DNA of 58,623 nt from Arcicella sp. Its GTDB lineage: Bacteria > Bacteroidota > Bacteroidia > Cytophagales > Spirosomataceae. Position numbers and translations under genes: made by a program. Every line of letters starts with the position of its first letter. Positions within the stretch are counted from its first letter, which is position 1. The stretch covers positions 1 to 58,623 of the forward strand of contig JANXML010000060.1 in NCBI GenBank assembly GCA_025354645.1, written 5' to 3'. Positions 1 through 58,623 of the stretch are shown here, piece by piece. The notes under the pieces are model-generated. The model did no database searches. It worked only from the letters and a program-made list of their open reading frames with translations, and was not told the DNA's origin.

Positions 1-332
1 GTGTCTGAACTGTTTCCACTTACAACATTATCCCACGTTTTTTTATCTATCACAAAACTCCAACGATCCTGATATTTTCCGTTTACGAATGGGCTATACG
101 TTCTCACTTTTTTCATGACCGAATCTGCCGTAGGATACGTATTTGGCTTGAAAACAGCGGCTGATGGCAAGTTATCCGACCACAAATATATATCTTGCGA
201 GTAAGCATACACACTATCACGAAGATCAGGATTTGCGGATACGGGAGTTACGTTATCAGTATTTTTTTTGCAAGATGCCAAGCCCACAAAACTCATGAAA
301 GCAATAGCAAATAATTTAGTTTTGAGTGTCAT
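1..332 (-). CDS. S41-family peptidase lipoprotein, N-terminal part
   Basis: The reading frame runs off the left edge; only about 110 N-terminal residues are present. It starts at ATG 330-332 with a lipoprotein signal peptide ending in a lipobox with Cys21 followed by two lysines. The next part, with LRDSVYAYSQDIYLW and a later DRWSFV, resembles the N-terminal region of Bacteroidota C-terminal-processing (S41) peptidases that precedes the PDZ and catalytic domains. Those domains lie outside the window, so the Ser/Lys catalytic residues cannot be checked. The protein would be anchored in the envelope. The family call rests only on this N-terminal resemblance. Confidence 0.55.
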   Translation of the reverse strand, partial: MTLKTKLFAIAFMSFVGLASCKKNTDNVTPVSANPDLRDSVYAYSQDIYLWSDNLPSAAVFKPNTYPTADSVMKKVRTYSPFVNGKYQDRWSFVIDKKTWDNVVSGNSSD

Positions 333-340
333 TGTTTTTT

Positions 341-369
341 GTTTATATGAAGCTAATTTCCATATAAAC
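341..369. promoter_or_regulatory. Inverted repeat in 5' region of the S41 peptidase gene
   Basis: GTTTATATG (341-349) and CATATAAAC (361-369) are perfect 9-bp arms around an 11-base loop. The repeat lies 9 bases upstream of the start codon at 332, in the divergent region shared with the gene at 449. It could be an operator or a leader hairpin; nothing shows which. Confidence 0.35.
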
Positions 370-448
370 GTAATCAAGTAGTGTTTAAGTTTTCATTTTT
401 CAATAAATATTTACTAACTTGATAATCAACCATTTAAAACTAACTGTT

Positions 449-805
449 ATGCAAAAAAATCATTATACTTCAATGCTTGGGCAAGTCGCTTACGTAGTTA
501 TTTCGGGCATATCGCTCTTATTTTTTCCCAATTTTTTATTAGGAATTTTCGGTTTTGAACCTACTTCTGAAATCTGGATTCGTGTTTTAGGAATGTTAGT
601 ACTTGCTTTATCCTTTTATTATTATGCCATGTATAAAAACGGAGGAAAAGAGATAATTCGTGCAACGGTTCAAGGGCGATTATTTTTTTGTGCGGGGTTA
701 TTAATGTTCGTAATTTTAGGAATGGCAAAACCTGTTTTGATTGGTTTTGCGATTGCAGAAACAGGGTTAGCATTATGGACTTTGTCGGAAATAAGAAAGA
801 ATTAA
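449..805 (+). CDS. Small four-helix membrane protein, unknown function
   Basis: A 118-residue protein with about four predicted membrane segments (roughly residues 9-36, 42-62, 78-94 and 97-114) and few charged residues outside the short loops. The ATG at 449 was preferred over a TTG at 419 because the extra residues add nothing recognisable and 449 is the first ATG. I do not recognise the family with confidence; it looks like the small hypothetical integral membrane proteins common in Bacteroidota. It is transcribed away from the S41 peptidase gene and converges on tonB, with a word-repeat hairpin between the two stop codons. Confidence 0.6.
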   Translation: MQKNHYTSMLGQVAYVVISGISLLFFPNFLLGIFGFEPTSEIWIRVLGMLVLALSFYYYAMYKNGGKEIIRATVQGRLFFCAGLLMFVILGMAKPVLIGFAIAETGLALWTLSEIRKN

Positions 806-886
806 AGAGTAGAATAGTTAAAGTAGTTAAAGAGTTTTGTTCCAACTTTTTAACTACTTTGATTATTCAACTCTTTAACTTATTCA
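806..886. repeat. Word-repeat hairpin (AGTTAAAG words) between convergent genes
   Basis: The left arm (806-840) carries tandem AGTTAAAG-type words. The right arm (843-886) carries the reverse complement (CTTTAACT, TTTAACTACTTT). The arms touch the stop codons of the two convergent genes (803-805 and 880-882). It could act as a bidirectional terminator. It shares its architecture, not its sequence, with the other word-repeat hairpins in the window. Confidence 0.65.
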
Positions 887-1710
887 GCAAGTTGAAAACT
901 AATTGGCAAAGTAAATTTCACTGCAACCGTTCTACCCGACTGTCTTCCTGGCGACCATTTTGGCATGAGTTTCACCACTCTTTGGGCTTCTTCATCACAA
1001 CCAAAACCAATCCCTTTCACCACATCAACTTTGGAAATATTTCCGTCCTGTCCAACCACAAACTGCATATAAACCTTACCCGTGACCTTCGCATTGACCG
1101 CTGGCGTTGGATAATGAAGGTTTTTTTGTAGGAATTTCAGTAAAGCATTCATGCCACCTGCGAACTCTGGATTTTGTTCGACCGTAATAAAAACTTGATT
1201 TTTTTCTTCTGTTTCAACTGCGACAGGCATTTCAATTTCTTTACCTTTTGTGGCATCTGGATCATCTACGGGAATTTCCATTACCTCTCCATCTTGAGTT
1301 TTATCTCCAATTTTTGCATCAGTATTATTCAATAAATCTTGGTCGGGAATTGGTGGAATTTCTTCTTCAGTATCAACGATTTCCAAATTACTAAAATCAA
1401 TCATTTTAACTTTTACTTCTTCAACTTTTGGAGGTGGAGGAGTTATTGGTTCAATCGGTTTAACAACTTCTTTTGGAGGTTCAATAATGTCCATCACATT
1501 AGCAATTACCACAACTTTCTCTTTACTTTCCACCTTCGCCCAAAGCATAGGCGTAAGCACCGCTAATCCAAAAATACTGATGCCAATCAAAAGAGATTTT
1601 TTGATAACGTTTTGATAATCAGTTCGTAACGAATAAGCTCCGTAGGATTTGTTACGATGTTGGAAGACAATTTCTTCCAATGTTGCAGGGTTTTCTTGGT
1701 GATTTTGCAT
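880..1710 (-). CDS. tonB: TonB energy transducer
   Basis: A 276-residue TonB-family protein that would transmit proton-motive force from an ExbB/ExbD complex to outer-membrane receptors. The N-terminal cytoplasmic part has the Bacteroidota motif RNKSYGAYSLR (residues 19-29). One membrane helix follows (about 39-58), then a proline-rich periplasmic stretch (78-98), an acidic linker, and a C-terminal TonB domain (about 176-274) with PEFAGGM and YPTPAVNAKVTGKVY. The start at 1710 fits the family's N-terminus. It lies downstream of the blaI-exbD-M56 cluster but has its own promoter region, containing a BlaI-type palindrome (1732-1749), after a terminator at 1755-1785. It is therefore probably co-regulated rather than co-transcribed. 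Confidence 0.92.
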   Translation of the reverse strand: MQNHQENPATLEEIVFQHRNKSYGAYSLRTDYQNVIKKSLLIGISIFGLAVLTPMLWAKVESKEKVVVIANVMDIIEPPKEVVKPIEPITPPPPKVEEVKVKMIDFSNLEIVDTEEEIPPIPDQDLLNNTDAKIGDKTQDGEVMEIPVDDPDATKGKEIEMPVAVETEEKNQVFITVEQNPEFAGGMNALLKFLQKNLHYPTPAVNAKVTGKVYMQFVVGQDGNISKVDVVKGIGFGCDEEAQRVVKLMPKWSPGRQSGRTVAVKFTLPISFQLAE

Positions 1711-1731
1711 GATTGTTTATTGTTAAAGATT

Positions 1732-1749
1732 AAACTAATTTTTTAGTTG
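1732..1749. promoter_or_regulatory. Candidate BlaI operator upstream of tonB
   Basis: AAACTAA-TTTT-TTAGTTG, two near-perfect 7-base arms 21 bases upstream of the tonB start codon. It matches the palindrome at the blaI promoter (5218-5235) in arm sequence and spacing. The shared site suggests that the BlaI protein encoded at 4776-5159 also represses tonB. Confidence 0.6.
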
Positions 1750-1754
1750 ATTTG

Positions 1755-1785
1755 ATTTTTAAAAATCCCCACTGGTTTTGTGGGG
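1755..1785 (-). terminator. Rho-independent terminator after the TonB-like pseudogene
   Basis: Read on the minus strand, CCCCAC-aaaacca-GTGGGG is followed by ATTTTT. It lies downstream of the stop at 1850 and would end the blaI/exbD/M56 transcript before tonB. Confidence 0.65.
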
Positions 1786-1787
1786 AA

Positions 1788-1848
1788 AGTAGAACAGGTT
1801 TTCAACCTGTTTCAGAGAACGATGAACAGGTTTCAAACCTGTTCTACT
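1788..1848. repeat. Double palindromic (REP-like) element
   Basis: The outer arms are AGTAGAACAGG (1788-1798) and CCTGTTCTACT (1838-1848). Each half is itself palindromic around AACAGGTT/AACCTGTT. The element starts within two bases of the 3' end of the broken TonB-like gene. It has the form of repetitive extragenic palindromes; no other copy of this sequence is in the window. Confidence 0.7.
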
Positions 1849-1849
1849 T

Positions 1850-2248
1850 TTATTCACTAAGACATATAGTTAGTGGTAAAGTAAAACGACTTCTAACATT
1901 TTTGCCTTTGTATCTTGCAGGAACCCATTTAGAAGACAGTTTCATTACTCTAATTGCCTCTTCATCTACACCCATTCCAACACTTTTTATTATGCTGTAA
2001 TTACTTAATATTCCATCCGTTTCAATAATAAATTCCATGTAAACTTAACCAGAAACATTTGCTCTTTGAGCTGCCTCTGGATACTTCAAATTCTTCTGCA
2101 AAAACTTTCCAAATGCTCCCATACCGCCTTGAAATTCAGCATTTTGGTCTGGTTTTTCAATTATAAGCGTGTCGGATTTTTTATTTTGAGTAAACCCAAC
2201 ATTGATTTTACAGAGAAATAATAACAAAATGATAAGTGATTTTCTCAT
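1850..2248 (-). pseudogene. TonB C-terminal-domain protein interrupted by one in-frame stop
   Basis: One frame of 132 codons from ATG 2246-2248 encodes a signal peptide (about residues 1-20), then a TonB C-terminal domain with NAEFQGGMGAFGKFLQKNLKYPEAAQ, closely resembling the domain of the M56 protein next to it. A TAA at 2045-2047 follows ANVSG. The homologous neighbours read ANITGKVY and AKVTGKVY here, so a Lys AAA has become TAA. After it the same frame continues with VYMEFIIETDG and ends in SRFTLPLTICLSE. No helix-anchored TonB N-terminus is present, so it would be a periplasmic or secreted single-domain protein. It begins one base after the M56 gene's stop and is probably co-transcribed. 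Either a recent pseudogene or an assembly error. Confidence 0.75.
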
Positions 2249-2249
2249 T

Positions 2250-3923
2250 TTATTCCCTCTTTAAAGTAATCACAACCACTCCATCTCTTGCATCTTCTCC
2301 ATATCTCATTACGGCTTTATCACCTTTATAAACTTCCAATTTTTCAATATCTTTTGATTCAATTCCTTTCAATTCGATTTCACTAACCCTTTTTCCGTTC
2401 ATCATATAAATTACATTTTTGGGATTATCGAGACCTGTTTTTGAATTATCAGTAATAACAATATTTCCAAAATTGAAAATAGTTTCATTATCAAACTTAG
2501 AGTCTATAACCGCTGGCAGTTTTGGCATTTCTTCACCATCTTTTTTATTAATTTTAATTTTGGATTCTTCTGTTAATTGAAAATCGATTGGAACAGTAAA
2601 ACGGCTTCTCACAATTCGACCACTTTGTTTGCCAGGAATCCATTTCACTTTTTCTAATACTCTAATTGCTTCTTCATCACATCCATAACCAATACCTTTT
2701 AATGTTTTAATGTCACTTGTTGAACCGTCTGTATTTACGATAAATTGAATATAAACTTTTCCAGTAATATTAGCTTTTTGGGCAGAAACTGGATATTTTA
2801 AATTCTCTTGTAAATATTTTCCGAAAGCCTTCATGCCACCTGGGAATTCAGGATTTTGTTCAACCATACTAAATACTTCTGAACTTCTTTTGATTGGTTT
2901 GGTTGAATCCGCTTGCATCCCCTTCACCTCATCCACCATATCAGGACTAATAATCAATGCCTCAGACAAATCAATATTATCCTTCAATAATGTCTCTGAA
3001 ACGCTTTCAGAAGGCTCTGTAATTACTTTTGCCAAATTTGAATCTGAAATTGCTTCCACTTTTTCCTCAATTTTTGCTAATTCCTTACTCGCCAAAGTTG
3101 CCGATGAAACCACAATCATGAGCATAAAAAGTGGGGCAATTAAGCCGTATTTCATCATGGCAGTTTGATTGGAACGTTCTTTATTTAACATTTTTATTCT
3201 TAATTTTAGTAATGATTGATTAAAGAAATTATTGGTCAAAGGAATGGCTTGCACCCCAAATTGTTCTTGAAATAAAAGCATGGCATACTCTGCTTTTGAG
3301 GTTTCATTGCGGCTGGCAACTTCATCAGCAATAAATTCGTGAATGTGCTTGATTGAGCTTTTGTAAAGATAAACCACAGGATTAAACCAGTTGAAAATCG
3401 CAATTAATTCAAACAACATGACATCAGCAGAATGGAGTTGACGAATATGCACAAATTCGTGTTTCATAATGGTGGAACGATTTTTCAATTCCTTACTCAC
3501 AAACAACACATTAAAGAATGAAAAAGCCTGTTTTGAGTCTTTCTGAACGATTTTACGCTTCATTAATTTACCCAAAAAAACTAAATTTCCCCCAAAACGA
3601 GCAATGCCAATCAGAATCCCGATGATGTAGAAAACCGCCATGAAGTCTCCTAACGTAAGCGTAGGAGCCTGTTCACTTGCTTGCACGTAGAATACTTGCG
3701 GGTCATAAAGCGTGGTGATTGTTTGAGAAATTTGCTCCGTCACAAACCAACTCCGCACCCATTCCGACTGCATCAACGGAATAAAAAACGCCAACGCTGC
3801 CGATGCCACCAAGTAGCCCCGATTGAGGTTAAAGAAGGTTTCTGTACGCAACAAAAGGCGATAAAAACCATAAAACAGAATCAAATAAAGATTCACTTGA
3901 AGGAGGTAGTTGAGCCAGTTCAT
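2250..3923 (-). CDS. M56 (BlaR1-like) metallopeptidase fused to TonB C-terminal domain
   Basis: Starting at MNWLNYLLQ (ATG 3921-3923) the protein has 557 residues. The open frame extends 33 codons further, but these translate the TCGATGTT repeats and are unlikely to be coding. Order of parts: several N-terminal membrane helices; the zinc-peptidase motif HEFVH (about 155-159); a further helix (256-277); a linker; a TonB C-terminal domain (353-450) with PEFPGGM and GKVYIQF; and a tail ending YGEDARDGVVVITLK that resembles a TonB-receptor plug segment. BlaR1-type proteins sense a signal and cleave a BlaI-type repressor, here the likely role given blaI in the same cluster. The TonB domain suggests sensing of, or contact with, outer-membrane receptors; that part is inference. 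Confidence 0.85.
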   Translation of the reverse strand: MNWLNYLLQVNLYLILFYGFYRLLLRTETFFNLNRGYLVASAALAFFIPLMQSEWVRSWFVTEQISQTITTLYDPQVFYVQASEQAPTLTLGDFMAVFYIIGILIGIARFGGNLVFLGKLMKRKIVQKDSKQAFSFFNVLFVSKELKNRSTIMKHEFVHIRQLHSADVMLFELIAIFNWFNPVVYLYKSSIKHIHEFIADEVASRNETSKAEYAMLLFQEQFGVQAIPLTNNFFNQSLLKLRIKMLNKERSNQTAMMKYGLIAPLFMLMIVVSSATLASKELAKIEEKVEAISDSNLAKVITEPSESVSETLLKDNIDLSEALIISPDMVDEVKGMQADSTKPIKRSSEVFSMVEQNPEFPGGMKAFGKYLQENLKYPVSAQKANITGKVYIQFIVNTDGSTSDIKTLKGIGYGCDEEAIRVLEKVKWIPGKQSGRIVRSRFTVPIDFQLTEESKIKINKKDGEEMPKLPAVIDSKFDNETIFNFGNIVITDNSKTGLDNPKNVIYMMNGKRVSEIELKGIESKDIEKLEVYKGDKAVMRYGEDARDGVVVITLKRE

Positions 3924-4025
3924 ATTTTCGATGTTTGGTTTTCGATTTTCGATGTATGGTTTTCGATGTTGGTTTTCGATGTTTGCTTTTTTAACGAACA
4001 TCGAAAACCAATTATCGAACATCGA
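3924..4025. repeat. Word-repeat hairpin (TTTTCGATGTT words) between exbD and the M56 gene
   Basis: Four TTTTCGAT-type words in one orientation (3925-3992) face words in the opposite orientation (3999-4025, GAACATCGAAAACC). One end abuts the start codon of the M56 gene (3923). The other includes the last codons of exbD, whose terminal DVR-stop is itself encoded by GATGTTCGATAA. A further block of the same words (4516-4556) abuts the exbD start codon on its other side. Confidence 0.7.
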
Positions 4026-4515
4026 CTAATTTTTCTTTATCCTCAGCCGTTATCGCCACAATGGCATAATGTTTATTATTGGTAATCGTCATTTCGTCTA
4101 ATAAATCCACCATATTGCGGTATTTTGCTTTGTCAGTTGATTTAATTACGACCGTGAACATATCACCAATTTTACGTTTATAATCAAACAAAACTTGTCG
4201 AATTCCATTGTCTGAAAAGTCGGTTGTATGTACTTCTGGGTTACATGCTCCTTGATAATAATGCACTTTATTGTCTCCATCAATCACTACATTCAAAGAT
4301 TGTGAACATTTAACAGGCGAGCGTAATCCTTCGTCCGTTTTATCAGGCATATTCAGTTGCATCGTTACAGGCTTCATGAGTGATGTTGTAAGCATGAAAA
4401 AAGTAATCAATAAAAAACCCAAATCTACCATCGGAGTCATGTCGATTTTGGTGGATAGCTTGTGGCTACGTTTTTTGCCTTTTGCGGCTTGGTCGGATGC
4501 AGATATTTCAGCCAT
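4012..4515 (-). CDS. exbD: ExbD/TolR-family proton channel subunit
   Basis: A 167-residue protein. The start MAEISASDQ (4513-4515) was chosen because the 28 upstream codons translate repeat sequence. A basic cytoplasmic N-terminus is followed by KIDMTPMVDLGFLLITFFML, one membrane helix (about 28-46) carrying the conserved Asp31 expected for proton use, and a periplasmic ExbD domain. ExbD works with ExbB to energise TonB; no exbB lies in this window, so the partner must be encoded elsewhere. It sits between blaI and the M56-TonB gene on the same strand, which suggests that proton-channel supply is part of the BlaI-controlled set. Word repeats touch both ends of the gene. Confidence 0.9.
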   Translation of the reverse strand: MAEISASDQAAKGKKRSHKLSTKIDMTPMVDLGFLLITFFMLTTSLMKPVTMQLNMPDKTDEGLRSPVKCSQSLNVVIDGDNKVHYYQGACNPEVHTTDFSDNGIRQVLFDYKRKIGDMFTVVIKSTDKAKYRNMVDLLDEMTITNNKHYAIVAITAEDKEKLVDVR

Positions 4516-4556
4516 TGATTTTCGTTGTTTGTTTTTCGATGTTCGATGTTCGGAAA
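4516..4556. repeat. TTCGATGTT word block at the exbD start
   Basis: Repeats of TTTTCGATGTT/TTCGATGTTCG begin directly next to the exbD ATG. Same word as in the hairpin on the 3' side of exbD. No promoter was recognised within it. Confidence 0.55.
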
Positions 4557-4775
4557 AATAGAATAGTATTATAGTATTTAGGCGTAGAACTATCTGCATA
4601 TTTTGCTTGATGTACTCAGTAATTTATTTTGTGATGTGAATAATGGACAATTTGAATGTGATTTACCCTAATTTATGTAAAGATGCAAAAGGGAACGATT
4701 ATCCATAAATTTATACGAAAAACGAGATTAAGAAGCCTTATAAAATGAAAATAAGTCTATAAATTCCAATTATTC

Positions 4776-5159
4776 TCAATTCCCTTCTTCCTCTTTCATT
4801 TTATTAATCATCGCCAAAATCTCGTCGGCATCTTTAACGTCAATTTTCCCTTTTTTCGAGAAGAAAGAAAATAAACTTGAAAACGAATTTTCAAAGTAGC
4901 CTTCTACTAATTTCTCTGTGGCAAAAGAACTGTAATTATCCTTACTCACAATGGGAAAATACTCATGTGATTTTCCGTAAGAATTATGACTGACGAAGCC
5001 TTTTTCCTGTAAAATTCTAATAATTGTTGAAACCGTGTTATAAGCAGGTTTTGGCTCGGGCAGTTCGTCTAAAACATCTTTAACGAATCCTTTTTCAATT
5101 TGCCAAAGTACTTGCATAATTTGCTCTTCGGCTTTGGTTAATTCTCTCTCTGGTTGCAT
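4776..5159 (-). CDS. blaI: BlaI/MecI/CopY-family repressor
   Basis: From ATG 5157-5159 the protein has 127 residues. A winged-helix DNA-binding domain (about 8-70) begins RELTKAEEQIMQVLW and includes the recognition region AYNTVSTIIRILQEKGFV. The C-terminal half is the dimerisation and cleavage region. Family members repress their own promoter and that of a BlaR1-type peptidase, which is encoded two genes downstream. An open frame extends 14 codons further upstream, but MQPERELT fits the family start. Two palindromes lie upstream (5218-5235 and 5238-5255). About 260 bases separate it from exbD, without a terminator that I can see. Confidence 0.92.
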   Translation of the reverse strand: MQPERELTKAEEQIMQVLWQIEKGFVKDVLDELPEPKPAYNTVSTIIRILQEKGFVSHNSYGKSHEYFPIVSKDNYSSFATEKLVEGYFENSFSSLFSFFSKKGKIDVKDADEILAMINKMKEEEGN

Positions 5160-5209
5160 GATTTTACTTTTTATAGTTTGATTTGATACCTCATTTTTCA
5201 ATTACAGAA

Positions 5210-5255
5210 TAAATATAAAACTAATATTTTAGTTTACAAACTATTTCCTTAGTTT
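5210..5255 (-). promoter_or_regulatory. blaI promoter with two BlaI-type operators
   Basis: On the minus strand a TTTG (5237-5240), a 19-base spacer and TATATTTA (5210-5217) match the Bacteroidota promoter pattern TTTG-N19-TAnnTTTG except for the last base. The palindrome AAACTAA-TATT-TTAGTTT (5218-5235) fills that spacer. A second one, AAACTA-N6-TAGTTT (5238-5255), covers the upstream element. This is a typical arrangement for autorepression. The arms recur at the tonB promoter. Confidence 0.65.
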
Positions 5256-5283
5256 TTTGTAAATTTTTTTTAGTACACATAAA

Positions 5284-5306
5284 AAAAGCGGTTCAAAAGA
5301 CCGCTT
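5284..5306 (-). terminator. Terminator downstream of the RidA remnant
   Basis: On the minus strand AAGCGGT-cttttga-ACCGCTT is followed by a run of T. It probably belonged to the ridA-like gene whose remnant ends at 5484; a palindromic element now lies between them. Confidence 0.6.
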
Positions 5307-5307
5307 A

Positions 5308-5463
5308 AATACATTGTTAAGTAATTTACTTCACTTCCCGAAAGTTATTTCTACTTTCGGGAAGTTCAATCCAAATTAACTTCCCGAAAGTAGAAAGAAC
5401 TTTCGAGAAGTGGTATAGTAAATAATTTTTCAAAAATGAAAGCTATTTACTTAACAATGTATT
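5308..5463. mobile_element. MITE-like element with 17-bp terminal inverted repeats
   Basis: AATACATTGTTAAGTAA (5308-5324) is repeated perfectly inverted at 5447-5463. Inside are two hairpins of a shared type, ACTTCCCGAAAGT-N7-ACTTTCGGGAAGT (5333-5365) and its variant (5378-5411). The 156-bp element has no coding capacity. The internal hairpins recur at 49536-49615, but without the terminal repeats. It lies between the terminator and the 3' end of the RidA remnant. Mobility is inferred only from the form. Confidence 0.55.
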
Positions 5464-5483
5464 AAATATGAAAAATGTAAGTT

Positions 5484-5612
5484 TTATTTCTTTCGTGAAG
5501 GTAACAAAGCTGTGACGGTTATTTCGATATTTGCTCCACCTGGCAAATTTGAAACGCCAATGGTGTTATGAGGGGGGAAGTCGTACTTGCTCATCAAGCA
5601 CACGGATTTATT
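5484..5612 (-). pseudogene. C-terminal remnant of a RidA/YjgF-family protein
   Basis: The frame ending at 5484-5486 reads KYDFPPHNTIGVSNLPGGA, then NIEITVTALLP and a stop. This matches the C-terminal consensus of RidA (arginine-containing active-site strand followed by VEIE), a 2-iminopropanoate deaminase family. About 43 residues remain. The N-terminal two thirds are missing, and the region upstream runs straight into the RMD1-like gene. The conserved Arg that usually follows PA in this strand is not seen (the sequence has HNT), so even the remnant has diverged. Confidence 0.5.
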
Positions 5613-5622
5613 AAGCGGTTAA

Positions 5623-6402
5623 TTATTCTAAAATCTTCTTGATAAAAATATCGAAAACTTCTATCAAAATCAGAATAATCACAATCCATTCGAGGCGAGT
5701 GGACTCTCTATTTTGCAATAAATCAGTGAAAAGCCGAAGATTATCTTGAACGATTTTAAGTTTATAATCAATATCTTGGTATCTCATTTTAAGGTCAAAA
5801 GTTTTCTTTAAACCCTTGTCAATTCGCTCCAAATGTTCATTTTCCCAGACTTCATCGGGAGCATCGAAAATATAGAGATTATCAATGATACTATTTTTAA
5901 TATTGATGGTTCTGCCAACGAATTTCAGTAAATCTTTTTTCGAATATTTAAAAGTTCCCGTTTTTTCAAGTTCATCCGTAATCTCACGAGAATCCTTGAA
6001 AATCTCCAAAGTTAGGTCTTCATAATGATCTAAAGCTACGGATTGTCCAATATTCAACATTACAATTCTGATAGTATCGTCCGTAATTTCTGAAACTGTG
6101 ATGGAGTTGTAATTTAGAACTACTGAAACAGACGGGTCTGTCTGAAGATTAAAATGTTCTTCATATTTTTCTTCAACCTCATCTTCAACATAACCTTTCA
6201 CAAATTTTAGAAATTCACTTTTTTCTAAGTCTGTAAAACTGGCAAAAACCACAATTCCGTAGCTTAAAAGGTAGCAATATTTATGTTCAGTTTGTTTATA
6301 GAATAATTCAGAATTATTGAATATCAGTGGTTGGCTGGTATATTCATTTCTGAATTTCTTTAAATTAATGACTTCCGATATTTGGTAGGCTTCTATTTTC
6401 AT
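5623..6402 (-). CDS. RMD1/YagE family (DUF155) protein
   Basis: A 259-residue protein matching the DUF155 family by its overall pattern: an N-terminal mixed domain, then YCYLLSYGIVVFASF, a motif around LDHYEDLTLEIFKDSREI, an alpha-helical region with DAPDEVWEN, and one C-terminal membrane helix (about residues 236-254, LEWIVIILILIEVFDIFI). Eukaryotic members act at the mitochondrial inner membrane; the bacterial function is unknown. The protein probably faces the cytoplasm with a C-terminal anchor. A word-repeat hairpin begins 3 bases upstream of its start codon. Confidence 0.8.
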   Translation of the reverse strand: MKIEAYQISEVINLKKFRNEYTSQPLIFNNSELFYKQTEHKYCYLLSYGIVVFASFTDLEKSEFLKFVKGYVEDEVEEKYEEHFNLQTDPSVSVVLNYNSITVSEITDDTIRIVMLNIGQSVALDHYEDLTLEIFKDSREITDELEKTGTFKYSKKDLLKFVGRTINIKNSIIDNLYIFDAPDEVWENEHLERIDKGLKKTFDLKMRYQDIDYKLKIVQDNLRLFTDLLQNRESTRLEWIVIILILIEVFDIFIKKILE

Positions 6403-6405
6403 AAC

Positions 6406-6561
6406 AACAGTTATCAGTAATCAGTGAACGGTTATCAGTAAACCGTAATTAATTACAGGATTAAAATATATTTAAAAATGAATAAATGAAACCTAAAAAT
6501 CGTAAATGTCATTTTGTTAACTGATAACTGATAACTGCTAACTGATAATTGCTAACTGTTT
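6406..6561. repeat. Word-repeat hairpin (TATCAGT words) between the RMD1-like gene and proA
   Basis: The left arm (6406-6444) holds GTTATCAGTAATCAGT-type words. The right arm (6516-6561) holds the opposite orientation (AACTGATAACTGATAACTG). The loop is about 70 bases. The left end is next to the RMD1-like start codon; the right end overlaps the proA stop codon (6560-6562). The same words recur at 32302-32418 and in the dnaX linker. Confidence 0.7.
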
Positions 6562-7831
6562 ACCTCACTTGTCCATTACCCGTAACAACCCATTTTTCAG
6601 TCACTAATTTTTCTAAGGCAAAAGGTCCTCTTGCGTGAAGTTTTTGAGTGGATATTCCAATTTCAGCCCCTAATCCAAATTGTCCTCCATCCGTGAATCG
6701 TGTTGAAGCGTTGGTATAAACCGCTGCGGCATCAATTTCTTGAATGAACCTCTCGCAATATTCTTGATTCTGAGAAATAATAGCCTCAGAGTGTCTGGAC
6801 GAATATTTATTGATATGAGCAACGGCTTCTTGAAATCCAGTTACTACTTTCACAGAACACTTATAATCTAAAAATTCTCTGCCAAAATCGTCTATTTTGG
6901 CTTTTTGAAGCGTAGGATATTTAATTTCTGAGAAAATTTTATACGAAATTTCATCAGCAAAAACTTCTACATTCCATTTCAAAAAACCATCTTGAAGCAT
7001 TGGTAGAAAGGCTTCTGCAATGGCTTCATCAACCACAATCGTATCTAAAGCATTACAAACGGATGGTCTTGAAACCTTGGCATTTACTACAATATCTGCT
7101 GCTTTTTGTAAATCTGCGGTTGCCTCGACGTAGGTATGACACACGCCTGCTCCAGTTTCAATCGTGGGAACGAGTGAATGCTTACGAACAAACTGAATTA
7201 AAGATTCTGAACCCCGAGGAATAATTAAATCAACGTAACGAGTAGCGGTCAAAAGTTCTTTTACCAACTTACGGTCGGGTGGGAGAAGGGTGATACAATT
7301 TGTATCAACGCCAAATTCTTTAAGCACATTGTGAATCAAATTTACTAAAAAAGAATTTGTATCAAAAGCATCCGAACCGCCCCTGAGAACAACCGCATTT
7401 CCAGAGCGTAAACACAGGGCGGTAACATCAACGGTCACATTTGGACGTGCTTCATAAATCACCCCAACAACGCCCATTGGTACGGCTATCTTTTTGATTT
7501 TTAAGCCATTATCCAATTCACGTTCCAAAATAATTTGTCCAGAAGGGTCGGTTAAATTAGCTACTTCACGCATACTTTCTGCTAAATCTTGAATGCGTGA
7601 TTCAGTTAATTCCAAGCGGTCATATTTGGGGTCAGCCAAATCCATTCTGATTAAATCTTTCTGATTCTCAGCAATAATTTCTTTTGTATTCTCAATCAAA
7701 ATTTCAGCCAAACGATTTAGAATTCCCTTTTTTTGAGTATCATTTAGCCGTCTAACTTCGGCTGAAGCAATATGTGTTTTTTCTAAAAGCGGTATGATTG
7801 TTTTAGGAAGTTCTAAGGTTTCCAATTCCAT
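6560..7831 (-). CDS. proA: Glutamate-5-semialdehyde dehydrogenase (gamma-glutamyl phosphate reductase)
   Basis: A 423-residue protein, the usual length. It catalyses the NADPH-dependent reduction of glutamyl-5-phosphate to glutamate semialdehyde in proline synthesis, in the cytoplasm. Seen: the aldehyde-dehydrogenase fold signature GVVGVIYEARPNVT (121-134), VVLRGGSDAF (147-156), DLIIPRGSESLI (201-212), and the catalytic cysteine in SRPSVCNALDT (Cys259). No proB lies beside it in this window. It has no operon partner here: a terminator-flanked cluster lies upstream and a repeat hairpin downstream. Confidence 0.95.
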   Translation of the reverse strand: MELETLELPKTIIPLLEKTHIASAEVRRLNDTQKKGILNRLAEILIENTKEIIAENQKDLIRMDLADPKYDRLELTESRIQDLAESMREVANLTDPSGQIILERELDNGLKIKKIAVPMGVVGVIYEARPNVTVDVTALCLRSGNAVVLRGGSDAFDTNSFLVNLIHNVLKEFGVDTNCITLLPPDRKLVKELLTATRYVDLIIPRGSESLIQFVRKHSLVPTIETGAGVCHTYVEATADLQKAADIVVNAKVSRPSVCNALDTIVVDEAIAEAFLPMLQDGFLKWNVEVFADEISYKIFSEIKYPTLQKAKIDDFGREFLDYKCSVKVVTGFQEAVAHINKYSSRHSEAIISQNQEYCERFIQEIDAAAVYTNASTRFTDGGQFGLGAEIGISTQKLHARGPFALEKLVTEKWVVTGNGQVR

Positions 7832-7920
7832 ATTTCAATATTTTTATATAAATTCATGGTAAAGGTCGTGAAAAATTTAGGAACATGGAATATATAAAAG
7901 CATGATTAATTTTTTAAATA

Positions 7921-7951
7921 AAAAAAGGAGGGGTCACAAAACCACTCCTTT
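7921..7951 (-). terminator. Terminator of the T9SS-protein cluster
   Basis: AAAGGAG and CTCCTTT flank GGT/ACC arms. On the minus strand the hairpin is followed by a run of seven T. It lies just after the stop at 7972. Confidence 0.75.
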
Positions 7952-7971
7952 CCAGTATAATGTTGATAATA

Positions 7972-9012
7972 TTATTCAATTAATATTTGTTCCTTTTTTA
8001 CTTCGTCACCAACTTTCATGTGAAGAAAATAAACACCTTTTGGTAGTCCTCTGGTATTAAAGGTAGTACCCTTAGTCTGTAAAATTTCATCGCCTTTATT
8101 ATCAAATGTTTGAACTATACGCCCATTCTTATCAATCAGCAAAATTTCCATTACAAGTGCATTTGCCGACTTTTCATCTTGAAAACTAATACTCAAATTT
8201 TCATCAGCGGGATTAGGATAAACAGAATAACTCATTTGTCCGCAACCATTAAAGTAAAAATATACAGAGGCAGACCCGTTTGGTCCAGAAGCCTCTGCCC
8301 TTATTCTTACAAATCCCCAGTTTGTAATTGATGCAGATGCTCCATAAGAATTTATGTTTCCATTACTTGAAAGATAACTTGGTTCAAATGTCCAAGAATA
8401 ACTTGTATTTGGGCAGGATGGGTTCAGATAGACCGTTAAATTTTCATTACAAAAAGTGCCGTTGGTGGTACAAATTGCATTACTTCCTGATGAGTAAATC
8501 CTTGGGGTTAGCTGAGGAGTTCCTGTGCAGCCTCTTATAAAACGCCAAAGTTGACCGCTATCATACGGTGTATAATTAGCCAAATGACGTACTCTGGGCC
8601 ATGCTCCCCATTTTGAAATATATACACTTTCAGTGCAGGTAGTAATTGCTGAATGATCTCCATTTACGTATGAAACCTTAGAATTTCCTGTTTCAGTTGA
8701 ATAAATATAACTGTTATCTTGCCAATACACATTATCATTTGGATCATTTATCCATACCGCAGAACCTCCCTCTGAAACTCTCCATGCCCAACCATGACAA
8801 TTATAACTTGTAGTGGCAGGAGCTAAGATTACAGCATTTGGGTAAAGAGTTTGAACTCTCTATGTATAATAATCAAGTTGAGATTGAGAAGCTTCTGGCA
8901 GATAGAAAAGATTATCAGGGTCAAGTTGAGTCCCATTTGGGGTATAAACTTGACTGAAAGAAAAGCTCTGTACATATAGACAAAGCAATATTATGAGAAC
9001 AAAATTTTTCAT
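7972..9012 (-). pseudogene. T9SS-sorted secreted protein interrupted by one in-frame TAG
   Basis: One frame from ATG 9010-9012 (346 codons plus stop) encodes a signal peptide and the start of a mature protein (QLDPDNLFYLPEASQSQ), then hits TAG at 8860-8862 (codon 51). The frame continues with YNCHGWAW, a pattern seen in Bacteroidota secreted proteins, then an Ig/PKD-like region. It ends in a type IX secretion C-terminal sorting domain (about the last 80 residues: VYPNPADENLSISF ... GVYFLHMKVG). A Gln or Lys codon changed to TAG would explain the break. The part after TAG could start internally, but would lack a signal peptide. It is third in a cluster with 9067-9477 and 9477-10204. Confidence 0.7.
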
Positions 9013-9066
9013 TTTGAAATCTGTTTAAAGTTTAAGAAAATTTGAATGAGGAAATAACGAATAGCA

Positions 9067-9477
9067 TCATGGAAGCCACTCCCAAACTAATTGAATTAGT
9101 TTCTTTTTACTTTCATAATCTTTTAATTTAGTATCTCTCGGTATTTTTTTGTAGAGAGGTAATAAATCATCTCCTTCACAATTATAAAGACCCCCGATGC
9201 TGTAAGAAGACACAGGAATATTTACTTCAAAGTATGTTTCGCCTTCAAATTCATATTGTCTAACAGTCGTTCCACCGTTTACCCTATCTTTACCTAATGT
9301 TTTTAATTGCTCCAATATGGGTTTTGGCAAATCAAGATAAGATTTTCCTTTACCACAGAATTCTTTAAAAATTACATCATTTGGAGGAGTGTAAGGTGGG
9401 ACATCGTCCGAACCACATTGACAAAGAGCCACTATTACTATGAAAAGTGACAAATAAAGTTTCAAGTTATTTTTCAT
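9067..9477 (-). CDS. Small putative lipoprotein, unknown function
   Basis: A 136-residue protein with a signal peptide and Cys19/Cys21 followed by GSDD, compatible with lipoprotein export. The mature part is mostly beta-like (VRQYEFEGETYFEVNIP) with no domain that I recognise. A small beta-rich domain with a single C-terminal Trp-rich end (LVWEWLP) can be described. Its ATG overlaps the stop codon of the upstream gene (TAATG), which implies translational coupling with the 9477-10204 gene. Confidence 0.65.
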   Translation of the reverse strand: MKNNLKLYLSLFIVIVALCQCGSDDVPPYTPPNDVIFKEFCGKGKSYLDLPKPILEQLKTLGKDRVNGGTTVRQYEFEGETYFEVNIPVSSYSIGGLYNCEGDDLLPLYKKIPRDTKLKDYESKKKLIQLVWEWLP

Positions 9478-10204
9478 TAGTTTACATATTTTGATGCTAT
9501 TGTGAATATTTGTTCAAGATCATTCTTATTTTTTGGAAGTGAAGTAATCATAAAACTTTTGAATGAAGACTTATCATTTTCAATTTTGTCTTTTTGATTA
9601 GTATATTTTAAAACATTTCCAACCGAATAAGCCATTGGAATGTCATCCCAATCTCCAAATGTTTTGACATCATACTTTTGCAAATTTCGGTTTTTCAAAA
9701 GTAGTTTGATAAATCTCTTAGAGGAATTTTCATCCCACTGATTTTTCAAATTATTCTGAGATACTACCAATTCCAAAAATCTCATCTTGTATGCGTATTC
9801 TCCTTTTTTATGACTTTCTTTAAAAGTAGATACTACATTCGGATTCATAGTTTCATATATATACAACAATTCCTGTAAAGCATCCTTTCGTTCAAATAAA
9901 TTTTTAAATCCGTTGAAAGTACTTATTACTTTATCTATGCCTTTCTGTAAAGAATTATATGTGACTACTTCACTCAATAATGGATAATTAATAATAGTTT
10001 CTACCAAATCTTTTGTTTTCATATTAACGATGATTTCCTCTGGAATCTGGCAGGCTTTCAACATTTCATCATGCGTTTGAAACGCTTTCCATTGTTCTGA
10101 ACCTGGCTTGATTGGATAATCCCAACTTACCTTCTGTTGGGCTTGTAATAAAAATGAGGAGATAGATATCTGAATAATCAGATATAGCTTGATTTTTTTT
10201 TCAT
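9477..10204 (-). pseudogene. Secreted hypothetical protein, out of frame at an A9 tract near the start
   Basis: From ATG 10202-10204 the first codons are followed by nine A residues (10193-10201), and the frame stops within nine codons. One A fewer would open a frame encoding a signal peptide (IKLYLIIQISISSFLLQAQ), then SWDYPIKPGSEQWKAF, continuing without a break into the long frame ending at 9477. That frame has CQIPEEIIVNMKTKDLVETI, a pattern I associate with conserved Bacteroidota secreted hypotheticals. Without the shift, translation could begin only at an internal ATG (10062-10064) and lose the signal peptide. It is first of the three-gene cluster. Possible readings: slippage-controlled gene, recent mutation, or homopolymer error. 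Confidence 0.65.
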
Positions 10205-10307
10205 TTTAATAATTGTTAAAGGTTAATAAGAGTTTTAATTTCTTACTAAAAGAATTTTTTTTTTCAATAATTCCTAATTAAGCAGGTTATTTTTACGTTA
10301 AAAATAG

Positions 10308-10805
10308 TTGTATTTTTACAATAGCTTAAATTTGATAGATTTAAGGCTTTTAAAAGAAAAGTATATATTTGTTATTATTGAAATTATCAAAAAATACTCA
10401 AACGGAGAAGTAACAGTTGTTTGGCAACCTTCAAAATGTATTCATTCTGCGATATGTTTTCGTGGACTTCCGCAAGTTTTCGACCCACGCAAACGCCCGT
10501 GGGTAATGATGGAAAATGGGCAAACTAACGAGGTAATTAATCAAGTAAAAGGCTGTCCATCAGGGGCTTTAAGTTATTTTATGGACAATGAAGAGAACCA
10601 TGAAAGCCAAGAGCCAATTAATACAATTGTAGAAGTTTTGGAAAATGGACCTTTGCTGATTTATGGAAATTTGAAAGTAAAAGATAAAGCAGGCAATGAG
10701 TCATTGAAAAGCCAGACAACCGCATTTTGCCGTTGCGGTGCATCGAAAAACAAACCATATTGTGATGGTTCACACGTGCGAGTGGCTTTTGAGGATAAGT
10801 TTTAG
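10308..10805 (+). CDS. YjdI-like plus CDGSH iron-sulfur protein, start codon unclear
   Basis: The open frame has 165 codons from a TTG at 10308. Two domains: a YjdI-type mono-cluster domain (KKYSNGEVTVVW, residues 28-38, cysteines 44, 50 and 83 with CIHSAICFRGLPQVF) and a C-terminal CDGSH domain with Cys141, Cys143, Cys152 and His156 (CRCGASKNKPYCDGSH), which binds a 2Fe-2S cluster. Homologues normally start a few residues before KKYSNGE. Here no ATG or GTG exists in that region: the codons are ATT, GAA, ATT, ATC. Initiation at a TTG or ATT, or loss of the start, are all possible. Cytoplasmic; role probably in redox or cluster handling. Confidence 0.75.
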   Translation: MYFYNSLNLIDLRLLKEKYIFVIIEIIKKYSNGEVTVVWQPSKCIHSAICFRGLPQVFDPRKRPWVMMENGQTNEVINQVKGCPSGALSYFMDNEENHESQEPINTIVEVLENGPLLIYGNLKVKDKAGNESLKSQTTAFCRCGASKNKPYCDGSHVRVAFEDKF

Positions 10806-10996
10806 GTATGAATTATGAGATATTAGTTATGAGGTATAAATTATGACATAAAATTGCTTGATAAATATTAGAATATATATGCTTAAAATTGAACTTAAAA
10901 TTACCAAGTCTGATTGTTGATACCTCATACCTCATACCTCATACCTCATACCTCATACCTCATACCTCATACCTCATACCTCAACCTCATACCTCA
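10803..10996. repeat. Word-repeat hairpin (GGTATGAGGT words) between convergent genes
   Basis: The left arm (10803-10850) has TAGGTATGAATTATGAG-type words beginning with the TAG stop of the CDGSH gene. The right arm (about 10917-10996) has some nine tandem TACCTCA/CATACCTCA words and ends with the TGA stop of the CotH-like gene. The same words form the larger array at 23487-23836. Confidence 0.75.
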
Positions 10997-12649
10997 CTTT
11001 TTCATCATTCTCATGCTTTCAACGTGAATATCATCTAATTGATAATCAACTATATACATTCCAGAAGATAAATTTTCACTGTTTAATTTTATTTGATAGA
11101 TATTGGCATTTTTATCTTCATCTAATAAAGTTTTCAATAATTTTCCAGTAAAATCATAGAGGTTAATTTTAGCCCGTCCTTTTTTAGTAACTTCATATTC
11201 AATCGTTGTCTCAGTATCGGTTGGGTTTGGGAAAATTTTTAATTGAAATTTATTCACAATTTCTACTTCATTAGCCAATGGAGAGCCAAACACTTTCAAT
11301 TGTGCATCTAACCAAGCCGTTCTTTGACGAATCCAGTCCTTCATCCAAGTGGTTTCTTGCTCATAAGTTGCTCCTACATAATAATTGGGCCAAACATATT
11401 TTCCTAAAACTCCCGTCCAGCGACTAAAATTTCTAACTTTGGATTCATTCAGGGTATTAGCAGTTGAATCCATCCAGGCATTAATTCTGTCTGGATTTAG
11501 GGCAGATTTACGCAATACTTCCCAACGTTTCGACGCTCTATACCTGAAAGTTGAATCAACCGAAAGACGTTCCCACCACGTTGGAGAAAGGAAATAGGTG
11601 TCTTTTGCAGGAACCGCTAAATCATTTATTTTATATTGCCAGCCCGTTGTTTTATAACCTTCAAGGTAATCCGCATTTCCAAAAGCCAAGTTATAATCCC
11701 AGGCAGGTCCCATCTTTAATTTGCCACCCTTTGAATCTTTATCTTTATAAAAAAAAGTGCTGAGACGATAACCATCAACATTTTTATTAAATTCGGTAAT
11801 TAAGAAATAGTCCACGAACGAGTCAATATCAATCATGTCTCGCCATTTTGCTTTTGGTGTTAAGTAATCTGAGCCTTTCAAGGACATTTCAAATTCAGTC
11901 ACATAATTTTTAATATAGTTGAACTGAGCATCCGTAATATCCGTAATTTTTGGGTATTCAATTTGAATTGGAATTATATAATTTATGCCATCAATTGTTA
12001 AAGTCGTATTCCACATTTTTGATTTTGAACCTTCGGTTTTATCAATCTTTAAAATGTAGCCACCCGTAACGTCATCGCCAGTATTGTCAGTTAATTTTAA
12101 AGTAGATATATCAACTCTATTTTTATCTTTTTTGATTTTTTCCATTAAAATATATAATCCTTCGTAATTATTATTTATCACCATTTCGCAATAGCGAGTG
12201 CGAGTGGCATAACGACCCATTCGATTTGCTATGTCATACGATAAAACATCACGCATGAGGGTTTTATCGTTGTATGAAGTGTTCAAAACCCAATCAGATT
12301 CTTCGGGCATTCCCAATAAAGCAACCTTTCTGCTTTTCTCCGTTGAATCAACCCAAAGTTCAATGCCATAGGGTTTTTTTGGAAATAATTGTTGTGAAGT
12401 TGAGCCTCTAAATTCAATACCTGTTTTTCCTAAATATCCTGTTGGTTTGTCCGTAATAGCATTTATTTTACCAACGCCATTATAAATTATCTCCATATCT
12501 GCCAATATTTTAGGCTCATTATAAATCGTTTTTCCGTTGGTATTGACCTTAAGAATTGGAAGATTAGACGTAGAAAAACTTATATTTTGCCCAAGACTTG
12601 AGCCAACTTTTAAAACAAATAATAGGAAAAAAGTATAATATGATTTCAT
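10994..12649 (-). CDS. CotH kinase-like secreted protein with T9SS sorting domain
   Basis: From ATG 12647-12649 the protein has 551 residues. A signal peptide (to about residue 20) is followed by a CotH domain with PYGIELW, LLGMPEESDWVLNTSYNDKT, ANRMGRYATRTRYCEMVINN and YEGLYILMEKIKKDKNRVDI, characteristic of the CotH family, some of which phosphorylate protein. The C-terminal 80 residues (FQLKIFPNPTDTETTIEY ... GMYIVDYQL) are a type IX secretion sorting domain, so the protein is exported to the cell surface. The substrate is unknown. The longer frame to 12706 adds no plausible signal peptide. The TGA stop is part of a word-repeat array. Confidence 0.85.
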   Translation of the reverse strand: MKSYYTFFLLFVLKVGSSLGQNISFSTSNLPILKVNTNGKTIYNEPKILADMEIIYNGVGKINAITDKPTGYLGKTGIEFRGSTSQQLFPKKPYGIELWVDSTEKSRKVALLGMPEESDWVLNTSYNDKTLMRDVLSYDIANRMGRYATRTRYCEMVINNNYEGLYILMEKIKKDKNRVDISTLKLTDNTGDDVTGGYILKIDKTEGSKSKMWNTTLTIDGINYIIPIQIEYPKITDITDAQFNYIKNYVTEFEMSLKGSDYLTPKAKWRDMIDIDSFVDYFLITEFNKNVDGYRLSTFFYKDKDSKGGKLKMGPAWDYNLAFGNADYLEGYKTTGWQYKINDLAVPAKDTYFLSPTWWERLSVDSTFRYRASKRWEVLRKSALNPDRINAWMDSTANTLNESKVRNFSRWTGVLGKYVWPNYYVGATYEQETTWMKDWIRQRTAWLDAQLKVFGSPLANEVEIVNKFQLKIFPNPTDTETTIEYEVTKKGRAKINLYDFTGKLLKTLLDEDKNANIYQIKLNSENLSSGMYIVDYQLDDIHVESMRMMKK

Positions 12650-12684
12650 GCGTTTATGTGTTATTTGTTTGAATAAATATTTGT

Positions 12685-12718
12685 AAAAAAGGAAGCCCTC
12701 GCACAAAACGAAGGCTTT
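12685..12718 (-). terminator. Terminator after the propeller/barrel gene
   Basis: On the minus strand AGCCTTCG-ttttgtg-CGAGGGCT is followed by tcc and six T. It lies 116-150 bases after the stop at 12834 and upstream of the CotH-like start codon. Confidence 0.7.
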
Positions 12719-12833
12719 TATTGTTGAGTAGGCAGTAAAAATTAGTATTTAGCCATTGAAATAATGTTGTATGTGTATTAAAATGAAATTTTATTAAATT
12801 GCTCATTTTTAACCACTTACAAAATTTATAATC

Positions 12834-15800
12834 TTAAAAATCATAGCCAATAGTAACATAAGAAATTGGTGCTTTCACTTCCTTATTTTCCAAGCCCCAA
12901 CCGATGTCATACTTAATATAATAACCTAATAGTGTTGTTCTTGCTCCCAAACCATAGCCAATCAAAAATGGGTTTCTAAAATCTGTAATTGTTGCACGGA
13001 TTGGCAACCCATCGGGAGCAATCAATTTTGTATTGAATCCATTTATACGAGAAAATGGTCCAACACCTGTCCAAGCGGTTCCAACATCCGTAAAGGTTGT
13101 TAACAGTAAGTTTTTAAAGAAATTACTGTAAATGGGTCCATCATAAATGTATTTAGCAACGGGAAATCTCAACTCAACATTTAAGGCTAAATGGCTGATG
13201 CCCGATAGTTTATTTATATTAAATCCTCTCATTGGCGAAGCATAATCCAAGAAGAAAATATCTTTATTATCTCCAAATGATGACTTAGAAATGAATGGAT
13301 TATTTTTTTCTCCATCACGATTTTCATACTGACACTCCAACCAATTGTCCATTCCACCCATAACGGTCTGTTTTGGAGCATTTCCAAAGGAATGTCCTCC
13401 AGAGAGACGACCCGCTAAAATTACACCTTTACCAAATCTAAGGTAATGACGAATATCCGCATAAAAACGGTCGAAACCATCTTTCGTATTCGTCAATCCA
13501 GTGTAGTGGTCAAATCGAACACGAAAACGAGTACCTTCCAATTGATTCACTCCGTGACTGATTGTGTTATCAAATACAAATTCTGCCCTTCCGCCTACAT
13601 AATCTGAAAAACCATCGGGTGTGGCAAGATTTGGAATACTTAAATCTAAAAAGCGATTTGTTGTGTAAGAAGGTGAAATCGAAACTCGAGTATTTGTATT
13701 TATCGGGTAAGAAGCTGAAAGTATTATTTTATTAAAATGATATTTTTTAGGTCCTTGTTCGTTGTCCTCAGTAATAGCACGACGGTCATAGCGAACACTG
13801 TAATCAATTCGTTTTGCCAAGTAAGAATATTGACCCCACAAATCAGAACTTTTTAAGTTTGGCGTAATAAAAATTCCACCTTGCAAATGATGATTTTCCA
13901 ATAAATCATTCATGTTTATGGTTCCTTTCAAACCAAAACCTCTTTGTGGAAGTGGATCAACGATAAAATCAAGTTCTGTATTATTTACCACGAATGGATT
14001 ATTATAATCAACAGGACCTCTTATTTTAATGTTATCCTTTCTGCTTTGTTTTAAAGAAATAATTTTTTCAACCTTGTTTTTCTTTTCATTCTTACTGGAA
14101 TTCGATTGAGTTTCAGAATTCTTTTTAGTAAACGCTCCTGAATCAAACTGATAATTTTCAGTGTCAATTTCACCCTTCTCTAAAACAATTTTAGACTTTG
14201 TCACTGCGGACTCTGGCGTGATAATTGCCACTGAATTATCAGTTTTTGGTTTATCAACAGACGTTGGAATGCTCTGAACAATGCCATATAATTTTACGTT
14301 TCTACCCGTGTAAGGAAGATTATTTTTAACCGTAAAATCTGCTCTTTGTTTAAAGGAAATAACTTCAGAATTTCCTTCTACAGTCTTCATTACCAATCCA
14401 TTAGTACTTGGAACAAAGTCGAAATCTTGAATATCATTACGCAAATTACTAACTTGAATTAAGGTAGAATCATTGGCTGTTAATTTGTAAATATTCCTAA
14501 TTCCACGTTCATCGCTCAGAAAATAGACCGTATTTCCATCTGCAACAACAGGATTTGAAATTGATCCCATTGCATCCACCAAACGCCGAACGGTTTCTTG
14601 TTTGGGCTTGCCTTCATGAAGGAATAAATTAAACTTATTTGTAAGCGTTTTATAAGAACCTTTATCAACCTCCAAAGAATCTTTCAAGCGATTTGAAGTA
14701 AATACTACTTTTCCCGCTGAACCAACAAAACGGGGACTAAGGTCATCATAAAGGTCGTTGGTCAATTGAGTAACTCTGCCCCGAGCTATGTCGTAGAGAA
14801 ATAAATCGTTTTGCCCTTTACTGATTGCACTTAAAGCCAGTGTTGTTCCGTTATCAGAAACATCAAAATCTTGTACTTGGTCAAAATCTTTCAAAAATTT
14901 TCTCGAAGCAAATTTTCCTGTTAAATCTTTTTCTGTAATATCATTATAAATATTCAGTATTACATCACCTTGATTTTCGTAAATTACAGCCAAAGTACCC
15001 CCTTTTGTCAAAGATAAAAGAGGCGTATTGTAATCAATGGATTGGTTCAAAGTCTTGTATCCAGAGGTCAAAATATTGACCGTCCGTTTAGTTTTCAAGT
15101 CCATTACTTCAACCGACGAACGTCCCAATTCATTTCTTGAATAAGCCAAAAACATCCCATCTGGGCTTATTTTAAACTTATTTACACGGTCTGAGCTATT
15201 AAATTTTATTTCTTTGACCTTGAAATCAAAATTGGTTACCGCATAACTGGCATTCACATTATCAGCCATTGCCGCATAATATTCTCGCCATTCTTTTATG
15301 GCTTTACTAAATGGCATTCCGAGCGTACTTGATATGGAAGTTTGTTCATTGCGAATGATGCGAGTAAGATTCAAAATGTTAGAAATATTATCTTTTCCAT
15401 AACGTTCTGCAATGAAATTCCAGATAGATTGACCCACTAATGCTGATTCTTTACCTGTGGTTTGACTTGGTTTTTTCAACGTTTTATTTAAAATGGCATC
15501 ACGCATATATGAATCCATTTCCGTACTCCAACCTTCTGAAATATAAGTAGTTATGCCATTCATGAACCAATCTGGAACACTCAAAAGTAAAGAATTTTGC
15601 AATGATTCTTTAATACTTCCACCGTATAACATATCGTGGACATACACATGAGATATTTCACGAACAAGATCTTTTCTGAACGTTACAGAATTTCCAGAAT
15701 AAGCAATTTCAATGCGTGATTTAGCGAGATTTTCTTCCTTAATTTCTCGTTCACTCGAGAGATTTAAACCAACATTGCTCTGGTTGAGGTCTTGGGTAGA

Positions 15801-16079
15801 GGTATAAATAAATATTTTAGTCCTACTGAAAGGGGAATATCCCAAGATTTCGGTGACTCGGTCAAAGTCCGTTTCTGCCAGTTGAATTGCCAGTGTAGCG
15901 GTTTGTTGTCCACCTTCATAAAAATAAACCTCAAAATTTTGTGATGCCAAAACTTGCCACTTGAAAGGGCGATATTGAATTCTATTTTTTCCAAAAGGTT
16001 CCTGCGTAGGGAAAAAATTCTGAGCCTCTAAATGGTAGAAAGTCAGCGTGAACAGCATGAAGAGTAATACTTTTTTCAT
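12834..16079 (-). CDS. Peptidase-MA-like/TolB-propeller/outer-membrane barrel protein
   Basis: A 1081-residue protein with a signal peptide (to about 20). The N-terminal part (about 40-270) resembles the peptidase MA-like domain of a Bacteroidota family, but the HExxH motif is degenerate: REISH at 140-144. The middle (about 285-580) contains TolB-like beta-propeller repeats (ISPDGMFLAYSRNELG, DVSDNGTTLALSA). A low-complexity linker follows, and the C-terminal 360 residues look like an Omp85/BamA-type surface-antigen barrel ending in an aromatic residue (TIGYDF). It probably sits in the outer membrane. The function of the family is unknown to me; a role in protein or lipid handling at the outer membrane is inference. 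Single-gene unit. Confidence 0.75.
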   Translation of the reverse strand: MKKVLLFMLFTLTFYHLEAQNFFPTQEPFGKNRIQYRPFKWQVLASQNFEVYFYEGGQQTATLAIQLAETDFDRVTEILGYSPFSRTKIFIYTSTQDLNQSNVGLNLSSEREIKEENLAKSRIEIAYSGNSVTFRKDLVREISHVYVHDMLYGGSIKESLQNSLLLSVPDWFMNGITTYISEGWSTEMDSYMRDAILNKTLKKPSQTTGKESALVGQSIWNFIAERYGKDNISNILNLTRIIRNEQTSISSTLGMPFSKAIKEWREYYAAMADNVNASYAVTNFDFKVKEIKFNSSDRVNKFKISPDGMFLAYSRNELGRSSVEVMDLKTKRTVNILTSGYKTLNQSIDYNTPLLSLTKGGTLAVIYENQGDVILNIYNDITEKDLTGKFASRKFLKDFDQVQDFDVSDNGTTLALSAISKGQNDLFLYDIARGRVTQLTNDLYDDLSPRFVGSAGKVVFTSNRLKDSLEVDKGSYKTLTNKFNLFLHEGKPKQETVRRLVDAMGSISNPVVADGNTVYFLSDERGIRNIYKLTANDSTLIQVSNLRNDIQDFDFVPSTNGLVMKTVEGNSEVISFKQRADFTVKNNLPYTGRNVKLYGIVQSIPTSVDKPKTDNSVAIITPESAVTKSKIVLEKGEIDTENYQFDSGAFTKKNSETQSNSSKNEKKNKVEKIISLKQSRKDNIKIRGPVDYNNPFVVNNTELDFIVDPLPQRGFGLKGTINMNDLLENHHLQGGIFITPNLKSSDLWGQYSYLAKRIDYSVRYDRRAITEDNEQGPKKYHFNKIILSASYPINTNTRVSISPSYTTNRFLDLSIPNLATPDGFSDYVGGRAEFVFDNTISHGVNQLEGTRFRVRFDHYTGLTNTKDGFDRFYADIRHYLRFGKGVILAGRLSGGHSFGNAPKQTVMGGMDNWLECQYENRDGEKNNPFISKSSFGDNKDIFFLDYASPMRGFNINKLSGISHLALNVELRFPVAKYIYDGPIYSNFFKNLLLTTFTDVGTAWTGVGPFSRINGFNTKLIAPDGLPIRATITDFRNPFLIGYGLGARTTLLGYYIKYDIGWGLENKEVKAPISYVTIGYDF

Positions 16080-16151
16080 TTTATATTTTAGGTCTTTTTA
16101 GTTCTTAGTTGAGGTTTCAAAACGCCTATTTGTAATTCAAAAACATCCGTT

Positions 16152-17201
16152 TTAACGCCTTAAATATAACGAAGCAAAACGATTAATATTTACTTCGGGG
16201 TGAAGTTCTTTTTTATGAATTAAAAAATCAGCAAATTGATTGCCAAAAAAGGGTGCCAACGATACTCCTTTTGAACCAAATCCATTAAAAATTCCAAGGT
16301 TTTCAATTTCTGGGTGCATTCCCAAAAAAGGGCGACGATCTTTGGTTGCAGGACGAACACCAGCCTGCTGAGAGAGTACCCGCATTTGTGGTTTCATGAG
16401 TTTGTAATATTTTTCGGTTAAAATGTCCGCTCCTTCATTAGTTGGAATAAAATCCAAAACATCCCATTTATAAGTTGCTCCAAGTCTGAAAGTATTATCT
16501 CCGAGTGGAATTACAAATACACCTTGATTGATAATCTCTTGTAAATCAAGGTTTTGTATTTCAATATCCACAATTTCACCTTTTACGGGATTGAAAGGAA
16601 GGTAACGGAAATGAGGATTAAATTTACCATGGTATCCTTCGCAGAAAATGGTTATAACATTTGTATTTTCTGGAATAGAAGTTGTTTCAATCAAGACATT
16701 TCTTTCTAAAAAAAACGTTCTGAACGCACTAAGCATCACCTTCAAATCCACCCATCCAGCGTGTTTCATCGTTATTCCACCGAGGTCACTATTCACAATT
16801 TCTATTCGATGATTATTTTCAAATTCCAAGCTGCAAAAATCAAAAAAATCATCAGGAATGTGGTCACTTCTAAAGAATTTTTGAGTAGCCACATCTGGGA
16901 ATGGATGAAAGAGTGGCATTGAAAAGAAGAACTTGGCATTTAATTCTTTTTCTAATTGAGGGTAAAAATCTTCTAAAAAAGGAAAAATTTCATCTGCCAA
17001 CCATGTTTTTACTAATCTTTTACCCGTAACGGGATTATAAATTCCAGCGGCAACTTTAGAAGAAGAAGGAATTTCAGAATTGTCAAAAATTTGAACGTTT
17101 TGACCTTCTTTTAATAAAAAATAAGCAAGTATAGAGCCTGCTAATCCTTGACCAATAATAGTATAATTTTTAATAATTTCAGGTTCTGTAACCTCTTTCA
17201 T
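16152..17201 (-). CDS. FAD-dependent oxidoreductase, DadA/D-amino-acid-oxidase-like
   Basis: A 349-residue protein from ATG 17199-17201. N-terminal FAD-binding motif IIGQGLAGSILAYFLL (about 13-28). Near the C-terminus, GVRPATKDRRPFLGMHPE and FNGFGSKGVSLAPFFG resemble the FAD domain of MnmC and of glycine/D-amino-acid oxidases. It would oxidise an amine substrate in the cytoplasm; which one is not visible. No methyltransferase domain is present, so it is not a full MnmC. It lies 72 bases downstream of a bidirectional terminator and upstream of the propeller/barrel gene. Confidence 0.8.
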   Translation of the reverse strand: MKEVTEPEIIKNYTIIGQGLAGSILAYFLLKEGQNVQIFDNSEIPSSSKVAAGIYNPVTGKRLVKTWLADEIFPFLEDFYPQLEKELNAKFFFSMPLFHPFPDVATQKFFRSDHIPDDFFDFCSLEFENNHRIEIVNSDLGGITMKHAGWVDLKVMLSAFRTFFLERNVLIETTSIPENTNVITIFCEGYHGKFNPHFRYLPFNPVKGEIVDIEIQNLDLQEIINQGVFVIPLGDNTFRLGATYKWDVLDFIPTNEGADILTEKYYKLMKPQMRVLSQQAGVRPATKDRRPFLGMHPEIENLGIFNGFGSKGVSLAPFFGNQFADFLIHKKELHPEVNINRFASLYLRR

Positions 17202-17220
17202 TTTGTGTGTATTAAAAAAC

Positions 17221-17249
17221 AAAAAGCCCAATTTGTGTTGGGCTTTTTT
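17221..17249. terminator. Bidirectional terminator
   Basis: AAAAAGCCCAA-tttgtg-TTGGGCTTTTT, perfect 11-base arms with T runs on both strands. It ends the 17267-17533 gene on the minus strand, just before the oxidase start codon. Confidence 0.85.
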
Positions 17250-17266
17250 AAAATTTATGTTTTGGT

Positions 17267-17533
17267 TTATTGAATTGCGTTTTTTACAAATTTGAGAGGG
17301 ATTTCCAACATCTCAGAAATTGCTTCGGCTGTAAAACCTTTTCTGTATAATTTGTTAATATTATCCTTCATGGTCTTTTCAACACCAAGTTCAAGACCTT
17401 CCTCCGTAGCTTGTCTTTTAATTTCTTCTTGGATAGCTTCTATAATGCCCATTGTTCTGACGTTTTTGTTAATAGAATCAATTTCATTATCTAATTTAGA
17501 AATTAATTCTGGTTTTTCAAATGAAATGTTCAT
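17267..17533 (-). CDS. Small protein like the C-terminal tail of Rpn/PD-(D/E)XK transposase-like nucleases
   Basis: An 88-residue protein. The C-terminal half (GLELGVEKTMKDNINKLYRKGFTAEAISEMLEIPLKFVKNAI) matches the coiled, helix-turn-helix-like tail usual in Rpn-family proteins. The nuclease domain itself is absent. It may be a stand-alone tail protein, which Bacteroidota genomes often encode, or the remnant of a full-length gene; nothing resembling the missing N-terminus is found upstream. It sits between dnaX and a terminator on the same strand. Confidence 0.45.
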   Translation of the reverse strand: MNISFEKPELISKLDNEIDSINKNVRTMGIIEAIQEEIKRQATEEGLELGVEKTMKDNINKLYRKGFTAEAISEMLEIPLKFVKNAIQ

Positions 17534-17573
17534 TTTTATGAATGAACAAATTTTAGTAAAATCAAGTGGTTAA

Positions 17574-19354
17574 TCAATAATCATAATCCAATCCCAAGAC
17601 ACTTCTCAATTCGTTTAAAGCAGGGTTTTTCTCGGCTAAAAACTTGAATTTATCGGCTTGGGTGTAGATTAATGTAGTATTTTCCTGTTCTGCAACCACT
17701 ATTTCTAAATGGATGGTTGAATTCTGTAATTCTCGACGTAAAAAGTTTAAAACCTCCGTTCGTAAAGTCGTAGTAAGAAGGTCAATTTGAATTTCATTAT
17801 CTACTTCCAGATGAATGGTTGTGCCATTCAACGTAAATTTTCTATTCAAAATCACAAACTCACTAAAACGTCTTCTTATTTCTAAATCTTTAATTAATCG
17901 ACCCCAAACGGGTTGCAATTCAACAACTGTAAATTGCTTATTCTGTTGAATCACAGGCTCTTGCACTTGCGAAACGGTTTGTTGCGTTGACGCTTGAACA
18001 ATCGGTTTCCCAATCGTTGCCGTACTCCTTAGTTTACCTATTGAAGGGGATTGGGGGGTTATGGGATTTTGGATTTGTGGTTCAGTTGTTGGTACTTGGT
18101 CGGGAGGCGTTCCTTCATTACTTATCGGAAAAATAGTTACTGGTGTTTCGTTATTCGTTGTAACTGGTTTATTGTTAACTGATAACTGTTCACTGGTAAC
18201 TGAAACTACTTTCCCCCGCCGTCGCCCTCCGTGGCGGGTAATGTGGCTAAGTTCAATACGTTGGCGATGTTTACCAATTTCAAGAGACAGATTTCTACGT
18301 GCAGTTTTTGGTTTTTAGCAGCTTTATAATTCAAATCACAACTCGCTCCTATACTTAATGCCGATACTAAGAATGAATACTGTGCCGCCGCTGATTGTTC
18401 TAAATATTTCTTCTGAACAGACTCCGAAACCTGTAGTAATCTGACAGTTACGGGATCTTTGCAAACCAAAATATTTCTAAAATGCTCTAATAATCCAACG
18501 ATAAATTGATGTCCGTCAAAACCCTTCTTTAAAATTTCATCGAATAATAAAAACGAATCTGAAATCTTAGAATTTAAAAGTGCATCTGTCATTTTGAAGT
18601 AATAATCATAATCCAGAATGTGCAGATTATCAAGCACTTCGGCGTATTTCAAGACGTTATCTTTCGAGAAAGTAACATTCAAATCGAACATCGAAAGGGC
18701 ATCACGAAGACCACCATCTGCTTTTTGAGCAATCAATTCCAAGGCTTCTAAATCTGCAATGATACCTTCTTTTGCCGCAATTTGCGATAAATGCGAAGTC
18801 ATGTCACTGACTTGAATTCGATTAAAATCAAATATTTGACAACGGGACAGAATCGTGGGAAGTATTTTATGCTTTTCAGTGGTCGCCAAAATAAAAATGG
18901 CGTAAGAAGGAGGCTCCTCCAAAGTCTTCAAAAAGGCATTAAAAGCACTCGTTGAAAGCATGTGAACCTCATCAATGATATAAATTTTATACTTCCCAGA
19001 TTGCGGAGGATATCGCACTTGGTCAATCAAATTCCGAATATCATCAACTGAGTTATTGGAAGCCGCATCTAATTCGTGAATATTGAAAGAAGCATTATTT
19101 TGAAAAGAAGTACATGAATCGCAGATACCACAGGCTTCTGCCTCTTGCGTGAGGTTTTCGCAGTTGATGGTTTTGGCTAAAATCCTTGCACAAGTGGTTT
19201 TTCCAACGCCCCGAGGACCACAAAATAAAAAAGCTTGAGCTAAATGATTGGTACGAATAGCATTTTTGAGGGTTGTGGTGATATGCGATTGCCCGACCAC
19301 AGAATCAAATAATTGTGGGCGATATTTACGGGCTGAAACTACAAAATTTTCCAT
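17574..19354 (-). CDS. dnaX: DNA polymerase III gamma/tau with probable programmed -1 frameshift
   Basis: Clamp-loader ATPase. From ATG 19352-19354 the zero frame gives a 382-residue gamma-like product with Walker A GPRGVGKT (46-53), zinc-binding cysteines (65, 75, 78, 81), DEVH (128-131) and the clamp-loader collar, ending at TAG 18206-18208. The tau C-terminal domain (17574-17966, VWGRLIKDLEIRRRFSEFVI ...) is in the -1 frame, which stays open from the stop to the end. Just before the stop, G-GGA-AAG (18209-18215) is a canonical -1 slippery heptamer, with GGAGGG 9 bases upstream. A shift there would give a 593-residue tau. E. coli dnaX makes both forms by -1 frameshifting at A-AAA-AAG. The alternative is a plain frameshift mutation. 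Confidence 0.85.
18137..18238 (-). promoter_or_regulatory. Candidate recoding signal in dnaX
   Basis: In mRNA order: CCCGCC (18238-18233), Shine-Dalgarno-like GGAGGG (18230-18225), GGCGGG (18220-18215, pairs with CCCGCC), slippery GGGAAAG (18215-18209), TAG stop. Downstream come repeats of the AGTTATCAGTTAAC word, and AGTTAC ... GTAACT could pair across about 60 bases. The GC-rich stretch is unlike the surrounding AT-rich sequence. Slippery site and stop are certain; the stimulatory roles are inferred. Confidence 0.6.
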
Positions 19355-19357
19355 ACG

Positions 19358-19365
19358 CAAATGTA
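19358..19365 (-). promoter_or_regulatory. TAnnTTTG element three bases before the dnaX ATG
   Basis: TACATTTG-cgt-ATG. If it is a -7 element, the transcript would be leaderless or nearly so. No TTTG was found 19-20 bases upstream, so the call is weak. Confidence 0.3.
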
Positions 19366-19390
19366 AGGAAAATTTCGGGATGTGAGAATA

Positions 19391-20029
19391 CTATTTCCGC
19401 CCATAATCCGCAGGATTCTCCCCCCAAAATTCCGTTTCCCACTTTAAAATTTTATTGGAATACGAATTTTCTTTTAACCATTGAACTGCTCTTTCGACCA
19501 AAATAAACAGTTCTTCGGTTTTTTTATTTCGTTCCAAATTGGTTTTGATTGCTTTATTTTTTATCCAACTTATAGCAGTTTTAGAATCGGAATAAATGGG
19601 TAAAGTAGAATTGTGTTTTTTCAAGAAAGCCAAACCGTGAACAATCGCTAAAAACTCGCCAATATTCACCGTTCCTTGAGGAAAAGGTCCCATCGAAAAA
19701 AGCACTCTTTTCGTTTCCGTTTCCACGCCCTGATATTCCAATTTTCCAGGATTACCCGCACAAGCAGCATCCACAGAAATGCTTTCTGCGTTATAGTTGC
19801 CAACCAAAGCTGATGATTTTCTTTGCTTGCCCGCAACGCTCGATTGTGGTTTTTGAACCGATTGCCAATAGTTTCCTTTAAAAGCGTCTTCGGCTTCTTT
19901 CAAACTCTCAAAAGATTTATATTGAGCTTTCTCGAAGCCTTTTATTTGCTCTTCGGCATCTGACCAATTCTCAAAAACACCCGTTATTCGCCCCGTCCAG
20001 ATGGTATAATATTTTTGTTTTTTTGCCAT
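19391..20029 (-). CDS. Ribonuclease H with N-terminal hybrid-binding (viroplasmin-like) domain
   Basis: A 212-residue protein from ATG 20027-20029. The N-terminal ~45 residues (YYTIWTGRITGVFENWSDAEEQIKGFEKAQYKSF) form the hybrid-binding domain found in eukaryotic and some bacterial RNase H1. The C-terminal RNase H fold shows the acidic active-site residues in SVDAACAGNPG, NIGEFLAIVHG, YSDSKTAISW and a late Asp in NPADYGRK. It degrades RNA in RNA-DNA hybrids in the cytoplasm. It lies directly upstream of dnaX on the same strand, with a 36-base gap. Confidence 0.88.
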   Translation of the reverse strand: MAKKQKYYTIWTGRITGVFENWSDAEEQIKGFEKAQYKSFESLKEAEDAFKGNYWQSVQKPQSSVAGKQRKSSALVGNYNAESISVDAACAGNPGKLEYQGVETETKRVLFSMGPFPQGTVNIGEFLAIVHGLAFLKKHNSTLPIYSDSKTAISWIKNKAIKTNLERNKKTEELFILVERAVQWLKENSYSNKILKWETEFWGENPADYGRK

Positions 20030-20071
20030 TACTGTAACCACATAGAAATGATAGGAAACTTAGAAAATGAA

Positions 20072-20647
20072 TTAAAACTTCAATCTCGTTTGTAAAATTT
20101 TAATAGAAATTGCTAACAAAATTACGCCAAAAACCTTTCTCAACACGTTCACACCTACTTGTCCGAGTTTTGATTCTATCCATTTTGAGGCTCTAAGCAC
20201 TAAGTAAATAAATACCAAGTTCAATAAAATACCTACTAAAATATTCACTTCTTCAAACTGTGATTTTAACGATAAAATGGTTGTCATCGTACCCGCTCCC
20301 GCAATTACTGGAAACGCCAAAGGCACAATTGAAGCGGCTTTACTGGCTGACATATCCTCGGATTTGAAAATATTTCTTCCCAAAGTCATCTCTAAACCAA
20401 TCAAGAATATAATGATGGCTCCCGCAATAGCGAATGAGTTAATATCTACTCCAAAAAGGTTCAAGATTGATTTTCCAACGTAAAGAAAGACAATCATAAT
20501 ACCGCCTGAAACCAACGTAGCTTGCTCTGCATGAATATGCCCCGTCTTTCTGCGAAGGTCGATTATGACTGGAATTGCTCCCAAAATGTCAATCACTGAA
20601 AATAATATCAGCGAGACAGAAATGATTTCTTTAAAATTTAATTGCAT
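20072..20647 (-). CDS. MarC-family integral membrane protein
   Basis: A 191-residue protein from MQLNFKEI (20645-20647). The frame extends 45 codons further upstream, but these are a translation of the 45-bp palindrome array and are rejected. It has six predicted membrane segments with LFSVIDILGAIPVII, the glycine-rich GAIIIFLIGLEM, and PLAFPVIAGAGTMTTI, all typical of the MarC/UPF0056 family. The function of the family is unclear; despite the name it is not established as a drug-resistance protein. The palindrome array lies between it and the upstream aminotransferase gene. Confidence 0.85.
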   Translation of the reverse strand: MQLNFKEIISVSLILFSVIDILGAIPVIIDLRRKTGHIHAEQATLVSGGIMIVFLYVGKSILNLFGVDINSFAIAGAIIIFLIGLEMTLGRNIFKSEDMSASKAASIVPLAFPVIAGAGTMTTILSLKSQFEEVNILVGILLNLVFIYLVLRASKWIESKLGQVGVNVLRKVFGVILLAISIKILQTRLKF

Positions 20648-20651
20648 ATTT

Positions 20652-20955
20652 TTACTGTAGCTCGAAGTGGCACTTCGAGAATGGACAAACAATGTGACTA
20701 AGATTCTCGAAGTGGCACTTCGAGAATGGACAAACAATGTGACTAAGATTCTCAAAGTGGCACTTTGAGAATGGAAAAACAATTTGACTCAGATTCTCGA
20801 AGTGGCACTTCGAGAAAGGACAAACAATGTGACTTAGATTCTCAAAGTGCCACTTCGATAATGGAAAAACAATTTGACTTAGATTATCGAAGTGCCACTT
20901 CGAGAATGGAAAAACAATTTGACTTAGATTCTCGAAGTGCCACTTCGAGCAACAG
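20652..20955. repeat. Array of seven 19-bp palindromes at exact 45-bp period
   Basis: The palindrome CTCGAAGTGGCACTTCGAG or a close variant starts at 20661, 20706, 20751, 20796, 20841, 20886 and 20931, each exactly 45 bases apart. The 26-base spacers are nearly identical (AATGGACAAACAATGTGAC...). The central base is G in the first four units and C in the last three. Substitutions in the arms of units 3 and 5 are partly compensated (unit 3 changes both arms). The array fills the gap between marC and the aminotransferase gene. Because 45 is a multiple of 3, both strands have open frames through it, but these look non-coding. Confidence 0.9.
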
Positions 20956-20957
20956 TA

Positions 20958-21986
20958 TTAAAATAATTTCATCAAAGCCTTAATCTCAAAGTCTTCGATG
21001 GCAGGAAAATTAGCAATCCTAAAAGTAGTATTTTTCCAAGAACCATATCCATTCCCAACCGTAATTCCATTAGCTTTTGTTAACGCTTTTACTTGCTCAA
21101 TTTCTTCCTTCATTCCCTCAAGTGTAATAACCGTATCTGAACGAACTGTAGAATTTTTAACTAAACACTTAACTGATTTATGCTCGAAAAAATCGTACCA
21201 TTTATTCGCCTGAAGTTTTAATTTTTTATCAATAATTGAAATATTGTCAACTTCTTCCATGAGTTTTTTCAACAAATAAATACTCAACATATTAGGCGTA
21301 TAATGCGTTTGAAATTTTTGAAAATTATCGTGAATGAACAATAAACTGTTATAAAATTTACGGTCATTTATCTCCCTCGCTCGTTCAATGGCATGGGGTG
21401 AACATATCATGATTGCCATACCCGCAGGCAGTCCTAAACACTTCTGAACGGAGGCAAACCAAACGTCTCCATCGTTATAATCAAAGTCAATTCCACCCAT
21501 TGATGAAGTAGCATCAACGGCAATAATTGCCTCTTTAAATGCCTTTCTAATTGGTTTTAAATCCTTGATTTGCGTGCCGTTTGAAGTTTCATTGTGCGTA
21601 ATACAAACAACATCGTTAAAATTATTAATGTTCTGAAAATCAGGTAGTTCGTTTAAATCAAAAGAAACTCTTTCAATTTTTTTAATCAATTTCTCAGCAT
21701 AATCTGCCCATTTTTCACCGAAGGCTCCGTTATAAAAATGTAGGCTTTTTTGCTTGGTTAATGACTGAGCAATTATTTCCCAAGCCTCCGTTGCAGAAGA
21801 GATAAAATAGACGTAATAATCATCTGGGATATTGAGTTTTTGATGCAGTCCTTCAATTGCTCCTTGAATAATTTCCATGCCCTCCTGACTCCGATGATTG
21901 ACACTAAGAATTCCCTCTGCAAAAGCCTCTTGCAGATAATGTGCAACTTGCGGATAAACTTTTGAAGGTCCTGGATAAAAAGTCAT
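20958..21986 (-). CDS. Class V aminotransferase, phosphoserine aminotransferase-like
   Basis: A 342-residue PLP enzyme. It begins MTFYPGPSKVYPQV with a substrate-binding N-terminus typical of SerC and related enzymes. HRSQEGMEII (31-40), SATEAWEII (64-72), AVDATSSMGG (156-165, PLP-ring Asp158) and SVQKCLGLPAG (179-189, Lys182 as the PLP lysine) are visible. It could serve serine synthesis (SerC) or be an alanine-glyoxylate type enzyme; the class is firm, the substrate is not. It lies 35 bases downstream of aroQ on the same strand, with word-like AAGTTTTTAAC/TTAAAACTT sequence between. Confidence 0.85.
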   Translation of the reverse strand: MTFYPGPSKVYPQVAHYLQEAFAEGILSVNHRSQEGMEIIQGAIEGLHQKLNIPDDYYVYFISSATEAWEIIAQSLTKQKSLHFYNGAFGEKWADYAEKLIKKIERVSFDLNELPDFQNINNFNDVVCITHNETSNGTQIKDLKPIRKAFKEAIIAVDATSSMGGIDFDYNDGDVWFASVQKCLGLPAGMAIMICSPHAIERAREINDRKFYNSLLFIHDNFQKFQTHYTPNMLSIYLLKKLMEEVDNISIIDKKLKLQANKWYDFFEHKSVKCLVKNSTVRSDTVITLEGMKEEIEQVKALTKANGITVGNGYGSWKNTTFRIANFPAIEDFEIKALMKLF

Positions 21987-22021
21987 CTTGATTAAGTTTT
22001 TAACTTTAAAACTTTTATAAC

Positions 22022-22447
22022 TTACAAATAAGTTTGAATGGCAAAATCATATCCTCTCAAACCAAAACCAATAATAATTCCGATTGAATTTTTACTTAAA
22101 AAACTATGGTGACGGAACTCTTCACGGGCGTAAACATTAGAAATATGCACTTCAACGGCGGGTGTTTTCACGGCTGCGATAGCATCTGCGATAGCGATGG
22201 ACGAGTGCGTAAATGCCCCTGCATTCAACACAATCCCTTCATAAGAAAAACCTACTTCATGAATTTTATCAATTAAAGCTCCCTCATGATTAGATTGAAA
22301 ATACTCTAAATCCACCGTATTAGCGTATTTATCTTTCAAAACCTCAAAATATTGTTCAAAAGTCTGATGACCATATATTTCGGGTTCACGTCTGCCCAAA
22401 AGATTTAAGTTTGGACCGTTAATGATTATTATTTTTTTCTTTGACAT
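22022..22447 (-). CDS. aroQ: Type II 3-dehydroquinate dehydratase
   Basis: A 141-residue protein, the normal length for the dodecameric type II enzyme of the shikimate pathway. Seen: NGPNLNLLGRREPEIYG (10-26) with the catalytic Tyr25, the FQSNHEG motif, LNAGAFTHSSIAIADA, and VEVHISNVYAREEFRHHS containing the catalytic His. It starts at ATG 22445-22447 and is divergent from xerD, with about 130 bases between them holding AGTTATAG/CTATAAC and AAAGTTAAA/TTTAACTTT inverted words. Confidence 0.96.
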   Translation of the reverse strand: MSKKKIIIINGPNLNLLGRREPEIYGHQTFEQYFEVLKDKYANTVDLEYFQSNHEGALIDKIHEVGFSYEGIVLNAGAFTHSSIAIADAIAAVKTPAVEVHISNVYAREEFRHHSFLSKNSIGIIIGFGLRGYDFAIQTYL

Positions 22448-22579
22448 CTCTGTGGAGTTCTAAAAGTTATAGTTGTTTATAAAGTTAAACAGTTGATTTA
22501 GTCGATATTTCATTAGAATTTTACGGAGAATCCAATTTTAACTCCTATAATGCTATAACATTTTAACTTTTAACTAACA

Positions 22580-23509
22580 ATGTGGCAAAGCTATCTAAAA
22601 AATTTCAAAAGCTACCTCACTTTGGAGCGTTCTCTTTCTGAAAATTCGATTGAGGCATATTTGCGTGATGTCGGAAAACTCTGGGAATATCTTGAAATTG
22701 CGGGTGAATTGGATATTCAGCCAGAAACCGTTACCGATAAACACATCTTTAATTTCTTTTATTATATTGGTGAATTAGGACTTGAAGCCACCACACAGGC
22801 TCGTGTGCTGTCGGGTTTGAAGGCATTTTTTAAATATCTTTTGTTGGAAGACTTAATCAAAACTGACCCAATGGCATTGATTATGTCACCCAAAATAGGA
22901 CGAAAATTACCTGCTACTTTAACTTTTCCAGAAATTGAAAAAGTATTGGATGTTATTGACCTTTCTACCAATGAAGGTACTCGTAATCGGGCGATTTTAG
23001 AAGTACTTTATAGCTCGGGATTGCGAGTTTCGGAGTTGGTGGAAATGAAATTAACGGAATGTTTTTTCGATATTGGGTTTCTGAGAATTATTGGAAAAGG
23101 CGATAAAGTCAGACTCGTTCCTATCGGCAGAGATGCTTTACATTACATCAAAATTTATTTGGAAAGCGTGAGAAGTCAGCAAAAAATTAAACCCGAAGCC
23201 GAGAACTATGTTTTCTTAAATAGGAGGGGGAACAAACTATCTCGGGTAATGATATTCCTGATTATCAAGGACTTAGTGGCTCGTGCGGGTATTCAAAAAA
23301 ATATTAGCCCACATAGTTTTCGGCATTCCTTTGCAACCCATCTAATCGAAGGCGGGGCAGATTTACGAGCAGTTCAAGAAATGTTGGGGCATGAATCTAT
23401 CACAACAACGGAGATTTATACGCATTTGGATAGAGAATATTTACAGCAAACGATTGTCGAATTTCATCCGAGGAGCAAGAAGAAAGAGGTCTTAGGTATG
23501 AGGTTTTAG
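22580..23509 (+). CDS. xerD: Tyrosine recombinase XerD
   Basis: A 309-residue site-specific recombinase with an N-terminal SAM-like DNA-binding domain (about 1-105) and the catalytic domain carrying the full set Arg149, Lys173, His245, Arg248, His271 and Tyr280 (SGLRVSEL, GKGDKVR, HSFRHSFATHL, LGHESITTTEIYTH). It resolves chromosome dimers at dif together with a partner recombinase. No integrase-type context is seen, so it is the housekeeping enzyme. The last residues (VLGMRF) and the TAG stop are encoded by the first units of the 14-bp repeat array, which has grown into the end of the gene. Confidence 0.93.
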   Translation: MWQSYLKNFKSYLTLERSLSENSIEAYLRDVGKLWEYLEIAGELDIQPETVTDKHIFNFFYYIGELGLEATTQARVLSGLKAFFKYLLLEDLIKTDPMALIMSPKIGRKLPATLTFPEIEKVLDVIDLSTNEGTRNRAILEVLYSSGLRVSELVEMKLTECFFDIGFLRIIGKGDKVRLVPIGRDALHYIKIYLESVRSQQKIKPEAENYVFLNRRGNKLSRVMIFLIIKDLVARAGIQKNISPHSFRHSFATHLIEGGADLRAVQEMLGHESITTTEIYTHLDREYLQQTIVEFHPRSKKKEVLGMRF

Positions 23510-23836
23510 GTATGAGGTTTTAGGTATGAGGTTTTAGGTATGAGGTCTTAGGTATGAGGTTGTAGGTTTGAGGTTGTAGGTATGAGGTTTTAGGTATGAG
23601 GTTTTAGGTATGAGGTTTTAGGTATGAGGTTGTAGGTATGAGGTCTTAGGTATGAAGTTGTAGGTATGAGGTTGTAGGTATGAATCACAGGGTTATAAAA
23701 TCAAAATATGAAATAAAAACTTTAAATCAAAGACAACTACCTCATACCTACGACCTCATAATTCATACCTGAATTTATCTACGACCTCATACCTCATACC
23801 TACAACTTCATACCTACGACCTCATAATTCACGCCT
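23487..23836. repeat. Large word-repeat hairpin (14 x 14-bp TAGGTATGAGGTTN, then inverted words)
   Basis: About fourteen tandem copies of TAGGTATGAGGTTT and variants fill roughly 23494-23689. After a spacer of some 45 bases, words of opposite orientation follow (CATACCTACGACCTCATA and variants, 23732-23836). The array starts inside the xerD 3' end, and its last words stop four bases from the crp-like stop codon. It could fold into a hairpin more than 100 bp long. The same words occur at 10803-10996. Confidence 0.9.
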
Positions 23837-23840
23837 ATTT

Positions 23841-24437
23841 CTATCCTTTAATACTATTCCGAATCCGACTTAATGAATCAGGATGAATTCCCAAATAGGA
23901 AGCCAGGTCTTTAATCGGAATTAAACGCAACGCATCTGGTTGATTTTCAAGAAGATGCAAATATCTATCTTCGGCAGATTTTGAAATTAATGTATAAGTT
24001 CTGCGGGTTTCACGAATATATAATTGTTCGGCAATCATGCGATGAAAACGTTCAGCATTTTTGGAAGTTTCTAATAATTCCAAGACGGGAGGATAATGTA
24101 AACGAAAAGCTCTAACATTTGTAACGGCTTGAATGGCAATTGCAGAAGGACGTTGAGCCAAACACGAAGCAAAAGAACTCACTAAATTCCCCTGAAATCC
24201 TAAATCTACACAAATTTGTTTGCCTTCATCCGTGGTGGCTTCATATTTTACAGCACCTTCTAAAATGAAATAAGCATATTTTTCAACGTCACCTTTTTTA
24301 GTAAGATATTCTTTCTTTTTGAAGATAACTTCATCAATAATACTTTGATAAAAATCCCATTCTTCGGAAGAAAAATTGGCTAATTTGAAAATGGACTCTT
24401 TGACAAGATAAATTTTATTGGAGGCTGATAAGGACAT
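23841..24437 (-). CDS. Crp/Fnr-family transcriptional regulator
   Basis: A 198-residue protein with an N-terminal cyclic-nucleotide-binding-like domain (about 10-120; ILEGAVKYEATTDEGKQICVDLGF) and a C-terminal winged helix. The recognition helix region PIKDLASYLGIHPDSLSRIR is near the end. The phosphate-binding cassette is not the canonical cAMP type, and there are no Fnr-type cysteines at the N-terminus, so the ligand is unknown. It is a single-gene unit between the repeat array and a short divergent region. Confidence 0.88.
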   Translation of the reverse strand: MSLSASNKIYLVKESIFKLANFSSEEWDFYQSIIDEVIFKKKEYLTKKGDVEKYAYFILEGAVKYEATTDEGKQICVDLGFQGNLVSSFASCLAQRPSAIAIQAVTNVRAFRLHYPPVLELLETSKNAERFHRMIAEQLYIRETRRTYTLISKSAEDRYLHLLENQPDALRLIPIKDLASYLGIHPDSLSRIRNSIKG

Positions 24438-24605
24438 TATTTGATTTATGGTTACAGTATTTTAAAATTTAATTGCGATTTCAATGTTTTTTCCTGACAA
24501 ATATAAGTTTTTTTAAATAGAAAAGGCTTATCGTTTGCTAATCGGGCAATTTTTTTGATAAATGGTAATAAAAGAGTTAGTAATAAATACGAATTAAAAT
24601 ATATA

Positions 24606-24642
24606 AAAATGGTCGTAGAAATTTAATTCCTACGACCATTTT
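24606..24642 (-). terminator. Terminator after the DUF4249 gene
   Basis: AAAATGGTCGTAG (24606-24618) and CTACGACCATTTT (24630-24642), perfect 13-base arms. It lies 32 bases downstream of the stop at 24674; the stem ends in T on the minus strand. Confidence 0.8.
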
Positions 24643-24673
24643 AAACCAATTAATACTTGAAATAAATAATGTT

Positions 24674-25606
24674 TTATTCATTAAAATCCTTAACTGCTTT
24701 TGCTTTTTCAATCTTCACTTCCATTGTACTTATTGCGGAAGTTCCAAACCATCCAGAAGCCTGTTTCGTAGAATTTGGGTTTACGTTGTTAATGTTTGAG
24801 GGAATTCTTGCGGCTGGTCTGGCAAATAATCCAGCATTGTTTAATTCTTGACGTAACTGTAACCAAAAGTCAAAATGTGCTTCGGTGATTGATAATAATT
24901 CGACTCGTATTTTGTCGTTTTCTCTATAAAGCTCCGTATTTGCTAAACGGCGTAAAGGAAGAATAAAAGCTAATCCATCTCCAATCGGACTTTTATTACC
25001 GATTCCATCATAAGCAATAACGATATTCTCCGCTGAATTTTTTAATGTGTCATTTTTATAAATTTTCACTCGATAACAATCGCCAATTCCTTTCAAGTCA
25101 ACTGCATAAAAGTGTGCATCATAACCTTTGTCGGGTTTGCCAGTGCCTTTCTGACGCAGATTTGCATCATCAAATTTATAAACAATCGAATCAATTTTTG
25201 GTACACGATTTAGTTTAGATACCGCTTTATAATTCTCTCCTTCAGAATTAACTTCTAAGGTATAAGTCCGTCCAACCACGCCCATAATATCCGTAGGTTT
25301 GGTGGGTATCCAAACGTATTTTCCAACATTTTTAGGGTCTTTAAATTCGTAAATTTTACCTAAATCGTCGGTTACTTTCACCGTTGCATTTTTGATTCCT
25401 TCAACGGTTGCTAAACTCAATAAATCTTGGGATTTTGTAAGTTTTATAACCTGTTCCCCCGCAAGATTTGTAATTGAACCATCAACAACTAAATAAGGGT
25501 CGGTCTTGGGTACTTCCAACTGAATTACATCCTCACAACTTATCAAACCTAATAATAGAATGATTGAAGGGATGAATGATAGAATATTTTTGAATGTTAT
25601 TTTCAT
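24674..25606 (-). CDS. DUF4249 lipoprotein
   Basis: A 310-residue protein with a lipoprotein signal and Cys24 (GLISCEDV). The N-terminal motif VPKTDPYLVVDGSITNLAGEQVIKL is characteristic of DUF4249. A beta-rich body follows. In Bacteroidota, DUF4249 proteins are encoded directly after a TonB-dependent receptor and are thought to be its surface partner. Here the start lies 6 bases after the receptor's stop, so the two form an operon. The substrate is unknown. Confidence 0.88.
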   Translation of the reverse strand: MKITFKNILSFIPSIILLLGLISCEDVIQLEVPKTDPYLVVDGSITNLAGEQVIKLTKSQDLLSLATVEGIKNATVKVTDDLGKIYEFKDPKNVGKYVWIPTKPTDIMGVVGRTYTLEVNSEGENYKAVSKLNRVPKIDSIVYKFDDANLRQKGTGKPDKGYDAHFYAVDLKGIGDCYRVKIYKNDTLKNSAENIVIAYDGIGNKSPIGDGLAFILPLRRLANTELYRENDKIRVELLSITEAHFDFWLQLRQELNNAGLFARPAARIPSNINNVNPNSTKQASGWFGTSAISTMEVKIEKAKAVKDFNE

Positions 25607-25612
25607 GAATAT

Positions 25613-28030
25613 TTAAAATTTAAAATTATAAGTTATCGAAGGAATAAAACTGCCAATAATTGACAACCTAACTGCCTCACTCTTAACGACTTGGTATGCT
25701 TCATCAGGGGTTCCTGAACTTGTGGCAGGCGTGTCCTCCTTGGGTTGTGTGTATATTGAAAATGGGTTTCTTTTATTGTATAAATTATAAATTGAAAATA
25801 CCCATTCTGACTCACCTTTGCCAAACAATGCTTTCTTATTTTTCTTCGTTGCAGATACGTCCAAACGGTTATAAGAAGGGATTCTGATGTTACCTCGCAC
25901 TCCACTTTCTGTGATTCCATATGTATAACTTTCAACAGTACCTTGACGATTTGGCAATGAGTATGGAACGCCCGAAATGTAGGCAAAATTTGCTCCAAAA
26001 CTCCATTTTTTGTTCAATTCATATTGGGCTACAATGTTCAAAGTATGAGTTCTGTCGAAACGATTTGGGAACCACTCACCTTTGTTTAAACCCTCAATTT
26101 GACGCTCCGTTCTTGCCAACGTATAACTTGTCCAACCCGTTAATTTCCCCTTATTTTTCTTGATGTATAACTCCACTCCATAGGCACGCCCTTTGCCGAA
26201 TAGCAAGTCTTTTTCAAAAGTTGGATTTAAGAATAAATTTGCTCGGTCGGCGTAGTCAATTTGGTTTTGAAAATCCTTATAATACACCTCCAAAGAGGTT
26301 TCATAATCGTTATTGCCAAAATTTTTGAAGTATCCTAAAGCCACTTGGTCGGTCAATTGAGGTTTAATGTTATTGGTACTCGAAGTCCAAACATCTAATG
26401 GCGTTGATGCTGCCGTGTTCGACATCAAGTGAATATACTGTGTCATTCTGTTGTAACTCGCTTTAACAGAACTATTTTCGCCTGTTTCAAATTTAGCGTT
26501 AAATCTTGGTTCAAAATTGCTGTAGGTTTGCAGGATTTTATTAGGGGCATTTTCCTTAGTATCAAGGACATAACCAGATGGATAAGCATCTGAAATACCT
26601 ACGAATCTTCTGACATAATATACATTTTCGCTACTTTTATAATCATATTTTGAAAATCTTACGCCATATTGCAATGATAATTTTGGACTGATTTTCCACT
26701 CATTTCCCACATAGGCTGAATATTCAACGGCATCTTTTGCAGGAGCTCCAAAGGATACTTTTGTGCCATTTGAACTGGCATTTGCCGAGCCAGGTGTGAA
26801 GCTATAAGTCAGTATTTGTCCACCAAAAGTTAAGGTATTGTTTGGGGTAATATAATATGTAAAGTCAGGTTTAAAGCTCAGATTTTGAATATTTGAAGTC
26901 CAGCGAAATTGATTGTTTGGCTTTGTGTTTTTCAAATCGGAATCTAATAAATAGTCATAATTGCTGTAAAAAACGGTTGAATTTAAAAACAATTTTGAAC
27001 TAAATACATGATTCCAACGGGCTGATAAAGTACTGTTTCCCCAATTAAAACCAAACTGTGTTCCGAAAATATCACGTCCAAAATAACCCGATAAAAAGAA
27101 GGAATTATTTTGATTCATGTTATAATTTACTTTTGCGGTAAGGTCATAAAAACTAAATTGTGCATCGGCTTGATTACCAGTTAAAAACGGTTTTGCTAAT
27201 ACGTCAATATAAGATCTCCGAGCCGCCACAATGAACGATGCTTTGTCTTTTACGATGGGAGCTTCGATAGATAACCTACTGAAAATGAATCCAATACCTC
27301 CATTTATTTCTAATTGCTTAGCATTTCCTTCTTTCATTCTTACATCCAAAATTGAAGAAGCACGCCCACCGTATTGGGCAGGAATTCCGCCTTTAATTAA
27401 TTTTACATCTTTAACCGCATCGGGATTAAAAATGGAGAAAAATCCGAATAAGTGAGATGAATTATAGACGGGTGCTTCGTCCATCAAAACCAAATTTTGG
27501 TCCACTGCACCACCCCGAACATTAAATCCTGTTGCCCCTTCGCCCACGGTTGAAACACCTGGCAACAATTGAATAGCACGAACCAAATCCACTTCTCCCA
27601 AAAGGGCAGGAATTTTCTTGATGGTTTTCATATCCACCTTATTCACCGACATCTCGATTGCCTTGACGTTGTCGTCTTCTCGCTTGCCACTCACAACGAC
27701 TTCCGCCAATTCCTGACCGTCTTCAACAACTTCTAAGTTGAGCGTTACGTTTTGGTCATTTAATTTTACTTCACGAATAGATTTTCGATAATTAACCGAT
27801 GTAATTACCAATGTATAATTGCCTTTTGGCAAGGTCAAAGAATAAAAACCGTAGGTGTTGGTGGTTGTTCCCGTAAGTAATTCCTTTACAAAAACGGATG
27901 CTCCAATGAGACCTTCGCCATTTTTGCTGTCCTTCACATAACCACTAACCGTCAATTTTTCACTCTGGGCGAACAAACTCAAAGGCAAAAAGAACAATAC
28001 GAAGAGTGATTTTTTAATAAATTTAAGCAT
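25613..28030 (-). CDS. TonB-dependent receptor with carboxypeptidase-regulatory-like N-domain
   Basis: An 805-residue outer-membrane receptor. A signal peptide (to about 22) precedes a CarboxypepD-reg-like domain (24-105; VSGYVKDSKNGEGLIGASVFV). Then come the plug (about 120-225; IPALLGEVDLVRAIQLLPGVS, YNSSHLFGFFSIFNPDAVKDVKLIKGGIPAQYGGRASSILDV) and a 22-strand barrel ending in SITYNFKF. It imports an unidentified substrate using TonB/ExbBD energy. First gene of the pair with DUF4249. About 320 bases upstream separate it from the next gene. Confidence 0.92.
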   Translation of the reverse strand: MLKFIKKSLFVLFFLPLSLFAQSEKLTVSGYVKDSKNGEGLIGASVFVKELLTGTTTNTYGFYSLTLPKGNYTLVITSVNYRKSIREVKLNDQNVTLNLEVVEDGQELAEVVVSGKREDDNVKAIEMSVNKVDMKTIKKIPALLGEVDLVRAIQLLPGVSTVGEGATGFNVRGGAVDQNLVLMDEAPVYNSSHLFGFFSIFNPDAVKDVKLIKGGIPAQYGGRASSILDVRMKEGNAKQLEINGGIGFIFSRLSIEAPIVKDKASFIVAARRSYIDVLAKPFLTGNQADAQFSFYDLTAKVNYNMNQNNSFFLSGYFGRDIFGTQFGFNWGNSTLSARWNHVFSSKLFLNSTVFYSNYDYLLDSDLKNTKPNNQFRWTSNIQNLSFKPDFTYYITPNNTLTFGGQILTYSFTPGSANASSNGTKVSFGAPAKDAVEYSAYVGNEWKISPKLSLQYGVRFSKYDYKSSENVYYVRRFVGISDAYPSGYVLDTKENAPNKILQTYSNFEPRFNAKFETGENSSVKASYNRMTQYIHLMSNTAASTPLDVWTSSTNNIKPQLTDQVALGYFKNFGNNDYETSLEVYYKDFQNQIDYADRANLFLNPTFEKDLLFGKGRAYGVELYIKKNKGKLTGWTSYTLARTERQIEGLNKGEWFPNRFDRTHTLNIVAQYELNKKWSFGANFAYISGVPYSLPNRQGTVESYTYGITESGVRGNIRIPSYNRLDVSATKKNKKALFGKGESEWVFSIYNLYNKRNPFSIYTQPKEDTPATSSGTPDEAYQVVKSEAVRLSIIGSFIPSITYNFKF

Positions 28031-28349
28031 AATTATTATTGGGATAGTTTAAAATTAATCTTTGTTTGGTGATATTTAATTAAAACGATAAAATCAGATA
28101 TTTAGTTACTTGTTCACTCCAAATTTAAGGTGTTTCACGGTAATTACTTTATTATCTAATTGACTTTTAACTATTTACAAAAAGATGATTTTATAAAATT
28201 TTGCAAATGATAATGTTTAAATAATGTTCTCAATTATTTCTCTACATTTGAATAGTACAAAATTAAGAGTTGACGTATTACCAAAATGTTTTATTTGATG
28301 AATGGTTGATTGTTTGACAGTTGAGTTTTGGATTACCCCTATATATGAA
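28031..28349. other. Intergenic gap without a recognised gene
   Basis: 319 bases, very AT-rich, holding the upstream region of the TonB receptor and the 3' flank of the monooxygenase gene. A TAAATTTG (minus strand, 28127-28134) resembles a -7 element, but no matching TTTG is spaced correctly. No hairpin or open frame worth listing. Confidence 0.4.
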
Positions 28350-29903
28350 TTAATTCTCAACCTGACTTTCTTGAAAATAGTGTCCTAAATTTTCAGAAAA
28401 TTCAGTTTTATTAATTTTGTCTGTAATATAGATGATATGATGGTCTGGTCTAACTAAAATAAAAAGTTCTGACGAAACTCCGTGTTCTCTCCATTCTTTT
28501 GAAATTTTATTTTCGATAATTTTCACTTCAAAAGGAAAGCTATTTTTAATTTCAAGTAATTCTTTTTCAGACATTTCTGAATCAGAAATTCTAATTAAAT
28601 GAAAAATTGGTTCTTTGAAATTATTGAAATAACCACTTTCAAGGTGGGGAAGCCTATCTCCCGCCTTAAATTTTAACGATTGGCTTGTGAATGATTTTGC
28701 TAATGACTGGGTTTTATAAGAGTAAAAAAGTTGGGATAATTTTTTGAATATAATGAGTTTAAAGGCATTCAATACCATTAGTTTCCCAAAAATTGGCAAG
28801 AAGATGTAAGTTCTAAAATTACTTATAAACCAATTTCCGCTTGACAAAACTTTAAAACCTGAATCGGTATATTTTATCAGCGATTGGGCAAAGGGTAATC
28901 TTTCTTCGTTGTATGTATCAAGTAACTCGGGCTTTGCTATTTTTTTCAAGACATGAGCCATTTTCCAACCTAAATTATGGGCATCTTGCAAGCCTGTGTT
29001 CATGCCTTGCCCTCCTGCGGGGCTGTGTACATGTGCAGCATCGCCCGCTAAAAAAACTCTGCCTTTGCTAAATGTATCAACACAACGGTGATGCACTTTA
29101 TAAATAGAATGCCAACCAACCGTATCAAAATTTAGATCAAACTTTGAAGCCTTCTTGATTATTTTCTCCAATACTTCAAAGTCAATTTCATCTTTTTCAA
29201 TAAATTCAGGGGGTAATGTACCAATAACTCTCATTCTTTTTTCTCCTTGTAATGGGAAAAATGACACAAAAATGCCTTTGGAAGGTGCCATAATGATTTT
29301 GTCGTAACTCAACTCCCAAGTGATGGTTACGTCGGCAACATAAAATTTGGTATCATACGTGCCTCCTTCAAAAGTGAAATCTCGTTGATGTCTGATGACG
29401 CTTCTTGCCCCATCGCAACCCACAACGTACTGGGCATTCACGACAAAATTTTCAGAAGTGACATTATTTTTTGCCGTAACTATCACCTTGTCATCTGTTT
29501 CATTTAACGAGATAAATGAGGTATTCCACAATATATTTTTTTTATTTTCTTTTAAATTTTCATACAATATTGTTTCGTTCTTATTTTGTTCAAAAGCGGT
29601 TGTTAATCGACCAAAGTCAGAGTAAGTTTTACCCACTTCTGTGAGTGAAACTTCGGTAATCTTAGAACCGTTATTGTAGAATCCAAAGCCACTTACTGCC
29701 AATGATTTTGTTAAAATTTCATCAGAAAGTCCAAGCTGTTGATATAATTCCATACTTCTGGAACTTACTGACATAGCCCTTGATTCAACAGTAGGACTAC
29801 TTTTTGTATCAATTATCAGAAAATTAATCCCAAGTCTGTTGAGTTGATTTGCCAACATTAATCCCGTAGGTCCTGCACCTATGATTATTACATCCGTTTC
29901 CAT
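28350..29903 (-). CDS. FAD-dependent monooxygenase (aromatic hydroxylase class)
   Basis: A 517-residue flavoprotein of the PheA/TfdB/rifampicin-monooxygenase class. The FAD dinucleotide-binding motif IIGAGPTGLMLANQL is at the N-terminus (about 6-20), the DG motif in VGCDGARSVIRH, and the second FAD motif in FLAGDAAHVHSPAGGQGMNTGLQDAHNLGWK. A thioredoxin-like C-terminal part is shortened. It hydroxylates an aromatic or polyketide-like compound with NAD(P)H and oxygen. It lies 11 bases downstream of a MarR-type regulator gene, and the two form an operon, so detoxification or resistance to an aromatic compound is likely. Confidence 0.88.
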   Translation of the reverse strand: METDVIIIGAGPTGLMLANQLNRLGINFLIIDTKSSPTVESRAMSVSSRSMELYQQLGLSDEILTKSLAVSGFGFYNNGSKITEVSLTEVGKTYSDFGRLTTAFEQNKNETILYENLKENKKNILWNTSFISLNETDDKVIVTAKNNVTSENFVVNAQYVVGCDGARSVIRHQRDFTFEGGTYDTKFYVADVTITWELSYDKIIMAPSKGIFVSFFPLQGEKRMRVIGTLPPEFIEKDEIDFEVLEKIIKKASKFDLNFDTVGWHSIYKVHHRCVDTFSKGRVFLAGDAAHVHSPAGGQGMNTGLQDAHNLGWKMAHVLKKIAKPELLDTYNEERLPFAQSLIKYTDSGFKVLSSGNWFISNFRTYIFLPIFGKLMVLNAFKLIIFKKLSQLFYSYKTQSLAKSFTSQSLKFKAGDRLPHLESGYFNNFKEPIFHLIRISDSEMSEKELLEIKNSFPFEVKIIENKISKEWREHGVSSELFILVRPDHHIIYITDKINKTEFSENLGHYFQESQVEN

Positions 29904-29914
29904 TCCTTAAAAAA

Positions 29915-30358
29915 TTATTGATTTTGTGTTAAAAGAATTTTAATTTTTTCGTTAAAAGATTCTACCTCATTTTCAAGATGCCCAAAAAACTCTTTTTCCA
30001 CATTTTTCACCACAACAAATGCTTTTTTGAATAAAGCATTTCCATCGTCTGTAAGTTGAATTATTTTTGCTCTTGTATCTGTTAAATGTTCCTGTCTCGT
30101 TATTAACCCCTTAGATTGTAGGGTTCTCAATACCTTTGAAACCATCATTTTATCAATATTACTTTGATTAGCAATCTCAATTTGATTAACAGATTGATTC
30201 TTTTCTGATAGCATAAAAGCAGCGGCTAAAATGACGAACTGCGTGTGTGTAATATACAATTTGTCCAATTTCCTTTTCATTTTGCGTTGCATCAACATCG
30301 TTAAATGATACAAAAGATAGCCTGTACTTTCACCTTGATTATTTGGATTCATTTCCAT
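29915..30358 (-). CDS. MarR-family transcriptional regulator
   Basis: A 147-residue protein from ATG 30356-30358 (a second ATG two codons on is also possible; the TTG at 30388 lies inside the operator). Helical dimerisation ends and a central winged helix with SVNQIEIANQSNIDKMMVSKVLRTLQSKGLITRQEHLTDTRAK are visible, the MarR pattern including the wing motif D-T-R-A-K. MarR proteins repress their own operon and are released by small aromatic ligands. The next gene is the monooxygenase, its probable target. A near-perfect palindrome covers its promoter (30383-30416). Confidence 0.9.
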   Translation of the reverse strand: MEMNPNNQGESTGYLLYHLTMLMQRKMKRKLDKLYITHTQFVILAAAFMLSEKNQSVNQIEIANQSNIDKMMVSKVLRTLQSKGLITRQEHLTDTRAKIIQLTDDGNALFKKAFVVVKNVEKEFFGHLENEVESFNEKIKILLTQNQ

Positions 30359-30382
30359 AACTAATTGATGTTTTAATAGTTG

Positions 30383-30417
30383 TTGCAAATATAGTAAACT
30401 TGACTACTATATGCAAA
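30383..30417 (-). promoter_or_regulatory. MarR/monooxygenase promoter with overlapping palindromic operator
   Basis: On the minus strand TTTG (30414-30417), a 20-base spacer and TATATTTG (30386-30393) match the Bacteroidota promoter pattern. The palindrome has arms TTGCAAATATAGTA and TACTATATGCAA around a centre near 30400, covering the promoter from -33 to -7. The layout fits autorepression by the MarR protein. Confidence 0.7.
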
Positions 30418-30485
30418 AAATTATTAAAAATTAATTTTTAATAATTTGCAATTGAGATTTAAACTTGTGCAATTTACATCGTAGC

Positions 30486-31259
30486 TTATTCCTTTTTCCG
30501 AAGCTGAATCTTATCAAATTCAGCTTCATAATCCTTAAATTCTGTTCCTAAAAGTCTATCCCAAAACCGAAAGTGATTGCCATAATTACCTTTAAATTTG
30601 CTGTGGTGCATATTATGGTGCGTACTCGAAATGATGAATCGCAACCAACTTTTATTGAAATTTATTGGAAAAAATTCATAACCAAGATGAGATTTGATAT
30701 TATCCAAAAGTCCCCAAAATTGGATTAATCCCAAAACAGGAGCGTAAGTCGGCACAAAAAATGCCACTGGGAAAATCCAAGAAGTTAATAAAAAAGGTTC
30801 AATCCAGTGAAATGATACCGATGTGAAGGGATTTACATCTATACTTTCGTGATGAACAGCATGAACATAACGGTAGATTTTGGGATGATGTAAAAGCCGA
30901 TGACACCAATAAAACCAAGTATCATCAATCAACATAAACATAAAAAAGCTGCCAACGGCATAAAACGTAGAATAATCAGAAATGTTCGTATAAATTTTGG
31001 TGTATCCTTTTGAGGCGAGATATAGAATAATACTACTAAAAGTTACGCCAACTAAAAGCGTAAAAAAGGCATTTTTTAGTTCCGACTTAATTTGATTAGT
31101 GTTCACTCTTTCTTTCACTTGAATACGCCAATTCTGGAATCTTTTTTTAAAGATTTTCCAAATCAAAACGTAAGCAATTGTGATGAATGTACCATTAAAA
31201 AGTATGGCTTGAAGAAAGCCTTTAGGGATGTTGCTGAGGATTTGTTTGATGATTTCCAT
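30486..31259 (-). CDS. Sterol desaturase/fatty-acid hydroxylase-family membrane protein
   Basis: A 257-residue di-iron membrane enzyme. The histidine clusters of the family are present: HRLLHH (120-125), HAVHH (133-137) and HHNMHH near residue 215, with the tail FRFWDRLLGTEF. About four membrane segments. It hydroxylates or desaturates a lipid; bacterial substrates vary (hopanoids, carotenoids, fatty acids, ether lipids) and cannot be told here. A Crp-like regulator gene lies 115 bases upstream on the same strand, and a small palindrome CTAACA-AA-TGTTAG (31313-31326) is in the gap. Confidence 0.88.
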   Translation of the reverse strand: MEIIKQILSNIPKGFLQAILFNGTFITIAYVLIWKIFKKRFQNWRIQVKERVNTNQIKSELKNAFFTLLVGVTFSSIILYLASKGYTKIYTNISDYSTFYAVGSFFMFMLIDDTWFYWCHRLLHHPKIYRYVHAVHHESIDVNPFTSVSFHWIEPFLLTSWIFPVAFFVPTYAPVLGLIQFWGLLDNIKSHLGYEFFPINFNKSWLRFIISSTHHNMHHSKFKGNYGNHFRFWDRLLGTEFKDYEAEFDKIQLRKKE

Positions 31260-31312
31260 TGTATTTATTGTTTTTTACGTTTCAAAATTCAATAAAAATT
31301 GAGGAAGTACAG

Positions 31313-31326
31313 CTAACAAATGTTAG
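31313..31326. promoter_or_regulatory. Small palindrome upstream of the hydroxylase gene
   Basis: CTAACA-AA-TGTTAG, about 54 bases upstream of the start codon. It could be the site of the adjacent Crp-like regulator; the spacing is shorter than in the classical Crp/Fnr site, so this is a guess. Confidence 0.3.
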
Positions 31327-31373
31327 GAAATTATCGTTGTTCGTGATTCAATTTTCAATGTTAGTAAAACGGA

Positions 31374-31952
31374 TTAACTTTTACTCATCTGTTTCCTAAT
31401 TCTTGATAAACTTTCAGGTTTCATTCCTAAAAATGAAGCGATATATTGAATAGGGACGTTTTGAAGGATTTTGGGTTGATTTTCCATTAATTTTTTATAC
31501 CGTTGTTCAGCACTCAAAGTTGCTAAATCATTTGCTCTATTTTCAGTATAGGTGATGGCGTGTTCAAAGATAATAAGACTAAATTGTTTAAAATTTTCAC
31601 TTTTATCAATTAATGCTAACAGATTATTTCTATGAATTTTCACAATCTCACATTCCGTAATACATTCCACATTTTCTTTGGCTTTTTTTTGATGAATGAG
31701 ACTCATGAATGAAGCAATAAAAGCATTATTTGAACTCAAATTTGTGGTTATTTCATCACCATTTTCATCTCTATAAAACAGCCTAACAAATCCTGAAGAG
31801 ATAAAATAAAGATAGGCTGGAATTTTGTCTTGTTCTTCCAAAATTGTGTTTTTTGAAATCAAAACCGTTTCAAAAAATTGACTACAAAGCTGAACATCGT
31901 TTGCCGTCAAGATTACCGTTTTGTTGATAATATCAATTAATTTTTCATTCAT
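31374..31952 (-). CDS. Crp/Fnr-family transcriptional regulator
   Basis: A 192-residue protein from ATG 31950-31952 (the TTG two codons upstream is less likely). Cyclic-nucleotide-binding-like domain (about 20-115; YLYFISSGFVRLFYRDENGDEITTNLSSNNAF) and C-terminal winged helix ending PIQYIASFLGMKPESLSRIRKQ. It is similar in build to the regulator at 23841-24437. It lies upstream of the sterol-desaturase-like gene on the same strand and may control it. TATATTTG lies three bases before the ATG, suggesting a leaderless start. Confidence 0.88.
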   Translation of the reverse strand: MNEKLIDIINKTVILTANDVQLCSQFFETVLISKNTILEEQDKIPAYLYFISSGFVRLFYRDENGDEITTNLSSNNAFIASFMSLIHQKKAKENVECITECEIVKIHRNNLLALIDKSENFKQFSLIIFEHAITYTENRANDLATLSAEQRYKKLMENQPKILQNVPIQYIASFLGMKPESLSRIRKQMSKS

Positions 31953-31955
31953 TCG

Positions 31956-31963
31956 CAAATATA
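31956..31963 (-). promoter_or_regulatory. TAnnTTTG element three bases before the crp-like ATG
   Basis: TATATTTG-cga-ATG on the minus strand. It matches the -7 element, as at dnaX; no correctly spaced TTTG was found upstream. A leaderless transcript is possible. Confidence 0.3.
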
Positions 31964-32103
31964 AGTTTTAAAATTTATTTCTATTATAAAATTTATTTTA
32001 CATTAAAATTTATTAATTAAGTATTATATTACCGAATCATATTTTTTAATTCAAAATACATTCATACCTTTGTTAAATAATCAGCAACATAATTCAATTT
32101 GGT

Positions 32104-32304
32104 ATGAATCTTGAACAATTAGGTAATATTATTCGTGAAAGAAGAAACGAACTCTCGTTGAGTCAAGAAAATCTTAGTAATAAAAGTGATGTTGCCATCA
32201 AAACGATTCATTCCGTTGAATTGGGTAAAGCTAATCCTTCTGTCAAAACGCTGGAGAAAATTTTAGATAACTTAAACTTACAAATAATTGTAGTAAACAA
32301 GTGA
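32104..32304 (+). CDS. Small XRE-family helix-turn-helix protein
   Basis: A 66-residue protein made almost entirely of one XRE/Cro helix-turn-helix (LGNIIRERRNELSLSQENLSNKSDVAIKTIHSVELGKANPSVKTLEKIL). Its form is that of HipB-type antitoxins and small phage-like repressors. No hipA or other toxin gene follows; the next gene is nagB. It may be an orphan regulator or antitoxin remnant. Its TGA stop is the first element of a word-repeat hairpin. Confidence 0.8.
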   Translation: MNLEQLGNIIRERRNELSLSQENLSNKSDVAIKTIHSVELGKANPSVKTLEKILDNLNLQIIVVNK

Positions 32305-32418
32305 CAGTTATCAGTAAACAGTTACCAGTTAACAGTCAGAATTTGATTCATTAATAATCATGGTATTTTGTAACTGTTTACTGCTCACTGTTTACTGCTC
32401 ACTGCTTACTGATAACTG
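32302..32418. repeat. Word-repeat hairpin (TATCAGT/AACAGTT words) between the XRE gene and nagB
   Basis: Left arm 32302-32338 (CAGTTATCAGTAAACAGTT type), right arm 32371-32418 (AACTGTTTACTGCTCACTG type), loop about 32 bases. The left end includes the TGA stop of the XRE gene; the right end lies eight bases from the nagB ATG. Words are shared with 6406-6561 and the dnaX linker. Confidence 0.75.
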
Positions 32419-32425
32419 AAAAACT

Positions 32426-34327
32426 ATGGAACAAGCTATTTCTTACGAGAGAATTCCAACAAATATTTATGCAGATTCTGATGCTGCCTCACGAGCCATC
32501 GCTCACGAGATTGCGGGCATTATTCGCAAACGTGCTTCCGAAGAAAAACCTGCCGTTCTGGGTTTAGCAACGGGTTCTTCGCCTAAAAAAGTCTATTCAG
32601 AACTCATCAGAATGCACCGTGAAGAAGGATTGAGTTTTCAGAATGTCGTTACCTATAATCTTGACGAATATTACCCGATGGAACCCGATGCCGTTCAGAG
32701 TTACGTGCGGTTTATGCGTGAACAACTTTTCGACCATGTGGATATTCCCGCAGGAAACTGGCATTTGCCCGATGGAACTTTGCCCTTAGATAAATTAGCT
32801 GAATTTTGTAAAGATTATGAAACCCAAATCGAAAGATATGGTGGATTAGATTTTCAGTTATTAGGAATTGGACGAAACGGTCACATTGGTTTTAATGAAC
32901 CTGGCTCACTCGTAAACTCTCGTACACGCTTAATGACGCTTGATTTAACCACTCAAATTGATGCAACGGGTGATTTTGGGGGGTTAGCGAAAGTCTCGAA
33001 AAAGGCAATCACGATGGGCGTTCAGAAAATCATGGAAGCTAAAAGAGTGGTGTTGTGTGCTTGGGGAGAACATAAAGCCGCTAACGTTGCCCGTGCGGTG
33101 GAAGGTTCTGTAACTTCCGATGTGCCAGCCTCTTATCTGCAATTACACGAAAATGCTTCCTTTATTATTGACACATCGGCAGCCGCACAATTGACTCGTA
33201 TGCGAACGCCGTGGATGGTGGATGCGGTGACGTGGGACAGACCAATGATTAAAAAAGCGGTTACCTATTTAGCTTTAACCGTGAAGAAACCCGTCTTGAA
33301 ATTAACCAGTTCCGATTATAACGAAAATGGACTTTCGGACCTTTTGGCATTGTATGGTCAGGCGTATGATATTAACATTGAGGTCTTTAATTATTTGCAA
33401 CATACCATCACGGGTTGGCCAGGGGGCAAGCCAAATGCGGATGATTCCAACCGTCCTGAGCGTGCATATCCAGCTAAAAAGAAAGTGGTTATTTTCAGTC
33501 CGCACCCCGATGATGATATTATTTCCATGGGTGGAACTTTCCAGCGTTTGGTTGACCAAGGACACGAAGTCCACGTAGTGTATCAAACTTCGGGAAACAT
33601 CGCCGTTGCGGATGATGAAGCCTTGCGTTTTGCGGAATTTGTGGTTGATTTTAACGAAAGATTTGATGCAAACAATCCGAAAGCCAATCGGATTTATAAA
33701 GAAGCCGCAAAATTTTTGAAAGCCAAAAAGGATTCAGAAATTGATACGGATGAAGTACGATTTATTAAAGGATTAATTAGAAGAGGAGAAGCCAAAAATA
33801 CGTGTCGTTACGTGGGCATTAAAAAGGAAAATATGCACTTTTTGGATATGCCTTTTTATGAAACGGGAACGATTCAGAAAAACCCAATCGGCAAAGAAGA
33901 TGTGGATGTGGTTATGGCAAAAATCGAGGAATTACAACCTCATCAAATTTATGCTGCTGGTGACTTGGCTGACCCACATGGAACGCATAAAGTGTGTTTA
34001 GACGCAATCATGGAGGCTGTTCAGAAATTAAGACACCGTGAATACATGAATAATTGTTGGGTTTGGTTATACAAAGGAGCATGGCAAGAATGGGAGATTG
34101 ACCAAATAGAAATGGCAGTTCCAATGTCACCCGACCAAGTTTTGAAGAAGCGTTATGGTATTTTCAAGCATCAATCACAGAAAGACGGCGTGCCATTTCA
34201 AGGAACGGATGCCCGTGAGTTTTGGCAACGTGCCGAGGATAGAAATAGTAATACTGCTAATCTTTATAATGCTCTTGGGCTTGCAGAGTATCAAGCAATG
34301 GAGGCATTTGTGCGGTGGCGGTTTTGA
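32426..34327 (+). CDS. nagB: Glucosamine-6-phosphate deaminase fused to a PIG-L deacetylase domain
   Basis: A 633-residue two-domain protein. Residues 1-270 are NagB: LATGSSPKKVY, YNLDEYY, GIGRNGHIGFNEPGS with the catalytic Asp/His motif, and GVQKIMEAKRVVLCAWG. Residues about 350-620 are a PIG-L/LmbE-type domain: FSPHPDDDIISMGG (zinc ligands H, D, D) and DLADPHGTHKVC. NagB converts glucosamine-6-phosphate to fructose-6-phosphate and ammonia. PIG-L domains remove N-acetyl groups from sugars, so the fusion could deacetylate and deaminate amino sugars in sequence. This fusion is known in Bacteroidota. No nag transporter or nagA is beside it. Confidence 0.92.
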   Translation: MEQAISYERIPTNIYADSDAASRAIAHEIAGIIRKRASEEKPAVLGLATGSSPKKVYSELIRMHREEGLSFQNVVTYNLDEYYPMEPDAVQSYVRFMREQLFDHVDIPAGNWHLPDGTLPLDKLAEFCKDYETQIERYGGLDFQLLGIGRNGHIGFNEPGSLVNSRTRLMTLDLTTQIDATGDFGGLAKVSKKAITMGVQKIMEAKRVVLCAWGEHKAANVARAVEGSVTSDVPASYLQLHENASFIIDTSAAAQLTRMRTPWMVDAVTWDRPMIKKAVTYLALTVKKPVLKLTSSDYNENGLSDLLALYGQAYDINIEVFNYLQHTITGWPGGKPNADDSNRPERAYPAKKKVVIFSPHPDDDIISMGGTFQRLVDQGHEVHVVYQTSGNIAVADDEALRFAEFVVDFNERFDANNPKANRIYKEAAKFLKAKKDSEIDTDEVRFIKGLIRRGEAKNTCRYVGIKKENMHFLDMPFYETGTIQKNPIGKEDVDVVMAKIEELQPHQIYAAGDLADPHGTHKVCLDAIMEAVQKLRHREYMNNCWVWLYKGAWQEWEIDQIEMAVPMSPDQVLKKRYGIFKHQSQKDGVPFQGTDAREFWQRAEDRNSNTANLYNALGLAEYQAMEAFVRWRF

Positions 34328-34415
34328 TGAAAGGCTATGACTTTTTAGTTCAACTTCTCAAGATATGGGGCTTTGAAAAATGAGTCAACAAAATAAGGTT
34401 AAGGAACTGAAATTC

Positions 34416-34549
34416 AATAACCTGCACATTTCTAATGGCTAATTTTACAAAATTTTTCGTTGATAAAATCCTCATTTAGCGATGCTAAACTGCGGTTTTA
34501 TCGCCTCAAATTTTACAAAATTAACTCATTATAAATTGTGTAAGTTATT
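34416..34549. repeat. 134-bp long imperfect palindrome, MITE-like
   Basis: The left end AATAACCTGCACATTT matches the reverse complement of the right end (AATAACTTACACAATT). The match continues inward through TAATTTTACAAAATT, GATAAAA and TTTAGC around a GATG centre. The whole element could fold into one hairpin with 65-base arms. It is non-coding and lies between nagB and its terminator. The form suggests a mobile or repeated palindrome; a second copy is not in the window. Confidence 0.65.
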
Positions 34550-34570
34550 AAATTCCCGTTCCTAATATCA

Positions 34571-34613
34571 AAAACAAACCCCAAATATCAGCAATGAATT
34601 TGGGGTTTGTTTT
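34571..34613. terminator. Bidirectional terminator between nagB and the 34629 gene
   Basis: AAAACAAACCCCAAAT (34571-34586) and ATTTGGGGTTTGTTTT (34598-34613) are perfect 16-base arms, with T runs on both strands. It serves nagB on the plus strand and the convergent gene ending at 34629. Confidence 0.9.
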
Positions 34614-34628
34614 TTATAGAATCAATTT

Positions 34629-35279
34629 CTATAATCCTCCTTTCACCATATCCAAGACACTACCCAATTGTCCTTTCACGGTTGGAGCTAAGGCACTGGC
34701 TGCGGGTCCTCCTTGCGAGAGTTTGCCCAAGCCCGACATGGCAGTACTAATTAATGAACCGCCCGAACTTTGTGAGGTTGGACTTAATAACGACATTCCC
34801 GTTTTCAACATTCCTAAATTACTGGTCAATGCACCCACATTTGAAAGCATGGAAGCACCGCCAATAATACCCTCAATGCGTTGATGAGCCACTAAAAGTT
34901 TGGCAACGCCCGCCGCTTTCGGCAAAATTCCAGAACCTAACATACCACTTTCTGCTAAAGGAATGAGATTTTTTAAGGTACTTACTTGTCCCAATAATTT
35001 ATCTTTTAGACTGCCAGAATTTCCTTTTGCTTCGGTTTCCAAAGCGGCAGTTCCTGATTTCAAGGCTTCAACGGTGGCAGCTTTATCGCCTTTATCGTTT
35101 GCTAAAACCGCTTTATCCAATAAGGCTTCGGGCGTTTTTGTGCTGTCGATGGCAGTTTGAGCGGGTTCTTGAACGGTTGAGGCAGTGGGTTTACTTGACA
35201 TTTTTACTCCGCCCAATTGTGCTTGGCAAATTGAAGCAGAAGAAAAAATTATACTAATAAATAGCAACTTTAATTTCAT
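34629..35279 (-). CDS. Secreted hypothetical protein
   Basis: A 216-residue protein with a signal peptide (MKLKLLFISIIFSSASICQA). The mature part is alanine-, glycine- and leucine-rich. It has a helical first half (LLDKAVLANDKGDKAATVEALKSG) and a low-complexity second half with repeated GM/GL-x-S segments that looks weakly amphipathic. I do not recognise the family. Convergent with nagB; 69 bases downstream of the cytochrome gene on the same strand, so possibly co-transcribed with it. Confidence 0.6.
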   Translation of the reverse strand: MKLKLLFISIIFSSASICQAQLGGVKMSSKPTASTVQEPAQTAIDSTKTPEALLDKAVLANDKGDKAATVEALKSGTAALETEAKGNSGSLKDKLLGQVSTLKNLIPLAESGMLGSGILPKAAGVAKLLVAHQRIEGIIGGASMLSNVGALTSNLGMLKTGMSLLSPTSQSSGGSLISTAMSGLGKLSQGGPAASALAPTVKGQLGSVLDMVKGGL

Positions 35280-35348
35280 GATGATTGATTGTTTAAAAAA
35301 TGTTTAAAATGTAATATTACTAATTTACTTCAAATTCAAATGTTAAAA

Positions 35349-36758
35349 TCACAAAGTTTTCAAATACTCAATCAAATTTGTTCGTTCTGAAACCGATAAT
35401 TTATCTCCATAAATATGTCCTTGATTTCCATAGCCTTTGATGGACGTATCGTAGGTTTTGGTATCAGTTTTCGAGGTTAACGTAACATAATTCCAACCTA
35501 CTTTTTTAAAATCAAAATCATTCGTATTGAACGTTCTTTTCCAAATTTTTGGTCTTTGTGAACTGTTTAAAAGGTCTTCTAAGGTGGGTACAGAGCCATT
35601 ATGCAAGTACGGAGCCGTTGCCCATACGCCATCCAAAGGTGGAGCAATGTATCCTTTTTTTGCGATTAATTTTGCTGCAAATGGTTCCTTACTAAACCAA
35701 CTCGTATTGTACCACTCCAATAATTGAGGATAAGCAAAATTGGTGGAAACTAAGGCAGGGTCAGTGCCAATACTTTCCAAAGAAACTAACAAATTTGGGT
35801 AATCATTTTTATTATTGGATGTACCGTGACAACGACTACAATTAACCTCATAAATTGCTTTTCCTTCCGTTGCTCTTTGTTGGTCAATTGTGCCTTTGTA
35901 AAGTGGAGAAGGGAGTGATTTTATATACGCCAAAACATCAGGAAATCGCTGGTCAATCTTACGGGCTTGCGATGAATCTTGCAAAGAAACCAAACTGGAA
36001 GCCATCATAATTTTGGAAAAATCGCCTGTGCCAACGCCCGTGTAAAACATAGTATTTTTCTTTTTTAGTAACCACCATGCAGGAACATCTGTTGGAATAA
36101 CCTCCTTTGGAATGCCCCAGGGGTCATTTTCTCGCCAAGTTAAATCGGTGGGATTGCGGTGGGATGCTAAAATGGCGGCATATTTATCGGCTGGATTTAC
36201 GCCTTGTGTTTCTGTAATTGTCAGCGGACCAATTGCCTGAAAACCTCTTTTGTAAGGGATAAAGGCTTGATATTCAGGGGAGTTAATGCTGTAATTGCTT
36301 TTTAGAACAGCATCTAATAAATTAATATTTGCACTTTGGTCAACCGAGAAATCAAAGGTTGTATTTCCTAAACCCATCACAAATTCGTTGTTGATGTAAG
36401 TGGCATGGCAATTTAAACAATTTGCTCCGACCGCCCGAGTATTATTTGATGTTGTAATGACCGTGTATTGATAGCCAACTTTTGCATTATCCCCTTGTCT
36501 TTTTAAAATATTTGAATTGTCGGGCGTTCGTACAGAATTCCATAAACTCAATGGAATCCCACCGTCCACGTAATTTCCATTTACCAAATAATCATACCCT
36601 TTTTCTATATTTCCTGTGCGTTGTGTAGAAGCAGGAAGAACTTCTGTAGTTTCCACAACTGGTTCAGGGTCAAGAGTTTGCTTATTGTTCTGACATGAAA
36701 TTAGGCTTGAAAATAAAAGGAATAAAATGATAATTTGAGAAGGGGCGTAATTCTTCAT
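35349..36758 (-). CDS. Di-haem cytochrome c lipoprotein, RoxA-like
   Basis: A 469-residue protein with a lipoprotein signal (Cys22) and two haem-binding motifs, CLNCH (114-118) and CSRCH (307-311). The C-terminal region with GVWATAPYLHNGSVPTLEDLL and RPKIW resembles the RoxA/MauG-related di-haem oxygenases and peroxidases. RoxA itself cleaves rubber; many homologues have unknown oxidative roles, so I name the family, not the substrate. The protein would be periplasmic or surface-anchored. It is followed by a secreted hypothetical gene. Confidence 0.75.
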   Translation of the reverse strand: MKNYAPSQIIILFLLFSSLISCQNNKQTLDPEPVVETTEVLPASTQRTGNIEKGYDYLVNGNYVDGGIPLSLWNSVRTPDNSNILKRQGDNAKVGYQYTVITTSNNTRAVGANCLNCHATYINNEFVMGLGNTTFDFSVDQSANINLLDAVLKSNYSINSPEYQAFIPYKRGFQAIGPLTITETQGVNPADKYAAILASHRNPTDLTWRENDPWGIPKEVIPTDVPAWWLLKKKNTMFYTGVGTGDFSKIMMASSLVSLQDSSQARKIDQRFPDVLAYIKSLPSPLYKGTIDQQRATEGKAIYEVNCSRCHGTSNNKNDYPNLLVSLESIGTDPALVSTNFAYPQLLEWYNTSWFSKEPFAAKLIAKKGYIAPPLDGVWATAPYLHNGSVPTLEDLLNSSQRPKIWKRTFNTNDFDFKKVGWNYVTLTSKTDTKTYDTSIKGYGNQGHIYGDKLSVSERTNLIEYLKTL

Positions 36759-36854
36759 TTTTAAGAATTTTTGATTGAATTTGAGATGATTAAGAACGAA
36801 ATGAATCGTAATAATTTATACAATTACCGAAAAACTATCTCAAATATCAGAAAC

Positions 36855-37268
36855 TTACAAGATTAATACAACCGTTCCACCAATAATTAACAAGGCTCCA
36901 ACAATAGTTTTTACCGTTAATTCTTCCCCCAAAAATAAAAAGGATAACAAAATGGTTAAAGCCACGCTCAGTTTATCTACGGGAGCAACTTGGGAAACTT
37001 TTCCAAGTTGTAAAGCCTTGAAATAAAAAATCCAGGACAATCCCGTTGCGATGCCCGAAATTACTAAAAATATAAAGTTTTGTCTTGATAATGAAGCAAT
37101 TCCTTTTTGCTCACCTTTTGCTAAAACAATACCCCAAGCTACCATCAAAATAATAACAGTACGAATGGCAGTTGCTAAATTTGAGTTAACACCTGTGATG
37201 CCTATTTTAGCAAAAATGGCAGTTAAAGAAGCGAAAAAAGCTGAAAGAAGGGCATATAACCACCACAT
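36855..37268 (-). CDS. EamA/DMT-family small transporter
   Basis: A 137-residue protein with five membrane segments forming a single EamA repeat: WWLYALLSAFFASLTAIFAKIGI at the start, SRQNFIFLVISGIATGLSWIFYFKALQLG in the middle, and ILLSFLFLGEELTVKTIVGALLIIGGTVVLIL at the end. Full-length DMT transporters have two such repeats; one-repeat proteins of this length exist and are thought to dimerise. The substrate is unknown. Stand-alone gene. Confidence 0.85.
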   Translation of the reverse strand: MWWLYALLSAFFASLTAIFAKIGITGVNSNLATAIRTVIILMVAWGIVLAKGEQKGIASLSRQNFIFLVISGIATGLSWIFYFKALQLGKVSQVAPVDKLSVALTILLSFLFLGEELTVKTIVGALLIIGGTVVLIL

Positions 37269-37438
37269 GATTTTTGGATTTAAGTTGAATAATTTTAAAT
37301 GTGCAAAAGGGTGTTTTAAGTAAAAATTTGATTTTCTCCTCTTTTATTTTCCTTCCTTTTTTTAACATGAACTAATGCTTGTGATTAAGAAAATTGTTAG
37401 AATTAGTCTTGTTGTTTTCATATTGGTGGTCTTGTATT

Positions 37439-38707
37439 TTATATTACTTTCTTTCCTACCACAAAATTCAATTGCTCAAAAGCCTGCATTCTGTTGTTTT
37501 GAAGGATATTTAATTGACTAACCGTGTTTTTGTAAGATTCCAAAAAGTCGGTAAGTTCGATGATTGTTAAGTTTTTTTTCTGATAATTTTCCAAAATACC
37601 CGTAATCAATTTTTCAAAATTTGCTTGAAATTTTTGGTCAATTTTTCGGAATAACCTTTCATTTTCCTGTGCCTTAGTATATGCCTGAAAAACCTCGTTT
37701 TCTAATTGATTTTGCGTTTGAGCGTAATACTGTTTATTTGCTTCAATTTGATTTTCGGCAATTTTGATATTTCCTTGATTTTTATTGAAAATTGGCAAAG
37801 GTATTGAGACAGTTAAAGCATGATAATTATTGACATAATTTCCCGCACGATCATAACTGTAACCCACCGTAACATCAGGTTTTGCCAAGGCTTTCTGAAG
37901 TGTATAATTCGCCATTGAATATTGAGTTATTGCATTTTGAACCTTCAAATCAGGACGATTTTGCCGTGCATCCTCAACCAAATTTGCAACATTTAATCCT
38001 GTAAGATTGATGTTTTGAATTTGCAAATCATCCACCAATGGGTCAATGATTGTATTGGTTCTGTCTGCTAACAAAACTTTCATAGTAGTCTGATTATCAG
38101 TAATTTGATTTACGATATCACTGGCTTCACCTTCGATTGTAATCAGAAAAGATTGCAATCTAATCAACTCTTTTTGTGGAATATTTCCCTTCTGAACTTG
38201 CTCTTGATAGGCTGCAACTAAACTCGTAATTTTCCGAATCTCTTCGTTATACATCAAAAGCGTTTTCTGTAAATAATGAATCTGATAGAAACTGCCTTTC
38301 AACTGAAAAAGCAATTCTCTAATAAGTTCGGCAAACTGATATTGCGAAATTTCTACCCCCGCTTTTGCAAGGGCAATTTGCTTGTTTCGCTTGGCTGCGA
38401 CCTGAATCAATTGTTGAATTTGAATGGCTCTTTGTCCGAACGGTCCGATGGGTACATCGTTGGCAATGGTTGATTGAGAAATAAGCGTTTGCTCCAAATT
38501 GACCGTCGGATTAGGCAATAAACCCGCTTGAATGATGGCGGCTTTTGAGGCTTCGATGCCATATTTTTGAGCCAACAAAAGAAAATTTCGCTGTGAAAAT
38601 TGTTGTTCAGCATCAGATAACGACAATTTTAATGTATCTGCCTTTTGAGCGTACATACCTTGATGTAGAAACAAAACGCTTCCAATCAATACCAATAAAG
38701 ACTTCAT
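37439..38707 (-). CDS. TolC-family outer-membrane efflux protein (CzcC-like)
   Basis: A 422-residue protein from ATG 38705-38707. Signal peptide to about residue 20, then the two long coiled-coil repeats of the outer-membrane efflux family (NPTVNLEQTL, IQQLIQVAAKRNKQIALAKAGVE, ENEVFQAYTKAQENERLF). It resembles the metal-efflux branch (CzcC/CnrC) more than the lipid-anchored NodT branch, since no lipobox cysteine follows the signal. No RND pump or adaptor is beside it, so it is an orphan here. The complete RND operon at 41-47 kb has its own outer-membrane subunit. Confidence 0.85.
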   Translation of the reverse strand: MKSLLVLIGSVLFLHQGMYAQKADTLKLSLSDAEQQFSQRNFLLLAQKYGIEASKAAIIQAGLLPNPTVNLEQTLISQSTIANDVPIGPFGQRAIQIQQLIQVAAKRNKQIALAKAGVEISQYQFAELIRELLFQLKGSFYQIHYLQKTLLMYNEEIRKITSLVAAYQEQVQKGNIPQKELIRLQSFLITIEGEASDIVNQITDNQTTMKVLLADRTNTIIDPLVDDLQIQNINLTGLNVANLVEDARQNRPDLKVQNAITQYSMANYTLQKALAKPDVTVGYSYDRAGNYVNNYHALTVSIPLPIFNKNQGNIKIAENQIEANKQYYAQTQNQLENEVFQAYTKAQENERLFRKIDQKFQANFEKLITGILENYQKKNLTIIELTDFLESYKNTVSQLNILQNNRMQAFEQLNFVVGKKVI

Positions 38708-39071
38708 GATATTTTTAATTAAGTATTTGAAAATCAATGATTTGAAAATTTATCAGATTAAAAAATATAGTTCAGCATATAAATCTTCTGATAGTGGAGC
38801 AATTGCGAAGTAAAAGAATTATTTGATTATAACGTTTTTTGGTGTGATTCATAGAACGTAAAATTGTTGTGGGAAAGTATTACAATAATTTTTTTCATGG
38901 CAAAATAAGATGTTGTCATTTTTAGAAATTTTATGGTAAAAAACTCGATATAGTTTGAATTTTATCAAGGCTTTTAATGTATCAACGAGCGTTCGATAAG
39001 CACTCTATAAATCCAAGTTGTGATTCCTTAGTTGAATAACATTCCTAATGAATTGAACTATTAAAAATTTC
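38708..39071. other. Intergenic gap without a recognised gene
   Basis: 364 bases between the TolC-family gene and the carbonic anhydrase gene. AT-rich; no open frame with coding character, no clear hairpin, no promoter match that I would defend. Confidence 0.4.
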
Positions 39072-39710
39072 TTACGTCATAGGAAATTCATATTTAAAAA
39101 TTGAGTCAATTTCTGAACCAGATTCAATGTTGATAATTTCTTTGATAATACCAGTACTCATATCAAAAACCCAACCGTGAAGATGTGGCAATTCAAAGTT
39201 CTTCCAAGCCCTTTGAATAATGGTTGTTTTTGAGAGATTCTTCACTTGTTCTTCTACGTTCAATTCAACTAATCTATCAAAACGAGTGTGTTCATTTTCA
39301 ATATCTTTTAAATCCTTGCCGTGCTTGTCGTAAGTTTCTTTAATATTACGTAACCACTTGTTAATCAGTCCTAAATCTGTGTTTCCCATAGCAGCTTTCA
39401 CGCCTCCACACCCATAATGTCCACATACAATGACGTGTTTTACCTGCAAAACCTCCACGGCATATTGCAAAACTGACAACAAATTCAAATCAGTATGAAC
39501 CACCAAATTGGCTACGTTTCGATGAACGAAAACTTCCCCAGGGTGCATTTTGGTAATTTCTTCGGCAGGCACTCGACTATCCGCACAGCCAATCCAAAGG
39601 AATTCTGGTTTTTGGTCTTTGGCAAGTTCTACAAAATAATTTTCGTCTTCATCGAGGCGTTCTTCTGCCCATTCTTTGTTGTTGAGCAATAATCTGATAT
39701 AATCTTTCAT
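39072..39710 (-). CDS. can: Beta-class carbonic anhydrase
   Basis: A 212-residue enzyme interconverting CO2 and bicarbonate. Zinc ligands and active-site pair: Cys42, Asp44 and Arg46 (CADSR), His98 and Cys101 (CGHYGCGG). WIGCADSRVPAEEI and VFVHRNVANLV are family signatures. It is the second gene of a pair, 77 bases downstream of a bicarbonate permease gene. Together they would accumulate and convert inorganic carbon for carboxylation reactions or pH balance. Confidence 0.95.
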   Translation of the reverse strand: MKDYIRLLLNNKEWAEERLDEDENYFVELAKDQKPEFLWIGCADSRVPAEEITKMHPGEVFVHRNVANLVVHTDLNLLSVLQYAVEVLQVKHVIVCGHYGCGGVKAAMGNTDLGLINKWLRNIKETYDKHGKDLKDIENEHTRFDRLVELNVEEQVKNLSKTTIIQRAWKNFELPHLHGWVFDMSTGIIKEIINIESGSEIDSIFKYEFPMT

Positions 39711-39787
39711 TTAGTTTGTGTTTTCTTAATTGTCGTAAAGTGATTATTTAAAGTAAATAACCGTTAATATGTGGTTCATCGTATTTG

Positions 39788-40753
39788 TCAAAAGTGTTGG
39801 ACAACAAGAAAATACAGAGGCATACCAACTGTTATGTTTATTGGAAAAGTTACAGCGAGAGCCATCGGCAGATAAAGTCCAGGATTTGCTTCTGGTACTG
39901 TTATTTTCATTGCCGCAGGTACTGCTATGTAGGAAGCACTTGCTGCCAATACGGCAAATATGAACCTATTAGTGACATCAGCCGTGATAAACGAGCTAAG
40001 TATTGCGAAAATACACCCGTTTAATAAAGGAATAGTTATGGCAAATACAATCGGGAATATGCCAAATGAAAAGAATGATTTTAGTTTTCTGCCGCTGGTA
40101 ATTCCCATATCTAAAAGAAAAATAGCAAGAAACCCCTTAAATAAATCATTGGTAAATGGTTTAATTCCTTCGGCTTGTTTGTCATTAGCTAAAAAACCAA
40201 TAACTAAACTTCCAAGTATCAGCAGTACACTTCCGTTGGTAAATGAATGTTTTATTACAGCGGAAATATTAATATCTGTGGATGATTCTTTTTTGGTGAA
40301 AAAAGAAATTAAAACTAATCCGATAATTATTGCGGGCGATTCCATCAAAGCCATGATTGCCACCATGTGACCATGAAGACTCAATTGCTGACTTTCTAAA
40401 TAAGAAACGGCTGTGACAAAAGTAACGGCACTAACTGAACCGTAAGCAGAAGCAATCGCACCTGCATCAAATACATTCAATTTTCTTTTTAGAATAAAAA
40501 AAGTATAAAAAGGTATTATTGCAGAAATACCAATACCGAATAAAATCGACCATCCAATTTCAATTGTAAAGGTTTCGTGGGATAATTCTTGACCGCCTTT
40601 GAAACCGATTGAGAGCAATAAATAGAGCGATATGAATTTTGAAGAGTTAGGTGGTATTTCTAAATCGCTTTTCACGTAAACTGCAATAATGCCCAAAACA
40701 AAGAATAATAAAGCAGGATTAGTTAGGTTTTCTATGAGTAAATTGAAATTCAT
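39788..40753 (-). CDS. SbtA-like sodium-dependent bicarbonate permease
   Basis: A 321-residue protein with about ten membrane segments in two inverted halves. LYLLLSIGFKGGQELSHE and AIASAYGSVSAVTFVTA are the repeats seen in SbtA (DUF897), and AASASYIAVPAAMKITVPEANP is the matching motif of the second half. Cyanobacterial SbtA imports bicarbonate with sodium. The carbonic anhydrase gene downstream supports the assignment. No SbtB-type PII regulator gene is visible beside it. Confidence 0.88.
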   Translation of the reverse strand: MNFNLLIENLTNPALLFFVLGIIAVYVKSDLEIPPNSSKFISLYLLLSIGFKGGQELSHETFTIEIGWSILFGIGISAIIPFYTFFILKRKLNVFDAGAIASAYGSVSAVTFVTAVSYLESQQLSLHGHMVAIMALMESPAIIIGLVLISFFTKKESSTDINISAVIKHSFTNGSVLLILGSLVIGFLANDKQAEGIKPFTNDLFKGFLAIFLLDMGITSGRKLKSFFSFGIFPIVFAITIPLLNGCIFAILSSFITADVTNRFIFAVLAASASYIAVPAAMKITVPEANPGLYLPMALAVTFPINITVGMPLYFLVVQHF

Positions 40754-40804
40754 TGGTCTTAATTTGTTTTAATATTATTGATTGGTTCACGATTTTATCA
40801 ATAA

Positions 40805-40853
40805 AAGCTGTTTAAACTTTTCGTTTTGAATGATTATTGACTTTAAACAGCTT
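40805..40853. repeat. Hairpin upstream of the SbtA-like gene
   Basis: AAGCTGTTTAAA and TTTAAACAGCTT, perfect 12-base arms with a 25-base loop, 52 to 100 bases upstream of the start codon. No T run follows on the minus strand, so an operator or leader structure is as likely as a terminator. Confidence 0.45.
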
Positions 40854-41100
40854 CGTAATGTACAACTCATACCTCATCCATAAATTTCAAAAACTGTAAA
40901 CTCATTCAAAATTAAACCAAAGAAGTTGAAGTTAAAAGTATGAAAAGATTTTCGTGGAAATATCATAAATTAGAAACTTACTAATAAATTGATAGCACCT
41001 TCCCATGTTTTTGAGGATGAGAATGAGGCATAATCAAGAGTAATTACTTAAATCATTCAAGGAGGAATTGGCATTATTTTACGCTTGAATTTAATTTTAT

Positions 41101-41136
41101 AAAAAAAGAGACAAATAATTATCTGTCTCTTTTTTT
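41101..41136 (-). terminator. Terminator of the RND efflux operon
   Basis: AAAAAAAGAGACA and TGTCTCTTTTTTT, perfect 13-base arms with a 10-base loop, 29 bases after the last stop codon of the operon. Confidence 0.88.
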
Positions 41137-41164
41137 ATAAAATTTAAACACCTCAAAAAATTAA

Positions 41165-42589
41165 TTATTTCCAACCACCGCCCAAAGCTCTATAAATATT
41201 CACTTCGGCGTTTAGTTGTTTTTTCTTAATTTCCATCAAATCCATTTTTGCTTCGAGGGCTTCACGTTGAGTCAGCAAAACTTCGTTGTAATCGGCTCGG
41301 GCTGTTTTAAAAAGATCATTAGATATTCCGATAGAATTACTCAAAATATCTACTTGATTTGATTTCGTTTTATAACTTTCCGAATAATTTTTATTGCCCG
41401 ATAATTGGTTCATTACTTCCAAATAAGCGTTTAAAACCACTTGTTCATATCTATATACCGCCTGAATCTGCCTTTCATTTGCATTATAATAATTGGCTCT
41501 TATTGCATTTTTATTAATTAAAGGAGCCGTTATATCCCCCAAAATATTAAAGGCAATAGACTTGGGATTTATCAGATAAATTGGGTTAAATGACTGTAAA
41601 CCAAGACCCGCTCGAAGCGTAATATTAGGATAAAAATTAGCTCTTGCTACGACAATATCTAATTTTGCGGCTTCTAATTCTTGTTCTGCTTGACGAATAT
41701 CAGGGCGATTGCTCAATAATTGTGAAGGAATTCCGTCCGAAATTTTCAAAAACTGGATTTCATTCATATTGGCAGAATTACGCTTAATGGGCTGTGGATA
41801 CCGTGCCGCTAAAAAATTGATATGATTTTCGGTTATTGTAATTTGTTGCTGAATCTCAAATTTCAGATTTTCAGTATTGAGCAACTGTGCCATAAAACGA
41901 TTTACTGCCAATGAATTAACCCTTGCTGCCTCTTTTTGTACCTTCACAATTTCAAGGGCATCTTTCTGAATCGCAATATTTTGTTGCACCGTTTCCAACT
42001 GATTATCCAACACAATTAACTCATAATAAGAATTCGCAATTTCAGCAATCAGATTCGTTATCATAAAATTTCTACCTTCCACGCCAGCCAAAAATCGCTT
42101 TGTGGCGGCATCTTTGGCATTATGCAATTTTTTCCAGATGTCAGTCTCCCACGAAAAATTTGCCATTGCGAATTGGTCGCCCAAAAAATGAGGCACTTCT
42201 TCCGTTCGGGTTTTCAAGTCTTCTTCTCCCAATCCATTCAGAGTATATTTTCCTGAACGCTCCATACCCAAACCCGCTCCCAAATTCACAAAAGGCTTAT
42301 ATTCTCCCTTTCGTGCCATGATTTCGTTTCGATTGATTTCGATTTCACGAAAATTCATGTTCAACTCTTGGTTGTTTTTAAGAGATTCGTCAATCAATTC
42401 GGTCAAATTATTATCAATAAAATAATTTTTCCAAGTAATCACCTCAGCCTTAGTTGTATCGCCATTTGCTTTGAATTGATCTGGTAATCCGTTTTTTACC
42501 GTTCTAATTGGCAAATTCTCTACTTTGCAACTACCCAAGCCCAGTAAAAGGGCAAAAAATAGGCTATATTTTATTTTATTATTTTTCAT
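41165..42589 (-). CDS. RND efflux outer-membrane factor (NodT/OprM family)
   Basis: A 474-residue lipoprotein (Cys21 in GLGSCKVE) with the OprM-type coiled-coil barrel repeats: IDESLKNNQELNMNFREIEINRNEI, LLSNRPDIRQAEQELEAAKLDIVVARANFYPNITL, and ALGGGWK at the end. It forms the outer-membrane channel of the tripartite pump. Its ATG lies inside the last codons of the pump gene (10-base overlap), so it is co-translated. Third gene of the operon adaptor-pump-channel. Confidence 0.93.
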   Translation of the reverse strand: MKNNKIKYSLFFALLLGLGSCKVENLPIRTVKNGLPDQFKANGDTTKAEVITWKNYFIDNNLTELIDESLKNNQELNMNFREIEINRNEIMARKGEYKPFVNLGAGLGMERSGKYTLNGLGEEDLKTRTEEVPHFLGDQFAMANFSWETDIWKKLHNAKDAATKRFLAGVEGRNFMITNLIAEIANSYYELIVLDNQLETVQQNIAIQKDALEIVKVQKEAARVNSLAVNRFMAQLLNTENLKFEIQQQITITENHINFLAARYPQPIKRNSANMNEIQFLKISDGIPSQLLSNRPDIRQAEQELEAAKLDIVVARANFYPNITLRAGLGLQSFNPIYLINPKSIAFNILGDITAPLINKNAIRANYYNANERQIQAVYRYEQVVLNAYLEVMNQLSGNKNYSESYKTKSNQVDILSNSIGISNDLFKTARADYNEVLLTQREALEAKMDLMEIKKKQLNAEVNIYRALGGGWK

Positions 42590-45500
42590 CTTTTTTTGAC
42601 AGTTTTGCGATTAACTTTTTGAGTTTATTTTCTTGACCAGCATCAGAATGTTCTTCTATGTATTCTTCGCTCAAGGGAACAGTATCTTGGTCGTTGATGA
42701 GTTTTTTCCCGTCAATCAATTTAGCAAAAATGTAATAAAGACCTGGCACGATTAAAACTCCAAAAACGGTTCCGAAAATCATACCGCCCATCGCCGACGA
42801 ACCAATGGTTTTGTTACCTACTGCCCCTGCTCCATGAGCCCGAACCAATGGAATCAGACCAGCTATAAAAGCGAAAGAAGTCATCAAAATGGGTCTGAAA
42901 CGTTCTTTGGCACCTTCGATAGCTGCTTCTAAAACACTTAATCCTTCGTTGCGTCTTTGTACGGCAAATTCTACAATCAAAACGGCATTTTTACCCAAAA
43001 GTCCCGTAAGCATGATGAGTCCGATTTGAGCGAAAACGTCATTATTCAATCCCATCATTTTCAGCATTAAAAAAGAACCAAAAATACCTGGTGGCAAGGA
43101 AAGGATAATGGCAAATGGTAAAACGAAGCTTTCATATTGTGCTGCCAAAACCAAATAAACAAAGAATATTACGACTAAGAAAATAATAATGGCTTCGTTA
43201 CCTCGGCGAGCTTCGTCATAACTTAGTCCTTCCCAAGCAATATCGTAGCCTTTGGGTAAAGTTGCTTCGGCTACTTCACGAATAACTCGAATGGCATCGC
43301 CCGAAGTATAGCCAGGGGCAGGGACGCCGTTGATAAGAGCCGATGTGTATAAGTTGTATCGGGCAATTTCGTTTGGTCCTTGTGTTTTTTTGATGCTCAT
43401 AAATGCCGAATAAGGCACCATTTCGCCTTTGTCGTTTTTGACAAACATTTTTAAAATATCATCAGGATCTTTTCTAAACGCAGGGTCGGCTTGGGTATAA
43501 ACCTTGTAATAGTTATTGAAACGAATAAAACCTTGCTCGTAGGTACTACCAATCATGATGTTTAGGTTTTCCATGGCATCTCCCACAGATACTCCTTTTT
43601 GCATCGCTAACAGGTTGTTTACGACCAGCTCGTACTGCGGATAATTGGCAGAATAAAAAGTGAATAAACCTGTAATCTCTTTACGTTTTTTTAATGCTGC
43701 TACAAAGTCTTGGTTTACTTGGTCAAATTTTTGATAATCTACTTCGCTACCTTTATCCAACAATCGTAATGCAAAACCAGATGAAGCACCATATCCTGGT
43801 ACTGCTGGGGGTTCAAAAAATTCGATATTAGCACCCATATTTTGGGTTTTTTCTTCCAACTCTTCCATAATTTGCTTTACGGATTCGTGTCTTTCAGACC
43901 AATCTTTTAGGTTAATCAAGCAAGTACCAGCATTAGAACCACGCCCTTCGGTTAGAATCTCATAACCTGCCATAGCCGTTACTGACTTTACGCCTTCTAC
44001 TGATTTAGCAATTTTTTGTAGTTCGAGCGAAACAGTGTTGGTACGTTCGAGCGTAGTACCAGGCGGCGTTTGAATGATGGCATAGATTTGTCCTTGATCT
44101 TCGCCTGGAATAAAACCTGCGGGCAAAATAGAACTCATTCCAAAAATACCAAATGCAAATACTATCAATACTGCAAATGTCAGCACTCTACGATTGACGA
44201 TAACCGTCAAAAACTTGGTGTATTTACCCAATAACCATTCAAATTTACTGTTGAACCAATCTATGAACATATTGATTGGTGTCTTTTTGCGGGCGTGTCC
44301 GTGTTCATTTTTCAGAATCATCGCACACAAAACTGGTGTAAGTGTGAGTGCAACAACTCCCGAAAGTACAATTGCTGAGGCCATTGTGATGGAGAATTGT
44401 CTGTAAAGTACGCCTACTGGACCCGACATAAAAGCAACTGGGACAAATACCGCTGTCATAATCAGGGTAATGGCAATAATTGCCCCACTGATTTCGTCCA
44501 TTACTTTTTTAACGGCTTGATAGGGTGTCAGGTGGTCTTCGGACATCTTTACGTGAACCGCCTCGACTACCACAATGGCATCATCGACCACTACTCCAAT
44601 AGCCAATACCAAGGCAAAAAGCGTAACAAGGTTGATACTAATACCAAAAAGCTGCATAAACATGAACGCTCCAATGAGCGATACTGGCACCGCCAATGTA
44701 GGAATCAGCGTTGAACGCCAATCGCCCAAAAAGAGAAATACCACCAACGAAACCAATATAAAAGCCTCCAAAAGGGTGTGCAATACTTGGTCTATCGAAG
44801 CGTTTACAAAATTTGAAACGTCATAGTTGATTTCGTAATCCATTCCTGGAGGGAAATCCTTTTTCATTTCTTCTAATTTTGCCTTCACGTCAGCAATAAT
44901 CTTATTAGAATTTGTGCCAGGATTTTGCTTCAATACCAACGAAGCCGCAGGATAACCATCTTTATTGGTATAAATATCAACAAACTCACTACCCACTTCT
45001 ACATTGGCTACGTCTTTCAATTTTAAAATTTCACCCTCTGGATTAGCCCTGATGATAATTTCCTTGTACTGTTCGGGCTTGTTGTACCAACCCTGATAAG
45101 TAAAAACGTATTCGAGCGATTGGGCAGTTTTACCAGAACTTAATCCTACACGACCTGGGCGACCCAGTACACTTTGTTGTTCAATAGCTTTAAGTACTTC
45201 ATCAGCAGAAACATTATAAGCCCTCATTCTATCGGGATTGAGCCAAACACGCATGGCAAACGCCCTATTTCCAATAATTTCTGAACGCCCCACACCACTA
45301 ATACGATACAGCTCTGGTACAATTTTATTGTCGGCATAAGTAAACAAGAATTTTTGGTCAAAGTCTTTTACTGTACTAAAAAAATTGACGTACATCAACA
45401 TACTTGGCTGCACAGGCGTAATGATAATACCTTCTCGCTGAACTAAAACGGGTAAATTAGCCCAAACTTGATCTACCCGAGATTTTACCCGAGTTGCTGC

Positions 45501-45806
45501 AATGGTGGGATCGAGACCTGGTTCAAACACAATTTGTACGGTAGCCTCGCCAGCACTGGTGGCATCAGACATCATGTACTGCATACCTGGCACACCGTTA
45601 ATGGCACGTTCCATGATAACGAGCGTGGACTTAACCAAGGCATCAGCATTGGCTCCTGGAAACGAGATGAAAATATTTACCCTCGGTGGGGCAATTTCGG
45701 GAAACTGGGAAATTGGTCGGGTAGTAATAGCCAATATTCCCAAAAAGACGATTGCCAGCGACATGGCAATTGCCAAGACTGGTCTTTGTATGAATTTACT
45801 AAACAT
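42579..45806 (-). CDS. RND multidrug efflux pump (AcrB/HAE1 family)
   Basis: From MFSKFIQRPVLAIAM (45804-45806) the protein has 1075 residues. Twelve membrane segments with two large periplasmic loops. Seen: N-terminal FFxxRP-type motif (FSKFIQRPVLA), the proton-relay pair in LAIGVVVDDAIVVVE of TM4, GFIPGEDQG, and PPGIFGSF and GLLGKNAVLIVEFA in the second half. The charged pattern fits hydrophobic-drug pumps rather than metal pumps of the CusA class. It begins 48 codons into a longer frame whose extra residues have no family match. A word-repeat hairpin separates it from the adaptor gene. Confidence 0.94.
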   Translation of the reverse strand: MFSKFIQRPVLAIAMSLAIVFLGILAITTRPISQFPEIAPPRVNIFISFPGANADALVKSTLVIMERAINGVPGMQYMMSDATSAGEATVQIVFEPGLDPTIAATRVKSRVDQVWANLPVLVQREGIIITPVQPSMLMYVNFFSTVKDFDQKFLFTYADNKIVPELYRISGVGRSEIIGNRAFAMRVWLNPDRMRAYNVSADEVLKAIEQQSVLGRPGRVGLSSGKTAQSLEYVFTYQGWYNKPEQYKEIIIRANPEGEILKLKDVANVEVGSEFVDIYTNKDGYPAASLVLKQNPGTNSNKIIADVKAKLEEMKKDFPPGMDYEINYDVSNFVNASIDQVLHTLLEAFILVSLVVFLFLGDWRSTLIPTLAVPVSLIGAFMFMQLFGISINLVTLFALVLAIGVVVDDAIVVVEAVHVKMSEDHLTPYQAVKKVMDEISGAIIAITLIMTAVFVPVAFMSGPVGVLYRQFSITMASAIVLSGVVALTLTPVLCAMILKNEHGHARKKTPINMFIDWFNSKFEWLLGKYTKFLTVIVNRRVLTFAVLIVFAFGIFGMSSILPAGFIPGEDQGQIYAIIQTPPGTTLERTNTVSLELQKIAKSVEGVKSVTAMAGYEILTEGRGSNAGTCLINLKDWSERHESVKQIMEELEEKTQNMGANIEFFEPPAVPGYGASSGFALRLLDKGSEVDYQKFDQVNQDFVAALKKRKEITGLFTFYSANYPQYELVVNNLLAMQKGVSVGDAMENLNIMIGSTYEQGFIRFNNYYKVYTQADPAFRKDPDDILKMFVKNDKGEMVPYSAFMSIKKTQGPNEIARYNLYTSALINGVPAPGYTSGDAIRVIREVAEATLPKGYDIAWEGLSYDEARRGNEAIIIFLVVIFFVYLVLAAQYESFVLPFAIILSLPPGIFGSFLMLKMMGLNNDVFAQIGLIMLTGLLGKNAVLIVEFAVQRRNEGLSVLEAAIEGAKERFRPILMTSFAFIAGLIPLVRAHGAGAVGNKTIGSSAMGGMIFGTVFGVLIVPGLYYIFAKLIDGKKLINDQDTVPLSEEYIEEHSDAGQENKLKKLIAKLSKKDEK

Positions 45807-45830
45807 ATTTTTTGAGTTTTCTATGAAAGG

Positions 45831-45948
45831 AAATCGGCTTTCGGCTGTCAGCAATTGGCTGTCAGCAATAAGCTATTGAACCTTTTTTATTTCAATGAAT
45901 TATCGTTTGCCGACAGCCAAAAGCTGACCGCCGACTGCCGATTGCCTA
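45831..45948. repeat. Word-repeat hairpin (GGCTGTCAGCAA words) inside the RND operon
   Basis: The left arm (45831-45874) has TCGGCTTTCGGCTGTCAGCAA-type words. The right arm (45907-45948) has the opposite orientation (GCCGACAGCCAAAAGCTGACC) and abuts the TAG stop of the adaptor gene (45946-45948). It lies between adaptor and pump genes of one operon and may set their relative expression. Confidence 0.7.
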
Positions 45949-47028
45949 TTCCGCATGAAGGTTTTTTAACTCCTCGATTACTTCTCGATAAGACCTGAAT
46001 TTGGTTTTGATGTGGTCGCCGTTTTTAACTTTACGTAAACCTTCTATCAAAATCTTGTCATTTACAGACAAGCCGCTTTTTACGGCGTAGATGTGCGGCA
46101 TTTCGAGTCCAACGGTTATTTGTCGAGTCTGGATAGTTCCTTTTGCATCGACCACAAACACAAATTTCTTATCCAAAACATCAAAAGTAGCCTCTTGTGG
46201 AATCAAAAGAGCATTTTTAACATTTGTTGGTAGTAGAATTGTACCCGTTTCACCATGACGTAAAATACCGTCTGGATTCGGAAATGTAGCACGGAAGGCG
46301 ATATTTCCCGTTTCGTTATTGAAATCAGCCTCAATAGTAGAAAAAAGACCTATCTGATTAAAAATCTGATTGTTAGCCATCATCAACTTGACTTTTTGCG
46401 GACCTTCTTTTTTAATTTTAACGGCATAATCTAAGTATTCTGCTTCTGGCACGTTAAAATATACCCAGAGTTTACTATTATCAGAAAGTGTAGTAAGCAA
46501 ATCTCCCTCATCTAATAAACTCCCTAATCTTGCTTGAAATTTATCCATAATTCCACTGAAAGGAGCTTTGATATTAGTCATTCCAAGATGAACATTTGAT
46601 AGCTTCAAATCGGCTTTTTCACTCTCTAATTTTGCTTTTGACAATGCCAATTCTTGCTGCGAAACGATGTTTTTATCGGAAAGTTTTTTGGTGTTTTGAT
46701 ATTCAATATCTGCATAATCAACATCAGCTTTCGATTTCTCCATTTCGGCTTCATAAACCATTGGCATAATCTGAAACATTGGTTGCCCTTTTTTGATACG
46801 CTGACCTTCATCAACAAATATCTTTTGTAAATAACCTTTTTCCAAAGATCGTATTTCGATGTGATTGATTGCCTTAATTTGGCAGACATATTCTTTGTTT
46901 ATAAAAGTGTCGACCTTGATTGGGCTACTTACTGTAAGTTCTGACTCTTCGTGTTTGGCTTGTTCAGTATGATTGCAACTTGCCATGAAAAATACTGCAA
47001 TGGCGAAAAAAATGATTGAATATTTCAT
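45946..47028 (-). CDS. RND efflux periplasmic adaptor lipoprotein
   Basis: A 360-residue HlyD/AcrA-type adaptor with a lipoprotein signal (Cys18, FFMASCNH). It shows a barrel-sandwich lipoyl half (YLQKIFVDEGQRIKKGQPMFQI), the alpha-hairpin, the second lipoyl half (SNVHLGMTNIKAPFSGIMDKFQARLG), and a beta-barrel and membrane-proximal domain ending in VGLEMPHIYAVKSGLSVNDKILIEGLRKV. It links the pump to the outer-membrane channel. First gene of the efflux operon; a 30-bp palindrome lies 33 bases upstream. Confidence 0.93.
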   Translation of the reverse strand: MKYSIIFFAIAVFFMASCNHTEQAKHEESELTVSSPIKVDTFINKEYVCQIKAINHIEIRSLEKGYLQKIFVDEGQRIKKGQPMFQIMPMVYEAEMEKSKADVDYADIEYQNTKKLSDKNIVSQQELALSKAKLESEKADLKLSNVHLGMTNIKAPFSGIMDKFQARLGSLLDEGDLLTTLSDNSKLWVYFNVPEAEYLDYAVKIKKEGPQKVKLMMANNQIFNQIGLFSTIEADFNNETGNIAFRATFPNPDGILRHGETGTILLPTNVKNALLIPQEATFDVLDKKFVFVVDAKGTIQTRQITVGLEMPHIYAVKSGLSVNDKILIEGLRKVKNGDHIKTKFRSYREVIEELKNLHAE

Positions 47029-47467
47029 GCGAAATTATTTTGTTTTAATGAAAATTTAGGAATACTGTATTTTTTAAAAAATGTAGTATTGTCTTTTAAG
47101 AATTTTAATTGTTTTCTACCAAACAGTTTTGATGATGTAAATAGATAATTCTCCATCTGTTTTCAGTTTCTAAAACCTACCATTGTACCTTTCATTATGA
47201 TATCACCAGTCCGTTTGAAAGATTGTGTCATACGTGTTTGATTTTAAAAATGTAAATTCAAACATGGGATAAATAAAATAATCAAAGGGCATTTACATGG
47301 GCAAATAGTGCTTTAATTTACGGATAAAATAATGTTTACCGAATACTTTTTGGATGTCCATTATTTGTATTCATTCGTAAATCAGAAAGTTATCTTAAGT
47401 ACAGGATAAATTTATTGAATATGAAGCGTTATTTTCACGAAAATATATTCGAGAAAATAAAAGAAAA
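47029..47467. other. Intergenic gap with a palindrome near the efflux promoter
   Basis: 439 bases. AATACT ... ATTTTTTAAAAAAT ... AGTATT (47061-47090) forms a 30-base near-perfect palindrome. The rest is AT-rich without a plausible gene. No regulator gene is present in the gap or directly beside it. Confidence 0.5.
47061..47090. promoter_or_regulatory. 30-bp palindrome upstream of the RND operon
   Basis: AATACT-N2-ATTTTTT and AAAAAAT-N2-AGTATT, symmetric except for two base pairs, 33 to 62 bases upstream of the adaptor start codon. Size and position fit a TetR-type operator, but no TetR-family gene is in the window. Confidence 0.45.
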
Positions 47468-47818
47468 TTAGCAATGTAATTTGAGGGAGCAATAAAGAAT
47501 GAATTTCTTTATAGATTGATGGGAAAAGGAATAAAAATAGTTAGTATTTGAGAATGATTTATGTATAATAAAAACATTTTCTGAAAACATTGTTTTCAAA
47601 AAATCATCGTCAGTAGTATCAGTATCTTCTTCAAGATCGAACCCTTCGTTTTGAGTTGTATCTTCAGTAAAACTATCAAGTAATACGTGATAAAATTTTT
47701 GTTGATGCGTAGTTATTAAATTTTTGTTAGAAGTATTGAGCGATCTATTTTTCACACTCACACCGTTGAAATTCAACAGCATAATGAGTGTAATAAATAT
47801 GTTTCTCAAAAGTTTCAT
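47468..47818 (-). CDS. Small secreted protein with Asp/Thr-rich segment
   Basis: A 116-residue protein with a signal peptide (MKLLRNIFITLIMLLNFNGVS). It has a strikingly acidic stretch (TEDTTQNEGFDLEEDTDTTDDD, about 52-73) and a C-terminal aromatic region with two cysteines. I do not recognise the family. Such acidic secreted peptides occur beside metal or efflux genes in Bacteroidota; the RND operon is nearby but separated by 440 bases, so the association is weak. Confidence 0.5.
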   Translation of the reverse strand: MKLLRNIFITLIMLLNFNGVSVKNRSLNTSNKNLITTHQQKFYHVLLDSFTEDTTQNEGFDLEEDTDTTDDDFLKTMFSENVFIIHKSFSNTNYFYSFSHQSIKKFILYCSLKLHC

Positions 47819-48049
47819 GAAACGCTTAATAATTTATTGTCAATAAAAGATTTATTTGTACTATTCGTAGATTGTTGTACAATTCCACTTGTAAAGGTAT
47901 GAATTTTTTTAGAATTGGAAACAATTTTAAACATTTAATAATTAAAATGGAGTTTATGGTTTTTAATCTTTTTGAGAAATTTGGTATTTTACACTGTCTC
48001 TTGCAAAGCCAAAACTATGAAAAAAAAATTTCATCTTTGGTATTATCAA

Positions 48050-48304
48050 TTAATCATCAGCAAATTTGTTGCCAAATAAACGGAAATGTTTCTCATGTTT
48101 GAGATGGATATTCTCGAACATTTCATCAATTTTATTTTGAATAAGCATTGACTTATTAGCATTATAAACTTCTTTAATATTTTTTACATCAAAATATGGC
48201 AATACTTTATCAAAATATGCTCCATAAGGATTACAGCCCACAAAATTGATCACGAAGAAAAATAAAACGAATAGGATTTTGATAGAAGATTCCGTTATTT
48301 TGAT
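48050..48304 (-). CDS. Small putative lipoprotein, start codon not visible
   Basis: The frame ending at 48050 encodes a lipoprotein-like leader (ILFVLFFFVINFVGC, the Cys in a lipobox), then NPYGAYFDKVLPYF and a charged C-terminal half of about 50 residues. Upstream of the leader the frame stays open to 48307, but offers only ATC, ATA and ACG codons where a start is expected. The first usable codon (GTG at 48251-48253) would cut off most of the signal. Either a non-standard start, a damaged start codon, or not a gene. No family recognised. Confidence 0.4.
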   Translation of the reverse strand: MKITESSIKILFVLFFFVINFVGCNPYGAYFDKVLPYFDVKNIKEVYNANKSMLIQNKIDEMFENIHLKHEKHFRLFGNKFADD

Positions 48305-48375
48305 GTTTTAGTTCAAATTTAAAAAACGTTAAATTTTAAATATCGGTTGTATCGCCAAATTAAAAAATCCGTGTG

Positions 48376-49506
48376 CTATAATACCAAAACCACCTCCCCA
48401 AACTTCAAAATCTTCAACTCATGCTCACCAATTTTATTTTCTTTTTGTAATCTTTCTAATTCCAATGCAGGCTCATTCAAAGGTTCATCAGATAAATCAA
48501 AAGTGCCAAAATGAAATGGAATAAGTCTTTTTGCCTTGCAATCACGAAACGCCTGAATGGTGTCTTTGGGTTCTTGATGGTTGTATTTCATAAACCACGT
48601 TGGGGCAAATGCTCCCGCACCAATGATGGCAAGGTCAATGTTGGGGAATAGTTCGCCAATTTTCTTAAAATGCGTTCCGTTTCCGTATCCAGAATCTCCA
48701 CTAAAATAAATAGTTTTTGAACCAGTTTTAAAAATAAATCCACCCCAAAGCGTTTCATTGGCATCATTCAACCCACGATTTGACCAGTGGCAAGAAGGAA
48801 CAAAAACGATTTCAAGGGCTTTATCGGTATTATATTTCTGAAACCAACCCGCTTCTTGGATTTCGTGTTTGGGCATCCAATCTTGCATCAACGATCGCAT
48901 TCTTAAACCCGTCAAAATTTTTGCGTTTGGATTTTGTTTTTGCAGTAATTTCAAACTACTCTTATCGCAATGGTCATAGTGCGAATGCGAGATGAGAATA
49001 TAATCAAGATTAACCAGTTTTTTAGGATCAATCGGGAATTCAGAAAATCGTTTACTGGAAGATAGAAACGTAACATTTGGTACTGGAACATTTCCTAAAA
49101 GTGGGTCAATCAAAATTTGTTTTCCAGCCAATCGAATAAAGACCGTTGCGTGACCTAACATTACTACCATATCTTCTTTACTATTCAGAAAAGAATCATC
49201 TTTTACAACTTCTGTTCCTTGCGTAGCATTGTTTTTCTTAGGTTTGTATTCATTCTTGGAAGTTTGCCATTTCCACACATCCTTGAAAGCCGCATTGTGA
49301 TAACCCTTGGTATCAAAATTTAAAAACAACCCATCTTCATCCGTTGGATTACCTCCTTTTTTTTCCCAATCTGCCCAAATTGTTTCTAAATCTTTATTGT
49401 TTTTGATTAATGTCATTTGATTTTTTTGGGATAAAACGATGCTTCCACCGATTGCCGAAACAGCGGTGATGGTTAGGCTATTTTTAATAAACTTTCTACG
49501 TTTCAT
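48376..49506 (-). CDS. MBL-fold hydrolase with Tat-like leader
   Basis: A 376-residue protein beginning MKRRKFIKNSLTITAVSAIGG, a twin-arginine-like export leader. The metallo-beta-lactamase motif is ISHSHYDHCDKSS, with further metal ligands in VPSCHWSNRG, YFSGDSGYG and IPFHFGTFDLSDEP. The pattern matches the NAPE-PLD/UlaG-like branch of the fold, which hydrolyses phosphodiesters or lactones. The periplasmic location follows from the leader. Single gene; palindromic hairpins follow upstream (49536-49615). Confidence 0.85.
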   Translation of the reverse strand: MKRRKFIKNSLTITAVSAIGGSIVLSQKNQMTLIKNNKDLETIWADWEKKGGNPTDEDGLFLNFDTKGYHNAAFKDVWKWQTSKNEYKPKKNNATQGTEVVKDDSFLNSKEDMVVMLGHATVFIRLAGKQILIDPLLGNVPVPNVTFLSSSKRFSEFPIDPKKLVNLDYILISHSHYDHCDKSSLKLLQKQNPNAKILTGLRMRSLMQDWMPKHEIQEAGWFQKYNTDKALEIVFVPSCHWSNRGLNDANETLWGGFIFKTGSKTIYFSGDSGYGNGTHFKKIGELFPNIDLAIIGAGAFAPTWFMKYNHQEPKDTIQAFRDCKAKRLIPFHFGTFDLSDEPLNEPALELERLQKENKIGEHELKILKFGEVVLVL

Positions 49507-49535
49507 AGTAAGTGCATCGTTAATTAAGTCCCTTC

Positions 49536-49615
49536 AACTTCTCGAAAGTTTTTCTACTTTCGAGAAGTTCCTACAATATTAACTTCCCGAAAGTAAAAAA
49601 AACTTTCGGGAAGTT
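49536..49615. repeat. Two tandem ACTTCCCGAAAGT-type hairpins
   Basis: AACTTCTCGAAAGT-N6-ACTTTCGAGAAGTT (49536-49569) and AACTTCCCGAAAGT-N7-ACTTTCGGGAAGTT (49581-49615). Same hairpin pair as inside the MITE-like element at 5308-5463, without its terminal repeats. It lies between the MBL hydrolase and GMC oxidoreductase genes. Confidence 0.8.
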
Positions 49616-49692
49616 CCAATCATTAATTTTTAGAGAAAACTGAATAATATTTAATTAGCAGTGTAGTAATTACTACCGATTTCAGATATTAT

Positions 49693-51399
49693 TTACAAAT
49701 TCTTCTTCTTAATCTCCCCAACCGCATGATTCACCGCCCGAGCCGTGAGAGCCATAAAAGTTAAAGATGGATTTTGATTTCCTACGGAAGTCATGCAAGC
49801 TCCATCCGTAACGAAAACATTTTTGCAAGTATGTAACTGATTAAAACTATTCAATAACGAAGTTTTGGGATCTTTGCCCATTCTGATTCCACCCATTTCA
49901 TGAATATCCAAGCCAGGATTTTGGTGACTATCTGACATGTGAACATTTTTACAACCCGCTTTTTCCAACATTTCCGTAGCTTGGTTATGAAAATCTTTCA
50001 TCATTTTCACATCGTTTTCTTCATAACCCACGGACGTAATTAATTGTGGAATTCCCCAAGCATCTTTCAAATCTGGACTCAAACGAACATGGTTTTCATG
50101 GCGTGGCACGGTCTCGCCTTGCATCATAATAAACACGCCCCATTGACCTGGTTGGGTGATTTTGGCTTTATATTCCGTTCCAAAAGTGGGCTTTCCCATG
50201 TCTTGATGCCAACCCTCACGGGCGGCAGCAAACGCCACCATATATCCCCGCTGAAAGTCCATTTCTTGTTTTTGAACGTTCCTAAATGAAGGCATAAAAG
50301 CAGTGGTTGGTCGTCTGCCTAAATAATATTGATCTTCAAAACCTTCGTATGTGGCAGACCCTGAACCTCGGTAATTATGAAAAGCAATGGAATGTCCTAA
50401 AAGCTCATTATCATTACCCAAACCATTCGGAAAACGGTTTGATTTAGAATTCATTAATATTAAATTACTGTTCAACGTAGCAGCATTTACGAAGATGATT
50501 TTTGCGTAATACTCGGTCATCTCCTTCGTCTCTGAATCAACAACTCTCACGCCTTTTGCCTTACCTTTTTGTTCATCATAAATAATGGAATGCACCACAG
50601 AATGCGGTCTAAGCGTTAATTTTCCCGTTTTTGCCGCCCACGGTAGGGTGGAGGAGTTAGAACTAAAATAACCACCGTAAGGACAACCCCGATAACACAA
50701 ATGCCGAGCCTGACATTGCCCACGACCTTGTGCAAGATGAATGGCATTTGGTTTGGTCAAATGAGCACATCTGCCGATAATTACTTGTCTGTCGAGATAA
50801 CTTTCTTTTACTGATTTTTGAATATGTTTTTCAAGGCAATTCAGCTCCCACGGAGGTAAAAACTCCCCATCAGGCAGACTTTTTATGCCATCCTTATTGC
50901 CACTTATTCCCACAAATTTTTCTACTTTGCTATACCATGGAGCAATGTCTTTATAACGAATCGCCCAATCAACCGCAAACCCATCACGGGCGGGGGCTTC
51001 AAATTCATAGTCACTCCAACGTTGGGTTTGCCTCGCCCAAATCAACGATTTTCCACCCACTTGATAGCCTCGAATCCAGTCATAGGGTTTTTCTTGGACG
51101 TAGGGATGTTCTTTATCTTTCACAAAAAAGTGTTGTGTAGCTTCATCGTAGGCATAACATTTTTTAACGATAGGATTCTCTGTGATTTCTGCCAACGGAA
51201 TTCGTCCACGATGCACCAAATCCCAAGGGTCGGTCATGGCGGTTGGGTAATCTTGAACGTGTTTTACATCCCGTCCACGTTCCAACACGAGCGTTTTCAT
51301 GCCTGCCTCGCACAATTCTTTGGCAGCGAATCCGCCCGAAATTCCTGAGCCAATCACAATGGCATCGTAGGTATTTGATTTATTGTTGATAATATTCAT
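49693..51399 (-). CDS. GMC-family flavin oxidoreductase
   Basis: A 568-residue protein. FAD-binding motif AIVIGSGISGGFAAKEL (about 12-28), GMC signature around WIRGYQVGGKSLIWARQTQRW, and the C-terminal catalytic part with SDSHQNPGLDIHEMGGIRMG and VTDGACMTSVGNQNPSLTFMALTARAV. It resembles gluconate/glucose-type dehydrogenases (large subunit) that feed electrons to a cytochrome. No small or cytochrome subunit is beside it. It would act on a sugar or alcohol. No signal peptide is evident, although such enzymes may be exported with a partner. Confidence 0.88.
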   Translation of the reverse strand: MNIINNKSNTYDAIVIGSGISGGFAAKELCEAGMKTLVLERGRDVKHVQDYPTAMTDPWDLVHRGRIPLAEITENPIVKKCYAYDEATQHFFVKDKEHPYVQEKPYDWIRGYQVGGKSLIWARQTQRWSDYEFEAPARDGFAVDWAIRYKDIAPWYSKVEKFVGISGNKDGIKSLPDGEFLPPWELNCLEKHIQKSVKESYLDRQVIIGRCAHLTKPNAIHLAQGRGQCQARHLCYRGCPYGGYFSSNSSTLPWAAKTGKLTLRPHSVVHSIIYDEQKGKAKGVRVVDSETKEMTEYYAKIIFVNAATLNSNLILMNSKSNRFPNGLGNDNELLGHSIAFHNYRGSGSATYEGFEDQYYLGRRPTTAFMPSFRNVQKQEMDFQRGYMVAFAAAREGWHQDMGKPTFGTEYKAKITQPGQWGVFIMMQGETVPRHENHVRLSPDLKDAWGIPQLITSVGYEENDVKMMKDFHNQATEMLEKAGCKNVHMSDSHQNPGLDIHEMGGIRMGKDPKTSLLNSFNQLHTCKNVFVTDGACMTSVGNQNPSLTFMALTARAVNHAVGEIKKKNL

Positions 51400-51450
51400 T
51401 TCCGTTCGGTTATTTGATAAAAATAGTGGATTTATCGTTATTCACAAAAA

Positions 51451-51476
51451 AAAGACTCATCTTTCGATGAGCCTTT
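51451..51476 (-). terminator. Terminator of the SusC/SusD operon
   Basis: AAAGACTCATC-tttc-GATGAGCCTTTT; on the minus strand it is followed by eight T. It lies 18 bases after the SusD stop. The stem resembles the terminator at 57738-57768. Confidence 0.8.
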
Positions 51477-51493
51477 TGCAATTAATGTTAAAA

Positions 51494-52942
51494 TTATTTT
51501 TTATCCCACCAAACACGAGTATCGAAACTGTCTTCACCTTGTGTTGTTGTTACTGCTTTGTAATTTTCACCATTCAAATCACGTTCAGGAGTTGGGTATC
51601 CATGTCTTCTTGGAATTAACTTGCTTGGATTGGCTGCACCTGGAGCTGGTGTTAAGGCTGGATAACCCGTGCGTCTCCATTCACTCCATGCTTCATGTCC
51701 TTGTAGGTATAAGGCTACCCATTTCTGATTTCCAATTTGCTCAAAAGCCTTTGCATCATCATATTTCACGCCAGCCGTAGCAATAAACTTAGCATAACTA
51801 TCAGCCGTATAAACGCCCCATTGTTCCAGAGAAGCCTTGATAGCTGCTTCGTAATTAGTCTTAGCATCCTCGGTAGTCCATCCTAATTTTGCTGCTTCGG
51901 CTTTGGAGAATAATACTTGTGTGTAAATCAAAACAGGAAGTGGAGCATCTTGAACCGTAATTATTTTTGAGTTGGGTAAAGAAACATTAGCTGCCTTTAT
52001 ACCTGGATTCTTCAAACCGAACGGCATCCCTACATAATCACCTACATTGACTGATTTGTCAGCATAAGTTGCTAAACGTGGGTCATTTAAAGGTTTCAAG
52101 TAATTCACCAAGGTTGAACTAACAGCGAAATCCAAACGACCACTTGTTACAAAACTGGCATACCAAGGGTTCTCATTATTGGCATCTTTCTGATATTTAT
52201 AAAATAAATTATCAGCATTTGAAGTAAATACTCCGTCTGTTAAGGCAGCATTGAATTCTGTTTTTCCTTTGGCAGGATCTACTTTTGATAAACGTAATGC
52301 CAACACTAAACGCAAAGAATTAGCAAATTTTTTCCACTTATCATTGCTTCCATTAAATAAGAAATCTCCTTTCACGGTTGCTCCGTTATCAAATTGAGCT
52401 TGTGCTTCTTTCAATTCTTTAAATAAATCATTATAAATATCTTGTTGTTTATCAAATTTTGGACGGAAATTAGCACTTCCTTTCAAAGCCTCTGTATATG
52501 GTACATCTCCCCAACGGTCGGTTACTACGCTAAACAAATATGCTTTCAAAATACGAGCCAAAGCAATTTGGTTGGCGTTTGAGCCAGAAGCTGTTGCCAA
52601 ACCTTTAGTTGATTCGCTGGTATTATAATCAATAATCAATTGAAGGTTATTCAAGGCTACATAAAAAGTATTGTACTCAAAAGGTAGTCCAGAATAAGTT
52701 GAGATTTGGGTATAAGTAATCTCTGACCATTGTTGTGCGTATAGCATTTGAGTAGCTGTAAGATCAGTAACCCCAAATCTTACTTGACGCATTGAACTCG
52801 TAAGAATACTGGTTAAATTGGGTTTAGAAGCGTTGTTTGGATCAACGTTCATGTTGCCGAAATCATCTACTTTACAGGCTGATACTCCCCAAATGAAGGT
52901 TAAGAGTAAAAGCCATAATGAATTTTTACGTATGTTTTTCAT
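51494..52942 (-). CDS. SusD/RagB-family nutrient-binding lipoprotein
   Basis: A 482-residue lipoprotein (Cys23, GVSACKVDD) of the SusD-like 2 branch. Seen: MNVDPNNASKPNLTSILTSSMRQ, TDRWGDVPYTEAL, DKQQDIYNDLFKELKEAQAQF and the C-terminal GHEAWSEWRRTGYPALTPA. It sits on the cell surface as the lid of the SusC transporter. It lies 36 bases downstream of the SusC gene on the same strand. The glycan or other substrate cannot be told; no glycoside hydrolase or peptidase is in the cluster. Confidence 0.92.
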   Translation of the reverse strand: MKNIRKNSLWLLLLTFIWGVSACKVDDFGNMNVDPNNASKPNLTSILTSSMRQVRFGVTDLTATQMLYAQQWSEITYTQISTYSGLPFEYNTFYVALNNLQLIIDYNTSESTKGLATASGSNANQIALARILKAYLFSVVTDRWGDVPYTEALKGSANFRPKFDKQQDIYNDLFKELKEAQAQFDNGATVKGDFLFNGSNDKWKKFANSLRLVLALRLSKVDPAKGKTEFNAALTDGVFTSNADNLFYKYQKDANNENPWYASFVTSGRLDFAVSSTLVNYLKPLNDPRLATYADKSVNVGDYVGMPFGLKNPGIKAANVSLPNSKIITVQDAPLPVLIYTQVLFSKAEAAKLGWTTEDAKTNYEAAIKASLEQWGVYTADSYAKFIATAGVKYDDAKAFEQIGNQKWVALYLQGHEAWSEWRRTGYPALTPAPGAANPSKLIPRRHGYPTPERDLNGENYKAVTTTQGEDSFDTRVWWDKK

Positions 52943-52978
52943 GATTTATTTTTCTTTTTTGTGATGAATAATTAATGA

Positions 52979-55900
52979 TTAAAATGAAAACTTCACGTTG
53001 AATCCATAAGAACGTACTGGGGGTAATTGTCCACCCTCACCCCAAAGACTTTGCGTTTCAGATGGATCAATTCCTCCTCCTACTTTGCTATAAATCAAGA
53101 ATGGATTACGTACCAAAAAGGAAACTGTTGCTGTTTTGAAAGGTGTTTTATTCAATAAATTTGGTGCGAAAGAATAACCCAAGTTTATTTCACGCATTTT
53201 CACGTAAGTTTTATCAAACGTCCAGTATTCGTTCAAATCAAACAATTTGGTTTCATATAAGGTCTGAGCATCTACATAAATATCGTTAGCTGTACCATCA
53301 GCTTTCACGGCATCTGCCAATCTTACACCTCCACCCGATGCTGGGTCGCTACGTACTGGATTACCTTTATCATTATTACCTGTTGTTTGCTCGCTTAAAC
53401 CTGAACCTGCATTAAACATACGAGTAGTTGAATAGAATTTACCACCCACTACAAAATCAGCTAATACCTTCAAAGTCAGGTTTTTATATTTGAATGTATT
53501 GAAAACACCACCTTTGAAATCTGGTAAAATAGAACCAATATCTTGTCCGTTGTCGTACAAATAAAAACCATCTGAACCTACCAAACGCTTCCCATTACTG
53601 GGATTGTCGACAGGCTTTCCAGCTGCATCAAGTGCTTGATATGTTCTAATTTTACGACCTACGATTACTCCCCAATCTTTCCCCTCACGTGCTACTAAGG
53701 TCAAGGTACTTCCACCAAAAATAGGCACTCCTGAAAAAGGGCTACTCTGATTTCCTTGGCTACCAATACTTGTTCCAATATTATCCAAACGATAGGCTTT
53801 TAAGTTTTCTGCTAACTCAATCACTTGCGAACGGTTACGGTCGGCGTTGATATCAATTTCCCAAGAGAAATCTTTCATCTTCACTGGCATTGCATTTAAG
53901 TGCAACTCGAGTCCTCTTGAACGAATATTACCCGCATTCACTAAGGCACTCGTGTAACCACTTGATGATGGTACAGACAAAGGCAAAATTTGGTTTACGT
54001 TATCAGTAGTATAAGCGGTAAACTCTAATCCTAAGCGATTATTCAAGAATTTCAAATCAATACCAGCTTCATACGAGGTTGACAATCCTGGTTTTAAGTT
54101 TACGTTGGGCAAACGAGTTGGCAACGATTGGGTTGGATTACTACCCACAGGGTTACCCGCTGCGTAGGTTGGATTGATTTGATATGGTCCAATATCTGAA
54201 CCTACTTGAGCAACTGCCGCTCTAATTTTACCATAAGATAAAGTTTGTTTATTTTGTAATAATTCGCTGAAAATGAAACTTAAAGAACCTGATGGGTAAA
54301 AGTATGAATTATTGGCTTTTGGAAGCGTTGAAGACCAGTCATTACGAGCAGTTCCTTCCAAATAAATCATATCTTTATAATCCAGACTTACAGAACCATA
54401 AACACTACGAACTTCTCTTTCCGAGGTTGTATTCTGAGTAGTTGGACGACCAATCGAATTACCAATATTGTATAAATCTGGAGTAGCTAAACCGCCCGAA
54501 GTACTTTGTAAGAGTAAATTAAGATTATTTCTTCTTAGGTTACCCCCAGCATTTGCTTTAATACCAATCTCACCAATTTTTTTATCTAATTGCAACAAAC
54601 CTTCATAGTTATCTTCAATGTTCAAAACAGAAACCGTTGTGAAATTAGCAACTCGTTTTGTTCCTGAAGCAATGCGGCTGTCAAAATTGTAATTATTTAA
54701 ATCTTTACGGGCAATTACGCTTGCAGTCAAGAAATCAGTAATCTTGTAAGACAACCCAATATCACCAAACAATTTATCATTTCTAAGATGCGTATTGTTT
54801 TCATACGCTTCTGTATAAGGATTATCCCAATAAAGTGGCGTTGTGTTTTCTGGACCAGTAATATTCCAACTACGGAATGAACCATCTGGATTGCGATAGG
54901 TCTGCAATTGCTTCATCTCTAATTGACGTTGAAACCACTGATTAAAAGAACCAATTGTTTGGTTTGAACCGCTATACCCATCCGCAGGACGGTTCAAAGT
55001 ACGCTCATTAGCATAATTCAAATTCAAATTCATCGAAAGTCTTTTTGACAAATCATTTCTAACTTTTACTGAAAGATAATCTCTTTTTTGCTCACTGTTT
55101 GGAACAATACCTTTTCCGTAAATATTAGTATAAGATATACGGAAATTATAATTATCTCCTTTCTTAGAAAAGGCTATATTATTGTTCATTGTTAAACCCG
55201 TATTAAAGAAATCTCTGATATTGTTTGGTTGTGGCGAAAAAGGTACTTGCTTACCAAACTCTGGGTCAGATTTTATCCATGAATACCAAGGACGATATAA
55301 CGTTCCGTCCATCTTGGGTCCCCAACTCTCATCCGCAGAATAATCAATAATATTCTGTCCATCAAATGCTTTCCAGTCAGCTGGATGAACATTAGGATTA
55401 AACTTAAACTTGTCAAAATCCTGAGAATAACCTCCACCATATTCATTTTGATAAGTAGGAAGAAGGCTTACTTGGTCGAAAGTTGTACTGTGGTTAAAAT
55501 CAACGCCCAAGCCGTTTTGCATACTGCCTTTCTTCGTTGTAATTACAATAACCCCTGCAGAAGCACGGTTTCCGTAAAGGGCAGAGGCACTTGCACCTTT
55601 CAAAACGTTGATACTTTCCACATCGTCCATATTCACATAATTGATGTCTGTGGGTGTACCATCAACCACATAAAGTGGATCGCCACCCGTGAGAGAGTTA
55701 ATACCACGAATACGAATAGTAGGCGTTCCAAATTTTGCTCCTGATTGTCCAAATACTTGAATACCAGCCACTTTACCAGTCAAGGCATCAGCAACGTTAG
55801 TATTACGAGTAGCATTTAATTTGTCGAGAGCAACATCTTGTGAAGCAAAACCCAAAGATTTTTTGGTTCGAGAAACACCCAGAGCCGTTACAACCACTTC

Positions 55901-56209
55901 ATCCAACGAACCAACTTCCGTTTTTAAAACCACATTAATTGTGGTTCTATCTGCCACATTAACCGTTTGAGTTTGAAAGCCTACGAATGAAAACACCAAA
56001 ACTGAGGAATTTCCAACGCTAACTTTATAACTACCATCTGCACCCGTAGTAGTTCCACGACTTGTCCCTTTAACAGCAATGTTTACCCCTGGCAGAGGTG
56101 AACTGTCTTCGGTGGAGGTCACCATCCCCGAAATCTGTCTGTCTTGTGCGAACGTATTTATCCCCGTAGCCATTAATAGCAAAGAGACAAAAAGTAACAT
56201 TTTTCTCAT
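52979..56209 (-). CDS. SusC/RagA-family TonB-linked outer-membrane transporter
   Basis: A 1076-residue protein from MRKMLLFVSLLL (56207-56209). Signal peptide, carboxypeptidase-regulatory-like domain (about 25-105; ISGMVTSTEDSSPLPGVNIAVKG), SusC plug (TALGVSRTKKSLGFASQDV, ADALTGKVAGIQV, IRIRGINSLTGGDPLYVVDGTP, VLKGASASALYGNRASAGVIVITTKKG), then a barrel ending in SYGFNVKFSF. It imports the substrate captured by SusD using TonB energy. First gene of the pair; the longer frame to 56272 lacks a signal-like start. Confidence 0.94.
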   Translation of the reverse strand: MRKMLLFVSLLLMATGINTFAQDRQISGMVTSTEDSSPLPGVNIAVKGTSRGTTTGADGSYKVSVGNSSVLVFSFVGFQTQTVNVADRTTINVVLKTEVGSLDEVVVTALGVSRTKKSLGFASQDVALDKLNATRNTNVADALTGKVAGIQVFGQSGAKFGTPTIRIRGINSLTGGDPLYVVDGTPTDINYVNMDDVESINVLKGASASALYGNRASAGVIVITTKKGSMQNGLGVDFNHSTTFDQVSLLPTYQNEYGGGYSQDFDKFKFNPNVHPADWKAFDGQNIIDYSADESWGPKMDGTLYRPWYSWIKSDPEFGKQVPFSPQPNNIRDFFNTGLTMNNNIAFSKKGDNYNFRISYTNIYGKGIVPNSEQKRDYLSVKVRNDLSKRLSMNLNLNYANERTLNRPADGYSGSNQTIGSFNQWFQRQLEMKQLQTYRNPDGSFRSWNITGPENTTPLYWDNPYTEAYENNTHLRNDKLFGDIGLSYKITDFLTASVIARKDLNNYNFDSRIASGTKRVANFTTVSVLNIEDNYEGLLQLDKKIGEIGIKANAGGNLRRNNLNLLLQSTSGGLATPDLYNIGNSIGRPTTQNTTSEREVRSVYGSVSLDYKDMIYLEGTARNDWSSTLPKANNSYFYPSGSLSFIFSELLQNKQTLSYGKIRAAVAQVGSDIGPYQINPTYAAGNPVGSNPTQSLPTRLPNVNLKPGLSTSYEAGIDLKFLNNRLGLEFTAYTTDNVNQILPLSVPSSSGYTSALVNAGNIRSRGLELHLNAMPVKMKDFSWEIDINADRNRSQVIELAENLKAYRLDNIGTSIGSQGNQSSPFSGVPIFGGSTLTLVAREGKDWGVIVGRKIRTYQALDAAGKPVDNPSNGKRLVGSDGFYLYDNGQDIGSILPDFKGGVFNTFKYKNLTLKVLADFVVGGKFYSTTRMFNAGSGLSEQTTGNNDKGNPVRSDPASGGGVRLADAVKADGTANDIYVDAQTLYETKLFDLNEYWTFDKTYVKMREINLGYSFAPNLLNKTPFKTATVSFLVRNPFLIYSKVGGGIDPSETQSLWGEGGQLPPVRSYGFNVKFSF

Positions 56210-56272
56210 GTTTGTGTTGAGTTTTATTGATGAAAATTTATAAAATATTACAATTGTAAAAAGTGTAATCAC

Positions 56273-56722
56273 GTCAAAACCTTAATTCAAATTTTGAATA
56301 TAAGGAACACAGAATTAGACGACATGATTGTCGTGAAATATAAAAATAATTTTAAAGAGAAACCTTCCAGAATTTTCAAAAATTCATGGATATTAATTAA
56401 ACAGCAGTATTTATAAATTAATTGAGAAGTGGAAAATTGATTGTGTTAATTTCAATAAACCTTTAAAGAACAGCTTTTGGAGTAATTTGGACTATAAAAT
56501 ATTTCAATTGTGTTAGTTTGTGAATTTGTTATCGAATTATGACCTTAAAATTAACTCTTTTTTTTCAAATATGTTTTCAATGACCTAATTATAACGAATT
56601 TTTAAAGAGATTATTATTTTATTGTTAGGCACAAAGCCTCAAAAAAAAGAATATAAAAATATCAAATAATAAGTCTTTGATGAAACCTATATTCAACAAT
56701 ATTTTGAGTTTCAATTTTAAAA
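56273..56722. other. Intergenic gap upstream of SusC
   Basis: 450 bases, strongly AT-rich. It contains the SusC promoter region, but no TTTG-N19-TAnnTTTG match that I trust, no long hairpin and no plausible gene. Confidence 0.4.
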
Positions 56723-57559
56723 TTATTGCTTAGTAATTTTCTCTGATATACCACGAGTCCCAGAATTATATTGATAATTTAAGGTAAATGTTTTAGTAAC
56801 GGGGTCATATTTATTAATACCAATTTGTTCAAATGGTCCTGCTACGTTTGCAGCTTCACCTTTTGGAATAATTAAAACTGTATTATCCTTATTGACTTTC
56901 AACCACATTGGATAACTTAAATCGGCAAATTCAGTTTCAGAGGTAAACTTGTCAATTGAAATCAGAAACTTTTCTCTATCAATTTTGCGAGGCATGGTTG
57001 GATGAGTGAAATTGCCAGTAGATTTATAACTTCCTTGATATTTATTGGGAGTGCCATCCACAAGTATATTCATAAAACTCAAATTATCGCTAATTTTTAC
57101 ACCATTTGCATTCGAAATTCCTATTGGAATGACGTATTCTTTCGTGTAATCAAGGGACTTAGTAAGTTTTACTTTCACAGAAAAATCGGCTTCCTTTTGC
57201 CCAGTTTTTATAATTGGATTAGCAATCGTGTAAACCGAAACAGGTAAGGCTTCTAAGGCATCATCTCCTGTGGTTGCCCTTTTAGCGTTGGTTGCTTTCA
57301 ACAAATCTAAGGCACTTTGGGTAACTCCAATCGTAATGGGAAGGTCTTTTGTTAATGAACTTACGGACTCATAGTTTACTTTATATTTTATTTCAATCAA
57401 AGTGTCGATTTTAAATAGGACAGTTTGTACTGTACCTCCAGTATTGCCAGAAAAACTAACAACTTCCGCAACAGCAGGAGGATTTGTATCTTTTTCGCAA
57501 CTGATTAATCCGATAATTGAACCCCAAAATAGTAGATTTAATAGTTTAATTTTTTTCAT
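56723..57559 (-). CDS. BT_3987-like (DUF1735) SusE-type lipoprotein
   Basis: A 278-residue lipoprotein (Cys21, GLISCEKD). The N-terminal part (IEIKYKVNYESVSSLTKDLPITIGVTQS) and EYVIPIGISNANGVKISD match the BT_3987/DUF1735 beta-sandwich common in Sus-like loci. A second beta domain follows, with NKYQGSYKSTGNFTHP near residue 172, like DUF4361. It is probably a surface glycan- or ligand-binding accessory. It is transcribed in the same direction as SusC/SusD, but 450 bases upstream, so it more likely belonged to the older Sus locus whose remnant lies at 57792-57930. Confidence 0.75.
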   Translation of the reverse strand: MKKIKLLNLLFWGSIIGLISCEKDTNPPAVAEVVSFSGNTGGTVQTVLFKIDTLIEIKYKVNYESVSSLTKDLPITIGVTQSALDLLKATNAKRATTGDDALEALPVSVYTIANPIIKTGQKEADFSVKVKLTKSLDYTKEYVIPIGISNANGVKISDNLSFMNILVDGTPNKYQGSYKSTGNFTHPTMPRKIDREKFLISIDKFTSETEFADLSYPMWLKVNKDNTVLIIPKGEAANVAGPFEQIGINKYDPVTKTFTLNYQYNSGTRGISEKITKQ

Positions 57560-57737
57560 GATTATAGCAAGGATTATTTTTGTAATTAATATGGGCTAAA
57601 ATTACGATTTTAGTTGTTAGGTGCAAATACATATTAACTATTTTTGTCATAAGACTTTTGGGGATTTAATAACTTTTATTGATTGCTCTCAATATTCGTA
57701 TTTCTTACATTAACTAAAAAAATAAAAATTTGATTAT

Positions 57738-57768
57738 AAAAAAAGCTCATCGTTTGATGAGCTTTTTT
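57738..57768. terminator. Terminator after the SusD remnant
   Basis: AAAAAAAGCTCATC-gttt-GATGAGCTTTTTT, near-perfect arms with T runs on both strands. It lies 24 bases after the stop of the SusD remnant. Confidence 0.85.
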
Positions 57769-57791
57769 ATAAAAATCAGAATATTTTATTA

Positions 57792-57930
57792 TTACGGATT
57801 AGCAATATCCCAGTTCACTTCTGCTAATGGACGAACCATTTTATCGTAAATTGTCATCCCAGCTACTGTTAATGCAATTTCTCCTAATTTTCCATAACGA
57901 CGCATATCAACCCAACGGTGTCCTTCATAT
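57792..57930 (-). pseudogene. C-terminal remnant of a SusD/RagB-family gene
   Basis: The frame ending at 57792-57794 reads YEGHRWVDMRRYGKLGE ... MVRPLAEVNWDIANP. The GHRWVDMRRYG motif followed by PL-x-EVNWN is the conserved C-terminus of classical SusD proteins, a different branch from the SusD at 51494. A TAA directly precedes YEGH, and nothing SusD-like lies further upstream, so about 45 residues of the gene remain. It keeps its terminator. Confidence 0.7.
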
Positions 57931-57953
57931 TATTTTTTTGAAAAATTATATAT

Positions 57954-58537
57954 TTAGTGAATTAGATAAATATAATCGTCTATATAATTTGATGTGGTAC
58001 TAAATGTAAATGGAGTGTTCAACTCCATAACATAAGAACCTTCCACGCAACTAAATGGATCATATACTTTTAATGTAAAAGTAGTAGTACAATATTGACC
58101 AGGTTGAACCTGAAAGCTATTTCCAGGTCTCCATACAATTTTGTACTCGCCACTTTGAGCCGAATTTCCACCACCTGTAATACCATCAACTGAAGAAACC
58201 TTTACACAACCTTGATAATTTCCCAATGAGTTTATATTGTGGCGAATATTTTGAGGAAAATCTGTATTATTTGAAACCCATGCAGTTACTTGCTTTATGT
58301 AACTATCGCCATTAAAATCAGAATATTGATAACCATACAAATTAAAACCGTAAGATATTCCATTCTATTGTCAGGAATCTTTCTTTTTATCAAGTGGTAC
58401 AGGCTTTGCAAGGTTGTAACTATTTGACAAAGCTTTTTCAGATACCAATTTATTTTCTTCATTACTCACACAGCTATTTATAATAACTGTTAACATTACA
58501 AAAGTCGCAAAAAGATGATTTTTTTCATGATTTTCAT
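57954..58537 (-). pseudogene. Decayed lipoprotein gene with several lesions
   Basis: The main frame (57954-58340) encodes a beta-rich protein of about 125 residues (FSCVEGSYVMELNTPFTF, KIVWRPGNSFQVQPGQ). In the same frame upstream lie TAG (58365-58367), TGA (58371-58373) and then a lipoprotein-like leader (ATFVMLTVIINSCVSNEEN). The natural ATG (58526-58528 or 58535-58537) is out of frame by one base at a run of seven A (58519-58525). At least three lesions separate start from stop. I do not recognise the family. Confidence 0.6.
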
Positions 58538-58623
58538 GATTTAAAAGTTAAAATATTTACACTAAATAAATATAATATTGTTTAATCGAAAAAACGTTTT
58601 GAAAAAATTTTATAATTTTTTAA

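Follow-up and report, generated by a model that had tools for sequence, protein, structure and literature searches.

Tandem arrays of 7-nt units in intergenic DNA have been described from several bacteria. The GGGAATC repeats of Xanthomonas and the GGGGA(C/T)T repeats of Nostoc lie nearer the 5′ neighboring ORF, some of them overlap a stop codon, and two Xanthomonas genomes contain 70 and 75 convergent pairs able to form stem-loops; in the sections of that report drawn on here, there are few such pairs in Nostoc, and a single G-rich word class is studied as a G-quadruplex (PMC4692102). Intergenic TAACTGA repeats with 7-nt indels between strains occur in Beggiatoaceae, Cyanobacteria and five Bacteroidetes, where their orientation before start codons was noted, and other heptamers are mixed in for Microcystis and some Bacteroidetes. 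As far as the portions of that paper used here go, these repeats are described as direct; a single inverted case is noted, in BOGUAY, and no RNA structure was predicted (PMC4679880). In the P6b stem-loop of the Nostoc trnL group I intron, the class of 7-nt repeat motif has been replaced repeatedly while a similar stem is kept (PMC4476775). Template switching, in turn, is documented both to create hairpins and to repair them (PMC8794818).

The window analyzed here, a 58,623-nt contig of Arcicella sp. (JANXML010000060.1), shares with the Xanthomonas system tandem 7-nt units in intergenic DNA and convergent, stem-loop-forming pairs, but differs from what is reported there in having several words per genome that are mostly not quadruplex-like, in species dialects, and in arms that differ together at orthologous gaps. 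The words searched for and found (CAGTNAN, KAGGTNT, TYGRTRT, GGC-type and TGGTTNN, patterns picked after the sequences had been seen) do not fit the quadruplex-type word GGGANTN, and only TAGGGRT-type words come near it. TAACTGA is the complement strand of TCAGTTA, and hence the same word as in PMC4679880; it is one among several repeated words in this genome, and facing pairs are the rule studied here. While the P6b case, as reported, concerns one intron locus and two classes, we observe many intergenic loci and more classes. Convergent heptamer pairs, TAACTGA and mixed heptamer arrays, and repeat-class switching in an intron stem were therefore known before; genome-wide facing arrays, species dialects and co-switching arms are new.

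The preliminary description of this DNA held that seven gaps share one architecture, with tandem words at one gene end facing the same words reversed at the other. All seven were recovered where it had placed them, and their RNA folding lies well below that of shuffled sequence (z = −4.9 to −11.5 against 60 dinucleotide shuffles each, both strands). The hairpins are given without strand, and their arms are the best ungapped arms with percent complementarity. The first (795–885; arms 795–836/844–885, 83%) separates the convergent orf 419–805 and TonB_C gene 880–1710, with both stop codons inside it, and consists of GTTAAAG-type words of mainly 8–9 nt; the other six of the seven gaps have a period of 7, 14 or 21 nt. 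The second (3924–4025; best arms 3942–3974/3993–4025, 85%; words TCGATGT/TTTTCGA) runs from the exbD stop, which it covers, to the homology-supported start of the M56 gene (3923). The tract at 4516–4556 had been grouped with it, but is instead a single TCGATGT array on the + strand, on the other side of exbD beside its homology-supported start (4515), with the G-rich strand directed away from exbD. Alignments of relatives begin at residue 31–34 of the M56 ORF in six genomes and at residue 17 in G001; for exbD they begin at residue 27–29 (G005, G007, G008), 20 (G001) and 15 (G004), with G002 yielding a C-terminal piece only. Because homology thereby moves the real starts to ∼3923 and ∼4515, with corrected frames reading MNWLNYLL (M56 gene) and MAEISASD (exbD), the arrays do abut both starts, as had been proposed.

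The third hairpin (6406–6563; arms 6406–6446/6520–6560, 78%; loop 73 nt) extends from the stop of an aldehyde dehydrogenase-family gene to the start of a DUF155 gene, with CAGTNAN on the left and TAACTGA on the right. The fourth (10795–10996; arms 10795–10846/10939–10990, 79%) lies between convergent Fer4_19/CDGSH and CotH genes, both of whose stop codons are within or adjoining the words (left TAGGTAT/ATGAATT, right ∼11 copies of ATACCTC). Between the convergent xerD and cNMP-binding regulator genes is the fifth (23486–23831; arms 23637–23679/23784–23826, 91%), whose left array, ∼14 copies of GAGGTTTTAGGTAT, encodes the final XerD residues and the stop, and whose right array is a degenerate ATACCTACGACCTC. 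The sixth (32292–32418; arms 32305–32339/32384–32418, 86%; left CAGTNAN, right ACTGTTT) leads from a small + strand gene (32104–32304) to the start of a glucosamine-isomerase-like gene at 32426, and the seventh (45828–45948; arms 45828–45868/45907–45947, 83%; left GGCTGTC/AGCAATT, right GACAGCC) from the stop of an HlyD-type adaptor gene to the start of an AcrB-type pump gene. A further single array, of CAGT/TAACTGA type, sits on the − strand at 18161–18207, where the DNA polymerase III clamp-loader gene (18206–19360) has its stop codon; its G-rich strand is again directed away from the gene. Known Rfam structures were rejected for the window, with 0 family matches at gathering score.

The 7-nt period extends well beyond the window. 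Letters within the arms match at lags of 7, 14, 21 and 28 with frequencies of 0.43, 0.44, 0.42 and 0.37, compared to 0.22–0.32 at other lags. A heptad rule is passed by 52 of 200 palindromes, and rules for seven other periods by 0–21, the strongest rival being period 8 with 21. In this Arcicella-like genome, the strict rule (period 7/14/21) holds in 24 of 239 sampled gaps, a count that leaves out the window hairpins at 795–885, for their period, and at 3924–4025, because the gene caller had placed the start of the M56 gene too far upstream. With at most one mismatch, TAACTGATAACTGA occurs at 69 + 50 places in the genome, and its backward control at 0. Word sequences do vary from locus to locus, as noted earlier, but to call them purely local is too strong: within one genome, many loci draw on the same word classes. 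This recurrence, and that of the same words in other families, is unexplained by a purely local process.

Arms had also been said to include or adjoin stop or start codons. This is accurate for stops and less so for starts: among 52 heptad hairpins of the genus, the distance to the gene has a median of 2 nt on the stop side (≤5 nt in 27/54, ≤15 nt in 41/54) and 29.5 nt on the start side (8/50 and 20/50). Some of these contexts and distances are wrong, since our home-made gene caller gives exact stops but rough starts and misses some genes, among them that for CDGSH and the small one at 32104. Heptad hairpins are closer to a gene end than under random placement within the gap (44 gaps, KS p 0.0004), whereas gaps with other palindromes show no such closeness (130 gaps, p 0.61). 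Of the 28 tandem gaps that could be measured, 27 have their hairpin closer to the stop than to the start.

These distances would be expected if selection keeps the hairpins as RNA elements after a stop or before a start, acting on ribosome release, RNA 3′ ends or mRNA stability, with any pairing sequence serving and the words free to drift. According to a report that cites earlier work, translation is lowered by REPs lying no more than 15 nt from a stop codon (PMC12306157). Moreover, one convergent gap retains a palindrome in 6/6 species examined, with at least four unrelated sequences, which looks like selection. However, palindromes of other kinds show the same preference for the stop side (60 of 80 tandem gaps), which is thus not special to heptad hairpins, and several orthologous gaps yielded no significant palindrome. 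Gene context is flat as well: heptad hairpins occupy 32/338 tandem, 8/93 convergent and 8/101 divergent gaps (G000, G005, G007), at least one of the last (window 32305–32418) being probably tandem, as the caller missed the small gene there. Mismatches on the transcribed strand show little G-U excess, with 41 G-U and 32 A-C in tandem gaps and 20 and 14 in the remaining gaps. On this evidence, we consider RNA selection possible as the main cause, but on balance unlikely.

The same data bear on whether the hairpins are simply intrinsic terminators of the ordinary sort, or palindromes that arose by chance in AT-rich gaps. The other palindromes of these genomes do have a terminator-like context (convergent in 42/93 gaps), and among the 52 heptad calls some few resemble ordinary terminators (L179 1809, L188 8623, L148 6695). 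A T-rich tract follows the stem in only 4 of 54 stop-side heptad cases, however, against 36 of 180 for other palindromes (a result that also weighs against RNA selection), and neither the convergent enrichment nor the divergent depletion of intrinsic terminators is seen. Ordinary terminators were accordingly rejected as a general account. Chance palindromes were rejected likewise, as 36 of 239 gaps exceed all 40 dinucleotide shuffles in both palindrome and period-7 score. We find this explanation scarcely credible.

Mobile palindromes dispersed in the manner of REP/REPINs or MITEs, with a Y1 transposase acting in trans and slippage later blurring the copies, would account for intergenic palindromes that share words. 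Like REP/REPIN systems with RAYT (PMC12306157, as far as drawn on here), these hairpins are intergenic and some are near stops; the genome has six Y1_Tnp matches (PF01797), candidate transposases whose connection to the hairpins would be conjectural. Some longer blocks recur too, as evidenced by 27 nt common to L150 and the xerD gap and a 20-nt non-word block common to L121 and L127, and movement as whole units would preserve one polarity. The loops argue otherwise: in 153 pairs of loops from this genome's heptad hairpins, the longest exact match is 12 nt, where shuffled sets give 10–15, and no similarity beyond shuffles was found. Unlike REP/REPINs, the arms are word arrays and the loops are unrelated; only words and a few longer blocks are shared, rather than one conserved dispersed palindromic sequence, and the REP-like families of conserved sequence in the same genomes look different. 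Y1_Tnp counts do not track word abundance, with six matches in G001, which has few or no heptad words, and three each in G003 and G006, which like G002 and G004 are drafts of 460–520 contigs whose word counts may be low. We therefore rejected a single mobile element with a common loop as a general account, in agreement with the preliminary description, and regard mobile palindromes as rather improbable. The loci do not all belong to one known repeat family, though repeats of this kind have been described in other bacteria. With loops unrelated, T-tracts rare and gene context flat, the hairpins are accounted for neither by a single mobile element nor by ordinary terminators.

Comparison of orthologous gaps shows how the two arms relate. 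At three gaps whose flanking proteins are 83–94% identical, the words of G000 and G005 differ, and each species' own arms pair at 17.6–28.8, compared to 5.6–11.2 for arms combined across species. At the CDGSH–CotH gap, the own arms of G004 and G007 reach 23.0 and 38.0 and the cross combinations 7.0 and 8.0. Where the CAGT word is shared, locus-specific copying is not visible: in G000 the two arms pair at 21.2, and substituting the right arm of G004 or G007 gives pairing that is no worse (23.0 and 25.8, respectively). The spelling of both arms can thus switch together between related species, which points to unusually fast, two-sided non-coding evolution. With countable words at many loci, this natural system lends itself to asking how paired stems evolve, whether by compensatory mutation, template switching or replacement.

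We tentatively read these loci as intergenic quasi-palindromes of facing heptamer arrays under rapid DNA-level turnover by slippage and template switching, a reading that may well be correct but that we hold with less than even confidence. Each arm would grow or shrink in whole words through replication slippage; the locus could then fold back, so that template switching copies one arm onto the other and carries a new word across, and growth would continue until it meets coding sequence or a start-site region. At some loci, selection may come in as well, if the completed hairpin has a role in RNA next to the stop codon. What is observed is a period of 7, a word class shared by the two arms of each locus, and arrays that touch the stop codon of the upstream gene. 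Arms that differ together between species, where the word differs, are what template switching predicts: one event may suffice to rewrite an arm from its partner with pairing kept (PMC8794818, in the part used here). The template-switching growth proposed at the outset is supported in part to that extent, and less clearly by the order of units. Mirrored order exceeds all 200 shuffles at 1 of 32 loci and is reached by ≤10/200 shuffles at 7 of 32 when arm borders are chosen for the observed order and one arm is shuffled; it is found at 20 of 32 in a laxer second test, which also shuffles 14 nt of flank and leans towards significance.

Polarity is the feature that slippage and copying leave unexplained. 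In 395 Bacteroidota genomes, the CAGT word gives 119 inward and 2 outward matches, and seven words in a subset of stretches give 22 and 0, the convergent, stem-loop-capable arrangement known from Xanthomonas; polarity is fixed for the tested words of the genus. A strand-symmetric version of the process does not predict these counts, and template switching alone should, as we infer from the part of PMC8794818 used here, yield neither period-7 arrays nor fixed polarity. It accounts for the co-switching of arms, not for their polarity, which would require an extra asymmetry, such as fold-back priming solely from a G-rich 3′ end. The polarity also matches the separate reports for Xanthomonas heptamers and for TAACTGA before starts; this agreement suggests a common rule, for which a common cause is needed.

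Inward G-rich polarity, one word for both arms and genome-wide dialects are all predicted by a telomere-like scheme in which 3′ ends at intergenic breaks are extended with G-rich heptamers, by an enzyme or from a template, and the ends are then joined, the dialect reflecting the template and no copying passing from arm to arm. Where a gap has arrays of one orientation, 30 of 41 arrays indeed run away from the gene nearer to them. But several words coexist in one genome, mirrored unit order at some loci requires arm-to-arm copying, and GTCANTN, met only as a backward control, gives facing pairs of 29 to 8, so that polarity is not absolute for every word. We think such addition highly improbable, and would attach equally little belief to its extension to one cross-phylum process that adds genome-specific G-rich heptamers from gene edges inward at breaks before joining. 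If it were true, CAGT, TAGGT, TCGATG, GGC, TGGTT, GGGAATC (Xanthomonas) and GGGGATT (Nostoc) would be dialects of one process, and a change of template would rewrite the word throughout a genome. As in Xanthomonas, the G-rich strand starts nearer its 5′ gene in 44 of 62 arrays (p 0.0013), made up of the 30 of 41 in gaps with one orientation and 14 of 21 in gaps with both (p 0.19); by nearest gene end, it does so in 22 of 35 arrays nearest a stop and 22 of 27 nearest a start.

The window is one contig of a 5.36-Mb draft genome in 392 contigs, and the closest named match of its XerD is that of Arcicella aurantiaca (92% identity; records very near the source genome may be left out). Facing word arrays had been proposed for seven gaps of the window, and two opposed arrays are indeed present in all seven, with folding z-scores on both strands of −4.9 to −11.5 relative to 60 dinucleotide shuffles. 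The proposed words of 7–14 bases hold as a period of 7, 14 or 21 in six of the gaps; the remaining one, at 795–885, consists mainly of 8–9-nt words. No Rfam family reached its gathering score within the window.

Such hairpins exceed chance and are spread genome-wide. Sampling covered the window and 40 contigs picked at regular intervals, 457 kb in total, with 239 tested gaps between 40 and 1500 bp long; the palindrome score exceeds all 40 shuffles in 99 gaps, the period-7 score in 43, and both in 36. The heptad period is demonstrated by the 43 palindromes of the first sample with arms of at least 20 nt, in which letter identity at lags of 7, 14, 21 and 28 is 0.43, 0.44, 0.42 and 0.37, and 0.22–0.32 at other lags. 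A stricter heptad rule is satisfied in 24 of the 239 gaps, which leave out two of the seven window hairpins, and among the seven same-genus genomes searched (G001–G007) in 10/129 for G005, 14/164 for G007 and, in smaller sets, 2/8 for G004, 1/8 for G003, 0/29 for G002 and 1/25 for G001; G008, from another genus, gave 0/23. Period 7 passes 52 palindromes, while periods 4, 5, 6, 8, 9, 10 and 11 pass 4, 1, 0, 21, 8, 10 and 13.

The words form species dialects. Counted over whole genomes on both strands, where one long array gives several matches, three units of CAGTNAN occur 423 times in G007, 268 in G004, 161 in G002 and 160 in the source genome (G000), and are scarce elsewhere in the genus (G006 4, G003 3, G005 1, G001 0). 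GGC-type words are most frequent in G005 (240; G000 63, G002 42, G006 32, G003 26, G004 11, G007 8, G001 4), and TGGTT-type words are found in G007 (61) and G005 (3), with none in the remaining members. KAGGTNT gives 79 matches in G007, 52 in G000, 26 in G005, 2 in G004, 1 in G003 and none in G001, G002 or G006; TYGRTRT gives 65 in G000, 58 in G002, 27 in G004, 10 in G007, 1 each in G001 and G003, and none in G005 or G006. Backward controls yield 0–4 within the genus, apart from 39 for TGGTT in G007 and 13 for GGC-type in G005. Counts in other families are again distinct (GGC-type 266 in G026; CAGTNAN 266 in G049). Backward patterns are plentiful in genomes G013, G028, G009, G011, G155, G310 and G338, so further heptamer words probably exist. 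MacGregor (PMC4679880) described heptamer direct repeats and mixed heptamers, the latter in Microcystis and some Bacteroidetes.

At orthologous gaps where the word differs between species, the two arms demonstrably differ together. Across the gap that separates DUF155 from aldehyde dehydrogenase, the flanking proteins are 94% identical between G000 and G005, yet both arms carry CAGTTAT in one genome and TGGTTAY in the other. Own-arm pairing scores 21.2 and 28.8 versus 6.8–8.2 across species; setting an arm against its counterpart in the other genome gives 6.0–6.6. The gap ahead of the TonB_C gene (26.6 and 17.6 versus 5.6–6.0) and the pump gap (25.6 and 18.6 versus 10.0–11.2) behave alike, with shuffle maxima at the three gaps of 11.2–12.8. 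Picking arms as best-pairing segments biases these comparisons, here and below, towards own pairing. In the CDGSH–CotH gap, G004 and G007 score 23.0 and 38.0 on their own and 7.0–8.0 when crossed, and the G000 arms pair with both at 12.6–26.2. Species with a common CAGT word have high cross pairing (13.2–27.2), which can exceed own pairing (G000 21.2 on its own, 23.0 with G004, 25.8 with G007); the word alone therefore explains pairing there. In other orthologous gaps the hairpin is absent or decayed in some species. In G003 and G006 (stretches L140 and L139), the DUF155–aldehyde dehydrogenase gap holds ∼800 extra bases, and the CAGT array is a one-sided remnant.

Our best account of these hairpins is that slippage in whole words would change array length, that one arm may be copied onto the other, a step we infer, and that coding sequence would limit growth. 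Selection for an RNA hairpin is a serious alternative, particularly between convergent genes. At one convergent gap (18215–18371 of stretch L118; orthologous gaps in G002, G003, G004, G005 and G007), the palindrome exceeds shuffles in all six species examined, with at least four unrelated sequences: a TCGATG type, a TTGGTTACTGG type, one REP-like and another. Parts of this are known: earlier papers describe convergent heptamer pairs in Xanthomonas (PMC4692102) and a Nostoc intron stem in which one repeat class replaces another (PMC4476775). The combination of facing arrays spread across a genome, dialects that differ by species and arms that switch together appears to be new, as we found no prior account of it in the one open-access library searched.

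The arrays also have a demonstrable polarity. Across 395 Bacteroidota genomes, facing CAGT words 20–50 nt apart gave 119 inward matches in 32 genomes versus 2 outward in 2; the inward matches overlap within loci and are partly near-identical copies (24 from G000, 20 from G291). Seven patterns, all written with the G-richer strand forward, gave 22 inward and 0 outward pairs in sampled stretches of the genus and G008. G outnumbers C in the 5′ arm of 42/52 heptad hairpins and is outnumbered in 6/52. Arrays of clear G/C skew begin closer to the gene 5′ of the G-rich strand in 44/62 cases (30/41 in one-orientation gaps; 14/21, p 0.19, in two-orientation gaps; 22/27 where the nearest end is a start and 22/35 where it is a stop). 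Heptamers of Xanthomonas and Nostoc are reported to follow a comparable rule (PMC4692102), and the orientation of TAACTGA repeats ahead of start codons (PMC4679880) agrees with it. Speaking against an absolute rule, GTCANTN, seen solely as a backward control and without G/C skew, forms 29 facing pairs one way versus 8 the other in the 395 genomes. Telomere-like addition of G-rich heptamers to 3′ ends at intergenic breaks fits the polarity best among the readings and is otherwise unsupported; the GTCANTN pairs lower it slightly, and it is very improbable. The cause of the polarity, too, is one we infer.

Contact with the stop side is demonstrated by 52 heptad hairpins pooled over all sampled genomes: the median stop-side distance is 2 nt (≤5 nt in 27/54, ≤15 nt in 41/54), and that to starts is 29.5 nt (≤5 nt in 8/50). 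Other palindromes have a stop-side median of 21 nt. The preliminary description's anchoring of arms on gene boundaries withstood comparison with random placement within the gap: the mean rank was 0.388 over 44 gaps (KS p 0.0004), against 0.500 over 130 gaps (p 0.61) for other palindromes, which lie no closer than random. Of the tandem gaps, 27/28 have the hairpin closer to the stop side, as do 60/80 with other palindromes. The stop codon falls at least partly within an arm in 20/54 versus 24/180, the array of the xerD gap encodes the final XerD residues, and the hairpin spans a median 0.79 of the gap (44 gaps, ≤600 bp).

Ordinary terminators, as a general account, are contradicted by gene context and by the rarity of T-rich tracts. 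Across G000, G005 and G007, heptad hairpins are flat by context (divergent 8/101, convergent 8/93, tandem 32/338 gaps), and other palindromes in these three gap classes show the terminator pattern (11, 42 and 85); a T-rich tract follows the stem in 4/54 versus 36/180. That no single mobile element explains all loci is borne out by G000 loops of at least 25 nt, which share at most 12 nt (shuffled loops, 10–15). Longer common blocks, a 27-nt one in stretch L150 and the xerD gap and an identical 20-nt non-word one at L121 4124–4143 and L127 4648–4667 (opposite strands, different gaps), indicate that exchange between loci occurs. The 20-nt block adjoins two TCGATG-type hairpins.

Between the MarC-like and aminotransferase genes, 20648–20957 of the window holds a non-heptad repeat of ∼6.4 copies, each unit 45 nt long and enclosing a palindrome, CTCGAAGTGGCACTTCGAG; a relative lies at L120 12084–12298, in a stretch with many G005 matches. 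REP-like conserved palindromes (AACAGGTTTTCAACCTGTT, ACTTCCCGAAAGT, TAGACCACAGATTT) occur at 1786–1850, 5332–5412 and 49549–49601 of the window and at L118 13807–13960, the last with many matches in G004 and G007.
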